Below are positions 1 through 64,000 of a stretch of 64,000 nucleotides of DNA, piece after piece. Each line of letters begins with the position of its first letter. Position 1 is the stretch's first letter. The stretch lies in assembly GCA_021442155.1 (NCBI GenBank), contig CM038214.1:27900450-27964449 (forward strand). The letters are read 5' to 3'. The notes beneath the pieces were generated by a model. The model had not been told where the DNA came from, did no database searches, and saw only the letters and a program-made list of their open reading frames with translations. This DNA comes from Cymbidium sinense. Taxonomy: Eukaryota > Streptophyta > Magnoliopsida > Asparagales > Orchidaceae. The translations under genes and the position numbers were made by a program.

Positions 1-665
1 TTTTTTTTAGGTTTAGTTTTAGGTTTTATTTTAGGTTTATGTTTAGGCTTTATTTTTTAGTTTACATCTAGGTTTAGGTTTATGTTTAGGTTTTATCTAT
101 TTTAGTTTAGTTTATTTTAGTTTAGGTTTAGGTTTATTTTATTTCTATTTATGGTTTAGCTTTTTTTTTTTTAGTTTAGGTTTAGGTTTTATTTTATTTA
201 TTTTTTAGGTTTATTTTTTTAGGTTCATTTTCATTAAGTTTTTATTTTATTTTTTATGTTTATGTTTATTTTTATTTTAGGTTTTGTTTTTATTTTATTT
301 AAGTTTTTTTAGTTTTAGTTTAGTTTAGATTTTTATTTATTTTATTTAAGTTTAGTTTTTATTTTTTATTTTATTTTCTTTTCTTAGGTTTAGGTTTAAG
401 TTTAGGATTAGTTTTATGTCTTAGTTTATGTTTTTATTTTATTTTATTTTTTATTTTATTCTGGTTTAGGTTTCATTTATTTATTTTATTTTTTTGGTTT
501 AGGTTTTTAGCTTTTTAGAGTTTAGGATTTAGGGCTAGTTTAGGGTTTAGGTTTTAGGGTTTATGATATTAGGGTTTAGGGTTTAGGGTTTATGATTCAG
601 GTTTAGGGTTTAGGTTTTAGTTTAGGGTTTAGTGTTTTTGGTTTTTTTATTTTTTTATTTTTTTT
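1..665 (+). repeat. Degenerate telomere-like satellite, left edge
   Basis: T-rich derivatives of the plant telomere repeat (TTTAGG, TTTTATTTTAGG, TTTAGTTTA) dominate up to about 520, then purer TTTAGGG units appear up to the T-run that precedes GRP copy 1. The G-rich strand is +. No open frame of note. The two-part texture, T-rich then G-rich, recurs throughout the array and suggests a satellite evolved from telomeric sequence, not a functional telomere. Confidence 0.9.
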
Positions 666-1145
666 AATAGAGAACAAATTCAGATTTAACATTTCTTCTT
701 TTTATTTCATCAATCAAGCAACACACCAAGTTTTCTAAGACATAAGTGATGACATATATAAAATATGAGCACACATTGAGCAAATCAAAAACCTACATAA
801 TTAGAATCGTCTCTACTGTAAAGACACTATTCTATGAGCAGTAGATCAGATCGGTTGTTCCTTAATTTGTTCTGTTCCAATAAGAACTACCATGACCTCT
901 CGAATAGCAGGATCCACCATCATATCCCCGATCTCTCCCTCTGCCACCACCATGGCTATAACCTCCGTCCCTCCTCCCACCTCAATAACCACCACTGCTC
1001 TGACCACCACCTCCATATCCACTAACACATCTAGATGCCCCCACCACCACTGCAATAACCGCTGCCTCTGCCTTCGCCTCCACCGTTAGATCTAGACTGA
1101 GCCTGGTTGATGGTGATGTTCCTACTATCAAGGTTTTGCCCATTC
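666..1145 (-). pseudogene. GRP cDNA fragment, copy 1
   Basis: Read on the minus strand this is the 3' part of a plant glycine-rich RNA-binding protein mRNA. It opens with NGQNLD, continues through an NITINQAQSRS motif that matches the end of the RRM domain, then a Gly-rich tail, and is followed by 3' UTR. It has an in-frame stop early in the Gly-rich part and shifted frames after it. The 3' end meets a T-rich stretch on + (a former poly(A) tail); the 5' end joins TTAGGG directly after CCCATTC. The His- and Thr-rich open frames on + are shadows of the Gly codons. Eight copies with the same ends exist in the window. Confidence 0.85.
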
Positions 1146-4100
1146 TTAGGGTTTAGGTTTAGGTTTAGTTTTTGGTTTATTGGGTTTTAGGGTTTAAGTT
1201 TTATTTTTAATTTATTTAGTTACTTTAAGTTTAGGTTTAGGGTTTGGGGTTTAGGGTTTAGGATTTAGGGTTAAGGTTTAGGGTTTAGGGTATAGGATTG
1301 TAGGTTTATGGTTTAGGGTTTAGGATATAGGGTTTAAAGTTTTTCGTATTTAAATTAAGTGAACTAGTAAGTTTAAGTTTATTTAGTATATTAAGTTTTT
1401 TTTTATTTTAGTTTACTTTCTTTTTTTTATTTAACTTTATTTTTTATTTTTATTTAGTTTAGTTTATTTATTTTAGTTTAGGTTTTTTTAGTTTAGAATA
1501 ATTTTTAAGTTTAGGTTTATTTTTTAGTTGAGCTTTATTTTTATTTTATTTTTTAAGTTTAGGTTTTATTTTTTATTTTTAAGTTTAGGTTTAGGTTTTT
1601 GTTTTATTTTTTTAGGTTTAGGTTTTAGAATTTTATTTTAGTTTTATTTTTAGGTCTTAATTTTTATTTTAAATTTAGATTATTTTAGGTTTAGGTTTAT
1701 TAAATTTTGTTTATTTTATTTTTATTTTAGGTTTAGTTTTTTTTAGTTTAGAGTTTTGGTTTTATTTTTCTTAATTTTTATGTTTAATTTTTTGGGTTTA
1801 GGTTTTTATTTAGTTTTTATTTTATTTTATTTTTATTTTATGTTTAGTTTTTATTTTATTTAGGTTTCTTAATCTTAGGTTTATTTTATTTTTTTTAATT
1901 TAGTTAAGGTTTTTATTTATTTTGTATTAGTTTATTTTACAATTTTTATTTTATTTTATTTTTTTTTTTTGAGTTTAGGTTTAGTTTATATTTTATTTTA
2001 TTTTATTATTTTATTTAGAAGCTTTCTTAATTATTTTATTTTTAGTATTTTAGTTTATGTTTTAGGATTTTTTAGTTTAGGGTTTAGGAGTTTTAGGTTT
2101 AGGGTTTAGGGTTTAGCATTTAGGGTGGGCTTTTTGGGTTTAACTTTTAGTGTTTGCTTTATGGTTTAGGATTGGGTTTGTGGTTTAGATTTGTGGATTT
2201 TGGTTTTAGGGTTTAGGGTTTATTTTTAAATTAAGTGAACCCAGAGGTCTAGATTTATTTAGTTTATTATTTAATTATTTTAGTTTATTATTTTAGTTTC
2301 TTTACTTAGTTTATGTTTTAGGTTTGGGGTTTAGAGGTTTAATGTTAGATTTGGGTAGGGTTTAGGTTTATGCTGGCCTAGGGTTTAGGGTTTAGGGTTT
2401 AGGGTTAGGTTTAGGGTTTGTGGTTATGGTTTACTTAGTTTAGGGTCAGTAGGTTTAGGGTTTAGGGTTTAGTTAGGATTTAGGTTTACATTTTTTTTTA
2501 AATTAAGTAAAACCAATAAGTTTAGGTTTAGTATATTTAGTATATTTTACTATTTTAGTTTATTTTATTTTTATTTTCTTAGTTTATTTTAATTTTATTT
2601 TGGTTTATTTTATTTTTATTTATTTAGTTTATTTATTTTAGTTTATTTATTTTATAGGTTTTATTTTAGTTTATGTTTTAGGGTTAGGTTTATTTTTTGA
2701 TGAGTTTTATTTTTATTTTATTTTTTAGGTTTAGTTTTTATTTTTTATTCTTATGTTTAGGTTTAGGTTTTTTTTTTTTTTAGGTTTTAGGTTTTTCATT
2801 TTAGGTTTATTTTTAGGTTTTATTTTTTTTAGTTTAGGTTTAGGTTTATTTTTAGTTTATTTTATTTTATTTTAGTTTAGGTTTAGATTTATTTTATTTT
2901 TATTTAAGGTTTAGGTTTTTTGTTTATCTAGGGTTTAGGTTTTATTTTTAATATATTTTAGGTTTTATTTTTTTTGGTTTATTTTTTAGGTTTATTTTTT
3001 TTAGTTTTATTTTATTATTTTAAGTTTATTTTATTTTATTTTAGGTTTAGTTTTTATTCTATTTAGGTTTCTGATTTTTTAGTTTATTTTAGTTTTTTTT
3101 AATTTTATTTTAGCTTAGTTTTTATATTTTATTTTATTTTCTTATTACGTTTAGGTTTAAATTTTGGTTTGAATTTATGTTTTAGTTTATATTATCATTT
3201 TATTTTATTTTATTATTTTATTTTGGTTGAAGTTTTTTGATTTATTTTATTTTTATGTTTTAATTAGTTTAGGTTTAAGTTTTTAGCTTTTTAGGGTTTA
3301 GTGTTTGGGGTGTTTAGGGTTTATGATTTATGGTTGATTATTTTGGGTTTTAAGTTTAGGCTTTAGGTTTTAGGGTTTAAGGTTTTGGGTTTTAGGTTTT
3401 AGGGTTTACGGTTTAGGGTTAGTTTTAGGGTTAGGTTTTTTTTAAATTTTTTAAATTTTTAATTTTTTAAAATTAAGTGAACTTGTAGGCTTATGTTTAT
3501 TTAGTTTATTTTTTATTTATTTTCATTTAATTTATTTTTTATTTAGGTTTATTTTTTTTATTTAATTTAGTTTATTTATTTTAGTTTAGATTTTTTTCTA
3601 ATTTATATTTAGGGTTAGTTTTAGGTTTAGTTTTATTTTTTAGTTTAGTTTTATTTTTATTTCATTTTTTAGGTTTTGGTTTTATTTTTATTTTTAGGTT
3701 TAGGTTTCAGCTTCTATTTTACTTTTTTTGGTTTATGTTTTAGGTTTATTTTTAGGTTTTATTTTTTAGTTTACATTTAGTTTTAAGTTTAGTTTATTTT
3801 AGGTTTAGGTTTAGGTTTTATTTATTTTAATTTAGTTTATTTTAGTTTTGGTTTAGGTTTATTTTATTTCTATTTTCGGTTTAGCTTTTTTTTTTTAGGG
3901 TTTAGGTTTTATTTATTTTTTTTAATTTTTTTTTGGTTTATTTATTAGGTTTAGGTTTTTTATTAAGTTTTTATTTTATTTTATTTTAAGTTTATTTTAT
4001 TTTTATTTTAGGTTTAGTTTTTATTTTATTTAGCATTTTTATTATTTTAGTTTAATTTAGGTTTTTATTTATTTTATTTTATTTTAGTTTTATTTTTTAT

Positions 4101-4483
4101 TTTATTTTATTATCTTTTTAGGTTTAGGTTTAGGTTTATCCTTTAGTTTATGTTTTTATATTATTTTATATTTTTATTTTATTCTTATTTAGGTTTTATT
4201 TATTTATTTATTTTTTGGTTTTATTTAGTTTAGGTTTAGCTTTTTAGCTTTTAAGGTTTAGGGTTTAGGGTTTAGGGTTTAGGGTTTGGGGTTTATGGTT
4301 TAGGATTTAGGGTTTAGGTTTAGGTTTTAGGGTTTACAATTTTAGGGTTTAGGGTTTAGGGTTTAGGGTTTTTAGGGTCTAGGGTTTAGGGTTTAAGATT
4401 TAGGGTTTAGGATTCTGGTTTAGGGTTCAGGTTTTAGTTTTGGGTATAGTATTTTTTATTATTTTTCTTATTTTTATTTTTTT
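1146..4483 (+). repeat. Telomere-like satellite block
   Basis: 3.3 kb of TTTAGG/TTTTATTTTAGG variants with purer TTTAGGG patches near 1.2-1.33, 2.1-2.5, 3.29-3.44 and 4.25-4.44 kb. A short non-telomeric tag, AAATTAAGT followed by AAC or AAA, recurs near 1352, 2228, 2500 and 3470, always after a T-run or TTTAAA. Tag spacing suggests diverged monomers of about 0.9-1.0 kb. Right after the GRP copy comes a conserved AATTTATTTAGTTACTTT stretch that also follows most other copies. Confidence 0.88.
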
Positions 4484-4891
4484 AACCGAGAACAAATTCA
4501 GATTTAACATTTCATCTTTTTGATTTCATCAATCAAGTAACAGACCAAGGTTTCTAAGACATAAGTGATGACATTATTCCATAAGCAGTAGATCAGATCG
4601 ATCGTCCTTCAATTTCTCCAATTCCCATCAAAACCACCCCAACCTCTCGAGTAGTGGGATCCACCATCATATCTCCAGTCTCTCCCACCACCAACACCAT
4701 GGTTGTAACCTCCGTCGCTCCTCCCACCTCCATAACTACCACTGCTCTGACCATAACCTCCATATCCACCAGCACCTCTAAATCCCCCACCACCACTATG
4801 ATAATTGCTGCCTCCACCTTCGCATCCACCGCTAGATCTAGACTGAGCCTGGTTGACGGTGATGTTCCTACCATCAAAGTTCTGCCCATTC
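4484..4891 (-). pseudogene. GRP cDNA fragment, copy 2 (frame open)
   Basis: This is the best preserved of the GRP copies. From 4890 down to the TGA at 4609-4611 the minus strand reads 93 codons without a stop: NGQNFDGRNITVNQAQSRS (end of the RRM), a Gly/Tyr/Ser-rich tail with GGYGGYG and SYGGGRSDGGY, and the ending DGNWRN that is typical of plant class IV GRPs. About 120 bases of 3' UTR follow, then a T-rich run on +. There is no start codon and no RNP1/RNP2, so it cannot make the normal RNA-binding protein. Probably a pseudogene by descent, with an unexpectedly clean frame. Confidence 0.88.
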
Positions 4892-7800
4892 TTAGGGTTT
4901 AGGTTTAGGTTTAAGTTTAGGTTTATTAGGTTTTAGGGTTTAGGTGTACTTTTTAATTTATTTAGTTACTTTAGGTTTAAGTTTAGGGGTTTGGGGTTTA
5001 GGGTTTAGGGTTTAAGGGGTTTAAGATTTAGGGTTTATGATTTTTTTATTTAAATTAAGTAAATTGGTAAGTTTAGGTTTATTTAGTATATTAATTTTTT
5101 TAGTTTACTTTATTTTTTATTTTTATTTAAGTTTATTTTTAATTTTTATTTAGTTTAGTTAATTTATTTTAGGTTTATTTATTTTAGTTTAGGTTTTTAT
5201 TTTAGTATATTTTTTGGGTTTAGATTTATTTTTTAGTTGAGTTTTATTTTTATTTTATTTTTAGGTTTAGGTTTTATTTTTTATTTTAAAGTTTAGGTTT
5301 AGGTTTTTATTTTATTTTTTTAGGTTTAGGTTTTAAGATTTTATTTTAGGTTTACTTTTAGGTTTTAATTTTTAGTTTAGGTTTAGTTTATTTTATGTTT
5401 ATGTTTAGGTTTTATTTATTTTAGTATAGTTTATTATTTTAGTTTATTATATTTTATTTATTTTATTTTTATTTTATGTTTAGGTTTTTTTGGGTTTAGG
5501 TTTTATTTTTATTTATTTTTAGGTTTATTTTGTTAGGTTTAGGTTATTATTTAGTTTTTATTTTGTTTTATTTTATGTTTATTTTATTTTTATTTTATGT
5601 TTAGTTTTTATTTTATTTAGGTTTATTAATCTTAAGTTTATTTTATTTATTTTTGGTTTAGTTTAGGTTTTTATTTATTTTATATTAATTTAATTTTACT
5701 TTTTTATTTTATTTTAATTTTAGGTTTAGATTAAGTTTTAGTTTAGGTTATTTTATTTTATTTATTATTTTATTTAGGTTTAGGTTTTCTATTTTATTTT
5801 TTATTATTTAGTTTAGTTTAGGTTTTAAGATTTTTTAGTTTTGGGTTTAAGGTTTAGATTTAGTTAGGGTAGGGTAGGGTTTAGTGATGTTTAGTGCAGT
5901 GTTTTGTGGTAAGGTTTAGGTTGGTTAGGTTTAGGGTTTAGATTTAGGGTTTAGTGTGTGGTTGGTTTGAGTTTAGTGGTAGGTTTAGTTTTAGGTTTAG
6001 GGTTTAGAGTTTAGGGTTAGGAGTTTTTAGGGTTTAGGATTTAGGGTTTAGTGGTTAGTATTTTTTTAAAAAAAGTAAACCAAAGGTTTAGGTTTATTTA
6101 GTTTATTTTTTTATTTATTTTAGTTTATTTTATTTTTTTTTATTTTTATTTAATGTAGTTTATCTATTTTAGGTTTATTTATTTTAGTTTATTTTTTAGC
6201 TTTAGATTTAGCTTTAGATTTATTTTTTAATTTAGTTTTATTTTAATTTTATTTTTTAGGTTTAGGTTCATGTTTTGGTTTTTATTTTATTTTTTTTAGG
6301 TTTAGGTATTTGGTTTTTAGTTTAGGTTTATTTTTAACCATTATTTTTTAGTTTAGGCTTTGGTTTATTTTTAGTTTATTTTATTTTATTTAATTTAGGG
6401 TTTAGGTTTAGTATATTTTAGGATTAGGTTTGCTTTTATTTATTTTAGTTTAGGTTTAAGTTTATTTTATTTTATTTATTTTAGGTTTAGGGTTTAGGTT
6501 TTATTTTTTTAAAAATTTTTAGGTTTCTTCTTTATTTATTTTTTAGGTTTAGGTTTTTATTTAGTTTTTTTATTTTACTTTAGCTTTATTTTATTTTTAT
6601 TTTATTTAAGTTTTTTATTTTTTAGGTTTATTTTATTTTTTAGTTTAGTTTAGATTTTTATTTATTTTATTTTAGTTTAGTTTTTATTTTTAGGTTTAGG
6701 TTTAGGTTTAGATTTTATTTATTCTATTTTATTTTTTTATTTAATTTAGTTTTAAGTTTTTTTATTGATTTTATTTTTAGATTTTATTTAGTTTAGGTTT
6801 AGGTTTTTAAGTTTTTAGGGTTTAGTGTTTTGGGTTGTAGGTTTTAGGGTTTATGGTTTATGTTTAGGGTTTAGGGTTTAGGGTTTAGTGTTTAGGGTTT
6901 TTTAAAAAAAAATTATGTAAACCGGTAAGTTTAGGTTTACTTAATTAATTTATTTTATTTTTTATTTATTTTAGTTTAATTTATTTTTTTATTATTTAGG
7001 TTTATTTTATTTTATTTAGTTTAATTTATTTATTTTAGGTTTATGTATTTAATTATTTTTTTTTAGGTTTAGGTTTAGTTTTAGTTTATGTTTTATTTTT
7101 TATTTATTTTATTTTATTTTAGGTTTAGTTTTAAGTTTTATTTTATTTTATTTTAGGTTTAGGTATTAGATTTTATTTTAGTTTATCAGGTTTATTTTGA
7201 AGTTTAGGTTTAGGTTTATTTTATTAGTTTATTTTATTTAGGTTTAAGCTTATTTTATTTTGTTTATTCTAGGTTTAGATGTTTATTTAGTTTTGGGGTT
7301 TAGGTTTTATTATTTTTTTAATTTTTAGGTTTTTTTAGGTTTATTTTTTAAGTATATGTTTTATTTAGTTTTTATTTTATTTTACATTAGGTTTATTTAA
7401 TTTTTATTTTATTTAGGTTTTTTATTTTTAGTTTTATTTTATTTTTTAATTTAATTTAGGTTTTTATTTATTTTATTTTATCTTTAGTTTTATTTTAGGT
7501 TTATTTTTTTTAGGTTTTTTTGTTTAGGTTTTTATTTTATTTTATTTTATTTATTTAATTTAGGTTTATGTTTTTTATTGATTTTATTTTTTAGGTTTTA
7601 TTTAGTTTAGGTTTAGGTTTTTTTTTTTAGGGTTTAGGGTTTGGGGTTTAGGATTTAGGGTTTAGGGTTTTGGGTTGTAGGTTTTAGGGTTTAGGATTTA
7701 GGTTTAGGGTTTGGTGTTTAGGGTTTTAGGGTTTAGGGTTAAGGGTTGCCGGTTTAGGGTTTAGGGTTATTTTTAATGTTAGAGTTTAAAAAAAAAAGAT

Positions 7801-8615
7801 AATTGGTAGGTTTAGATTTATTTAGTTTATTTTTTATTTAATTTGGTTTATTTTATTTTTTATTTAAATTTATGTTTATTTTTATTTTTATTTTGTTTAG
7901 TTGATTAATTTTATATTTTATATTTTAGTTTATTTTTTAGGTTTAGGTTTATTTTTTAGTTTAGTTTTATTTTTATTTTGTATTTTAGGTTTAGGTTTAA
8001 GTTTTAAGTTTTTATTTTAGGGTAATTTTTAGGTTTTATTTTTTAGTTTAGGTTTAGGTTTATTTTTAGTTTATTTTATTTTATTTAGTTTAGGTTTATG
8101 TTTAGGTTTAGGTTTTATTTATTTTAGTTTATTTATTTTTTAGGTTTAGTTTATTTTATTTTTTATTTTAGGTTTAGGTATTTATTTTTAGTTTAAGGTT
8201 TAGGTTTTATTTTTTAATTTATTTTTTTAAGTTTTATTTTTGGTTTATTTTTAGGTTTAGGTTTTTTTTTTGTTTTTATTTTATTTTATTTTAGGTTTAT
8301 TTTAATTCTAATTTAGGTTTAGTTTTTATTTATTTTATTTTTGTTTTGTTTTTTATTTTTATTTTATTTTCTTTTAGGTTTTTAAGTTTAAGTTTTATTT
8401 ATGTTTTTATGTTACTTTGGTTTAGGTTTATTTATTTATTTTTTTAGGTTTTATTTAGCTTAGGTTTAGGTTTTTAGCTTTTTTGGTCAGGATTTAGGGT
8501 TTAGGGTTTAGGGTTTTAGGGTTTATTTAGTTTAGGGTTTAGGTTGGGGTTTAGAATTTAGGTTTAGGGTTCAAGTTTTAGTTTAGGGTTTAGGGTTTTT
8601 GATTTTTTATATTTT
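4892..8615 (+). repeat. Telomere-like satellite block
   Basis: 3.7 kb of the same satellite. G-rich TTTAGGG patches near 4.9-5.04, 5.85-6.06, 6.8-6.9, 7.6-7.77 and 8.48-8.6 kb alternate with T-rich TTTTATTTTAGG stretches. Tag sequences occur near 5052 and, more diverged, near 6068, 6908 and 7787, giving steps of about 840-1015 bases. The conserved AATTTATTTAGTTACTTT follows the GRP copy at about 4955. Confidence 0.88.
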
Positions 8616-9037
8616 AACAGAGAATAAATTCAGATTCAATATTTCTTCTTTTCAATTTCATCAACCAAGTAACACACCAAGTTTTCTAATACACAAATGG
8701 CGACATAGATAAAAAATAAGAGCATGAGCAAATAAAAAATACTAGATAACTAGAATCATCCCTACTATAAAGACACAGTTCCATATGTAGATCGGATCGA
8801 TCGTTCTTTTCTCCAATTTGAACCACCCCACTGGTAGGGATCCTCCATCAAATCCAATCTCTCCCTCCGCCACCACGTTGTAACCTCTGCCACCTCCCAC
8901 CCTCAATAACCACCACTACTCACCATCACCTCCATATCCACCAACACCTCCATCCCCACCACCACTAATAGCCGCTGCCTTTGCCTCCACCACTGATCTA
9001 GATCTTGTGATGTTCGCCATCAAGGTTCCACCCATTC
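8616..9037 (-). pseudogene. GRP cDNA fragment, copy 3
   Basis: Same fragment with the same ends: T-rich stretch then AACAGAGAA on the left, CCCATTC joined to TTAGGG on the right. More diverged than copy 2. Several short deletions around 8825-8860 and 8985-9015 remove parts of the Gly-rich tail and of the NITVNQ region, so the frame is broken. Confidence 0.8.
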
Positions 9038-9570
9038 TTAGGGTTTAGGTTTAGCTTTATTAGATTTTATGGTTTAGGTTTATTTTTTAATTTATTTAGT
9101 TACTTTAAGTTTAGAGTTTAGGGTTTTAGGGTTTATGCTTTTAGGGTTTAGGGTTTAGGGTTTAGGGTTAGGGTTTTGGGTTTAGGGTTTACAATTTATA
9201 GGTTTTGGGGTTGGGTTTAGGGTTTAGGGTTTAGGGTTTAGGGTTTATGCTTTTAGGGCTTATGGTTTAGGGTTAGGGTTTAGGGTTTAGGGTTTAAGGT
9301 TTTTTTGGGTGAAGGGTTTAGGGTTTAGGATTTAGAGTTTAAAGTTTTTTTTTAAAATTCAGTAAAGCAGTAGGTTTAGGTTTATTTAATATATTTATTT
9401 TATTTTTTATTTATTTAAGGTTTACGGTTTAGGGTTTAGGTTTTAGGGTTTATGGTTTAGGGTTTAGCGTTTAGGGTTTACGGTTTTTGCAATTTAGGGT
9501 TTATGGTTTAGGGTTTAGGTTTTAGGTTTAGGGTTCAGGTTTTAGTTTAGGGTTTAAGGTTTTGGGTTTT
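9038..9570 (+). repeat. Telomere-like satellite block
   Basis: About 530 bases, one monomer in length, including some of the purest TTTAGGG runs in the window (9.12-9.29 kb). A diverged tag lies near 9355 after a T-run. GRP copies 3 and 4 therefore sit in adjacent monomers. Confidence 0.88.
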
Positions 9571-9995
9571 AACATAGAACAAATTTAGATTCAACATTTT
9601 CTTTTGATTTCATCAACCAAGTAACACACTAAGTTTTCTAAGAAACAAGCGACAACATAGATAAAAAATGAGCACGCATAGAGCAAATCAAAAAAATTAG
9701 ATAACTAGAACCGTCTCTGCTGTAAAGACATTGTTTCATAAGCAGCTGATCAGATCGACTATTCTTCAGTTTCTCCAATTCCCATCAAAACACCCAGGCC
9801 TCTCGAGTAGCGGGATATCCTCGATCTCTCCCTCTGCCACCACCACTGTAACCTCCATCGCTCCTCTTGCCTCCATAACCATCGCTGCTCCAACCACCAC
9901 TGCAATAACTACCGCCTTCACCTTCACCTCCACCGTCAAATTTAAACTAAGCCTGGTTGACGGTGATGTTCATGCCATCAAGGTTTTGCCCATTC
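9571..9995 (-). pseudogene. GRP cDNA fragment, copy 4
   Basis: Same minus-strand GRP 3' fragment, with the RRM-end motif NGQNLDGMNITVNQA and then a stop where other copies read Gln. The right end again is CCCATTC joined to TTAGGG, but only about 12 bases of telomeric sequence follow before the LINE 3' end, so the LINE landed just beyond this copy. Confidence 0.82.
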
Positions 9996-10015
9996 TTAGG
10001 GTTTAGGTTTTTTTT

Positions 10016-12214
10016 AGGGAAAGTTAGAATTTTATTACCATAAAAATAAAGGATTCAATGTCCTTAAAAGGGGTAAAGCTCAAATTTCTATTACTCACAG
10101 AGCTACAGGAAACTTAAAGAGCTAAACCCCCATCTAACTACAATGGAAAAAAGAAAATAAAAGAGTAAGCAATAACATAAAAACAAATGAGAGAAGGCAC
10201 AAAAAGGACTAATAAAACCTAAGAAAAAAGTAAAGGACTAGTCGAATGACTCATGATCCTTTTGAGAAGGCAAGATAAGCAAGATCCACATCAACAAAAC
10301 TTGAGTTGGCTGAGTAAAGATCATTCCATCTATGAAGTTCCAAATTGCAAAAGAAATCTGTAAAAGACTACAAAAGCAATAGTCATAGCTCAAGGGAAAA
10401 TGATAAAGTAAACAATTTAGAAAGAGCTGAGAAAGAGAAGGCTCAGGCTCAGGCTCAGTTAAGATCATCTCAAGGGGCAACAATACATATGAGCATCCAA
10501 ACTTCATGAGATGGGTTACAATCATATGCCTGCTACCAACCAGAGATAAGATATTGGGAAACGTCAAGGCCACCATAGCCAGCATACCTAATATAAGCAA
10601 CCATCGAAAGCAAAATAGTCCATATTGATCCAGTTCCTGCACCAAAAAATAGAGAAAAATAGCCCTAGACTAGCAAGCAACAACCCAAACCAAAACCCAC
10701 AAAACACATAAAAGCATCCTGTTATAGAGAAGTGGTGAGAACAACCCACAACTATTTCTAGAGCACTAACAATCCAAATCCAAGGGCAAAACCTCCACCC
10801 AAATAGCAAAATAGTAGAAGATAAGCATCACCAGAGAGAGGAAAGCCATAACATAGAGAGACCAAGAAGGCATCCATAAATTACCATCAAAAACACCACC
10901 AAGGTAGCCAAAAGGAAAGCAAATCCACCATCACCAACCAAGAGGCTAATATCAAAAAATAAGGAGAGCCAACTAAACGGAAGGGAGTCAATACCAATAG
11001 CCAACATTAAGCCCAAAAAACCAAGCCATGACACAAGCATCCAAGGCAAGAAAGCAGCCACAAAAAATGCCTCAAACAGCCAACCCCCAATAACAAGTCC
11101 TAAAATAGGAAAAAAACCACAATAGATCATATCCTCCACCAAAAAAATAGCCAATAAAACCACTGCACCAGAACTAATGGGGATGAGGGAGAAGTAATGA
11201 AGGAAAACCGACACCCAAACTAGGAAGCAAAAATAAAGGAAAAATAGTCACCAAGAAAGGATAACCAACCTGTGAGAAAACCCAACCAAAGAACCCAACC
11301 AAAAGCACCTAAACTAACCATCAAACACACCAACACATCCACCCTTAACCAACCCAAATAGCCAAATAGCCAACCAACCCAAACCAACAAAACAAACCAG
11401 ATCTGAGCCCAAAAGAGGAAAAGAATAACAATAGACAAAGCCACAACCCACCTAGAGATCTCCAAAATAACCAAGAAACAAAAATGGTAGTCACCCAGCC
11501 AAATTAGAAAAGGCCAAGAAGGACCACCCAACCACAAGTAGCAAAACTATAAGGAAAGGAACAAGGCCAGAGGCAAACAAAACCCCTTCAAAATCCAAAA
11601 GAGCAGACATTCACTACAAAGGAGAAAATGGGAAGGACAACAACCACATAATAGCTAACTCCAATTCACAAGGCAGATGGAACCAACCACCAAAAACCTC
11701 CAAGCCAAACCAGGAAAGGAGAACAATAACCACCAAAAAAACTAAAACTAAGCCAAGCTAGAAGAGGCCAACACATCCATGAAAAAATAACCACCTAAAA
11801 TAGCCAGATAGATGAAAGAAATAAATAACATCAACTAGCAGAACCAAACATAGCATCCAAAAATCCAACTCAAAAAAGGCCACAACCAGCCAAAACTAGA
11901 GGCAAACCCAACATTCATTGGTAAAAGGGGTGGGCCAAAATTTGGCACAACCACAACCCAACAGGAGACACAAAGCATGAGCTACAAAAAGAAAACCACT
12001 AGGCTCAAAGGATAGGGAAACCAATTAAAATAACACCACTATGACCCAAAAAAAGGTCAAGTAAGTACAGAATGGGGTAAAGAGGAAGGGGGTTTAAGTA
12101 TAGAAATAAATTGAGCAAAAACCACTTCCTAGTGAGGGGAGCACAAAAAAATACAACAAAAAAAATAGACTGAATAAAACCACCATAGTAAAAGATCAAC
12201 AAAAGAGCAGAAGG
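10016..12214 (-). mobile_element. LINE 1: G/T-rich 3' region with terminal A-run
   Basis: Lies downstream of the LINE RNase H frame on the minus strand. It is 2.2 kb, strongly G/T-rich on the minus strand (A/C-rich on +), with no LINE domain. The minus-strand Trp- and Leu-rich frames between 10238 and 12202 look like membrane proteins only because of the GGT/TGG/TTT-rich composition; I do not call them genes. The distal end is an 8-base T-run on + (10008-10015) next to TTTAGG, read as the residual poly(A) tail. The end may instead be TTTAGGG telomeric sequence followed directly by AAAGTTAG; the two readings differ by a few bases. Confidence 0.65.
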
Positions 12215-13420
12215 TTAAAATCTAAGGTAAGGCAGTCTAGTGTTATCCAAATTGACCAGACTGCATAGATGCTTAGGTAAGTTATGGTTATCAAATAAAG
12301 TGAGCTCATTTAATTCCTCTCCCAAATTAGCTAGGAAATCAGCACAAGCATTACCTTCATGAAGAATGTAAGAAATTTTGTAGCAAACTTGAGAAAGATG
12401 CTTTTTAGTTTGATTAAGAAGATAAAATAAGTTAGCATTTCCCATTTTATTATTATTGAACATATTAAGTAATAGAAGAGCATCAACTTCAATCCAAATA
12501 TTAAAGAGGCCTTTGCTTAAATAAATATCAATAGTTTGTTAACAACCATGAGTTTAGCATAAATAACAGAACAAGCTTTGAGGGGGTAGGCAAAAGCACA
12601 AATGATAGTGCCTTTAGAATCCCTAAGAATTTCACCATAGCCATATCTGTTTGAGGAAATAGAACCATCAGTATTGATCTTAATAGAATTTTCTTTAGGC
12701 TTAATCCAATGTATAATCCTATTACTCTTGTAAGAAATATCATCATGCAAAGTGATACCCAATTTTTTAGCCATAAATTTATAACCTTTAAAGTGAAAAT
12801 TGCTAATTAAATTTGCATTAAACAAAGCATGAATTTTTTTCTTTAGTTCTAGCAAGGATTCTTTTATGGTTCATAGGGATGCCACAATATTTAACATCAT
12901 TTTTATCCATCCAAAAGAACTAAATAAGGGTAATAGAAATTAAAACTTTGGTATGACCTTTCACAGTTTTCTAGAAACAAACTTCAAGAAGTTGATATAA
13001 CAAAAAAGAGCCACTAAAATAGTTAGAGTTAAATAAATTATCATACCATATCCAAAGTTTGGAAGTAATAGCATCATTAAAAAAAAACATAATTAACATT
13101 TTGGATATGAAAGAAATAATAGCACTTAGAAGGTAAGTAAAACCCTTTAAGCTAGAGCAAGGAATTAATTGGGATGAAGTTATTCAAAATCCTAAAAAAC
13201 TAAATAAGAAATGGGAATGATATTGTTCCAAAGTATAATGAAAACATCAAAGGTGTTCTATTTATTTTTAATAAGATTCCAAACCTCTTTAATAATGAAA
13301 TCACTAATAGAGTTTGAAAAGGATTTGATCGATTTAGTAGAAAAGATATGTTGTGTCATCAAAATAGAAATATAAATGTAGTTGTCAAGTTTGTTTTCAT
13401 TCCAATTGTTATTAAGCTGG
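12215..13420 (-). pseudogene. LINE 1 ORF2 C-terminus: zf-RVT-like and RNase H
   Basis: Minus-strand frames at 12517-12855 and 12215-12463 together give a plant-LINE RNase H domain: IKPKENSIKINTDGSIS (first catalytic Asp), GYGEILRDSKG, CAFAYPLKACSVIYAKLM and NACADFLANLGEE. The usual Glu of the second motif (normally AEL) is Lys here. Residues upstream to about 13420 resemble the Trp-rich reverse-transcriptase-associated zinc-binding region but are full of stops. Endonuclease and RT are missing: the element is cut at about 13420, where AAGCTGGG runs into TTATAGGTTTAG. A dead 5'-truncated copy. Confidence 0.8.
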
Positions 13421-13700
13421 GTTATAGGTTTAGTGTTGTAGGTTTAGGGTTTAGGGTTTAGGGTTAGTTTTATGGTTTAAAGTTTAGGATTTAGGGTTTA
13501 TGGTTTTTCTTAAATTAAGTAAATCGGTAGGTTTAGGTTTATTTAGTATATTTAGTTTATTTTTTATTTATTTAGGGTTTAGGGTTTGGGTTTAGGGTTT
13601 TTAGGGATTAGGGTTTAGGGTTTAGGTTTTAAGGTTTAGGTTTTAGGTTTTAGGTTTTAAGTTCAGGTTTTTATTTAGGGTTTAGGGTTTTTTTTTTTTT
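13421..13700 (+). repeat. Telomere-like satellite block after LINE 1
   Basis: Telomere-like repeat resumes directly at the truncated 5' end of LINE 1. It contains a well-kept tag copy near 13512 and a 13-base T-run (13688-13700) that opens GRP copy 5. Without the LINE, GRP copies 4 and 5 would lie about 0.7 kb apart, that is, in neighbouring monomers. Confidence 0.87.
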
Positions 13701-14145
13701 AACAGAGAATAAATTAAGATTCAACATTTCTTTTTTTTAATTTCAACAACCAAGTAACACACCTAGGTTTCTAAGACATAAGCGCCAACATAGATAGAAA
13801 ATGAGCGCGCATAGAGCTAATAAAAACCTAGATAACTATAACCGTCTCTATTGTATAAACACTGTTCCATAAGCAGTAAATCAGATTAGCCATTCTTCAA
13901 TTTCTCCAATTCCCATCAGAACCACCTTGGCCTCTCGAGTTGTGAGATCCATCAACATATCCTCGATCTCTACCTATGCCACACCACCTGCGGTCCCTCC
14001 CACCACCATAACCCCATTACTCACCACCACCTCCATATCCACTAACACCTCCTGATCCCCCACCACCATGATAACCACCTCCTCACCTTACATCAGATCT
14101 AGACTGAGCCTAGTGGTGATGTTCTTGCCGTGAATGTACCCATTC
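13701..14145 (-). pseudogene. GRP cDNA fragment, copy 5
   Basis: Same fragment with the cleanest poly(A) trace in the set: TTTAGGG, then 13 T on +, then AACAGAGAA. The coding part has small deletions and base changes that break the frame. The right end keeps CCCATTC but the following telomeric bases have changed (TGGTATGG instead of TTAGGG). Confidence 0.82.
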
Positions 14146-15524
14146 TGGTATGGTTTAGGTTTAGGTTTATTAGGTTTTATTAGGTTTGTTTTATGGTTTA
14201 TTTATTTTTAATTTATTTAGTTACTTTAGGTTTAGATTTAGGTTTGGGGTTTAGCGTTTAGGGTTTAGGGTTTAGGTGGGGGTTTTAGGTTTTGGGGTTA
14301 GGTTTTGGGTTTGGTTTTTAGACTTTAGGGTTTATGGTTTAGGCTTTAGGGTTTAGGGTTTATAGGGTTTAGGGTTTAGAGTTTAGGATTTTATGGTTTA
14401 GGATTTAGGGTTTAGAGTTTAGCGTTTAGGGATAAAGTAAGGGTTTAGGGTTTAGGGTATAGGGTATATGGTTAATTTAAGGTTTAGGGTATATGATTAG
14501 TTTAGGGTTTAGGGTTGTAGGTTTAGGGTTTAGGATTTAGGGTTTAGGGTTTAGGGTTTTTTTTAAAATTTAAGTAAATCAATAGGTTTATGTTTATTTA
14601 GTTTTATTTATTTATTTTACATTTTTTTATTTTTTATTTTTATTTTGTTTAGTTTATTTTATTTAGGTTTATTTCTTTTAGTTTAGGTTTTTTGTTTTAG
14701 TTTATTTTTTAGGTTTAGGTTTAGGTTTATATTTATTTTTGTTTAGTTTTACTTTATTTTATTTTTTTTTTAGGTTTATTTTTATTTTTAGGTTTATGTT
14801 TAGGTTTTTTTATTTTATTTTTCAGTTTAGGTTTTAGGTTTTATATTTTTAAGGTTTTTTTTTTTTTAGGTTTAGGTATATTTTATTTTATTTTTTTATT
14901 TTATTTAGTTTATTTTAGGTTTAGTTCATTAAGTTTAGTTTAGGTTTTTTATTTTAGTTTAGTTTATTTTAGTTTAGGTTTATTTTATTTTATTTTGTTT
15001 ATTCTGTTTAGGTTTATTTTTAGTTTAGGGTTTAGGTTTTTTTAGTTTTATTTTAGATTTATTTTTAGGTTTAGGTTTTTATTTAGTTTTTATTTTATTT
15101 TAGGTTTATTTTATTTTTATTTTAGTTTTAGTTTTTATGTTATTTAGGTTTTTTATTTTTAGGTTTATTTTATTTTTAGTTTAGTTTAGGTTTTTATTTA
15201 TTTTATTTTAATTTAGTTTTTATTTTTTATTTTTTATTTTACTTTCTTTTTTGATTTAGGTTTAGGTTTAGGTTTATGATTAGGTTTTAGTTTAAGTTTT
15301 TATTATATTTTGGTTTAGGTTTATTTATTTATTTATTTATTTTTTGATTTTATTTAGTTTAGTTTTAGGTTTTTAGCTTTTTAGGGTTTAGGGTTTAGGG
15401 TTAGTTGAGGGTTTGAGGTTTAAGGTTTTTAGTGATTTAGGGTTTTTAGGGGTTTAGGGTTAGGTTTTAGGCTTTAGGTTTAGGGTTTAGGTCAGTTGAT
15501 GGTTTAGGGTTTTTGGTTTTTTTT
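14146..15524 (+). repeat. Telomere-like satellite block
   Basis: G-rich TTTAGGG patches at 14.24-14.56 and 15.38-15.51 kb enclose T-rich derivatives. A tag copy lies near 14565. The conserved AATTTATTTAGTTACTTT is present near 14210. Confidence 0.88.
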
Positions 15525-15590
15525 AACAGAGAACAAATTTAGATTTAACATTTCTTCTTTTTGATTTCATCAACCAAGTGAGAAACCAAG
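15525..15590 (-). pseudogene. GRP cDNA fragment, copy 6 (cut off)
   Basis: Only about 66 bases of the GRP 3' UTR remain, after an 8-base T-run (15517-15524). Similarity to the other copies stops within ACCAAGTGAGAAACCAAG, and unrelated AT-rich sequence follows. This marks the right edge of the left telomere-like array. Confidence 0.8.
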
Positions 15591-18180
15591 GAAGTGAGGT
15601 AATCAAATGACCTCCTTGGGGCTAGCTAAAGCCTCACATTCCCAGGATGTCCAGACTATATACCCATTACCATTCAATCTTATATAAATCAACACATGAA
15701 TAGAGGAAAGAGAACTCAACATTCAAACACTTAAGCTATAACCACATGCATTTCTTATGTATTTATAACTGCATCATAACACATATTATTATTAATTTAT
15801 AAGCTTTTGAAAAATACATTTGTATTTAATACTTATAATAGCCACACATATATTAAATTAAATTGATACATGCAAGCTTACATAAAGGAAATCCATTTTA
15901 TTTTACTTAATTTTAAAAACATTGATGTATGAATTCAAATGACATACCAAATTTAACATGATTGGAAAGAGGACAATCAAATATAAGCATGTGATTCATT
16001 CACCCAAACTAGTTCTTAAGGACAATCAAATCAAATAAGATTATTTAAAGCAAACCAAAGCTTCTTTAATAATTAAGTTTTAGATTTGATTTGATTTAAA
16101 GAGGAGAACAGAAATCATCACTTGCTATTTTAAACCCATTCCCACATTAGTGATTTGATATAATTTAAGGAAATGTAATTAAGTTGATTTTATGGGTTAA
16201 TTAAGTTGAACCCTTAATTAGATGAATTAATTACCCGTGCCTATGTCACCTTAAAGTAATTAACTAAATAATTATGAGCCAACATGATATGCATGGAAAA
16301 TAAACTTTCAATGATCCTAAGAAATAAAATGGGCCTAATACAATTGGCTCATGATTAATAGTTAATTAGATTAAGGGACTAAATTAATTACTCTTATGGT
16401 TTTTGCACACATGTGGACTAACCATAATTTCATTAAACTCCATTAGGTTATTAAACACCTAAAGATCAACCCGATGCTTTAATTAATTAAGGTCTGATGA
16501 GATTATGATTTCAATTTGATTAAGTGATTTAATTAATTAGTTAAATCTTAATTAATTTCATTTTAAAAAAAGGTGAAATGAACATAGGGAAAGGGGTCCC
16601 AACCTATTCCTTAGTTCACTTATGAATAATGATTAATAAACTTAATTAACTAATTTGTTACTATTCATGAGATTATTAATCATTAATTAACTTAAAAGAG
16701 TAGTTAAGGTTTAATTAGTCAATTTTCCTAATTAAGTGAGTAATAAATCCTAAGAAAATCATGGAAGGTAGAGGTCATCCCATTAAATTAACCAACAAAT
16801 TTGGGGACTAATTGCTCAAGTAATTAATGAGTAATTAAGCTACTAATTTTATAATTAAATCTTAATTAAGCCTTAATTATTGTTTAAAATTAGTTAAGAT
16901 CATTTTTAATTAATTCTCCTTTGAAATACCTTTAAAATGAGTATTTATTTGCATTTTATTATTTTTCTATGATTTTTAGAAGTTTTAACCATTAGAAATG
17001 ATTAATTAAGCCTAATTAAAGCCTAATCCTATTGGTGCCACATGGCGTGCTAATGCGGTGCACTTTCCACGTGGTGCTGGAGATTGGCTACTTAAAACTT
17101 ATCTGACTCAGTGCCTACATGACGGTGGAGGATGTGTTTTCTCATCCACCATCCGATCTAAGATTGGACAGCTACGATTAATTCCATAGCTTAATAAGAT
17201 TAAAATAAATCGATCTAGTGGATCTAATCATGACCGTCCATTTTGATCACATGGAATGGACAGTACATTATCTAACATTAGGCGAGTGTGGGAGAATGGA
17301 GTCTGTCTATCATTGCTCACTTGATCCAATTTTACCTGAGCTTGGATCAACTCCAAAAGGATCCCACACCTTCACGACATCGATCAGAGAGGATCGAATG
17401 ATCAAGATCTCATGAGATGCAAGTTTTCTTCAAAAAGCTCCAACCCATTTTGCCTAAGGATTTTGGAAGCATACCTCATCGAGCTCAAGTGGCTCAAATG
17501 ATTGAGGAAGCTTCATCTAGTGGAGATGAAGCCTTTGAGTAGCAAATTGGATCAATTCCTTGATGTTCACTAAGGCCATGAACTGATGATTTGAGCGCTT
17601 TGATCAAGTCCCACCACCATTGCTCAGGAAGCTTAGAGATGATTCATTTTCTGACAAGGCCTAGAAGGTGCAAAAGTTAATTTGAGTTTGATGGAGAAAT
17701 GGGGAAGTTAGGTTAGAAATGGGAGTGTCCTATTTTGTGACAGACAGGAATGGCTTTTTTTGATCGATAAACAAGCTTAGGAACTTAGGGAATGGCTCTA
17801 GTAGATCATCTTAGGTAACTAGGGCTCTGAGAAATTATTTTTGTGTATGTTTGAGTGGAAATGAAGGGTGTATACCCCCCTTCATCTTGATCGGATGGTG
17901 GGATCAGGTTTGACTTCTAATGGCCGTTCAACCATCTCAGGGAGTCATGGGTGGCAGGGAGGAGGTGAGTTGGCTCAGCTTGGTTGGTTGAAGGTGTGGA
18001 GGTGGCTGCTAAGGAGGAATCATGGGTGTCCTATGGGTTTCAAATTCTCCAATGGGGAGGGTGAGGTGATTTCACCTCCCATGGATCATGACCGACCCAA
18101 CCACCCCTTGGGTCCGGGGTAGCAAGATCCCTAGACCATTGAAAGAGTACCATGTGGCTAAGGAATGGAAATGACCACTT
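15591..18180. other. AT-rich sequence without recognised gene
   Basis: Rich in TTAATTAA-type words up to about 17.0 kb, then less AT-rich. The part around 17.03-17.42 kb (CCACATGGCG, CACGTGG, repeated GATCTAG and CCGTCCA words) resembles the LTR or leader of plant gypsy elements, but I could not define TG...CA ends or a second LTR. The short frames at 17218-17415 and 17868-18122 have no family I recognise. Confidence 0.4.
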
Positions 18181-19880
18181 ACATGGTTGATTTATCTCAT
18201 GTGATGCTCTTGACCTAAGGGTAGAATGATTATTTGGCATTGGATTTGATTTGGGTAGATTTGAAATGAGCCAAAAGTGGGTTAGCCCAAATTTCAAGTT
18301 AATTGGAGTTGATTTGGTTAGGTTTGGCTCAATTTGACTCATTTAGGTCAAATTGGGTTAGGTTGGGTGAAGTTCATATGATCATTTGGGATATTTTGGT
18401 TCAATTGGTTTGGTTTAGTTTGGCTTAGATTTAATTTTGGCTCATTTGAATTCATTTGGGTCAAATGGGTTAAGTTGACCAATTTGACCAAATAGGCCAA
18501 ATTGGCTTGGGTTGGGTGTTGGTTTGGGTTTAGTTGACCAATTGAAGATGATTTTAGGATTTGATTTCAATTAATTTGGATTTGGTTTTAATTTATGCCA
18601 ACTTGAACCTTTAGGTCAATTTGGGCTAAGTAGGTCAATTGGGTCCAATCATGGCTTTAGTCAAGTTCAACAATCAATTTGGAATGAACTTGAGCTATTG
18701 GTTGTAATCAATTTAGTTTATATTTTGATTTGACCCAATTTGGTCTTTTAGGTAAATTTGGGTCAACTTGGGTCAAGAGGGCCAATTGGGTTTGGTTTGA
18801 CTCAATTGAAGTTCAAGTCATATTCAAATATTGATTTCGATTTGGTATGAATCATTGGTTTTAAGGAATTTGGCTTAGGTTGCAATTTGGCTAGTTTGGG
18901 TTCATATGGGTTAGGGGTTGACTTGGTCAAATGACCAAGTTGACTTAGTTTGACCCAATTTGTGATAATTGATCAACTTAGGGTGATCAACAATCATGAT
19001 GGGAGGTTTTGATGGGCTTGGCTCAATCCAATTTGGGTAGGATTAGAACATGGCTCAAATAGGTTGGCCACATTGGGTCAAGTAGACCAATTGAGTTTAT
19101 TTAGCTTGATTTTAGGTTGAGTTTGATTTAGTTGAGTTTATATATGGATTTAGGATTGATATATAAATTCAATTGCAATTGGCTTGGGTTCAACTGGGTT
19201 TTGGTTCATTTGAACATTTCAAGTCAAAAGGGTTAAGTTGGGTATGACTTGGGTAGATTTTGGTTTGGCTTGATGATTGTAGATTTCATTTATATTTGTG
19301 AATATGATTGAAGGTATGATTGATTCATGAGAAAATAAATTGAATTTGGGTTTTGGAATGAAGGAATTTGGCTAAGTCCATGGAGTAGGGTCATGTGGCT
19401 TAGGTTTGAATTTTGATTTGGTTTGATTAAGTTTTGATGATTTAAATGTATATTTCATTTAAATTTATGAATATGATTGAAAATATGATTGATTTGTGAG
19501 AAAATCAATTGAGTTTGACTTTATTTGGATTAAGATTTGGCTAAGTCCATGGAATAGGTCTTATGGCTTAGGAAGGGTTTTGATTTAATTTGATTTAGTT
19601 TGACTAAGTTTTGATCATTTGAATATAGATTTGATTTATATTAAGGAAGATGATTGAAGATATAAATTTATTATGAGAAAATCAATTAATTTTGGATTGA
19701 GTTGGATTAAGATTTGGCTAAGTCCATGGGATAGGTCATATAACTTAGGAAGGTTTGAAGTTTGGATTTAATCATGGGCTTCTATCATTTGGTTTTGAAA
19801 TTTGGGTTTGGATTTGGATTTGAATTTGAATTTGATGTTTGAATTAAACTTGAGGTTTGATTTGAGAAGGTAAACATGGA
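18181..19880 (+). repeat. Degenerate GTCAAATTGGG-type repeat
   Basis: About 1.7 kb built from imperfect variants of TTTGGGTCAAATTGG, TTGGTTTGG and TTGACCAA, drifting near 19.3-19.7 kb into a second-level repeat marked by GGCTAAGTCCATGG (about 19371, 19542 and 19716; spacing about 170 bases). It lies directly upstream of the gypsy pol remnant and may be its long non-coding leader. No coding potential. Confidence 0.6.
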
Positions 19881-20109
19881 TTGGATTTGGGTTGTAGGGT
19901 TGGTGGATTATCCTAATCCCTAAGGCATAACCTAATCCTATGGTTAACCCTTCTAAGTCTTTAGGCTTAGGTTAAGTCTTTACCTAATTGTTAGAAGTGT
20001 CTTATGAATAGGAAGTCTTATTGTCTAGAAGACTCCTAAGTCTAAGATGGGAAGATTGAATCTGCACTCCAAAAGTGAGGTCAACAGGCCTTAGGCTCCA
20101 TAGTGTTAC

Positions 20110-23100
20110 CCTTGGAGATAGATGATTAGAAGAGAAGCCAAGTTTCACATTATAGACTCAGATACATCTTTCAACGCTTTGCTTAGGAGACCATGGATAC
20201 ATGAGAACAACATAGCTCCATCCTCTCTACATTAGTGCATGAAGTTTGTGAGAGGTGGGATCGTCTATTGTGTCAAAGGAGATCTCAAGCCATTTATAGT
20301 TTACGAGGTCAGCATATATGAGGATGTGGCTTACTACCTCCTTCAAAATCAACAAGTCTATTCTCGTAAACTTGGAAAAAGTTTTAAAATAAAAAAGAGA
20401 AAAGAAAAAAAGAAAGAGAAAAGAGAAAAGAAAAGAGAAAATGAAAAAGAAAATAAAAGGGAGTAGAAATAGACTTGGAGGAGGAAGTGGAGCCTGACAT
20501 TAGACTTCACCCATAGTTACTCCATTCAAACATATGGGTACCGGCAGAGGAAGAGGTCAGTTTAGAGGCAGTCCTAGGGGTAGAAAACCTCATTATTGGC
20601 CACCCAATAGAAGATATGTCCCAGCTACCAAGAGTACACTTACTATCGAGATAGATTTAGAATCTTGTTCATAGGATGAGTCTTATATGGTTAGCACACT
20701 AGCCAGCTCTTGTCAGTCATAGATTCCCTTAGAGATGACCCTTAAGCTAGACAGCGATGAAGATCAAGCTCCAAAGCAAAGCATAAGTGTATCCAAGTCT
20801 ATATGTGAAACAATTAGACATCAGCTGGGAACCTTAGCTCTAACCCCAGTTTCCTCTCAAAAAGCAGAGGGTTTGGTAGTTAAAAAGTCATCTAGAGGTG
20901 TGATAACTCAGAGGTTCTTTCTGGGAGCATCATCCTAAAGTCAAAAAGTTGATGTAGAACTTTAGGATGATTCATATAAATATTTAATAGAATTATCTTT
21001 TGATAGGTACTTGCCTTATGTTCATAATTTAGCAAAGAAAGGGATAATCCCACATACTTGGTCAAAGCACAAGTCAAACAACTTCAAAAGAATATGGAAG
21101 AACATATGCAAAAGCTCTCAATCAAGACCAGGACTAGGATTCAATACATTATGTCTAGATGATGATGATTATTGCTAGTCATCACCAATCATTTAGAATG
21201 ATAGGTTCTTTTCAAATCACATTAACTCATATGAGGAGTGCTTTAGAAACTTCGGGATGATCCGATGATTTTGAAGTCAAAGATGCACCACCATAGTTCA
21301 AAGAAGAAATCAAGTCATCCATCGATGAGCTAAAGGAAATCAACTTAAGAAGTGAAGAAGATCCATGCCTGCCATACATCAGTTATTTGTTGAATGAAAT
21401 TGAATCCAATGACTTAGTTAGGCTATTGATAGAGTTTAAGGACTACTTTGCATGAAGTTATGAATGCTTGGATTGGCTCCTGATGTAGTGGTCCATAAAC
21501 TAGTAATAGAGCCTACTGCTAACCCTATAAAGTAAGCTCTTAGACACGTGCGATAAGACATAGAACAATAGGTCATTTTTAAAGTCAAGAAATTGATTGA
21601 TACTGGCTTCATCCGGGAAGAAAAATACCCTACCTGGTTAGCCAGTGTCATCCCAATTAAGAAAAGAATGGTCAAATTCACAATGCATTGATTTTAGGGA
21701 TTTAAATAAGACATGTCCAAAAGTTGAATTTTCACTACCAATCCTAGAGCTGATGGTGGACATTGCCTCATCTCATGTAGTCTTCTATTTCATGGATGGT
21801 TCATATGGATATAACTAAATAAAGATGGCCCAGAAGATGAAACAAACACTACTTTTTGAACCCTGATCAGAATCTATTACTATAAGGTCATGCCTTTTAG
21901 CTTTAAAATGCTTACATACTGAAGCTATGACTCAAATCTTTGATGAACTCATTCATCATCAAGTCAAGTGCTATGTCGATGATCTCGTGGTCAAAAGTAG
22001 AGAAAGGAAGACCATCTCTTTGACTTGTAGTTTTTTGAAAAAGTTAAGATAATTTTACCTTAAAATGAACCCAAGTGTGCATTTAGAGTTCGTGGGAGAT
22101 TGGGTTTGTTGTCGACACCGGAATCAAAATTGATTGTGAGAAGATCATGGCGAAAATGCACCCCTAAAAGTTTAACTCAACTCAGATCATTCCAAGGGCA
22201 GTTGGCATATCTAAGATGCTTTATATCCAATCTATCAGGAAGATGTAAGCTATTCTCAGAACTTGTCAAAAAGGATGCCAAGTTCAAGTCGGATGATAAG
22301 TCTGAGCATGAATTCGAAGACATCAAGCATTACCTGATGATACCGTCAGTACTAGCAGCCCCTATCCTGGGCAAGCCATTCATACTTTACACTGCTACGA
22401 TAGATGAGTCTCTTAGTGATTTATTGGCCCAAGCCAATGGCGAAGGGAAGGAAAATGCACTTTACTACCTCAACCGTCATCTAATCCCTACTGAGGCTAA
22501 ATATCCACCCATTAAGCATTGCTATTTTAATCTTTACATCCCAAATGATATAGCACTACATGATTCCTTATAAGGTGAACTTAATCTATAGGATCAATCC
22601 ACTATAGTATCTCATAACATGGTTGGTTGGCATTACTATCCATTATCCTCTCAAAATTTGACATTACCTTCGTACCCCTTTGTGGGTGAAAGGACAAGCG
22701 CTAACATATATCTTTGTAGTACACCCACTTCCTTGACTCTCTGCTTAGTGATGATCTCCCCGATGATCAAACCATGAACTTAGGGGATACTAGCATTCAA
22801 TACTGGGAGATGTACTTTGACGGTGCGGGTTCCTCTCAAAGAGGAGAAGAACCACAATCTACTATTCCAGGAAAGGCAGGCATAGGAATAGTTCTCATAA
22901 CTCTAGATTGCAATGTAATGAGATTCTCATATTATATGTCCAATCCTTGCACCAATGATAAAGCCAAATATGAGGCTCTGATTGCCGGTCTAGAGTTAGT
23001 CATTACTCTAAGCAACAAGAACATCAACATCTTTAAATATTCTCAATTAGTTATCAACCAAATCGTTGGGCCTATAAGGTTATAAAGCCGAAGCTCCATC

Positions 23101-23230
23101 ACTACCATAAGTACACCATGGAGTTATTTGCTCAAATCCCAGAGGTTACCATTTATAAGATTCCTCAAGGAGAGAACATCATAGCATATGCTTTAGGCAA
23201 GCTTGCAAAAGAGTTAGTTCTTAAATAGTA
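20110..23230 (+). pseudogene. Ty3/gypsy pol remnant, Tat-like (PR-RT-RNase H)
   Basis: Decayed polyprotein with many stops and frameshifts. Visible in order: a protease-end stretch (SFNALLRRPWIHENN, about 20170-20240), a linker with a purine-rich insertion, RT from about 21450 (VVHKLVIEPTANP, RTCPKVEFSL-like remnants), the RT active-site YVDD intact at 21972-21983 (CYVDDLVVKSRE), the thumb and gypsy RNase H at 22100-22573 (TQLRSFQGQLAYLRCFISNL; LYYLNRHLIPTEAKY), and a further RNase H at 22774-23220 (WEMYFDGAGSS, CTNDKAKYEALIAGLEL, NIIAYALGKLAKEL). The last RNase H motif has Tyr where the catalytic Asp is expected. A second RNase H after the gypsy one points to the Tat/Ogre group. No integrase and no second LTR recognised. 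Confidence 0.85.
20384..20464 (+). repeat. Purine-only GA-rich tract
   Basis: Almost pure A/G run (AAAAGAGAAAAG variants) interrupting the decayed pol between the protease part and the linker. It makes the Lys/Glu-rich tail of a 75-codon open frame, which I regard as spurious. Confidence 0.75.
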
Positions 23231-24293
23231 GTAATAGCAATTGTTAGTAGTTTTCAACTGTCAATTCAATCTTTCAATAATTGTAATAGTAATAGCATCA
23301 AATCAAGTACATAAAACTACTTAAACTACTTTCTAATAGAGTTACTTCATAATAAATGAAACTATATAAGGCATAGCTAAAAGCTTCTAAAGGGAAACCA
23401 CTATATGTAGGTTACACGAGAAGTTCTTGTACACCAGACTTGTGATGCCTCAAAAATTTTCTTTCACGGTCAAGAATAAAAAGAGTAGGAATGATAGGTC
23501 AGTGCCATAATTCTTCCATTCCCAAGTCAGCTAATGAAGGTTCAACTCACCTTTCTTTGAGATGGGTTCTTCCTAAGTAGGAAATTTATTATAGAAAGCT
23601 TGTGGTTGCACCTTGTCTAGGAGGTTTCTATCTGTTGTGTTCCTTGAAAAGACTAAGTAAGCCATAGTGTACAAGAGAAGCAGCTTAGTTTGATAGCCTT
23701 AGTGTATGCACCCAAGTGAAGCAGAGTAGATGCCACATGTAACCAAGCATACTGCGAGGGGTTAAAGGTTCATCAGGGAATGGAGTTACGCCAATTTCCT
23801 AGCCTAGTTTTCATTAGAGCAACACCATCCTAGTCTAGAGTAGTACCTGGACCTATGGGCTCGAAGCAAGACAAGCATCTCACTTCCTCCATCTCATTAT
23901 AGGGAAGGATAGGGCCTTGGTCTTCGACCTTGATCAATTTTAAGGGTGAGGAAAAAGTAAGCAGCTAATGGAGCTCTTATATCAAGATAGCCTTTCGGTT
24001 AAGCTTGGTTGAGTAAATGCCAGTGAAAGGAATGAATGCTTTGGGGGTGGCACAAAAGAAGAGGGCACCAAAACAGATGCCATTGGAAAGGTATAAGCCC
24101 TAGCATCCACTCTTTTACTAACTCGTTCGAAGAAGTGGGTGAAGGATAAATTTCTCTCTTTATAGAGAGGGGAATGAAACCAACCTTGAATGCTACCTTC
24201 TTGGGTTGCATCCATCAATCAATTGAAGCATTTTTTGTGTGGGAGCTCAAGGATAGAAAGTAAGCTGATGGTGATGGACTCGGGGTCACAAGT
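23231..24293. other. No recognised gene; downstream of gypsy pol
   Basis: About 1 kb between the RNase H remnant and the AACTAAT array. An integrase would be expected here in a complete element but none of its motifs (HHCC, D-D-E) can be seen. Two overlapping short minus-strand frames at 23982-24218 have no recognisable family. Confidence 0.5.
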
Positions 24294-27200
24294 CAAAATA
24301 ATAATAACTAATAAACTAATAAACTAATAATTAACTAATAATAACTAATAAAATTAACTAAACTAAATAAAATAATAAACTAATAACTAAACTAAAACTA
24401 TTAAACTAACTAACTAATAAAACTAGTAAACTAATAAACAAATAATAACTAAACCTAAACCATAATTAACTAATAAACTAATAACTAACTAATAAACTAA
24501 AAAAACTAATAACTAAACTAATAACTAATAAACCTAAAATAACTAACTAAACTAATAAAACTAATAATAATAACTTAATTAATAACTAAACTAAACTAAT
24601 AATAACTAATTAATAATAACTAACTAATAACTAATAACCAAACTAATAAAAACTAAACTAAAAATTAAAACTAACTAACTAATAAACTAATAAAACTAAA
24701 AAACTGATTAATAATAATAATAATAATAAACTAATAATTAACTAACTAAACTAACTAATAATAATAAAACAAAAACTAATAAAATAATAATAACTAACTA
24801 ACTAACTAATAAAAATAAAAGTAATAATAATAAATAAAACTAATAAAACTAATAAACTAAAAACTAACTAATAAAACTTAAACTAATAACTAATAACTAA
24901 ATAAAACTAATAAAACTAAAACTAAAATTAACTAAAATTAAAACAAATAACTAAATAAAACTAATAATAAACTAATAATTAAATAACTAATAAACTAATA
25001 AACTAAAAGCTAAACTAAACTAAAATTAATAAACCTAATAAATAATAATAAAACTAAACTAATAATAATAAAAAACTAAATAACTAACTAACTAAACTAA
25101 TAAACCTAATAACTAAAACCTAATAACTAAAACTAATAAACTAATAATAATAACTAATAATAAAACTAACTAAAACTAATAATAAAATAACTAATAACTA
25201 AAAAATCTAAAAATAACTAAACTAATAACTAATAAAGCTAACTAATAATAACTAAAACTAAAAAACTAACTAATAATAAACTAAAAACAAACTAATAATA
25301 ATAACTAATAACTAAACTAAGAAACTAATAATAACTAATAAAATAACTAAACTAATAACCAATAACTAATAATAAATTAATAAAACTAAAATAAATAATA
25401 ACTAAAACTAAATAACTAACTAATAAACCTAATAACTAATAAACAAAACTAACTAAACTAATAAAACTATAAAACCAAAAAACTAATAAACTAAATAACT
25501 AATAATAAAAACTAAACTAATGAACTAATAACTAATAATAACTAATAGTAACTAACTGATTACTAAACTAAGAAAACTAACTAATAAACTAACTAACTAA
25601 AACCTAACTAATAAACCTAAACTAATAACTAAACTAATAACTAACTAATAAAATAATAAATAAACTAAACCTAATAATAATAACAAAAAACTAATAATAA
25701 CTAAACTAACTAACTAAAAACTAATTAATAAAACTAATAAACTAACTAATAATAATAACTAACTAATAAACTAATAACTAATATACTAACAATTAAACTA
25801 ATAATTAAAAACTAACAATAATTAAACTAACTAATAATATTGACTAAAAAACTAACTAAATAAACTAAAACTAACTAACTAAACCTAAAACTAATAAACT
25901 AATTACTAAACTAATAAAACTAATAAACTAATAACTAAACTAATAACTAATAATAACTAAAACTAAATAACTAAACTAACAACTAAATAATAACCTAAAT
26001 TAACTAAAAACTAATAAAAACTAATAAACTAAAACTAATAACTAATAATAACTAAATAACTAAAAAAAATTAAATAACTAAACTAATAAACTAAGCTAAT
26101 AACTAATAAAACTAATTAATAACTAATAATAATTACTAATAACTAATAATTACTAATAACCTAATAATTAATAAAACAAACTAACTAATAATAACAAATA
26201 ATAAAAACTAATAAAACTAATAAAACTAATAAATAACTAAACTAAAAATTAAACCTAAACTAATAAAAAATAATAATAATAAACCAATAATAAATAATAA
26301 AAAACTAATAACTAATAATAAACTAATAACCAATAATAACTAAATAATAAAAAAAACCAAACTAAAAACTAATAAAAACTAAGCTAATAAACTAATTGAC
26401 TAATAAACTAATAACTACAAACTAATAACTAAAAACTAATAACCTAAACTAACTAATAATAACTAATACAACCTAAACTAATAACTAACTAAATTAAATA
26501 ACTAAACTAATAACTAAGTAAATTAAATAACTAAACTAATAACTAACTAAAATAGACTAAACTAAAATAAACTAAACTAATAACTAACTAAAATCATAGA
26601 AACTCAATTGGAAATAATAACTAATAATAACTAATAATAACTAACTAAAACCTAAATAACTAATAAAACTAATAAATAAATAACTAATAATAAATAACTA
26701 AACTAATAATAACTAATAAACTAAACTAAATAATAATAACTAATAGCTAACTAATAAAACTAATAAAACTAATAACTAATAACTAATAAACCTAATAACT
26801 AATTATAACTAACTAATAAGTAATACTAATAACTAATAAACTAATAAAACTAAATAATAAATATCTAAACTAATAAAAAGCTAATAACTAATATAAAAAA
26901 AATAAAAAAACTATTAAACCAACTAATAACTAACTTAAACTAACAAATAAATAAAATAAATAAATAACTAATAAAACTACTAACTAAATAACTAATAAAA
27001 CTAAAAAAACTAAATAAACTAATAACTAATAAATAACTAACTAATAACTAATAATAACTAAACTAAAACCTAATAAAACTAATAACTAATAACTAAACTT
27101 AAAACTAAAAATAATAAACCTAATAATAAAACTAATAACTAAACTAATAATAATAAATAATAATAAACTAAAACTAATAAACTAACTAAACTAACTAAAA

Positions 27201-27878
27201 TTAAACTAATAACTAATTAATAAAGTAAAACCTAATAAACTAATAATAAAACTAAAAACTAATGAATAACATAACCTAATAACTAATAAATTAAATAACT
27301 AAAACCAATAAACTAAACTAATAAACTAATAAACTATAACTAAATAACTAATAACTAAACCTAAACCTAAAACTAATAATAATAAACTAACTAAAATATA
27401 AACTAATAAATATAATAACTAATAATAATAATAAACTAATAAATAATGAAACTAAAAAACTAATAATCAAACTAAATCTAATAAACTAATAAACTAATAA
27501 TAATAACTAATAACTAAAAACAAATAATAATAATAATAACAAAACTAATAACTAATAATGACTAACTAATAACTAAAATTAATAACTAATAATAAACTAA
27601 TAATAAAACTAATAATAATAACTAATAAAACTAAAAAAATGAAAACTAAAACAAAACTAAACAACCTAATAAACTAATAAACTAATAAACTAATAACTAA
27701 TAATAACTAAAAACTAATAAACTAATAATAACTAACTAATAATAATAAAAACAAACTAATAACTAGTAAACTAATAAAACTAATAACTAATAATTAATAA
27801 CTAATAAACTAAATAAAATAAAAACTAACTAATAATAACTAATAAACAAAAATAATAAAACTAATAAACCTACCTAAC

Positions 27879-27910
<32 letters not shown>

Positions 27911-28571
27911 ATTAATAATAACTAATAAACTAATAAACTAATAATTAATAACTAATAAATAACTAATATAACTAACTAAATTACTAATAGTAACTCACAA
28001 TAACTAATAATAGTAAACTAAATAACTAAAAACTAATAAAACTAAATAAACTAACTAACTAAAATAACTAATAACTAAACCTAATAACTAACTAAAAACT
28101 AATAAACTAATAATAATAAACTAATAAACTAAAAACCTAACTAATAACTAAATAATTAACTAAATTAATAATAACTAACTAATAATAATAATAACTAAAC
28201 TAAAAAACTAATAAATTAATAACTAATAATAACTAATAACTAATAATAAGTAACTAAACTAAATAATAACTAAATAAACTAACTAATAAAAACTAAACTA
28301 ACTAATAACTAATAAAACTAATAAATAACTAGACTAATAACTAATAACTAAAACTAATAATAATACTAATACTAATCTAATAACTAATAAAACCAAACTA
28401 ATAAAAATAAACTAACCAAAACCACAATAAAAATAACCAACTAACTAATAAAAAACCAATAATAATAAATAAACTAAATAAAACTAAAACTAACTAATAT
28501 TAACTAATAAACTAAAATAATAAAATGAATAAACCTAACTAACTAATAATAATAATGACTAAATAATAATA
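24294..28571 (+). repeat. G-free AACTAAT/CTAATAA array
   Basis: 4.3 kb built almost only from A, C and T in imperfect units such as AACTAATAA, AACTAAT and AATAATAA, with scattered CCTAAACC and AAACCTAAAC. Stops occur in every + frame. The complementary strand reads TTAGTTTATTAG, resembling the T-rich telomere derivatives elsewhere in the window, so this may be a highly diverged telomere-like array in the opposite orientation (C-rich strand on +). It ends at the assembly gap. Confidence 0.85.
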
Positions 28572-28671
28572 NNNNNNNNNNNNNNNNNNNNNNNNNNNNN
28601 NNNNNNNNNNNNNNNNNNNNNNNNNNNNNNNNNNNNNNNNNNNNNNNNNNNNNNNNNNNNNNNNNNNNNNN
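28572..28671. other. Assembly gap, 100 N
   Basis: Exactly 100 unknown bases, a common placeholder for a gap of unknown size. The real length and the adjacency of the two sides are unproven. A minus-strand frame running through the N run (28559-28795) is not real. Confidence 0.99.
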
Positions 28672-31600
28672 ATAAGGAGAAAAGAAGTCCTTCTTCATGC
28701 ACAAACATAGACCATATTAGTGAAGTCCTTCCTTCATCTATTTCATAAAAGAAGGAAGGATTCTGGTCTACCAGTGAGAATGTCATCAGATGCAAAACTT
28801 GGCAAATGGATTAATTTAAACCAAATTCTATTGCATCTATCTTTTTCTTCTCCTAGAGGTCGAGCCTTTCTCTTCTGATTGGAAAGACCACATGAATATG
28901 AGTGAAACTCCAAATCCTTTTCAGGCTCATCTCCATTCCTTTCACCTATCCCTACTTACTTGAACCAAAAGCAATAAGCTGAGAAGTCAAGAGTCAATCA
29001 ACTAGGAATCACTTACCATTTCTGACCCTATGAACCACACCCTAGCTCAAGACCACCCCACTTGTTCTACGAGGAGTTTATCTAACTAGCTAATAAAATT
29101 TAGATATTCTCTTTTTTTCTTTAAAAGTAGCTTAATGTAAGTGGAATTGAAAAGAAGAAGAAAACTCACTCAAAGAAGCTAGGCTGACTTAGCCAAAGAT
29201 AAAATGAAATAAAGTTCGACAAGAAATGAATTGATTCAGATGTTTGAGCCTGAGTGAATTGAGTGAATAGAACATCTTGGTTAGAATGTCTTTTTTCACA
29301 AGTCAAAAGATAGAGCTACAAGTAACACAAAGTAAGAAAGAAGAGCGAAGTCGGATCCCAAAGCAAGAAAAAAATAGAGACTAATGCCGCTAGTATATTG
29401 GATCTATAAAGACACAATAAAATTAGAAATTCTTTTTTCTATTAATAGCAAGATAGAAAGAATCCAACACAACACATGAATGATAGGCCTTCTATCACAA
29501 AGAATGAGAAAGGAATGAGCATAGTGAAGTCTAATCAAGTCAAAAAAAGTGTCACATTTGGGGAAAAGGACCTAGAGGTCCTTCCTTTAAATGAAAGAAA
29601 GCATTACTAGTTAGAAAGCTAGTAGTAATCAGCCGCCTAGATCAGATTCCACAGAGTTTGACCCACAAATATTTGCCTTGAGATAGAGGATTGAGCACCA
29701 TATAGCTAAGCTGCCGACAATGAGAGAGCATATGTTTTGGTTAGAGTATCTAGAGATTCTATAGTCACTGACAGCTTTTCACTTACTTTTTTGGGTTCAA
29801 CCCCTTGCTTTAGAGGAATCCAGCCTATACAAGTAAGCATGGGCAATAATTTGATGGGATTCCCTCCTAGAAGTTTCATTTCCCCATTTTGACCTTGGAT
29901 AGGTCAACGTTGACTAGGGACAACAAGCGAGAAGATAAGAATGATTTCACTTTTCTTTCAATAGTGAGTCATAATGCATAAACGAAGCCACACTTGGACT
30001 CTGTACATCATTTTCTTTTTTTAATTTTGAGTTGAAAGAGAAAGACTATGAGTCAAATTAACCAATATGTTGATCTGCTTCTTCTAAAAAATCTCTTTTT
30101 TATGCTTGACCACTTTGCGAATGAGAATGAGTACATGCTACGCCCTACACCGCATTCCATATATATGAGTCCTATGACTTTCCCTCATTCTAAAATCTAA
30201 ACTTATGATGGAACACTTATCATTCGAGAGACTCCTATGGAGCCTGGTCACCCTACAAAACTTCCTATTTGCTCAAAAATGAGGGTCTTCCTATTTTTTC
30301 ATTATGTTATGTAGTCAAAAGCTAGAAGTGCTTTCTCCGAGTCGAAGCTCACTTCTTCTTTTTTCTTAGATTCTATTAGCTACCGCTTTTTGCTTGATAA
30401 GCATACTTTACTTTTCTTTATTTTCTTGACCGGGTCACATACATATTCATATTTTACCTATATATATTTGACATAACTCATATAGAAAGCATATGTTGCT
30501 TATGTGACCAGGAAAGTCAACCTACGATAGGTCTTATTCAAGAAAAAGTGAGTCATCCATCTAATTCGTATGTTTACAGTGAGTGAAAATGATGCACTAC
30601 ATAGATGACATTTTGACCCTATGAAAGTTAGCCCTGAGCTTTCTCGTACCAAATTAGTTTCATTTGCCATGCCATGTTGAGCGCTTAGAAGAAGCTCATG
30701 TTGGAAAGCTAGCATGTGCAAGAAGCAAGAACTCTTAAGCAACAAGGTGCGGAACAAGGAGATTTCTGATGATAAACTCATTCCTTGACTCAAAAAAGTT
30801 CATCTATGAATACTAGGCTCACTGTTTGAGCTCATTTTCCTCTGGTAGGCTCCTGCTAACAAGAGGACAAGTGTCCTTTGTACACCTAATAGAGGTAGTG
30901 GAAAGTGGCATGAAGCCAAGGCAATAGTAATGCTTTAGGGAACAACCAAGTACCTTCTTATAGTCTTGAAGATGGAAAGAAAGAATCTGATATTCATAAT
31001 GAAGAGGTCCTGGGATGACATTCTTAAATCATACATTTAGCTTTGCAGACCCTTAGTTTTATTTCAAGCAGCAATGGGGGAAGGAAAGGAGGCCTATCGA
31101 AGTCACTTTTCTAGGTTGAGGTAGGTTCAGTAGCTTGTAGCTAATCTCTAATATCTCAGATCGGGGGAAACTCTATCTCCACTTCTGCTTGTGCACTTGT
31201 GAAATCAAACTTATTACCTAGCTTTGGTGAATGAGCCTACAAGTGGTAACCACGCTATATCTGTCATCTCTCTTGAAGAAGCTGCTGAGATAGATGCAAC
31301 GCTTTCAAAATCCTGTGACTCTCAATCATCTATCTTCTTTTCACTTGAAATTATGGATTGGGGGAAGGCTTTTCCTCTTTGTTGACTTCAACTGATACAA
31401 GCCAATGGCCCAATCTCTTAGTCTATGAATGATGGGTGTACCAATCAATCCTCTCTCCCTACTTGCCATTGGAAGTGCTCTTGTGAACCATGTGGGAAGC
31501 TTTCTTTATTTGACATCTTGCTAGAGTTTTTTGAAGAACTTGTGTAAGAAAGCCTAAAGTGCTTCGAAGTTGATCCAACCGAATCAATTGTAGTGACTTT

Positions 31601-34600
31601 GATAGTTGGTTATCCATCTCTGTCTGTCAACCTCTTTTATGAGCCTATTTTCTTTAGGGTCCACCTTTTCTTTCTTTTAGCTAGAGTCATTTCCCATGGA
31701 TCACTCTTCTTTTTTAGAAATTTTTTCAAACCCCAAAAAGAAAGAATGCCTCAACTACTACTAAATGACAAAGAGAAAGCCATGCAGCTTAAGAGTGAAA
31801 TCTCCTATTGGCCTTTTTCTTATCTAGCTTCTAATATAGATAATTCTTTTTCTTGTAAGATTCTAAAAGAAGAATATTGAATATGTATAGGATGTTTGCA
31901 AGAAGTGATATCACTATTCTCACTCTTATTCTCGGAAGCTGGAGGTACCTATACTTATTTTTGAAGTGATGAGACCTTGAGAACCCAAGAAATCCAATGA
32001 TCACTCATGACATACCGTATGCATCCATAGTCATGGAGTCCTGACTGGGTTCACCTTTTTTTGGAAAGAGAAGCAAAAGAGCACAAGCCACCACCAAAAG
32101 CACTAGTGAAAAGGCATGGCAAAGAAGGTCGATGCTCAACCCACCAATCAATTACTGTAAATAACAAACATAGGTGAAAAATCTCCCAAATGAGAAGCTA
32201 AGAAAGGTGAAATACAGTTGATAATAAAAGATGATGAGAACAGGAAAGCACTCAAAAAAACATTCCCCTAGCTCAATTTTCTACAAGGACTTCCCATAAG
32301 TAAGCGAGAAGCATGGTACAAAAGATTGTCATGGCATATGTGATGTGTATGGACATTAAAGAAGAACACTATCAAGTACATTTTCCTATACGAGGATGCT
32401 AATAGATAGACGGGTTTTTCAAATTATGTGCTGGTAGTGATGGCATCAAATAAAAATCTGTTAAGAACAAACACCTTCAAGAAATCATTCAACATAATGG
32501 CGGTTCAAATTTAGGTCTGATAGGTTGATGAAATCATTAGCTGCCCTTTCATTTTCTAGACATATGGAGGAATCCAAGATGAAACAATAAAAATGTCCTT
32601 AAAAATGTATCTAAAGTTTGAGAAGTCTGACTCATCGGCAAAAGGACTTCTGAACTGGTCTAAATACAATGATTTACACCTACCGCTTGAAGGAGGCTGA
32701 GGGATAAAGAGAAGAGTTGCACGCCAATCTAGAGAAAGAAAATTGCAGTATTATTCTTCCTGGAGGTTTAACTAGGCTATTAAAGTAGAAACTTGAGGAC
32801 CTGAGCATGATAGTTCAACATCATGCTCTATTCTAGTGTAACCAATGGGAATACCAAGGTATGATTCAAGATAATAGGAAAAGTTTATTAACATATGCCA
32901 TGAAGTTATCCAAGTCACATATCATAAAAGTTTCTTTGAATAATTCATGTTTATCAAAAATAGCCATGTTTATCATAAAGATTTCTTGAAAACCAAAAAT
33001 TCATGTATATCAAAAATAGGTATGTTTCTGTGAATATCAATGGAGTTATCCAAGTCACATATCATAAAAGTTTATACTCACTAAGATTAAATAATATAGT
33101 TTCTAATTAAGAAGAGAAGAAGACTTCATAGATAATTCCAATCATTCCTACCCTATCCAATATATACATGAATCATATATTATAGAAATGATCCCACTGA
33201 ATCATTAGCTTTTCCTCCATTTTTTTATATATACAATATTCTATTCCTCTGCCCTACCTTCCTTTTCTCTTTGTCATATTAAGAGGGGCCCCCAAAGGCA
33301 TGTCCAAGGTTCTTAGCATAATGGATCGATAAACTCAGTACGTTTCCAATACCTATAGCTCATTCAAGAATAAGGAGAATCAAGCATACATTTTTCATAT
33401 ATTTTGAATGAAAGATTATAGTCATACTGACTTAGCATAGGCTTGATGGGAGGACACTCCAATCAGAAGATTTAAGGAGGAAAAGTCCAGTTCATAATGA
33501 TAGAATCGAGAAAAATAGATCTTTTAGAAGCAAGTAATTCTAAACTTTTTTTGAAGGGCTAGAAGGAACTTAATCTAGTTATATGGTGGAATTTTTGATA
33601 TTGAAAAAGAAATAAAGATAGATATGTTAGTGGAGGCACAACCTAATGAAACGAATGTGAAATAAGAAGAAAATATCTTTTTCTAAATTGCTCATGGCAA
33701 AAAAAAGATGGCATAGACCCACTAGGAGAGGGAATGGAGGTCAGCCCTTTTCATTTTCTATAAGCGCTACTATCTGCTTTCTCATTTCTCAAATGGATGA
33801 TGAGATGAAGCTCTTTCATATTTGTCAGAGATGACCCGTATTTTTTAGCGAGGAGGAGACAGCTTTGAACTGGAACATTCTAATCCTATCGCGATGTTTT
33901 TGTTGAATCTTCATTAAGTAGACATACATCAAAGTCCAAGCACTTTTGAGAGAGATAGAACTAGAGGAGCAGTTGATGAAACCCCTCAGCAGAAAAGGTA
34001 TCTCAAGATTGGGATGGGAGTTCAAATGGGAGAATGGTAAGATAGGATCAAGCTCTAGGAGTACATTAGGAAAAGCACATTCGATCACAGAATCTTGGGC
34101 GGCTAGGAGATTTCATAAAAATAGGCATATAGTTTGTGAAGGCTGCTGGGATGATGTCAGCCGACATATGGAGAAACATGTTAATTCTCGTACTTTATTT
34201 TTCTGAGGTAGTTATGAGCAGACAAGCGAACTATTGCCACCTATCTTAGTTGGTTGGTGAGGGAAGATTACTTCTTTGCTTATGCACTTTTTGAAAGACC
34301 ACTCCAGAAGTAGAGATGCTAGCTTACTTTCTTAGGAACTGCATGAGAAATGTCTCGTCGCATGATAGTCATGTAGATGAGGTTTGTTTCAATCAGAGAA
34401 AATGTGGGTTCACATGTAAAGAATTTTGAACTCTAAGCTTTCAGAAGTGTCAACCCTCCATAGTAAGTAGTATGTGGTGGTAATTTGAGCAAATCAACTA
34501 AAGGGCTTCTGTTGGCTCATGATGTACCATTTTAGAAACCTCAAGACAGATTACTCAATTCACCAAGATGTTTCAGGTGAAGTACGTAACTATTCACTGA

Positions 34601-37600
34601 AGAAAAGAAAGGCCCTAGAGATGTCCAAACCTCTATTTTTTTCTATGAAGGCGGCAAAGATCAAGTTCTAGGCCAATCTTGGTGAAAGGAAAAGTCTATG
34701 AATTACCCTACTCTAAGTCTTTCTAAGCTACCTAGTGGGACAAGCATAGTGAGGGTCTAGATTCACCCCAAGCAAGTCTTTCTCTTTGGTCTAGATACCT
34801 TTGGTTGAGTAGACCGCCTAGTCCCTTTCATGCATGTAAATGTCAAGTCCCCATCTGAAATCATACCTTTGGTTTGGCAAGGTAGGTGTGAGAAGTTCAA
34901 GTTATGTTTATTTTTCATACCTTGGTCATTATTGTTTATGGGAGAGACACTTCATTGTAGAAATTGAGCTAGGGAATGTTATCGGAGTGCTTTCACAGTT
35001 CTCGTCATCTTGTGTTGTCAATGATGTAGTTTCCAACTTTCTTAGCTTCTCATTTGGGGAGATTTTTCACCTATGTTTGTTTTTTTTACAATTGATTGGT
35101 GGGTTGAGTCAACCTTCTTTGCCCTAAGGGCATGAAGGCTTGGTCACGTGGATCCTGGGTTTGTATACAACCAATTGTGTCCTCCCTCATGCTCTATTCC
35201 TTAGCCTAAGCTTCAGGTGGGGAAAAGGAAGCAAGAGCAAGGCAACTTCATGGAGTACAGAATCAAAGCTGGAGGAACTCCTTCTTGTTGATACTTACCA
35301 AGCAAAAGGCATAGAGGTGTTGTTCACACATCATGGTGAAGAAGCTGCAATTTTGGTTCTTCTATTCTTTCTTATGACCCAGAGGTGTGACAGAGATTCT
35401 ATGTTGAAGAAATAATCGATGCTATTTCCACTCGAATCACTGAATTGGTGCTTGAGTAGGCATTCAATTTTATTTCAACTCTAGGTGAACAAGGTGCTTG
35501 CCTATCTTTTCTCAAGCTTGATTCACAATAGTTCAAGAAGAGTCCTTTCTTTGTGAAATGGTAATTAGCCAAACCCTAGAAGGGAAAAAAGCATATTCTC
35601 ACTCAAGAAAAGCAACAGAGTCATTCTCCCATTGTTTGGAGGTCTATTAAATCTCTTGGAGGAAGGCCTACTAGTAGGTAGTGGTGTGGTAGCTCTTATT
35701 AGTTTGAGTCGGTGCCAGTAGTTGTAAACTCTTCTTTCTCAATGAAATCATAGATCTATCATAGCCCAGTCCATTGAGTTGGCTTTCTTGCTGGAAGAAA
35801 CTTCCTAAACATCTTTCTGCTTATTGACTATTGGAAGAACTTTCAAATGGGGGGCAGATAATTAAGGAAAACTTTCTATCTGAGAAAAGAAAATGTACCG
35901 AATACAGATAAGGAAAGTAGCTGACTCATGCCCACAAAAGAAGAAAATGTGCAGGAATGGGTTTGGTAAGAAAAAAGTGATTCTACCATTGCATAAGACC
36001 AATACTAGCCTAGTATTTTTTGTCTTTGGCTTTGTATTTGGGTTTATATCAAGCTTCATTCAGATCCCGCCCTCAAAGATAGGAAGCCCTACATTTTTTC
36101 TTTTTTCGACTATGAACTAATGGAAGGAAGAAATGATTGATCGCTTTCTCATTCTTAGTTCTTTTCCTAATTCTTTCAAAGTTTTAGTCTATTTCTTTTC
36201 AATGTCGGGAGAGTTAAAAAAGAAGTCAAAATAGGTCACAAAGATTCAATCAGAGAGAAGATAAAAGAATCATTCAGTGTGTATTGAACTTCAATACACA
36301 TATCAGCTCTAGAATGGAAGCCATGGAACCCCGATTCGATTCTTAATCATATAAACACAAAAGGAAGGTCTGAGGGCCGAAGAGCTTCATACAAAGAAAA
36401 AAAGGAAATAGAAAATGTGTATGCTATATTCATTTTATCTCATCAATAATTATTTCATAGTATTGATTTGCTTTGGGTCTTTTTTGAGCTATAAAAATCG
36501 ATCAACTTTCTTTTCTAGCCATCCGAGCTTGCACCTTTAGAGTCGTCGCTCCACCTAAGCTCATGTAAGTTGTGTGCTATTTCTTTCTTCCTTATAAAAA
36601 GAAGTGTACAAAAGGCTATCTAAAGAAAAATGAGCTGGAGGAGGACACACATCCCATAAAAGGTCCTAAATCTATGATTCACTGGTTTTTTTCTTCTTGG
36701 TAACACTCTACTATAAGAAAAATAAAAGAATTTGAAGAACCACTAAGAGGCAAAACTTCTTTAGAAGGCTCACAACATAAGTGAGATCCGGTTGATGGTT
36801 CATAAGAATTCATATATAGGCTTGAAAAGAGTAATAGATAACATACTAGTTAATGGATCTACTTGTCGCTCACGCCCCAACCCCATTAGCATGATTGGCC
36901 TTACATACTTCAAACTTTCTGGAAAGGTTATCAAACTAACTCGAGAAACATAATCCTTTACTACTCTATGTCTTTAGGGAAGCCATCCTTCACAGGTGGT
37001 ACTTACTTACCTATGCTCTAAAGCATACTGAAAACACTTTGAAACAATCTAAAGAGCTAAGCTAAGCTAAAAAGAAAAGAAGCTAGCCACCTTCCCCTCC
37101 CTACGGTTACCTTCTTTTTCCAGCTAAACTGACTCACCACCCTTCTTCGCATTAGACTTTCAATCTTTTTTAGAATAGCATTATTGCTATAGCTTAGGGA
37201 TTCTATCACGTTGTTATAGCTGCTCTTCCTTCCCTTTCTCACTGAGTAAGCTTAAAATCTTAGTTAGTTAGTCTCTCGAGACACTTTGTCCCCTCTCATT
37301 TCTTCTTGTGCCTGAACCTATGCATCTATGATCTCATCATGCCATGTGTCTGGTATTGAGTATGTTCTATTTAGAGAGATTCAATCCTTGCTTCTTCTCC
37401 CATGGGCAGTAATTTCTTTCTTATTCAAAGAGTCTAAAGACTGATAAGATGGAATAGTGTCACCAAGTCTTTTAGGAGTGAGGATCCCTATCTATGGAAA
37501 ATTGGTAGTGGAGTACACGATTAAGAATGAGTGCTGAGATGGATCAACTATTTGATAGATACTGCCTTGATGATAGGTACTCTTTTTTCTATAGGGGTAA

Positions 37601-40395
37601 GCAAGGCTCCCATATTCCTCATTACAATCACACCTTAGGTTTTACCTAAGATGTAAGACCTCAACAACCCATCTTGGTAACAGTCTATTACTTTTTTTTG
37701 GGAAGTAATAACCAAAATTTCAGAGGGTAAGGCCATATGCCACTAGGTGCATGATTAAGTAACCAGTGTCTCAACCAGCAATTGGACTTCCCTAGACACA
37801 ATACAAAGCTACCCTTCAAGCGATATAACTCACATTGAAGTCTCACGCCCAAATCCTTAAAGAATCAAGCTCCAAATGAAATTCACAACTAATCGAATTA
37901 CCTTGAGTGAGAGAGGAGTATGCTAATCGAAAGTTTCATCAGTGAAAGAACTTCCATTAACCAATTATGGATAGGATGCAAAAGAGCCAAATTATTGCCT
38001 ATGGCAAACACACACACTTTCCCATTGCCCTATGGTTTGACCATAGACTGACCACACTCTGGTTTTGTCAAACAACTATCCCACCAGATTTCTTGAGTGA
38101 GAAGTATAAAACTATTGATTAATTAGCCTAATGTACCTCTTCTCTATCGATTCTATTTGATCATCATAATCACTAGTCTCAAAGATGTGCAATTAGAGAA
38201 CCAAAGACTCCCAATATTAGATAGTATCTCATGAGGAATTATGGTCATCAATGCGTCTTCCACATATAAATTGTGCCATGCACTAAGTTACCATTACAAA
38301 CATGTCCACCCATCAAGAGGATTCTTGTAGGTGTTTGGAGTGGAGATCCAAACTGGTTGAAACTAAAAAAATTGAGTTGAAGCAGGATTTTGGTGTAGGA
38401 TCGGACATAAGATGAGAGGATGGAGGAAGCCCTAGTCATTAATTTGACTGTGGTCTCCCTACATGCTTAACTAGGATTGTAATTTGGTATCAAGATCATG
38501 GTTGGGGAGACTTTGCTTTGCACCTTTGGCCAAATTTTTCTAACCTTAGATAAAGAGCACAAGCTCAGTATCAATTTGAAAATTCTAAGTTCAGTTCTCC
38601 TTCTTTGGATCTTTCGATAATAAGGAGGAACTAAATGCGTATCTCCTGTCAATGAGACATAAGTTATTGACTCAAAGCTAAATGAACATGAAGAATCTCT
38701 GCATCCATTAGACAACCTACCAAAGATCGAGTACCTTCTAAGGTACTAGATCCATGCTTAAAATGCTCTCTAAGTTTAAATGATTCAATCATAAGCATTC
38801 GTTTCTTCACTTTCATTGAAGATAGGTAAACATTAGAGCTCACCTAGACCTGCAGCTCTAAAAGAGCATTAGCTTTTAGGAATGGAGGCACCTGAGCATG
38901 ACTTAGGTAGTTCTTTAACATGAAAGAGTCTATATTGTGTAGAATCTGATGGAATCAATTAAGGTAAGGCACATAGCAATAAGACATTACTGCCTACTTA
39001 GCTGCCTCATGGAACATACCGTTATCATGATAGCTAATTGCTTAGCTTCAAACTTAGATAGATTGGAGAGTGATGAACTCTCCATCCAGGGTAGATTGCT
39101 ATGCTTGGATCCAAAATGCTAACTTGCAAATGCACTACTGAACAATGCTCCTTTCAACTATGGAGAGATTACCAGGATGCGACACTACCAGAACCAACCG
39201 GGTCAGAGAACCACCACAGCAGGTCATCGATAGGGGTATCACAACAAATTACTAGAGCATTGGAAATGATTTATTTCACTAAATCTTTGAACCAGTAAAT
39301 GGATGGAGCCAACGCTGGATCCCCCCTTTCATTCAAGAGTAGCTTATTCAAACATCTATCCAAAAAAATAGGGATTGATAGCATCAATATAGGCTAAGAA
39401 AAGAGTAGTCATCTAGCATAGTTTACAGGCTTGCCAGTAGATGCTTGACTGACCTCTTGTCTACTGATGAAATGAGATGAGCTAATATGCTATACTGCAT
39501 CATTTTGGAACACAGATTGACTTCTCGTCTTTCTCCCTAAGATCAAATTTAATACGAGGCTTATCCTTATAGATGCCAGATAAGAGAGAACAATGACAAA
39601 GAATAGAGTTGAAAAGTACCAACTACTAGTATGGAGCTACCTCTTCCTTTAGCAGTGAGAAGTGGAATGGCCAAAAAGAGTGCCCAACAAAGGACATATG
39701 AGGAGAAAAAAAGTTACATATACAATTCCACTTAGTCACAATAGTAAGATAAGAACCTTGATGATAGAAAACTCACTCTATTGTAGTGTTCCCATCAATA
39801 TTATTCTTCGTTCAACTTCAAAAGGATGAGATCCACCTAAGCTATCTTCGTTATGGAAGAGTAGGTGCCTTGATAGGCATAGGCACCTAATTATATTTTA
39901 AAAAATATGTAATTGAATTGATAGCAAATTTCATTGTGATGTTCATACTATGTCATGACTTTTTTTGGTGTTCACTCTTCAGATCCAACTTTCTTTAGCT
40001 AGAAAAGCTTTTTCTATGAGATTTCCTATTGAAATGAAAAGTTCTTTTCTAGATGTCTCTTTTTCTATCTATTTCTAGAAAAGTAAAGGTTCTAGAAGAA
40101 TGGAATCATTCTCTGGAGGGTTGAATTGAATGCTACCATTATCCATATGGTAGAAAGGTAGTATAGAGTTTTGAGGATATACTACCACATCCGGATCCCT
40201 TTCCAAACATCTTGGGATGGGTAGGAGGCATGACTTCGATAGAGTGTGATCGGTCTTGAATAGCCTTTGTAGGTAGAAAAGGTGTAGTATGCCCAAGGGT
40301 CCATTGACTTTGGCACATTGTCCCCTTCTGAAGATTGTCACCTATAAGAAATGAATTCAAGCAAAGGAAAAAAAAGAAAGTATTTACAAATTCCA
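28672..40395. other. Mitochondrial-type spacer DNA, no recognised gene
   Basis: 11.7 kb of moderately AT-rich sequence with the texture of plant mitochondrial intergenic DNA: many GAAAGAA, CTTTCTT and AAGAAG words, no long frame and no repeat structure like the flanks. I examined the frames of 60-97 codons (e.g. 30500-30793 minus, 31593-31880 plus, 34840-35127 plus, 35140-35415 plus) and recognise none. Assignment to mitochondrial DNA rests mainly on the ccmFN and mitovirus remnants farther right in the same contig. Parts could be old nuclear sequence instead. Confidence 0.5.
32904..33073 (+). repeat. Direct repeat pair, 140-base offset
   Basis: A 30-base word beginning AGTTATCCAAGTCACATATC occurs at 32904-32933 and again at 33044-33073. 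Between them TTCATGT(T/A)TATCAAAAATAG is also doubled. A small local duplication in the organelle-like block. Confidence 0.8.
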
Positions 40396-40396
40396 T
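40075..40396 (-). other. Unrecognised short frames beside the plastid segment
   Basis: Two overlapping minus-strand frames of 88 and 85 codons just left of the rpl33 remnant. In the plastid genome psaJ and trnP would be expected here, but neither is visible, so the plastid homology seems to end near 40400. The 88-codon frame contains HLFYLQRLFKTDHTLSKSC and ends LLEPLLF. It resembles no family I can name; possibly mitochondrial sequence flanking the plastid insert. Confidence 0.3.
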
Positions 40397-40534
40397 TTCT
40401 AGTTAGTAACTTTTATTAATATAATATAGATATAGAATCTAGATTCTTTCTTATTTTCTTCTTATTTGGTTCAAATGAAAAAGAAAATGAAGAGAGTTCT
40501 AAAGTGAAGTCGATCCAAAATGAAAATGAGGCTC

Positions 40535-40732
40535 ATGAAGGTAAAAATATATTAGAGTTATAGTTATTTTGGAATGTACTAGTTGTGTTCAAAGGGTGTC
40601 AATAAAAAATCACCAGGCATTTCTAGATATATTACTCAAAAGAATTAACACAATACACCCAATCGACTAGAATTTAGAAAATTTTTTTGCTATTGTCAAA
40701 AGTATACAATTCATGGAGAAATAAAGAAATAG
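40535..40732 (+). pseudogene. rpl33: Plastid rpl33 pseudogene
   Basis: Full-length match in outline to plastid ribosomal protein L33 (about 66 codons; the span here is 198 bases). Recognisable stretches: RVIVILECTSCV-like (TTATTTTGGAATGTACTAG), ISRYITQK (TCTAGATATATTACTCAAAA) and IHGEIKK before the TAG at 40730-40732. A stop appears early (ATATATTAGAG). Followed by rps18 on the same strand, as in plastid large single-copy DNA. Confidence 0.88.
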
Positions 40733-40845
40733 ATGGTATAGTATGCGCGTGTGATTTTTCCAAGTAGTGGGAAAATTAAGAACTTTATATCTTAACATAT
40801 ATAATACAAACCAAATCCTATTTCGGTCGAATCTTAAATGAATAA

Positions 40846-41198
<353 letters not shown>

Positions 41199-41487
41199 AT
41201 ATACTATTCATAACTCCAATCGAAACTCAAGCTCATATTAATGTTTTGCTCAAAAAAAACTAGAATCCATATTTTATTCTAGTATTCTAAATTCTAAAAT
41301 TAGATAAAGAAAAAATGGGGAGGAAATATTTTTTTTCTTGAAAGATGTTTGTTTATTCCTACTCCTCAAATCTTGATTTCTTTCTCTTTTATCTTCCTAT
41401 GTCCATTCTCTGGGAAATCCTATTACAATCATTTACTTTTCCTATAGAATAATTAATATTCTTTTATTCCTTTATTTGATTTGTATT

Positions 41488-41822
41488 TTTTGATTAATGA
41501 TTTAATTTGAAATAATATCAAAATAATTCTTATTTGGTAGACCTATTTGCACAAGTATTTTATGATTGATAATTATCTCTTGTACAAATTATGGATGAAA
41601 GGATATAACTATAGAATAGCCTATCCTCATGAGTGATCATATTTATCTCAGTGATCCACAAATGACGAATATCTCTTTTTTCTGCTTCTGTCTCGATGAG
41701 AAGAAATCAAAGCTCTCATTCTTTATTGAGTAGTTATAGTAAGTCTTGCATTCTTATAAAGGTTTATGCAAATAAATGAATCTTTTTCATCTCAGTGTAT
41801 ATCCTCATTTCACTTTGGTCAT
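41488..41822 (-). pseudogene. rpl20: Plastid rpl20 pseudogene
   Basis: Plastid ribosomal protein L20 on the minus strand, convergent with rps18 as in plastid DNA. The start ATGACC is at 41820-41822. A middle stretch matches the L20 core (ARLTITTQ-like, RALISSHRDRSR, RHLWITEINM), and the end near 41488 corresponds to the usual NEIIK. It has in-frame stops (for example AAATGA just after the start) and small indels. About 335 bases against about 350 usual. Confidence 0.87.
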
Positions 41823-42310
41823 TGAATCAAATGAAACATTCTTGAACAACTAATTTATTTCTATTCGTTCATTTCATCAAATTTTATCGTGAACTTGTAT
41901 AGTTCACACTCTTTGCCTCTACCCTTCCATTTTTCAATTAGAATTCTTTTTTCAAATCTAAATAGAACTAATAGACCTTTTGCAAAAAAATCTATCCATA
42001 CATGACATTTCATTCTGAAAGTTGGCTTAATGACCTTGTTAGTCCATTTTTCAAGAAAAGGAGCATAACCTTTTTCCTCTGCTTAATAGATAACTATTTA
42101 TTACCAATGGAGAATTCCATCTCATCTCAAATGGAGTGATTTGATTTGCACCAACAGAAACCATAAATTCATAACATAATGATGTAGATTATAGATCTTC
42201 CTTTTTAGATACTAGTCAATTAAAAGGTTGTCTTTCACTATATATATCATAATTAGTGGTCATTGATAATTTGAAAAAATTTTCATTTTCAAACTCATGA
42301 TTTGAACAAT

Positions 42311-42423
42311 CACACATACACCCTAGTACATGTTCCTCGACAGGACATCCTCAAGAGGGGAGATTTTATGACATTTCTTATTTGTTGTCTTGCATTTCTA
42401 AGAAGTTGTTTAATGGTTGGTAT
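42311..42423 (-). pseudogene. rps12: Plastid rps12 5' exon pseudogene
   Basis: The 5' exon of the trans-spliced rps12 gene. CCAACCATTAAACAACTT (PTIKQL) is exact, followed by a decayed RN.RQ.IRNV.KSP.LR and RGTCTRVY. The start codon reads ATA and a short deletion removes bases in the CPQRRGT region. It lies between clpP and rpl20, its usual plastid place. The other two exons are normally in the inverted repeat and are not here. Confidence 0.88.
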
Positions 42424-42559
42424 GACATGTCTATAGATATCATTCTATATAGAATAGAGTGGGTTGGTTTAGATTGATCTTAACCTGATGGTTGATGATT
42501 ATGAATGATTTATTCACACAAAAGTTCAGATTTTAAAAGGAATATATTTCCCTAGTCTT

Positions 42560-42778
42560 TCATTTTCAGCTACAAGATTAACGATGACATGACCTTGGGC
42601 TTTTGCTGCTAACAAAAAAAAACATCCCTTTCCATATCTTCATATATAACCCAGTTGCTGTTCTTTGTAGATAAACTTTTGTGAGAGTTTCATGAAGCTT
42701 CAATAGTTCTTCTTCCAGGATAAATTCTCTTGTTTGTGCCTCATAAAATGAATTAAGATGTTGGTGAATCATAACCCT
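42560..42778 (-). pseudogene. clpP: Plastid clpP exon 3 pseudogene
   Basis: Third exon of plastid ClpP protease. Reads [20 protein letters not shown], then [17 protein letters not shown], with the catalytic Asp-region end (DMER, ATEAQAHGIVDLVAVE) only partly kept and frameshifted. The end CTACAAG-ATTAACG matches the IVDLVA stretch read in reverse. Split from exon 2 by about 620 bases of intron-like sequence. Confidence 0.88.
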
Positions 42779-43397
42779 GAAGATATTGATAGAACAACAT
42801 GAACTATTCTTCTATCTATATATCACACAATTGGGTGAAAGTAAGGGGGAATCAAAATAATAAGAAAAAAATAGAATGAAATAAGCATACAAGCATCTTT
42901 TGTACATTGCATAACTACAATGGAATTTATCTTTTGATAGAAGAGATTCTATCTAAGAAATAGAACCTATCATCCAAATCCAAATATTAAATGATCCATT
43001 TACCACCCTTCCTTTCTAAGTGAAAAGACACTATGATGGTTCTATTGCTTTTATATTTCTATTTATCTCTATGGTTTAGCAATCCCAAAGTTTCTTTTGA
43101 TATGATCCAAAAAAAATTTTTTTTCCATTTTTTACTCTTTATCTCATGACATAAAAGAAGAAAGAGACTTCTAGTGTGGAAGAATAATGGTTTGTGATTA
43201 AATTGACACTTAACATAGAAAATCAAATTGGGAATAACCCTTCTTTCTTAGTACTATCTCAATACAAAATCTCATGTTAGAAGAAAATAATATGTTCATA
43301 TCAAACTCGAAGTGCCATGCTATTCTTATTTATTCTTTTTTGATTCATATTTGATACGAAGGAATAGTATTCTTTTTTATCAAATTAAAAACTCATT

Positions 43398-43668
43398 GCC
43401 AAGCATGAGGGAATGCTAGATGTTTGATAATTTCTCCTAACTAATGAAAGATCCCATTAATCCCATACATATTGTATGTACATCTAGTGACACAAATTGC
43501 TTAGTATCATAAATGGCTATTCCTAGTATTACCCATCCACTTGGATAATTTAGAAACAAATAAAGATCCTTAATATCATCTTCTATGTTGAGATATACCA
43601 TGAGACCAACAAGTTGATTCGACATCTAGCTATGAAGCCTAAAAAGTAATCTTTCGATGAAGTTAGTT
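43398..43668 (-). pseudogene. clpP: Plastid clpP exon 2 pseudogene
   Basis: Second exon of plastid ClpP. The frame at 43437-43625 reads [29 protein letters not shown], and [12 protein letters not shown] where the catalytic Ser region (GLAASMGSF) has lost residues, including the active-site Ser position. The right part reads the start NRLYRERLLFLG in decayed form. Sequence to about 43836 matches the end of intron 1, then plastid homology stops; exon 1 was not found. Confidence 0.88.
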
Positions 43669-43836
43669 GATTAGGGAAAATTATATCCGAGGAATACGCG
43701 TGCACCTTTGGATGCATACATTTTGAAAGTACTGCCAAAAAAAATCAATGTGTCGATTCCAATCCTATTGATTATTTTTGTTGAATCTTATTTGAAAGAA
43801 TAGCTGTCTCGATTCTATTATGTATTATGCTTCATT

Positions 43837-46800
43837 CTCCTTCCTTCCCTATGGATAAGTAGCTTATCCAATTCTAAAGAGTCAAGTCAAGGGATGATTC
43901 CTTCAAACCTAAAATTGTTCTTTCAAAGAAGCGAGTAAGTTTTGACCTCCAACAACTTTGATTCTCAAGCTTCCCATTACTATATTGTACTTCATTGATT
44001 CAACCTCCCCAACTAGAAAAGGTCTTTGAAGCAAACGCCGCACCTAGGATATCTTGAATTCTCTATCTCTAGACTAAGGATTAAAAGCTAAAAAAAAGTA
44101 ATATCTTCCTTTTCACATAGGTAAATTAGCAAAATCTATCTAAGTCCATTATAAAGAAGACACCTTCCTTCCATAATTTTCTCAAAAGAAGGCAAAGCAT
44201 TTTGCATAGCTTCTAGGAAAGACCAAGCTTAGCAAGATCAAGCTTGAGAAGCATCAAACCACACCTCCTTCTTCTATCGGGATGAGGCAAAGCAAAGGGA
44301 GGCTAAAAGGAGAAGTGAGCTTGCTATACTAGACATTGGGAGAGGTCGACTTGTCTTGACTGAGCAAGGTGAGAGGAGACCGCTTTTATAGCTACTTCTT
44401 CTTTATTTAGAGTTCTATTCTTTATATATGATATATCAATCTAATTCCTTGAACAAATAAAGAATATCCCAAAAAAAACTAGAGCCCTTTTCTCCATAAG
44501 ATCTACTAAATTAGTATTGCCCATATAATGAAAGCAGATCTTGGTCATAGAGCCCCATAAAAGGCTTTCCCTCTATAGAAGACTTCTTTTGAATGGCATA
44601 ATTTTTTGATTTCTTTCAATCTTCAATCACGAGATTGCTCTCTTTTGAAATGCTTATCTCTTTCTTAGAGTATCACTATTGAATGTCATATGAAAATGAA
44701 AATGGGTTTGAATTTTACTCAAAAAATAGGCAATATTAAGTGAGTAGATAAGTAAAAGTCCTTTTGAGGTATAACTAGTTGGTCCTTAGTACTAGGTTTT
44801 CAACATTGGTTTGCTAAATCTACATAAAAGCTTCTAAGGTTTGGTAGCCCTATCGACTATTGTGACATGAATCAATCATGAGAACATTCAAATAATGAGT
44901 TAGAAGAAGCTCCCCACACATCAAATCAAGTGAGAAAAGAAAAATACCATAACTCTCTCTAATTAAAAAAAACTTATTCTTATTGTCTCAAAAGAGAATC
45001 CCATATGAGCTACATAACATGGAGGTATCTCAGACAACCAGATTCAGTGATCCAATGAGGATGAAGAAGAAATTCACATGGAGTCTCAAACGAATGCTAA
45101 CACAATGCTTCACCCAAACGCCTGACTAGAGCCCACCCCAGATAGATCAAGATCGTGTAAGAAACCTTCCAATTCCAGCTTAGACAAATACAAATCAGAG
45201 CAGTGCCAAAATGAAACACTCATGAGCTTATCTAATTATCCCTGGAAATGCATAGGGAATTTTGCAATCTAGCTCATTGGCAAAGGTACCACAAACAGAC
45301 TATGAAGACTCTACAACTTCAACCATCTCTAATCATTAATCAAAGACTCAACTAAAAAAAACACATGCTTTTTGATACTCAGACACAAAAATTTCACTCA
45401 ATCTATTATTTGTAGGTAAGATAAGAGTTTCTTGTCATCTCTTGCATTCTACCATTTTAGATTATGCATCACATCTATTCCTATTAGAGTTGAGTTGCTA
45501 TGACCAAGCGGTGGATGTGGGACTACATCACTTTTTATTGATCAAAGTTAGATGTAGCTTCAATCGATCTTGCAACTATTTGCAAAGATGATCATGTTCA
45601 TAGAATATAGCATCCACAAGGATGGTGGATCGCTTAGGGCCTCATCCGTGGCCCTATCTTTTAGACAAGGAGTTGTGGGCCTATGTTGACTAAGAGGTGA
45701 GAAGGTGCCTCCCTTCAAGTACAAAAAAAGTGAAAGTAGTATTGTATTTCGTTCCTATGGACGTCTTACATATCCAATTTTGACATGGTAATACGAGTAG
45801 GTTTTGATCTACATAGGGAGAACACCAGTTTCCTTTGAATGAAAAAAGTGATTATTACCATCAAAAGACTTTGGTTGGTTAAGGAGAAAATGGTGAAAGA
45901 GTACATAGAAAGCTATGACTTGATATCAATGAAATTCATAAACTCATTTTAAGGAATTGGATGGGCAGAAAATGAAAATTAAAATTCCAATTTCCTATTT
46001 TTCAAATGAAGATACAAAAAAAGAAAAGGAAAAAGAGGGAAAAAAAGAAAAAAAACTAATTTGTGTTTTTTCACTGTTTCATTTTGTTTGGTTCTCCTTG
46101 AAACAACATCACTGCACTAGCTTTTGGGGGTAGTGGAATGGGAGGTATGATTGAAAGGAATGATTGAGAAGTTCTGCTAAGAAAGCTTTCTTCTTCAAGT
46201 TGAGGAGATCCTATTTAGAAATCCTCTATCTGGATGAGTTTTTTAGGGGCTTCTTTAGCATTTTCTTTAAGGATAGTATATCGGAGTCACCCCATTCAAG
46301 TGTGGGGCATAGGATAGCTATCTACAAGGAGAAAGTCTTTTCTAAGAAAGGAGAGATTGGATCAACACTAATCTTACCAGAGTCCAGTCAAGGATGTCAT
46401 CAATGAAATTGACTACTTTTTCTAAATTGAGTTCGAATGATGTTTCACACCTTTATTTTCTCCATGCAAGGAACTAGTGTGAAGAAACTATATGTTCATA
46501 AGTATGAAAAGAAGACATCTCATGAAAGAAGAAAAGGAAGTTCTAACTTAGGATTGTTCATGCCCACGTAAGTTTCCAAGTGCGTGACTCTTAGTGCAAA
46601 GGAAAAAAAAAGGGGTTGTTGTGCTCAGAACACATTTTGAACTTAGAAGAAAATGTTCTTCATTGCATTGGAAAGAAGGATGGGGAAGGGGATGCAAGGT
46701 CGGGAAAAGGTGACCAAAATCCATAATCAAACTCACCTTGTAAGTGAAGATCACTTGTAGATATCTCTTCATGGTGAAAAATCCTCTTTCCCCATTTTCA

Positions 46801-46925
46801 AACTATGGTTTAACTAAGGAAAGGTGCATCATGACTTACTTGCTCATGAAAGAGATTTTGTTACATAAGAGTTTGAGACTCTTTATTTTTTATACCTTAA
46901 GCGTGTTCATCCTTTATTTTTTCTT
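43837..46925. other. Organelle-like spacer, no recognised gene
   Basis: 3.1 kb of mitochondrial-type sequence. The frame at 46164-46406 (80 codons) and the short frames at 46548-46929 are not recognised. The upstream edge of the mitovirus remnant may lie in the last few hundred bases. The word GGAGGCTAAAAGGAGA at about 44299 recurs at about 51638, a small shared repeat. Confidence 0.45.
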
Positions 46926-48700
46926 TTGAGGTGGTCTGGTCCTCAACTTCTTTCTATTCTGGTCCCTACCAAAGTTACCTTTGTATTATCCCAAAATTTC
47001 ATCATTTTAGGATTGACAAAGGTACATCACGCTTTGATCAACTTGTTTAGTTTTACTTTTTTTTTATTCTCATTATCATCATTGGTAGTGAGAGTGATTC
47101 ATGAGACTTTCAAGTCTTACTCCTATTGAAGATATGCCTCATCTATTAGATTTTATTGGTCTCTTTAAACATCATCCACCTAATCTTGTCAACATATGCC
47201 TTGGATTGAACTATTTCCTTAAACAAGGTATTAGTTTCATTCTGCATGGAAGTCATTCCAAACACATAGTTTAGCAATGACGAGTTATCTAAATTAGCAT
47301 CACAAAAAGGTTTAGGAAAGTCTAAGGATGTTTGCTCATATTTCCTACATTCTTGTTCAAAGGCTTACGGGTCTCTCATTCGCCTTATCCATTCTTATGG
47401 TTTGTGGGTTCATCACATTAGGTATGCATTATATGAGTTTAATAAGTGGTTTTTTGGAGTTGCTTTAGATAACTATGAAAGGGTTATCAGCCCCCAAATA
47501 GATTCTATATCTATTGTTGTGCTTGGTGCCTTGAATGGAAGACTTTCATAGTCTATTCAACTAAAGGAGGTAAAAGAAGAATTTTTACTATAGGTCACTA
47601 CATGAATTAGAGATTATTTGCACCAATACATAGTTAGTTGATGCAAGTTCTCTCATAGTTTCTTATGGATGAAACATTTCATCAAAGTGCTCCACATGAT
47701 AGGCTAAAGAGATTCATGGTCTATCATTATTTAGATTTCTCTTCAGCAACTGACAAATTTCCCTTATTAGTTATGTTTGAAATCTTTCAATATTTCTTTG
47801 GAAGGTCTTATAGCTTAAGTTTAGCAAATGCAAGTTTGGCTACTAATTGGTTTATCCTTCTATAAAAGAAAACGAAATGGTATTCTGTCTGGTGTGTCAT
47901 TTGTCATAGGTCCACCTATTGGTTCTCTTTCTTCTTAGTCTCTAATAGCTTTACCTAATCACATGATTGTGCGAGATGCAATGGAGCAAGTTCAAACTAG
48001 TTTGAAGTTTACAAATTATGCAATATTTGATGATGACATCATAATTTATGATGACAAAGTCGTTAAATCTTATAAGCAAAATCTTGATGATGTTCAGGTC
48101 AAGATTTCTTTTCATAAGTCTTTGATATTGGTGCTGCTAAGTTTGGGAAGAAATTGAGGGTGAGAGATGTTAGAGTTGATCTTTCACCTGTTTCTTTTAA
48201 AGCTCTCATGTCATATGGTTCTACCTTACGTAGGCATCATGGCACTTCACAAAAAGTTCTTGGGATTCCTGGTAATCTTAGTGGTGTAACTCATTCAAAG
48301 AAATACCGAAGGTTACATATTTTGCATATGAAGAAAGTTCTCTTTGCTTGTCCCACTAGTGTGGAACTCTAGTTCAGTAGAGGGTGTTCACTACACTTAT
48401 ATGTTTATGGAAGGCTTGTCGAATTACTTAGATAAAAGATTCTTTCAAAAAGATCTAGGTGGGGCTCCTGGAATTTCTTATTCTTATTCTAAAGTTTAGC
48501 AATTTGAAGAATATTCAATCGAGTTGGATGTGTCAATGGTGTGATTATCTTCATTGGTACTATACTGTAGCTATGAATCCTGCGGTGGCCCTAGAGCAAA
48601 GAACCTCTAATCCCTCAGTGATTACATGCTTTTATAGAGATCCAATCGTTGATGATTATGCAATGGCTCAATACGTGATCGGATGCTTCTAGGCAATTTC
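46926..48700 (+). pseudogene. Mitovirus-type RNA polymerase remnant
   Basis: Endogenous remnant of a mitovirus-like RNA-dependent RNA polymerase. Mitoviruses are capsid-less RNA replicons of mitochondria, and their RdRp copies are known in plant mitochondrial genomes. Motif order fits: GGKRRIFTIGHY (about 47566-47601), a DETFHQS stretch (47668 on), DFSSATDKFP (about 47737-47766), a PIGSLSS motif (about 47910-47935) followed by a stop, and the polymerase core as FDDDIIIYDD (about 48026-48055), where the first Asp stands in place of the usual Gly. A conserved Lys-Ser follows (about 48114). Several stops and frameshifts; weak homology left of 47380. Non-functional. Confidence 0.82.
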
Positions 48701-48926
48701 AAAATATGAGAGAGCCATTCCAAGTCATATAAATCAATTACTCAAATCTCTCTTAAGCAAAGGTGGGTTAACTAAAGAAAAGAAAAATGGAAGATGCTTC
48801 TTTAAAAGAAAGCTCTTTGCCTCACTTTATGATGCCAAAAGCAAAGAATGGAAGAAGAATAAGATTGGGATCATCCATGGTTCTCGATGATGGGAATAAA
48901 GCGAGAAATTTAGAAATGAGCACAAA

Positions 48927-50582
48927 ATATCAATCAATTCATTCTCTCATTATTCATTATTTTTGGATATTTTTGTTGCATTCACTTACCATAAGAAACA
49001 ACCACCAACATTTGTTGCAGCACCTGCATTTTTGTGCATTCCTTCTTTCTTTCCTTGGACTTTCATTCCGTCATCTTTGAAAAAACTTATCCAATTCTAA
49101 CATTTTAACTGCTATTACATCTTTCTTTTATCAAATCTCAGGGACATGGTCTAATCATCAAGTTAGTATTTTATCATGGTGTTGGATCCCAACTTTTTAT
49201 GGATTCCTTCTTTATTACTAGGGTTGACCTGAAAGAGAATCTTTTCCTAGCGCCTTTGTCTCAAACTTCATTAGGAATTCCATTCTATCTCTCCAATAAA
49301 AAGTGGGCTTGAGTTGTACACTTTCTTCATTCTATGAACCCTTGTGGATTCTGAACTTTGTTCATGAAGAAACTAGAGTTTTGATGGGCCATCCCTTTTT
49401 TATGCATCGCTTGACTCGAAAATGTGCTTTGCCCTTCTTGGCCCTGGGATCTCCCGTGGTTTGCAAGAAGGAAAAAAACTAATCTTTCATTACATCTAGC
49501 ATGAAATGTAAAAGAGCGAGCTTCATCTATTAATGAACAACAGATTGACTGAGCTCTTGACTTTGCTTTGTTTTTCTCTCCTTTCCTATCTACAAGTTTT
49601 GATCTTTTTATTTGAAATTTCTTCATTCTTACTAAACCACTTACAAAATCAAATCCTATTCCATAAGACCAATTATCAGTTATAAATCCTTCTAGCATTT
49701 ATGCCAGATATATCACTAGTGCTATGGGCTTTGGCTTATGTAGTGAAAAAATGATGAATAGGAATATGGCACTCCACTCACCGCCAATGCTACATGATGT
49801 CGCCGAAAAGAATGGAATGTTGCTTCGCTCTACTAGATGCATTAATTCCCATCATATAAGAAGCTTTTTTGCTCTTAACCCCCCAATCATTCAAAAATTG
49901 TGTGGGTGGTGCACCTGCTCTGTTATTACGTATCAAGAGAAGCTGGCTCATGCAACTTCGATGGTGCTTTTTCACCTTCTCTTCGCTCTACTAGACAGGA
50001 GCACTAATGGGCATGGGTAGGGAGTAGGCAAAGCATGTCATTCATAATGGTAAGAAAGAGACCATTACTTTTCATCTTTGTTAGTTCACCGGTGCAAACA
50101 CAATGGTCTCTGATCAAGACACCATGTATGTAGTGTTCGAATTTGGATCATGTCGGTTCTTTTCACGGCATCTTTCCGTGAAGTTGGTGGGTTCATCATA
50201 AATTAGGTGGGGGAGGCTGGTGGTTTTGGTCGTGGAAAATGCATCTTTTATGCCGGGTATTAGCCACTCATATTCATTCGATCATTCTACCCTTTCTTCA
50301 TGGAACCGCTCAAAATACTTTGATCTTCCATCCTATGTCTCAAGAACCTTTTCAATATAGTCTAGATTGCTATCTCCCATTCATAGTTTTGCTACAGATG
50401 ATACACGAGAAAGATTTTTATGGTGGTTCTTTCTTCTAAATTGTGTATATTGAATATTTTCAACCGATGAAGCGTGGGCATTGGTCCTTAGAATATCTAA
50501 AAAAGAGATGGTTGTGGGGAAAAGTACTCTTGTGCACCTCATAAGCTAAGCAATCACGCTTATTATGTTATGGAAGAATTGA
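48927..50582 (+). pseudogene. ccmFN: Mitochondrial ccmFN pseudogene
   Basis: Decayed copy of the plant mitochondrial cytochrome c maturation subunit CcmFN (haem lyase complex, inner membrane). N-terminal part: FHYSLF-like remnant, TYHKKQPPTFVAAPAF, then CILLSFLGLSFRHL at about 49035-49078, then [12 protein letters not shown] and SILSWCW (tryptophan-rich start of the haem-binding region). C-terminal part: VSDQD (about 50108), the WWFW and VENASFMP motif at about 50218-50260 with frameshifts, IHSIILP, and the final MLWKN-stop, with TGA at 50580-50582. Length 1656 bases, near the usual 1.7-1.8 kb. Many stops and indels; the ATG start reads ATA. The minus-strand frame at 49327-49698 is a shadow. 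Confidence 0.87.
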
Positions 50583-53500
50583 GGTTCTTGTTGGGTTGGT
50601 TATTCAAAGCCAGCAATTGGCTACTTTGTCACGTCCGTAGTGCTTCAAAAGTCATTGTGGCATGATTGAATGTAGAGCAGTCCATGATGGAAGCCTTTTT
50701 TTAAGTGGAAGTAGATTCTTTAGAACTTCGGAAGATGGTCAAGGTGGCTTGCTTCCAAGCTGCTACACTAGATGCACATGTAGTAGTATTTGCGGTCCTG
50801 TCCTACTAGTAGCAAAAATAGTAGCATAGACAAGAAAGCTAGTCCAGTATAACAAGTAGTCGATATCTAGAAAGCTAGCAGCAAGTAGCAAGCAAGAATA
50901 AGCCGACTTGAAGCAAGTGAGAAGTGCATGAAGGCATATATATAGGAAAGGTGTGTGGGTGCAGCGGTTTTAGTTGTAAGTAAGTAGTCATCAAGCCGCA
51001 GGGCAACAAGTACCATTCTCATGTATGTCGATCTCTGAAAGAAGAGAGATGCTTCAAGCCATGTTGCTTTTGAAACTAATCAAGAAACTCAACTTCCTTT
51101 TTTCTGGAGGAATTCTTATTGAACATAGCTATAACGTCACTATAGAATCGACTTCCATCCCCTTTCATAGACTCTTTCATAAGGCACATTTTCTACGATG
51201 GTAATAAGACCATGTTTTTTTTTTCTTTTTTAAAACATTCTCGACTAGTAGCAGCATCACTAGTGAAGTAATTGGACTAACATCCAAGATTACCCACCTC
51301 ACCTCAGAAAGAAGATGACCTAAATTTGTAGTTGCTCTCACTTACACCACCTATGAGAGTCTTGAGAGATGAAATGAAGCCTCCTTTGATTCTGAATTAT
51401 TCTCATAAGATTAATCAAGATTTCATTTTTCCTGAACTAAAGAAATAGCTTTGCATTCAACCACTAGAGGAGGAAAAGGGATGAAGTTACTCAACTGATA
51501 GATAAGTTATGTTTGGAAAGATCTCAATCAAAGCAATATGCTTTAGTGCTCCACCTATAAGTTATGGAACTACGTGCTCGACCAACTCAAACTCTATCAA
51601 ATCTTTGGTAAACCCATTTCTCTTAGTCCTCGAGTAAGGAGGCTAAAAGGAGAGGAGAAAATCTCGAGAAAAGCAAGAGGGAAGCTTGGATAGGGTTCGA
51701 GTTTTGCTTATGCCCTTCACTTCTTTAGTACTAGTAGGATTGGTCTACTAGCTCCACTCATACAAGTCAATCAAGTTCAAGTCGAGATAGAAAGTACTAG
51801 CTCACCGGTGATCATACCATTCAATATGTTTCTCATGACCTATACATAAATCAGTGCAGAGATCATGGTTCCAAGTTAGTTCTCATTATGGAAGTGAGTG
51901 CCTTAGTTTATCTTTCTAGTCACACTTTTACCCACCTCCTTTCTCCCCACTTTGTATAAATTTTTTTGAGATTTCTCTAGGTTACTTAGTTCAGTTCTTT
52001 TTTCAAAAGAGAGGAAGAGGAAACCCCAACTTTCAAAGTGATTAGTTAAAGCACAACCAGTCTACTAGAATGTAGAATTAGGTTTGAGCACAAGGAACTT
52101 CTGCACAAATATAACAGAAAGATGAGATAAAGATCGATTTGAGAATGGATGATTTGTGGCATATACTCTTTCCATGACATGAGAGAAGAATCCGCTTTGT
52201 CCATGAGTGCAATTTTCTTGACTTTCCTTCGATGCAGGAAGCTTCAATTTGCATGTGAAAAGCATGATTAGGCTTAGGGAAGAAAGCTATGAGAAACATA
52301 CATGTAAGTAAGAAAAAATAAAACTTGGCAGATTTCTTTCATGCCTAACTTGAAAGGTTGGGGTTTCTCTGGGCGGTCGAGCCCTATCCTTTGCTCTCAA
52401 AGGGTTTGGCTACTCTTTCTTAGTAGGGCTTTCCTTGAACTTGAAAGTCGGCTTTGCTTTGTGAGCGCTGCTCATAGGCGAGTTCACCCCACCCATATGA
52501 TGATTCCTTTCGGTGGAGACAGGCACACATCAAGCTCAGTCTCTACTCAGGTCGGACTCCCCTCGACCCATCCTCAAACAAATTTGGACAAAGAATAATT
52601 CTTTACTCCACCACAATCCATCTCGTCTGCATTGTCTTCTTCCACCTTGACTTTTGATATTTATAGTGCTTCCAACAATGGAGAGAACAAAGAGCCCTAC
52701 TCATTGATTTAGATCAAACTGAAAAGTGTAGTCCATGAGGCAATGAATGAAAGTTTGATTCTGATAATTATCAAAGATAAGCTCAAAGATCATTGGAAAA
52801 ATGGATGGTTGATAAAACAAATGAGGAACTAGCCCAAGCTTGGAAGCTCAAAATAGTTCAGACGAAGGAGGAAATTGAACACCTATCAAAAGAATTACTG
52901 GAGTTGAACTGGACCAAGTTCGAAATAGGCCCCAGTAGGGGCATCATATGCTGGCTTATCGGACTTACTAAAGGAGCACCCTCATAAGATGGGATTGAAA
53001 GAAAGATGCTACAAATCTCCATGATCTTTCTAATTGACAAAAAGCGAGAGGCACTAGATGAAAAGAAAAAGTTGGTTTTTTTTTTCTTTCATAACCTCCG
53101 GCCTGCCTAGAGGAAAATCAATCAAAATGTGGTGTCCAGTTGCATTGGTTAGGAGGAATCAATGAGCATACTTTCACTTGAGCTCAAGTCAGCCTTTTTT
53201 ATTTAGAATAAGCTTTCCAGTGAGAGGGAGATTGCCCAGGTAGTCTTAATAGAGCTAGAATTATCAATTCTCGGATGATGGCATATTTCACTACACTATT
53301 ATCTATTGAATTCTTTTTTTATCGAATGATAGAGGGTTGACGTGTTGCTCAGATTCCTCATAAACTATATATTTTGCTCAAATTGAGGCACTAGACTTGG
53401 CTTGAAAAGGTGGGTTCAAAATTGAATTCCAAAGCAAAGGGAATTGAATGCTAATAGTTGGAATCAAACTTTTTGGATAGCTCAAGCAGAAGGAAAGGAG
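50583..53500. other. Organelle-like spacer, no recognised gene
   Basis: 2.9 kb. Words such as AGCAAGTAGCAAGCAAG near 50.87 kb look like mitochondrial spacer. A frame at 52793-52987 is predicted helical and charged but matches nothing I know; that at 52341-52598 is also unrecognised. From about 53.2 kb on the sequence may already belong to the retroelement fragment that follows. Confidence 0.45.
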
Positions 53501-53504
53501 TGGA

Positions 53505-54545
53505 ACTTAAAGCACCCTTTCTCCCTGTGCTAGGGCTTCACCATTCACCATGGTATCTACATACATTAACCTGTTAACAGAAGACTTCTTCTCATGGAGG
53601 ATGGCATTGAGAAGCTGTAGGGGATTCACCCTGAAGGGTTTAGCTTGCTCATCCCTAGCAATAAGAGCAGAAAGTTTCTCCTTCTTTTGCTTGATCCAAA
53701 CAATATAGAGCCATCGATGAAGCATCCCTGAGTGCCTTAAAAGTTTTTCTTGGTAGGAGCAATCTCTCTTTTATCATCACCACCCTACTCCTTCTCAATT
53801 GGGCAAAAAGTGTCATTCTCAATTTTTTCTTGGTGGTTGATGAACTTTCTCCATAGAAGAACCCTTCTCTTTCTCAAATTGCAGGCATTTTTTGCAGCTC
53901 TTTCTTTGCCCACTCTCCCACCTCAAACCTAAACACCTTGTATTCTTCTACCTCAGTTTATGCAAGTTCCCTATTCTTCTACCAAGTTCCCTCTCTTCAT
54001 CATCAATGATTGCAACAACCTAACTTACTTTTTCATGGACTAAGTTTGCCCCAATTTATGAAAAGCCTCTCTACCCTACCATAATACATTAGTACGGAGA
54101 AAAATTGCTTTCGCATTTCTCTTTTTTGATCGTCTCTCCCAACTAACGATCCGTGGATTAGCAAGGGCATTCTGATTATTGTGAAACCAAGTTTTAGCAT
54201 CCTCACCAATGAAGCTAAATTTTGAACTTCTTTGCTTCAAGAGTACAACCCCATGTCTCCTATGAAGTTCTCTAAGTCACGGCATTTCACTCCCCCAAGC
54301 ACTTCTTTGGGCCATGTGCCTTCACATTAGTGAGACTTTGATGGCCCATAACCAAATGGAGTCGAAGCAACTACATTCTTCAACACTCCAATGTCTTCCT
54401 TCATCCCATCGATAACACTATGGAGCTGATCCCTCAATGAGTGCATCTCATTTATCAACCCAAGCTCTGAGTTATCATCCCCAAGATGAGCCAAGAAGTG
54501 TGTAAAAAGCTCATACATTTTACCTTTCAAAGTCTATATTTTGGC
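53505..54545 (-). pseudogene. Ty3/gypsy gag and protease fragment
   Basis: Minus strand, in order: a gag start-like region (MYELFTHFLAHLGDD...MHSLRDQLHSVIDGMKEDI, 54327-54530), a retrotrans_gag part read in shifting frames (FIGEDAKTWFHNNQNAL, then LRTNVLW, about 54000-54240), a decayed zinc-knuckle region, and RVNPLQLLNAI followed by RLMYVDTMVNG (53507-53725), which normally directly precedes the protease active site. The DTGA active site is not present: homology stops at about 53505. A different gypsy lineage from the pol at 20-23 kb, lying in the organelle-like block. Confidence 0.7.
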
Positions 54546-57480
54546 ATCCATCATTGGCATTTTAGCATATTCCATCAATATGTTGGCGTCTGCCATCGTA
54601 GCATGCATGGCTATTGAGCCAGTAGCTAGTCTAGTCTATCCTCGGTTTCGATCCATACTTGCGTTCTTATGGATATGCCCTCAATGCATACTTTCTCCAA
54701 GCCTGCCTCTGTTAGATAGCTAGTCGCACCTTCAACCCCACTTATAATATTTACTGTAGCCACAAACAAAAACTAAACGAAACCATATCTCTTTTGCAAT
54801 CCCAGAGTTCTAATGAAAATTAGTATGGCTAGCCCTTTATTCCACATTCATTGCCTTACACCTTAAAAGGTAGCATAATATGCTATTTTGGAAACAAGTT
54901 TGAAAGGGTAGGCGTGTGTCTTTGGAGGAAGAAACTTAATAAATTCTTTGAAAAGTAACCTTAGAGGTAAGGGGTATAAAGCAAAGGAAGAAAGATTTGA
55001 AAGCCTCTTCCAATCCTAGACTCTAATTAAGTTAAGAAGGGCTAATAAAGCGATGGGTAGGTCGATGGGAAAGAGAACCAGGATGGTTCTCTTTTCCATA
55101 CATAGGATGAGGATGAGCTAAATAGAGGTTAGTATCAAATAACTAGGGTTTAGCACCTTGCCAACTAATAGAAAAAAACGCCCACTCTAAAGGAAAGGTT
55201 TTCCCCAAGCAAGAGTTTCCTGTAGTTGTAAGGGGTCAGCTTGCCTCAACTCAATGGAAAACTCCCACAACTAACAAACCAGTGATAAACTTGGACTATC
55301 ATACACTTGGGAGTGGATTAGCCCTAACTAGTCGATGCTCCTATGGAAGTCTGGTTGTGTTTCAAGTAGGCTATGAGATGGTGAACTTTCAAGCATGACT
55401 AACTACTCTAATCTTTAGAGAGAATAAGAGGTCTACGTGATGCTTTGGGGGGAGGGAAGAAGAATTAATCTGGATTTTGATTGTTCAATTGATTGAAGGA
55501 AGCTTTGCTTCTATATTTTATATGTGATCTTTGCTTTATGTTGCTGATGCTTCTTTTGCTTGGGATGAGTGCGTGGTGGGCCTTGCTTCTTGAACCACTG
55601 TTGATGCAACCTATTCATGTTCCACATACTATGGACAAGCACTCAAAAATGAAAGAGTCACTCAGTTTGTCCATGATAAAGTATAGGGCATCCATATTTT
55701 CCCAAAAGGGAAATTCACGATAGAATCTTTGAAGCATTCACCAAAACTTTTTTGATCATTTCTCTCTCAGGCTATCAAAGAGAATTATGGCTTTAGCAGT
55801 GATGAAAACTCCATTGAGAAGAACTCTCATTCGATTAAGGGAAAGAGAATAGATGGATTCCCACTCAGTGCTAAAGTTTGATAACGCTCTTGTGCGCACC
55901 TTTACTTCTTCACTTTCCAATGAGAACTAGACACGCATCCCATATTCCCATGTGCTTTGGGATGTCATTGAAAAAAGATCACTCGAAATAGCATAGATAA
56001 ATATGAGATTTTTTTATTGAAGTCTTCACCTTTAGCTTTAGTGGACTCTTTTGAATGGCAAGTAGTATTGGGTAGTTTCGGCAAACCAACTACTTCCAAT
56101 AGTAAGGTGTAGAGCGAAATTGTTCTACATTCTTCTATATATGAGATTATTAGGTAGATGGATTTGCCAAGCACAAACCCGTGCCGCCAATAACACAAAA
56201 GTGTGACGTACAAGCAGAACAAGACTAGACTAATAACTTCATTGAAAAGAAATTCGGGGTCAGTTCGGACAAAAGAATTCAATTCATCAAAAATCTTAGC
56301 TATCTAAGCTGGAACTTTTACTACGCACCTCTTCTATTCTACTATTTCTAAAAGCAAAGTAATAAAGAAGATTTTCTATTATGAACTCAATTCGGCTTCA
56401 TTTTCAGTAGCAATTCCAATTGGTCCTTCTACACTCTAGCAAGACCTCGCTTCGTGAACATAGCTCGTATTGAAAGTATTCTGAAATCCATAAATTTTTC
56501 TCCTTTTGGTTCAAACTATCAAGAACAAGACCTAAATCACTTATAAAAAATAGATCTTTAAAATGATAAAGGGAATTGAAGTAGTTGCTATATATTAGTT
56601 ATTTCACTAATTCATCTCTAGCATAGGTGCTTTCCATAAGCTAAAAAGAATTTGAGCTTTTCTAAGTTTCTAAAATTGCTTTCTTCAATGGTTGAATAGT
56701 CTATAAAGCTAGGGGCCACTAAAGTTTCACAAGGATCTTTTCCTTGGAGCACTACACTAGCACTGCACTTAGGAGTTGTAGCTTTCAATTAAAGATTTCT
56801 AGAAGTCAAACACACTTTGAGATCAGAAATCCATTTGGATTGATTTACTTATCCCTCTCCAAACTAGCATCTCACCCTGAGAAACTTACTTCAACATGGA
56901 TAAATAGATGCCATATGACTGTTAGCTATTAATTCTTTCGAGTTAGGGATCTAGAATGACTTCATTGATAAATCAACGAGCAAGAAATATGCTTTACATA
57001 GGTCAAAACTCAATAAGCTCATCAAGAGTTAGCCAACCTTGGAACTAGATGTCATCACATTTTTTATCTAACCCCAAAGTGGTTGGCCAGGGATCATCCA
57101 AATAGAAAGAAGGAATATTCCTAAGGAAGATTATTTTTGAAAGCATTTTTTACTTTATTATTCAAAGCAAAGTAGCAACTTGCCAAGTGGGAAAATGAGG
57201 ACCATCAGATCGATGACATCAATGCTATAACATAATTAGTAAGGAGCTCCTCTGTAATATTGAAGAGTGATGGCCAATGTGTCTCCCTGTCGCAATCCCC
57301 ATGATGACTTGAAGAAATTGTGTACTCCATTTTATAGAATAGAAAACTAGCTAGCTATTAAACATCATGTGGATGTACTTAATCCAGCTAGAGTGAAACC
57401 CAAAATGCCTTGAAAGTAGCTCAATTGAACTCCCAATCTCAATTTTGTGTCAACAAAATTTGATGTTGTTGATATTTTTT
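54546..57480. other. Organelle-like or mixed spacer, no recognised gene
   Basis: 2.9 kb up to the return of telomere-like repeat. The longest frame, 105 codons on the minus strand at 55965-56282, has a hydrophobic stretch (VISLVLFCLYVTLLCYW) but no family I recognise. The transition to the satellite is at about 57480-57510, where ATTAGGGTTC is followed by TTTTAGTTTTAGG. Confidence 0.45.
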
Positions 57481-57842
57481 ATACAAAATTAGCATATAAT
57501 GATTGGAATTAGGGTTCGAGTTTATTTTTTAGTTTTAGGTTTGGGTTTTATTTTTTATTTTTATGTTTAGGTTTAGATTTTTAGTTTATTTTTTAAGTTT
57601 AGCTTTTATGTTTTTATGTTAGGTTTTTTTTAGTTGAGGGTTTAAGGTTTAGGGTTTGGGGTTTAGGGTTTAAGGTTTACGGTTTAGCTTTTAGGTTTTA
57701 GAGTTTAAGATTTAGGGTTTAAGGTTTTAGGGTTTAGGGTTTAAGGTTTATGGTTTAGGGTTTAGGGATTAGGGTTTAGGGTTTAGGTTTTTGGTCTACA
57801 TTTTAGGTTTTAGTTTAGGGTTTAAGGTGTTCAATTTTTTTT
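57481..57842 (+). repeat. Telomere-like satellite, right array start
   Basis: Same T-rich then G-rich texture and the same orientation as the left array. It resumes with no GRP remnant at the boundary, so the interrupted copy 6 at 15525-15590 has no matching second half here. Confidence 0.87.
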
Positions 57843-58262
57843 AATAGAGAACAAATTCGGATTTAACATTTCTTCTTTATGATTTCATCAACCAAGTAAC
57901 ACACCAAGTTTTCTAAGACATAAGTGATGACATAGATTAAAAATGAGTATGCATAGAGCAAATCAAAAACCTTAGATAACTAGAAACTCTCTTTAAAGAC
58001 ACATTTCCATAAGCAGTCGAGTTTAGTTCTTAGTTTATCGGTTCTAACCACCTTGGCCTCTCAGTGCGTGATCCACCATCGATCCACGATCTCTCCCACC
58101 CCCATCGGCATGTAACCTTCTACTCCTCGCCACCTCCATGACTTCTTTGACCACGACCTCCATATCCCAACACCTTTGGATTCCCGTCATCATAATATTT
58201 CCATATCTAGGCGAGGACGGTTGGCGGCGGTGATGTTCCTGCCATCAAGGTTTTGCACATTC
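57843..58262 (-). pseudogene. GRP cDNA fragment, copy 7
   Basis: Same ends as the other copies (T-run then AATAGAGAA at left; CACATTC then TTAGG at right). Strongly diverged in the coding part, with many small deletions between 58010 and 58230, so the Gly-rich frame is lost. Confidence 0.82.
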
Positions 58263-58666
58263 TTAGGTTTTAGGGTTTAGGTTTATTTTTTAATTTATTT
58301 AGTTACTTTAGGTTTAGGTTTAGGGATAGGGTTTAGGGTTTAGGGTTTAGGGTTTAGGTTTTAGGGTTTTAGGGTTTATGCTTTTAGGGTTTAGGGTTAG
58401 GGTTTAGGGTTTAGGGTTTTTGGATTTAGGGTTTAGGGTTTAGGGTTTAAGGGTTTATGGTTTTGGGTTTGGGGTTTAGGGTTTTAGTTTTGGTTTTGCA
58501 TTATAGGTTTAGGATTTATGGTTTAGGGTTAGTTTTAGGCTTTAAGGTTTATGAGTAGAATTTTTTTATTTTTTTATTTTTTTATTTTTAGGGTTTATGA
58601 TTTAGGGTTTAGGTTTTAGGTTAAGGTTTAGGTTCTAGTTTAGGGTTTAGATTTTTTGTTTTTTTT
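58263..58666 (+). repeat. Telomere-like satellite block
   Basis: About 400 bases rich in pure TTTAGGG (58.32-58.48 kb), with the conserved AATTTATTTAGTTACTTT near 58290 and an 8-base T-run before GRP copy 8. GRP copies 7 and 8 are 0.82 kb apart, one monomer. Confidence 0.88.
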
Positions 58667-59131
58667 AACAGAGAACAAATTCTAATTCAACATTTTTTTT
58701 TCAATTTCATCAACAATTTGACAAACCAAGTTCTCTGAGACACAAGCGATGACATAGATCAAAAATGAGCATGTATAGAGAAAATCAAAAACCCTAGATA
58801 ACTGGAACCGTCTCTATTGTAAAGACATAGTTCCATAAGATGTAAATCGGATTGGTCGATTCTTTAGTTTCTCCAGTTCCCATCAGAACCACCATAGCCT
58901 CTCAAGTAGCGGGATCCACCATCATATCCCCAAACTATCCCTCTTCCACCACAACAACTGTAACCTCCATTGCTCCTCCCTCTTCCATAACCACCACCTC
59001 CATTTCCAATAGTACCTCTAGATCCCCTACCACCACTATGATAATCACTGCCTCCGCATTCACCTCTACCTCCAGATGTAGATTGAGCCTGGTTGATGAT
59101 GTTTTTTTTGGCGTCAAGGTTCTACCCATTC
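58667..59131 (-). pseudogene. GRP cDNA fragment, copy 8
   Basis: Well-aligned copy with a stop in place of the Gln of NGQ (minus strand AATGGGTAG) and frame changes in the Gly-rich tail, where runs of GTT and GGA are lost. Same junctions: T-run and AACAGAGAA at left, CCCATTC joined to TTAGGG at right. Confidence 0.84.
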
Positions 59132-59263
59132 TTAGGGCTTAAGTTTAGGTTTAGTTTTATTAGGTTTTTGGGTTTAGGTTTTTTTTCTAATTTATTTAGT
59201 TACTTTAGGTTTAAGTTTAGCATTTGGGGTTTAGGGTTTAGGGTTTATGGTTTAGGGTTTTTT
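59132..59263 (+). repeat. Telomere-like repeat between GRP copy 8 and P0
   Basis: About 130 bases with TTTAGGG runs, again starting with the AATTTATTTAGTTACTTT segment, and ending in a 6-base T-run (59258-59263) that is the poly(A) trace of the P0 insertion. Confidence 0.85.
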
Positions 59264-60087
59264 CTTAACACAAATGATTTCATAATAAATAAGAAATTAC
59301 CAAATCTAATAAGACATTATCATCTAACAACTAGTAAAATAGGATAAAATTAATCATTTTACAAAAATAATGTTTCATAAAATGATTTAACTCCCTGAGA
59401 TAATAAAATTTGATTTTATACAAGGCCAACAAAGCTTAGTCAAACAAGTTGAAACCCATATCATCATCAGATTCCTCAGCAGGATGTTCCTTCTTCTCTT
59501 CCATTATTGGAGTAGCAGCAGCAGGAGGAGTAGCAGAAGCATCAGGCGCAGTAATTATAACAAATTCACTAGGATCCTTCAAATACTCCTTAACCTTCTC
59601 GGCCTGTGGGTATGTGTAATCAGTGGCAATCGCGATGGCGAGGACATTCTTGTAAATGTTGATGAACATGTAGGGTGCTGCAGCCAGCATGGGATAAGAG
59701 AGGGCTAGTGAGAGAGATGTGATCATTGAAAGGCCTGCCAAAAACTTTTTAATGAGATCACCTTAAGTGAGGTCAAGCACCTCACAATTGAACACCAAAC
59801 CATCATCATACACAGACTGGATGACAAGACCATCAACCTCTGAGGATCCTACCTTGCATTTTATAGTTAGATCGGGTGATAATTTCAATAGTACCCTTGT
59901 TGAACTTAGTTAGGATTTTGAGAACCTGGAAGAAAGAAGTCTATGAAAGATCCAAACTAGTGTTGCTTAGAGGAACCATAACATCAATAGGTGCAACAAG
60001 ACCAACACGGGCAGGAGCACCAACTTTGTATTTCGTAACCTCTTGACTTCTTTAAGATCACCTTTCATAAAAATCAGCTCAACTGGG
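59264..60087 (-). pseudogene. Ribosomal P0 processed pseudogene, 5'-truncated
   Basis: Minus-strand cDNA fragment of the 60S acidic ribosomal protein P0 (stalk base, binds P1/P2). The frame at 59436-59741 reads [50 protein letters not shown], an Ala-rich hinge, and the acidic tail [13 protein letters not shown]. Upstream the reading continues in broken frames: [12 protein letters not shown], a [15 protein letters not shown] stretch, and KVGSSE joined straight to VDGLVIQSVYDDG, so about 14 residues (the usual ALLAKLGIRPFSY part) are deleted, and a stop follows LDLT. The 3' UTR ends in an A-run next to CCCTAAA; the truncated 5' end reads AACTGGGG joined to TTTAGGG. No introns are visible: a retroposed copy. 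Confidence 0.88.
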
Positions 60088-61094
60088 GTTTAGGGTTTAG
60101 AGTTTAGGGTTTTAGGGTTTATGCTTTTAGGGTTTAAGGTTTAGGGTTAGGGTTTAGGGTTTAGGGTTTAAGGTTTAGGTTTTACAGTTTAGGTTTAGGG
60201 TTTAGGGTTTAGGATTTTTTAGGCTTTAGGGTTTAGGGTTGTATGTTTAGTGTTGTAGGTTTAGGGTTTAGGGTTTAGGGTTTATTTTTTAAAATTAAGT
60301 AAATTGGTAGATTTAGGTTTCTTTAGTTTAGTTTATTTATTTTAGTTAAGGATTTTTATTTTACTTTATTTTTTAGGTTTATGTTTATATTTTAGTTGAG
60401 TTTTATTTTTAGTTTATTTTTTAGGTTTAGGTTTTATTTTATATTTTTATGTTTAGGTTTATGTTTTTATTTGATTTATTTAGGTTTAGGTTTTAGGTTT
60501 TTATTTTAGGTTTATTTTTAGGTTTAATTTTTTAGTTTAGGTTTAGGTTTTATTTATTTATGTTTAGTTTATTTTAGTTTAGCTTGTTTATTTTATTTAT
60601 TTTTTATTTTTATTTTTTTGGGTTTAGTTTTTTTAGGTTTAGGTTTAGGTTTTAGGTTTTTTTAAAGTTTAGGTTTTTATTTAGTTTTTATTTTATTTTA
60701 TTTTAGGTTAATTTTATTTTAATTTTATGTTATTTTTATTTTCATATGTCGTTTATTCTTCAGTTTATTTTATTTTTTTGTTTAGTTAAGGTTTTTATTT
60801 ATTTTATTTTAGTTAATTTTTATTTTTTATTTTATTTTTAGTTTATGGTTTATATTTTAGTTTAGATTTTTATTTTATTTTATTTTATTATTTTATTTAG
60901 GTTTAGGTTTATTTATTTATTTTATTTTTAGGTTTTATTTAGTTTAGGTTTAGAGTTTTTAAGATATTAGGGTTTAGTGTTTAGGGTTTAGGGTATTAGG
61001 GTTTAGGGTTTTAGGGTTTTAGGGTTTTAGGTTAAGGTTTAGGGTTTAGGGTTTAGGGTTTAGGTGTTTAGGCTTTAGGCTTTAGGGTTTAGGG
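60088..61094 (+). repeat. Telomere-like satellite block
   Basis: About 1 kb from the truncated end of the P0 fragment to the 3' end of LINE 2. Pure TTTAGGG at 60.09-60.28 and 60.96-61.09 kb encloses T-rich derivatives, and a tag copy lies near 60291. One monomer length. Confidence 0.88.
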
Positions 61095-62286
61095 GTTTTT
61101 GTTTAACTAAAAGGAATTTATTGCTCAAAAAAAATTACAAATTAGAACTAAACTAACTCAAAAAAGAAAAAAAACCATTGCTCAAATGAGCTATAGGAGA
61201 ATCTAAAGAGTTTAGTCCCTCAACTAATACATCAAAGAGCAATATAGAAAAAAAGACAAAACTAAAAGCCAAAAAAAAGGCGACAAGGGGAAGAATCCAT
61301 GGAGCTCAAAAGAACCTCCAGAAAGATCCATAAGAAAAAAACTGGCAGAAGACAACTCCAGCCATCTAAGAAAAATAAGACCATCAGTAAGACTCTAGCT
61401 CCCTCCAAGAAGAAGAAGAGAGCAATTGAAAAAGAGAACCTGCAACATGCAATAAATCTCAGCTAGAAGGAGATCAAAAAAACATAAAGAGAAAACAACT
61501 CAGGCTCAGATATGTGGAAAGATGGATACTCACAATAATGAGTGGCAATAAATCCTAAGTGTATCCATCTTCAAAGAAGGGTTACAAATAGGAAAAGTCA
61601 CCAGCCACAAAAATATCAAGGAAATAATCCATCATATCATCCTAGCCATCCCAACCAAAGAAAAATATAAACTATAATAATAACCACCCAAATAAAGAAA
61701 AGTGAAGCTAAGGAAATAGAAGGAGAGAGACAAAAGATAAAATTAACATAAGGCAATCCCAACAAAACAAAATATGAACACCTTTTTGGGAGAAAAGAAA
61801 GGCCAAAAAAAAAAAAGAATAGAGCCCTCAAAGACAAAGCCAGAGGCCACAATAACACCAATCCAAAGCCACCAAGGCACTAGACCAATAATGGGCCCAA
61901 AATAACACCAATCAAAGCCAGGCACAAACCAAAGGAAAGGAAAGCAATAGAGTAACACAACAAAGCCAAGAAAAATAGCCAGGGAAGAGAAGAGGAACCA
62001 AAATAAAAAAAGAAGAAGGCCGTGCTAAAATAAATAGCTAGAGAACAACCAACCAATGGACAAACCACATGCTAAGGACAAAAGGCTAACCTACCCAACC
62101 AACGGAAGCACCAACCAAAGAACAAGCCAATGGAAGAAGAAACTACCCTGCACAAGATGATGAAGGGCACCAAGAAAAGCAAAGAGCCAAGGAAACCGAG
62201 GAGAAGGGATGTCAGCAAACCAACTAGCAAGAAAAAAGCTCAACCAACAAAGAAAAACTAGCCAAATGCCTCTGGAATGAGAGAGA
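61095..62286 (-). mobile_element. LINE 2: G/T-rich 3' region
   Basis: Non-coding 3' part of a second LINE on the minus strand, G/T-rich like the 3' region of LINE 1 and ending with a similar AATAAATTC...TTT stretch. It ends in a short A-run (five T on +, 61096-61100) directly after TAGGGG of the telomere-like repeat. The Trp- and Phe-rich minus-strand frames (61637-62068) are composition artefacts. Confidence 0.65.
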
Positions 62287-64000
62287 TTATTTCCAGAAGC
62301 TTTGGAGCAGTATACCTCGAGTGATGAGGGAGGGCATAAATCTTTTTTTCTTTTTCTTCTTGTAAATAGTTTTATAACCATTCCCTTTCTCCAAAAAATT
62401 TCCATCCAAAAATGAATCAGTATTATTATAAAAGGCATGGGGATTAGCAGAAGCTATCAATTTCAAAGAAGAGCATTCAAAATCATCCACATCATTAGAC
62501 AAAGGAAAATTAAAAATAGTATGCATTTCATAATCATATGTGGAAGAAGGAGCAGCAATAGCTTTATTAAGAAGAAAATTATCAATATTTTCACCTTCCA
62601 ACAAAATCTGAAGAGTGTCCTTTCCATCTTCATTCATAAAAGAAGCAAGAGAAGCAAAATCCAGATTTTCAATTCAATCTTCATGTAAGGGATTAAAATA
62701 AGATTCAAATCCCTTAGAAACACATAGCATATTACCAAAATTCTGAGCAATTACTAGCCATAGAAAAACCATCATTTTGAATCGAAATAAAACTATTCAT
62801 AATGAGAGAATTATCACAAGTATCTAAATCTAATCTTTTTTAAAAGAAGGATCACCAATATTAACAAGATTGTCAGGACCATAAGTTAAAATATCAGAAA
62901 TATGAACATTCTTTTCACCACCATTCTCAATAAAAGAAGGAAAAGAAATAGTCTCTTTCCCATGATCTAAAGAAAACATAGGAGAAAGGGAAACAACATC
63001 CAACTGATTGGAAGGAATAGTGTTAGCATCAATAATATTCGAACCATCATCATGAAAGGACTTATGCACAACATCCAAACCATTAGAATCATTAACCACA
63101 ACCTCTAAAGTCTTCCCTTTAACATAATCATCAGAAGAAACACTTAGAGCATGATTATTAGTTAAAACTTTTTGAGAAACATCAAAATGACCTTCCGCAT
63201 TAGACAAATCATTAATAGGTATAACCTTTTCAGAAGATTTGAAAATCTAGCTTTGCATAACATTAGAATTTTGACAACCAGATTTTCCTTTATCCAACTT
63301 GAGAGAATCATCAGTTTTTTCAACAATTGAATTCTTACTAGTAAATTTCTTCCTAAGAGAGGGATGAGCAATAAAGCATTCAGAAATTTCATGCCCAAAA
63401 TGTTACAATGATTACAAAAAATGGGAAAGTTCTCAAAAACAACTTTTTGAAAATAACTGCATTTCTATGAACCCAACCAAATTTCTTACAGATATTTTTT
63501 AGTAATATCAATCTTTTACAAGGCAGAAGAAGCAGTTATTGCTAAATCAACTTGCAAAGGCCAACCAAAAATTGACCCAATAGCATAAAGAGTTTGATGA
63601 TTAGATAGATGAATCCACTAGTTAGGTAAAGAAATCTAAATGGGAACAATAGGTAACTCTTCATTAACATCAAACATAGGTGGCCAATTCAGTATACTCA
63701 TTTGATAATTAAAAACGTACTAAGAATGCCTAAAAAAATTCTTCCATATTCAAGGTCCTTAGAAAGTTTAATCAAAACATGCCTTGCATCAATCAGCCCA
63801 ATAGAAAATGAACCAGATAAACTTGAGCCATGAAAAATCGAACGAATATCTTCCATCTTTAGAAATTTAAATGAAAAGTTTCTGAGCAAAGAAAAAGCAA
63901 AAGGCTCAGCTAATCTTTCAATATCCTCATCTAAAATCATAATTACTAGAGTACCTTTAAAAGTTGTATGAAGCAAATTCAAAGGAGGCTCGGAGGAGAA
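62287..64000 (-). pseudogene. LINE 2 ORF1 (DUF4283, zinc knuckle), open to window end
   Basis: Minus-strand gag-like ORF1 of a plant LINE. From the right edge: DUF4283 at 63698-63982 (ERLAEPFAFSLL, KMEDIRSIFHGSSLSGSFSI, DARHVLIKLS), then a zinc knuckle at about 63360-63420 (FCNHC, followed after a one-base frame change by GHEIS.C), then a Ser/Asn/Asp-rich C-terminal part (62830-63207 and 62287-62637) ending in a Lys run. No endonuclease or RT follows: ORF1 runs directly into the G/T-rich 3' region, so ORF2 is deleted or the element was non-autonomous. The DUF4283 frame is open to the window edge and probably continues. Confidence 0.75.

What the first reader, a model, noticed from the sequence alone, without database searches (positions are those of the whole stretch)
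9571..61100. Retro-insertions all primed from the G-rich telomere-like strand
Seen directly: GRP, P0 and both LINEs are all on the minus strand. On + each begins with a T-run joined to G-rich repeat (13 T at 13688, 6 T at 59258, 8 T at 10008, 5 T at 61096). The three truncated 5' ends that lie inside the window join telomeric sequence at once: CCCATTC|TTAGGG, AACTGGGG|TTTAGGG and AAGCTGGG|TTATAGG. Known: TRAS/SART elements of silkworm insert into telomeric repeats, and HeT-A of Drosophila attaches by its oligo(A) end to chromosome termini. Inferred: here a G-strand 3' end primed reverse transcription from poly(A) of any RNA at hand (GRP, P0, LINE), and telomerase or repeat synthesis closed the unfinished cDNA. 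I know of no named plant element that does this.
Basis: partly seen in the sequence, partly recalled or inferred. Interest (0 to 1): 0.88.

Follow-up and report, generated by a model that had tools for sequence, protein, structure and literature searches.

The report
Plant LINE targeting telomere-like repeats
In this 3.5-billion-base plant genome most examined copies of a LINE retrotransposon family sit in long TTTAGGG-like repeat arrays, and nearly all point the same way, so the family likely copies itself in by using the G-rich strand as primer, a habit known from silkworm; the insertions first noticed in the window are largely copies spread by duplication of whole blocks, likely from a few old events.

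Summary
The T-runs, junctions and strand of the observation are real, but the four inserts are not independent evidence. They belong to blocks copied across the genome: a 7.9-kb block with two GRPs, P0 and LINE2 lies on another contig at 86%, and 22 of 40 scored P0 places have a GRP 100-132 bp before them on the same strand. Of 40 scored 3' ends of a full-length relative (LINE3), 39 have more G-strand than C-strand repeats in the flank, 35 lie in arrays (14% of windows in ten arbitrary loci), and the flanks form 34-38 distinct sites. By exact pattern 19 sites have TTTAGGGTTT just upstream and none CCCTAAA. G-strand-primed, array-targeted retrotransposition is thus well supported. Terminal priming with telomerase closure is not: for P0 the repeats beyond its 5' end appear to have existed before. 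The strand bias may come simply from a TTT/A-cutting endonuclease, TTTA being about 40 times commoner on the G strand. A 2025 review says no similar telomeric retrotransposons had been found in plants (passages).

The parts
1..9571 (+). degenerate TTTAGGG-like array, G-strand on +, with embedded GRP fragments
   Evidence: TTTAGGG counts per kb; segmentation
669..1144 (-). GRP retro-fragment copy
   Evidence: blastn 75% to the copy at 58668; junction CCCATTCTTAGGG at 1139
4485..4890 (-). GRP retro-fragment copy (in two pieces)
   Evidence: blastn; junction at 4885
8617..9037 (-). GRP retro-fragment copy
   Evidence: blastn; segmentation; junction at 9031
9572..9995 (-). GRP retro-fragment copy next to LINE1
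   Evidence: blastn; junction at 9989
10016..13418 (-). LINE1: 5'-truncated LINE with RNase H domain; same GRP-LINE1 junction in L012 and L019 (and a diverged one in L015), same 5' end in L019
   Evidence: Pfam RVT_3 1.8e-6; copies
13688..13700 (+). 13-T run at the 3' end of a GRP copy
13702..14153 (-). GRP retro-fragment copy
   Evidence: blastn; segmentation
15526..15590 (-). GRP copy, start only
   Evidence: blastn
57829..58262 (-). GRP retro-fragment copy; unit without P0
58367..58386 (+). register marker TTTTAGGGTTTATGCTTTTA downstream of GRP in a unit without P0
58668..59131 (-). GRP retro-fragment copy; genome query, 11,723 first-look candidates, 40 scored
59258..60088 (-). P0 retro-fragment (60S acidic ribosomal protein P0, 5'-truncated) with 6-T run on +; 2,734 first-look candidates, 40 scored
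   Evidence: PF00428 1e-16
60110..60129 (+). same register marker, just beyond the 5' end of P0
61101..64000 (-). LINE2: 3' end and ORF1-like part, continues about 237 bases into L011; no ORF2 seen; 1,552 first-look candidates, 40 places scored

Best explanation
LINE1 belongs to a plant LINE family whose scored copies lie mostly (35 of 40) in TTTAGGG-like arrays and nearly all (39 of 40) in one orientation, and which likely got there by target-primed reverse transcription from a nick in the G-rich strand at GGGTTT^AGGG. Inferred steps: the LINE endonuclease cuts the G strand after TTT; the freed TTT pairs with the poly(A) tail of the LINE RNA; reverse transcriptase copies it, leaving T-run + AGGGAAGCCCC... 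on the G strand; the 5' end joins the array already present. LINE2 is likely a shortened relative, and the same machinery would have pasted in P0 and GRP mRNA once each. Shown: arrays with their inserts (GRP, P0, LINE1, LINE2) were copied as blocks to many contigs, which is why the window holds so many alike.
For: LINE3-type 3' ends (query without flank): 39 of 40 have more TTTAGG than CCTAAA in 300 bp, 34-38 distinct flanks, binomial p 7e-11 if each counts as independent; leaving out LINE3 itself, 38 of 39. 35 of 40 lie in arrays against 14% of windows in ten arbitrary loci (p 7e-25; still 7e-10 if the true share were 40%). Whole-genome pattern: 20 matches at 19 sites with TTTAGGGTTT before the 3' end, 13 of them among the 40, 0 with CCCTAAA. 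LINE2: 41 of 41 flanks in G orientation, 7 to 24 flank groups by method. T-runs of 6-34 in 39 of 40. GGG precedes the T-run in 18 of 39 against 11.5% of T-runs in arrays, p 7e-8. Domains: RVT_1 5.6e-7, zf-RVT 3.3e-13, RVT_3 1.9e-10. Block copying. P0 went into existing repeats.
Against: The endonuclease domain was not found by Pfam or PDB sequence search in the broken copies, so the nick is inferred. No target-site duplication could be shown. Five of 40 LINE3-type ends have fewer than four TTTAGG in the flank, and one (L106) lies in plainly non-telomeric DNA; one (L101) has no T-run. L086 has more C-strand than G-strand repeats, though those nearest the insert are G-strand. The 40 scored places are the most similar of 2,427 candidates, not a random sample, and the array share rests on ten loci, three of which hold arrays. 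That this LINE moved P0 and GRP is untested.
Confidence: 0.72

Rival explanations
1. An ordinary L1-type LINE with a generic TTT/A endonuclease, no telomere targeting: the strand bias arises because almost only the G strand offers TTT/A, and the excess in arrays reflects better survival of insertions there.
For: TTTA 123 per kb on the G strand against 3 on the C strand of arrays, TTTT 111 against 2. At least one copy lies outside arrays (L106/L107).
Against: 35 of 40 in arrays against 14% of windows in ten loci; GGG before the T-run four times commoner than at other T-runs in arrays. The first does not separate targeting from survival.
Confidence: 0.2
2. One reading: RNA is copied from the 3' end of a chromosome terminus, and telomerase or new repeat synthesis closes the cDNA.
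For: Same orientation predicted; 5' ends abut repeats. One locus (L068/L108) has mostly non-telomeric DNA before the T-run and telomere-like DNA beyond the 5' end.
Against: For P0 the 20-base marker found 93-250 bp after GRP in units without P0 lies just beyond P0, so its 5'-side repeats likely pre-existed. Many LINE3-type places lie tens of Mb from contig ends, though a few lie within 2 Mb.
Confidence: 0.07
3. Block duplication alone explains everything: a few founder insertions in one array, copied with it.
For: Fits GRP, P0, LINE1 and LINE2 in the window.
Against: LINE3-type copies have 34-38 distinct flanks among 40, flank similarity at the chance rate (0.8% of pairs above the 99% null) and T-runs of different lengths.
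Confidence: 0.05

Closest known systems
TRAS1 of silkworm (R1-clade telomere-specific LINE)
   Same: LINE inside telomeric repeats in a fixed orientation; TRAS1 endonuclease nicks between T and A of TT^AGG (passages of PMC7265360 and PMC2868851), matching TTT^AGGG inferred here.
   Different: RNase H and zf-RVT domains as in plant L1 (plant L1 label recalled); degenerate interstitial arrays over an estimated 7-14% of the genome instead of chromosome ends; some insertions outside arrays.
SART1 of silkworm
   Same: Telomeric-repeat LINE whose reverse transcription starts at the poly(A) tail (passages of PMC7265360).
   Different: Inserts in the opposite direction to TRAS (same passages).
Zepp of Chlorella
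   Same: Listed among elements inserted in telomeric tandem repeats (PMC10088271, passages); TTTAGGG repeat and LINE type recalled.
   Different: An alga; no sequence comparison was made here.
HeT-A/TART/TAHRE of Drosophila
   Same: All copies with poly(A) towards one side (PMC10088271, passages).
   Different: Form chromosome ends; here insertion went into existing internal repeats at least for P0.
Penelope-like elements at telomeres (Selaginella, rotifers; Terminons)
   Same: Joining to G-rich repeats, with host genes between units (review PMC12477314, passages).
   Different: Different reverse transcriptase; these copies carry LINE-type RVT_1, zf-RVT and RVT_3.

Membership tests
Plant L1-type LINE with RNase H | RVT_1, zf-RVT and RVT_3 (RNase H) in the family | tested here: met
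   RVT_1 in L024; zf-RVT and RVT_3 in L011 LINE3; RVT_3 in LINE1 and L015. Not all three above cut-off in one broken copy.
Plant L1-type LINE with RNase H | APE-type endonuclease | tested here: inconclusive
   No Pfam or PDB hit in broken pieces; a motif-like stretch is seen by eye only.
Plant L1-type LINE with RNase H | 3' poly(A) | tested here: met
   T-runs of 6-34 in 39 of 40 LINE3-type ends
Plant L1-type LINE with RNase H | target-site duplication | tested here: inconclusive
   Not visible inside repeats; L106/L107 and L068/L108 gave no clear duplication
Telomere-repeat-specific LINE (works like TRAS) | insertions concentrated in telomeric repeats | tested here: met
   35 of 40 against 14% of windows in ten loci; most similar copies only
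Telomere-repeat-specific LINE (works like TRAS) | fixed orientation | tested here: met
   39 of 40, LINE2 41 of 41, 19 sites against 0
Telomere-repeat-specific LINE (works like TRAS) | nick between T and A of the G strand | tested here: inconclusive
   GGG before the T-run enriched, but poly(A) hides the exact base
TRAS/SART (R1 clade) | R1-clade reverse transcriptase | not tested
   No tree was built; domains found are
HeT-A-like terminal attachment | added to chromosome ends, repeats beyond it made afterwards | tested here: not met
   P0 lies between GRP and a repeat stretch that follows GRP in units without P0; not tested for the LINEs
Penelope-like element | telomerase-like reverse transcriptase, no LINE zf-RVT/RNase H (definition recalled) | tested here: not met
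   LINE-type domains

The most novel reading that the evidence does not exclude
A land plant carries a telomere-repeat-targeted LINE lineage that arose from ordinary plant L1 by exploiting the one-sided TTT^AGGG sites of its own interstitial telomere-like arrays. LINE, pasted host mRNAs and arrays spread together as composite blocks until they filled about a tenth of a 3.5-Gb genome.
Probability: 0.4. Interest if true: 0.78.

Novelty: new variant of a known kind. Interest (0 to 1): 0.62.

Why it matters
Telomere-repeat retrotransposons are known from insects, fungi, Giardia, a lizard and an alga (PMC10088271, passages), while a 2025 review, speaking of telomeric retrotransposons like those of Drosophila, says none similar have been found in plants (PMC12477314, passages). 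A land-plant LINE family with this habit would give an independent origin to compare, suggests a simple route (a TTT/A endonuclease meeting one-stranded TTTAGGG arrays) to target specificity, and shows how telomere-like DNA can become a landing pad and be multiplied with its inserts across chromosomes.

Tried and rejected
Window inserts as independent events: rejected. Shared LINE1 5' truncation in L015 and L024: first noted, then withdrawn, because those copies run on further; only L019 shares it. A first flank null used overlapping segments and was replaced. Target-site duplication in copies with little telomeric 3' flank: no clear result. Length of joined P0 flanks against empty units: too variable; only the 20-base marker is used, and it is not unique to GRP units: one-mismatch versions also occur at L013, L015 and L026 with no GRP end in the 400 bp before. 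Endonuclease domain: not found. LINE2 right-orientation count and the total of LINE3 3' ends by pattern did not complete, so the zero stands without its counterpart. Literature: nine searches listed no paper, by title or start of abstract, on an orientation-specific LINE in TTTAGGG repeats of a land plant; open-licence papers only, listings capped. Species: not identified; the single protein hit is from the orchid Dendrobium (50%), and Cymbidium is a guess from recall of genome size.
Full report
What is there. The window lies at 27.9 Mb of a 377-Mb contig in a 3.53-Gb genome; the 21-base word (TTTAGGG)3 occurs 393,212 times on both strands, overlaps counted. In 10 loci taken at 5.0 Mb of contigs C2-C11, 14% of 300-base windows hold four or more TTTAGG on one strand, three loci holding nearly all of them; from word density the arrays are about 250 Mb, 7% of the genome. 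In the window they run on one strand (211 TTTAGGG, 1 CCCTAAA).

The four inserts are not four events. Eight GRP fragments in the window match each other, and the 5' junction CCCATTC|TTAGGG recurs five times. Genome-wide first looks found 11,723 candidates for GRP, 2,734 for P0 and 1,552 for LINE2; 40 places of each were scored. 22 of 40 P0 places have a listed GRP 100-132 bp before them on the same strand, and none has a listed opposite-strand GRP within 1.5 kb; 6 of 40 LINE2 places have a listed P0 0.5-2 kb before them. A stretch of C2 aligns with window 55590-63114 over 7.9 kb at 86%, through non-telomeric DNA, two GRPs, P0 and LINE2. LINE1 follows GRP at the same place in L012, L019 and, more diverged, L015. 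LINE2 with both flanks is duplicated about 71 kb upstream (83.5% over 5.3 kb). Orientation of such copies counts once per founder.

The orientation test. Downstream of the window (L011 1567-9293) lies a relative of LINE1 of about 7.7 kb, LINE3, with zf-RVT and RVT_3 domains; a related copy in L024 has RVT_1. All LINE matches found by blastn in the array loci held at that point run against the G strand, including those in L026, where the array is on the other strand. The 294-base 3' end of LINE3, without flank, gave 2,427 candidates; the 40 scored places are on 14 contigs. Flanks of the 39 others were fetched. All 40 including LINE3: 39 have more TTTAGG than CCTAAA in 300 bp; the exception, L086, has G-strand repeats next to the insert; 35 have four or more TTTAGG; flank clustering against a null of unrelated array pairs gives 34 (99% threshold) or 38 (99.9%) separate sites. 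T-runs are 6-34 long in 39 of 40. By exact pattern over the whole genome, TTTAGGGTTT within 30 bases before the conserved 3' end gives 20 matches at 19 sites, 6 of them not among the 40 scored places; CCCTAAA, a shorter and so more permissive word, gives 0. For LINE2, 41 of 41 flanks (40 scored places plus the copy in L009) are in the G orientation, in 7 or 20 flank groups by single linkage and 15 or 24 by average linkage at the two thresholds; the wrong-orientation pattern gave 0, but its right-orientation counterpart did not complete. In a two-state segmentation of the array loci no insert ended in an A-run on the G strand (read by eye).

How it likely works. Shown: one orientation, T-run at the junction, excess in arrays, GGG before the T-run in 18 of 39 against 11.5% in array background (p 7e-8). 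Inferred: the LINE endonuclease nicks GGGTTT^AGGG on the G strand and the TTT primes on poly(A). TTTA occurs 123 per kb on the G strand and 3 on the C strand, so even a generic TTT/A endonuclease would give this strand bias; targeting itself rests on the 35 of 40, which selection could also produce. TRAS1 of silkworm nicks between T and A of TT^AGG (PMC7265360, PMC2868851, passages).

Against terminal priming and telomerase closure. The exact 20-mer TTTTAGGGTTTATGCTTTTA occurs six times in the loci searched: five times 93-250 bp after a GRP end in units without P0 (window 9124 and 58367; L012; L018; L029 after its first GRP) and once at 60110 just beyond P0. P0 therefore most likely went into repeats already standing after GRP. 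One-mismatch versions also occur away from GRP (L013, L015, L026), and the alignment of joined flanks alone is not decisive (right-flank score 127 against null mean 92.5, SD 18.4, maximum 134).

Limits. The scored copies are the most similar ones. The LINE copies read are broken, and the endonuclease was not recognised by Pfam or PDB search. No target-site duplication was shown. LINE2 is joined to the family by short matches only.

Novelty. Telomeric retrotransposons are known in insects, Chlorella, fungi, rotifers, Giardia and an anole (PMC10088271, passages). A 2025 review says of plants that no telomeric retrotransposons similar to those of Drosophila have been found so far, and names as rare plant cases Penelope-like elements in Selaginella and a subtelomeric LTR element (PMC12477314, passages). 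I file this as a new variant of a known kind.

Noticed in passing
L108:7450-8271 (G000:C6:176177879-176178700): Two LINE3-type 5' ends face each other across a short array that switches from TTTAGGG to CCCTAAA, the arrangement expected of two fused capped ends or an inverted duplication; the 3' side of the left LINE (L068) is mostly non-telomeric. One locus only.
   Followed up: partly
window 61101-64000 plus L011 1-237: LINE2 seems to hold a 3' end and an ORF1-like part without ORF2, like a half-LINE, and has 1,552 first-look candidates.
   Followed up: partly
L017:3835-5013, L026 (reverse strand) 439-1622, L018:1-434: A recurring insert of about 1.18 kb in arrays, starting GGTGAGYCTWGAAGA and ending AATCTCT, without a T-run; seen in two whole copies and one cut by the locus end.
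   Followed up: partly
window 24001-29000: A stretch of 13-22% G+C with almost no GGG or CCC, unlike the arrays on either side.
   Followed up: no
window 22064-23085: Two open frames on + that look by eye like a Ty3/gypsy polymerase; not searched.
   Followed up: no
L011:1567-1610 and L068-L106: LINE3-type 3' ends have a possible hairpin (CCCC TCAT GGGG in the sense) just before CCCT-poly(A), and AATAAA about 25 bases upstream.
   Followed up: no
L018 near 4000 and L086: Arrays switch strand within a locus; the origin of the switches was not studied.
   Followed up: no
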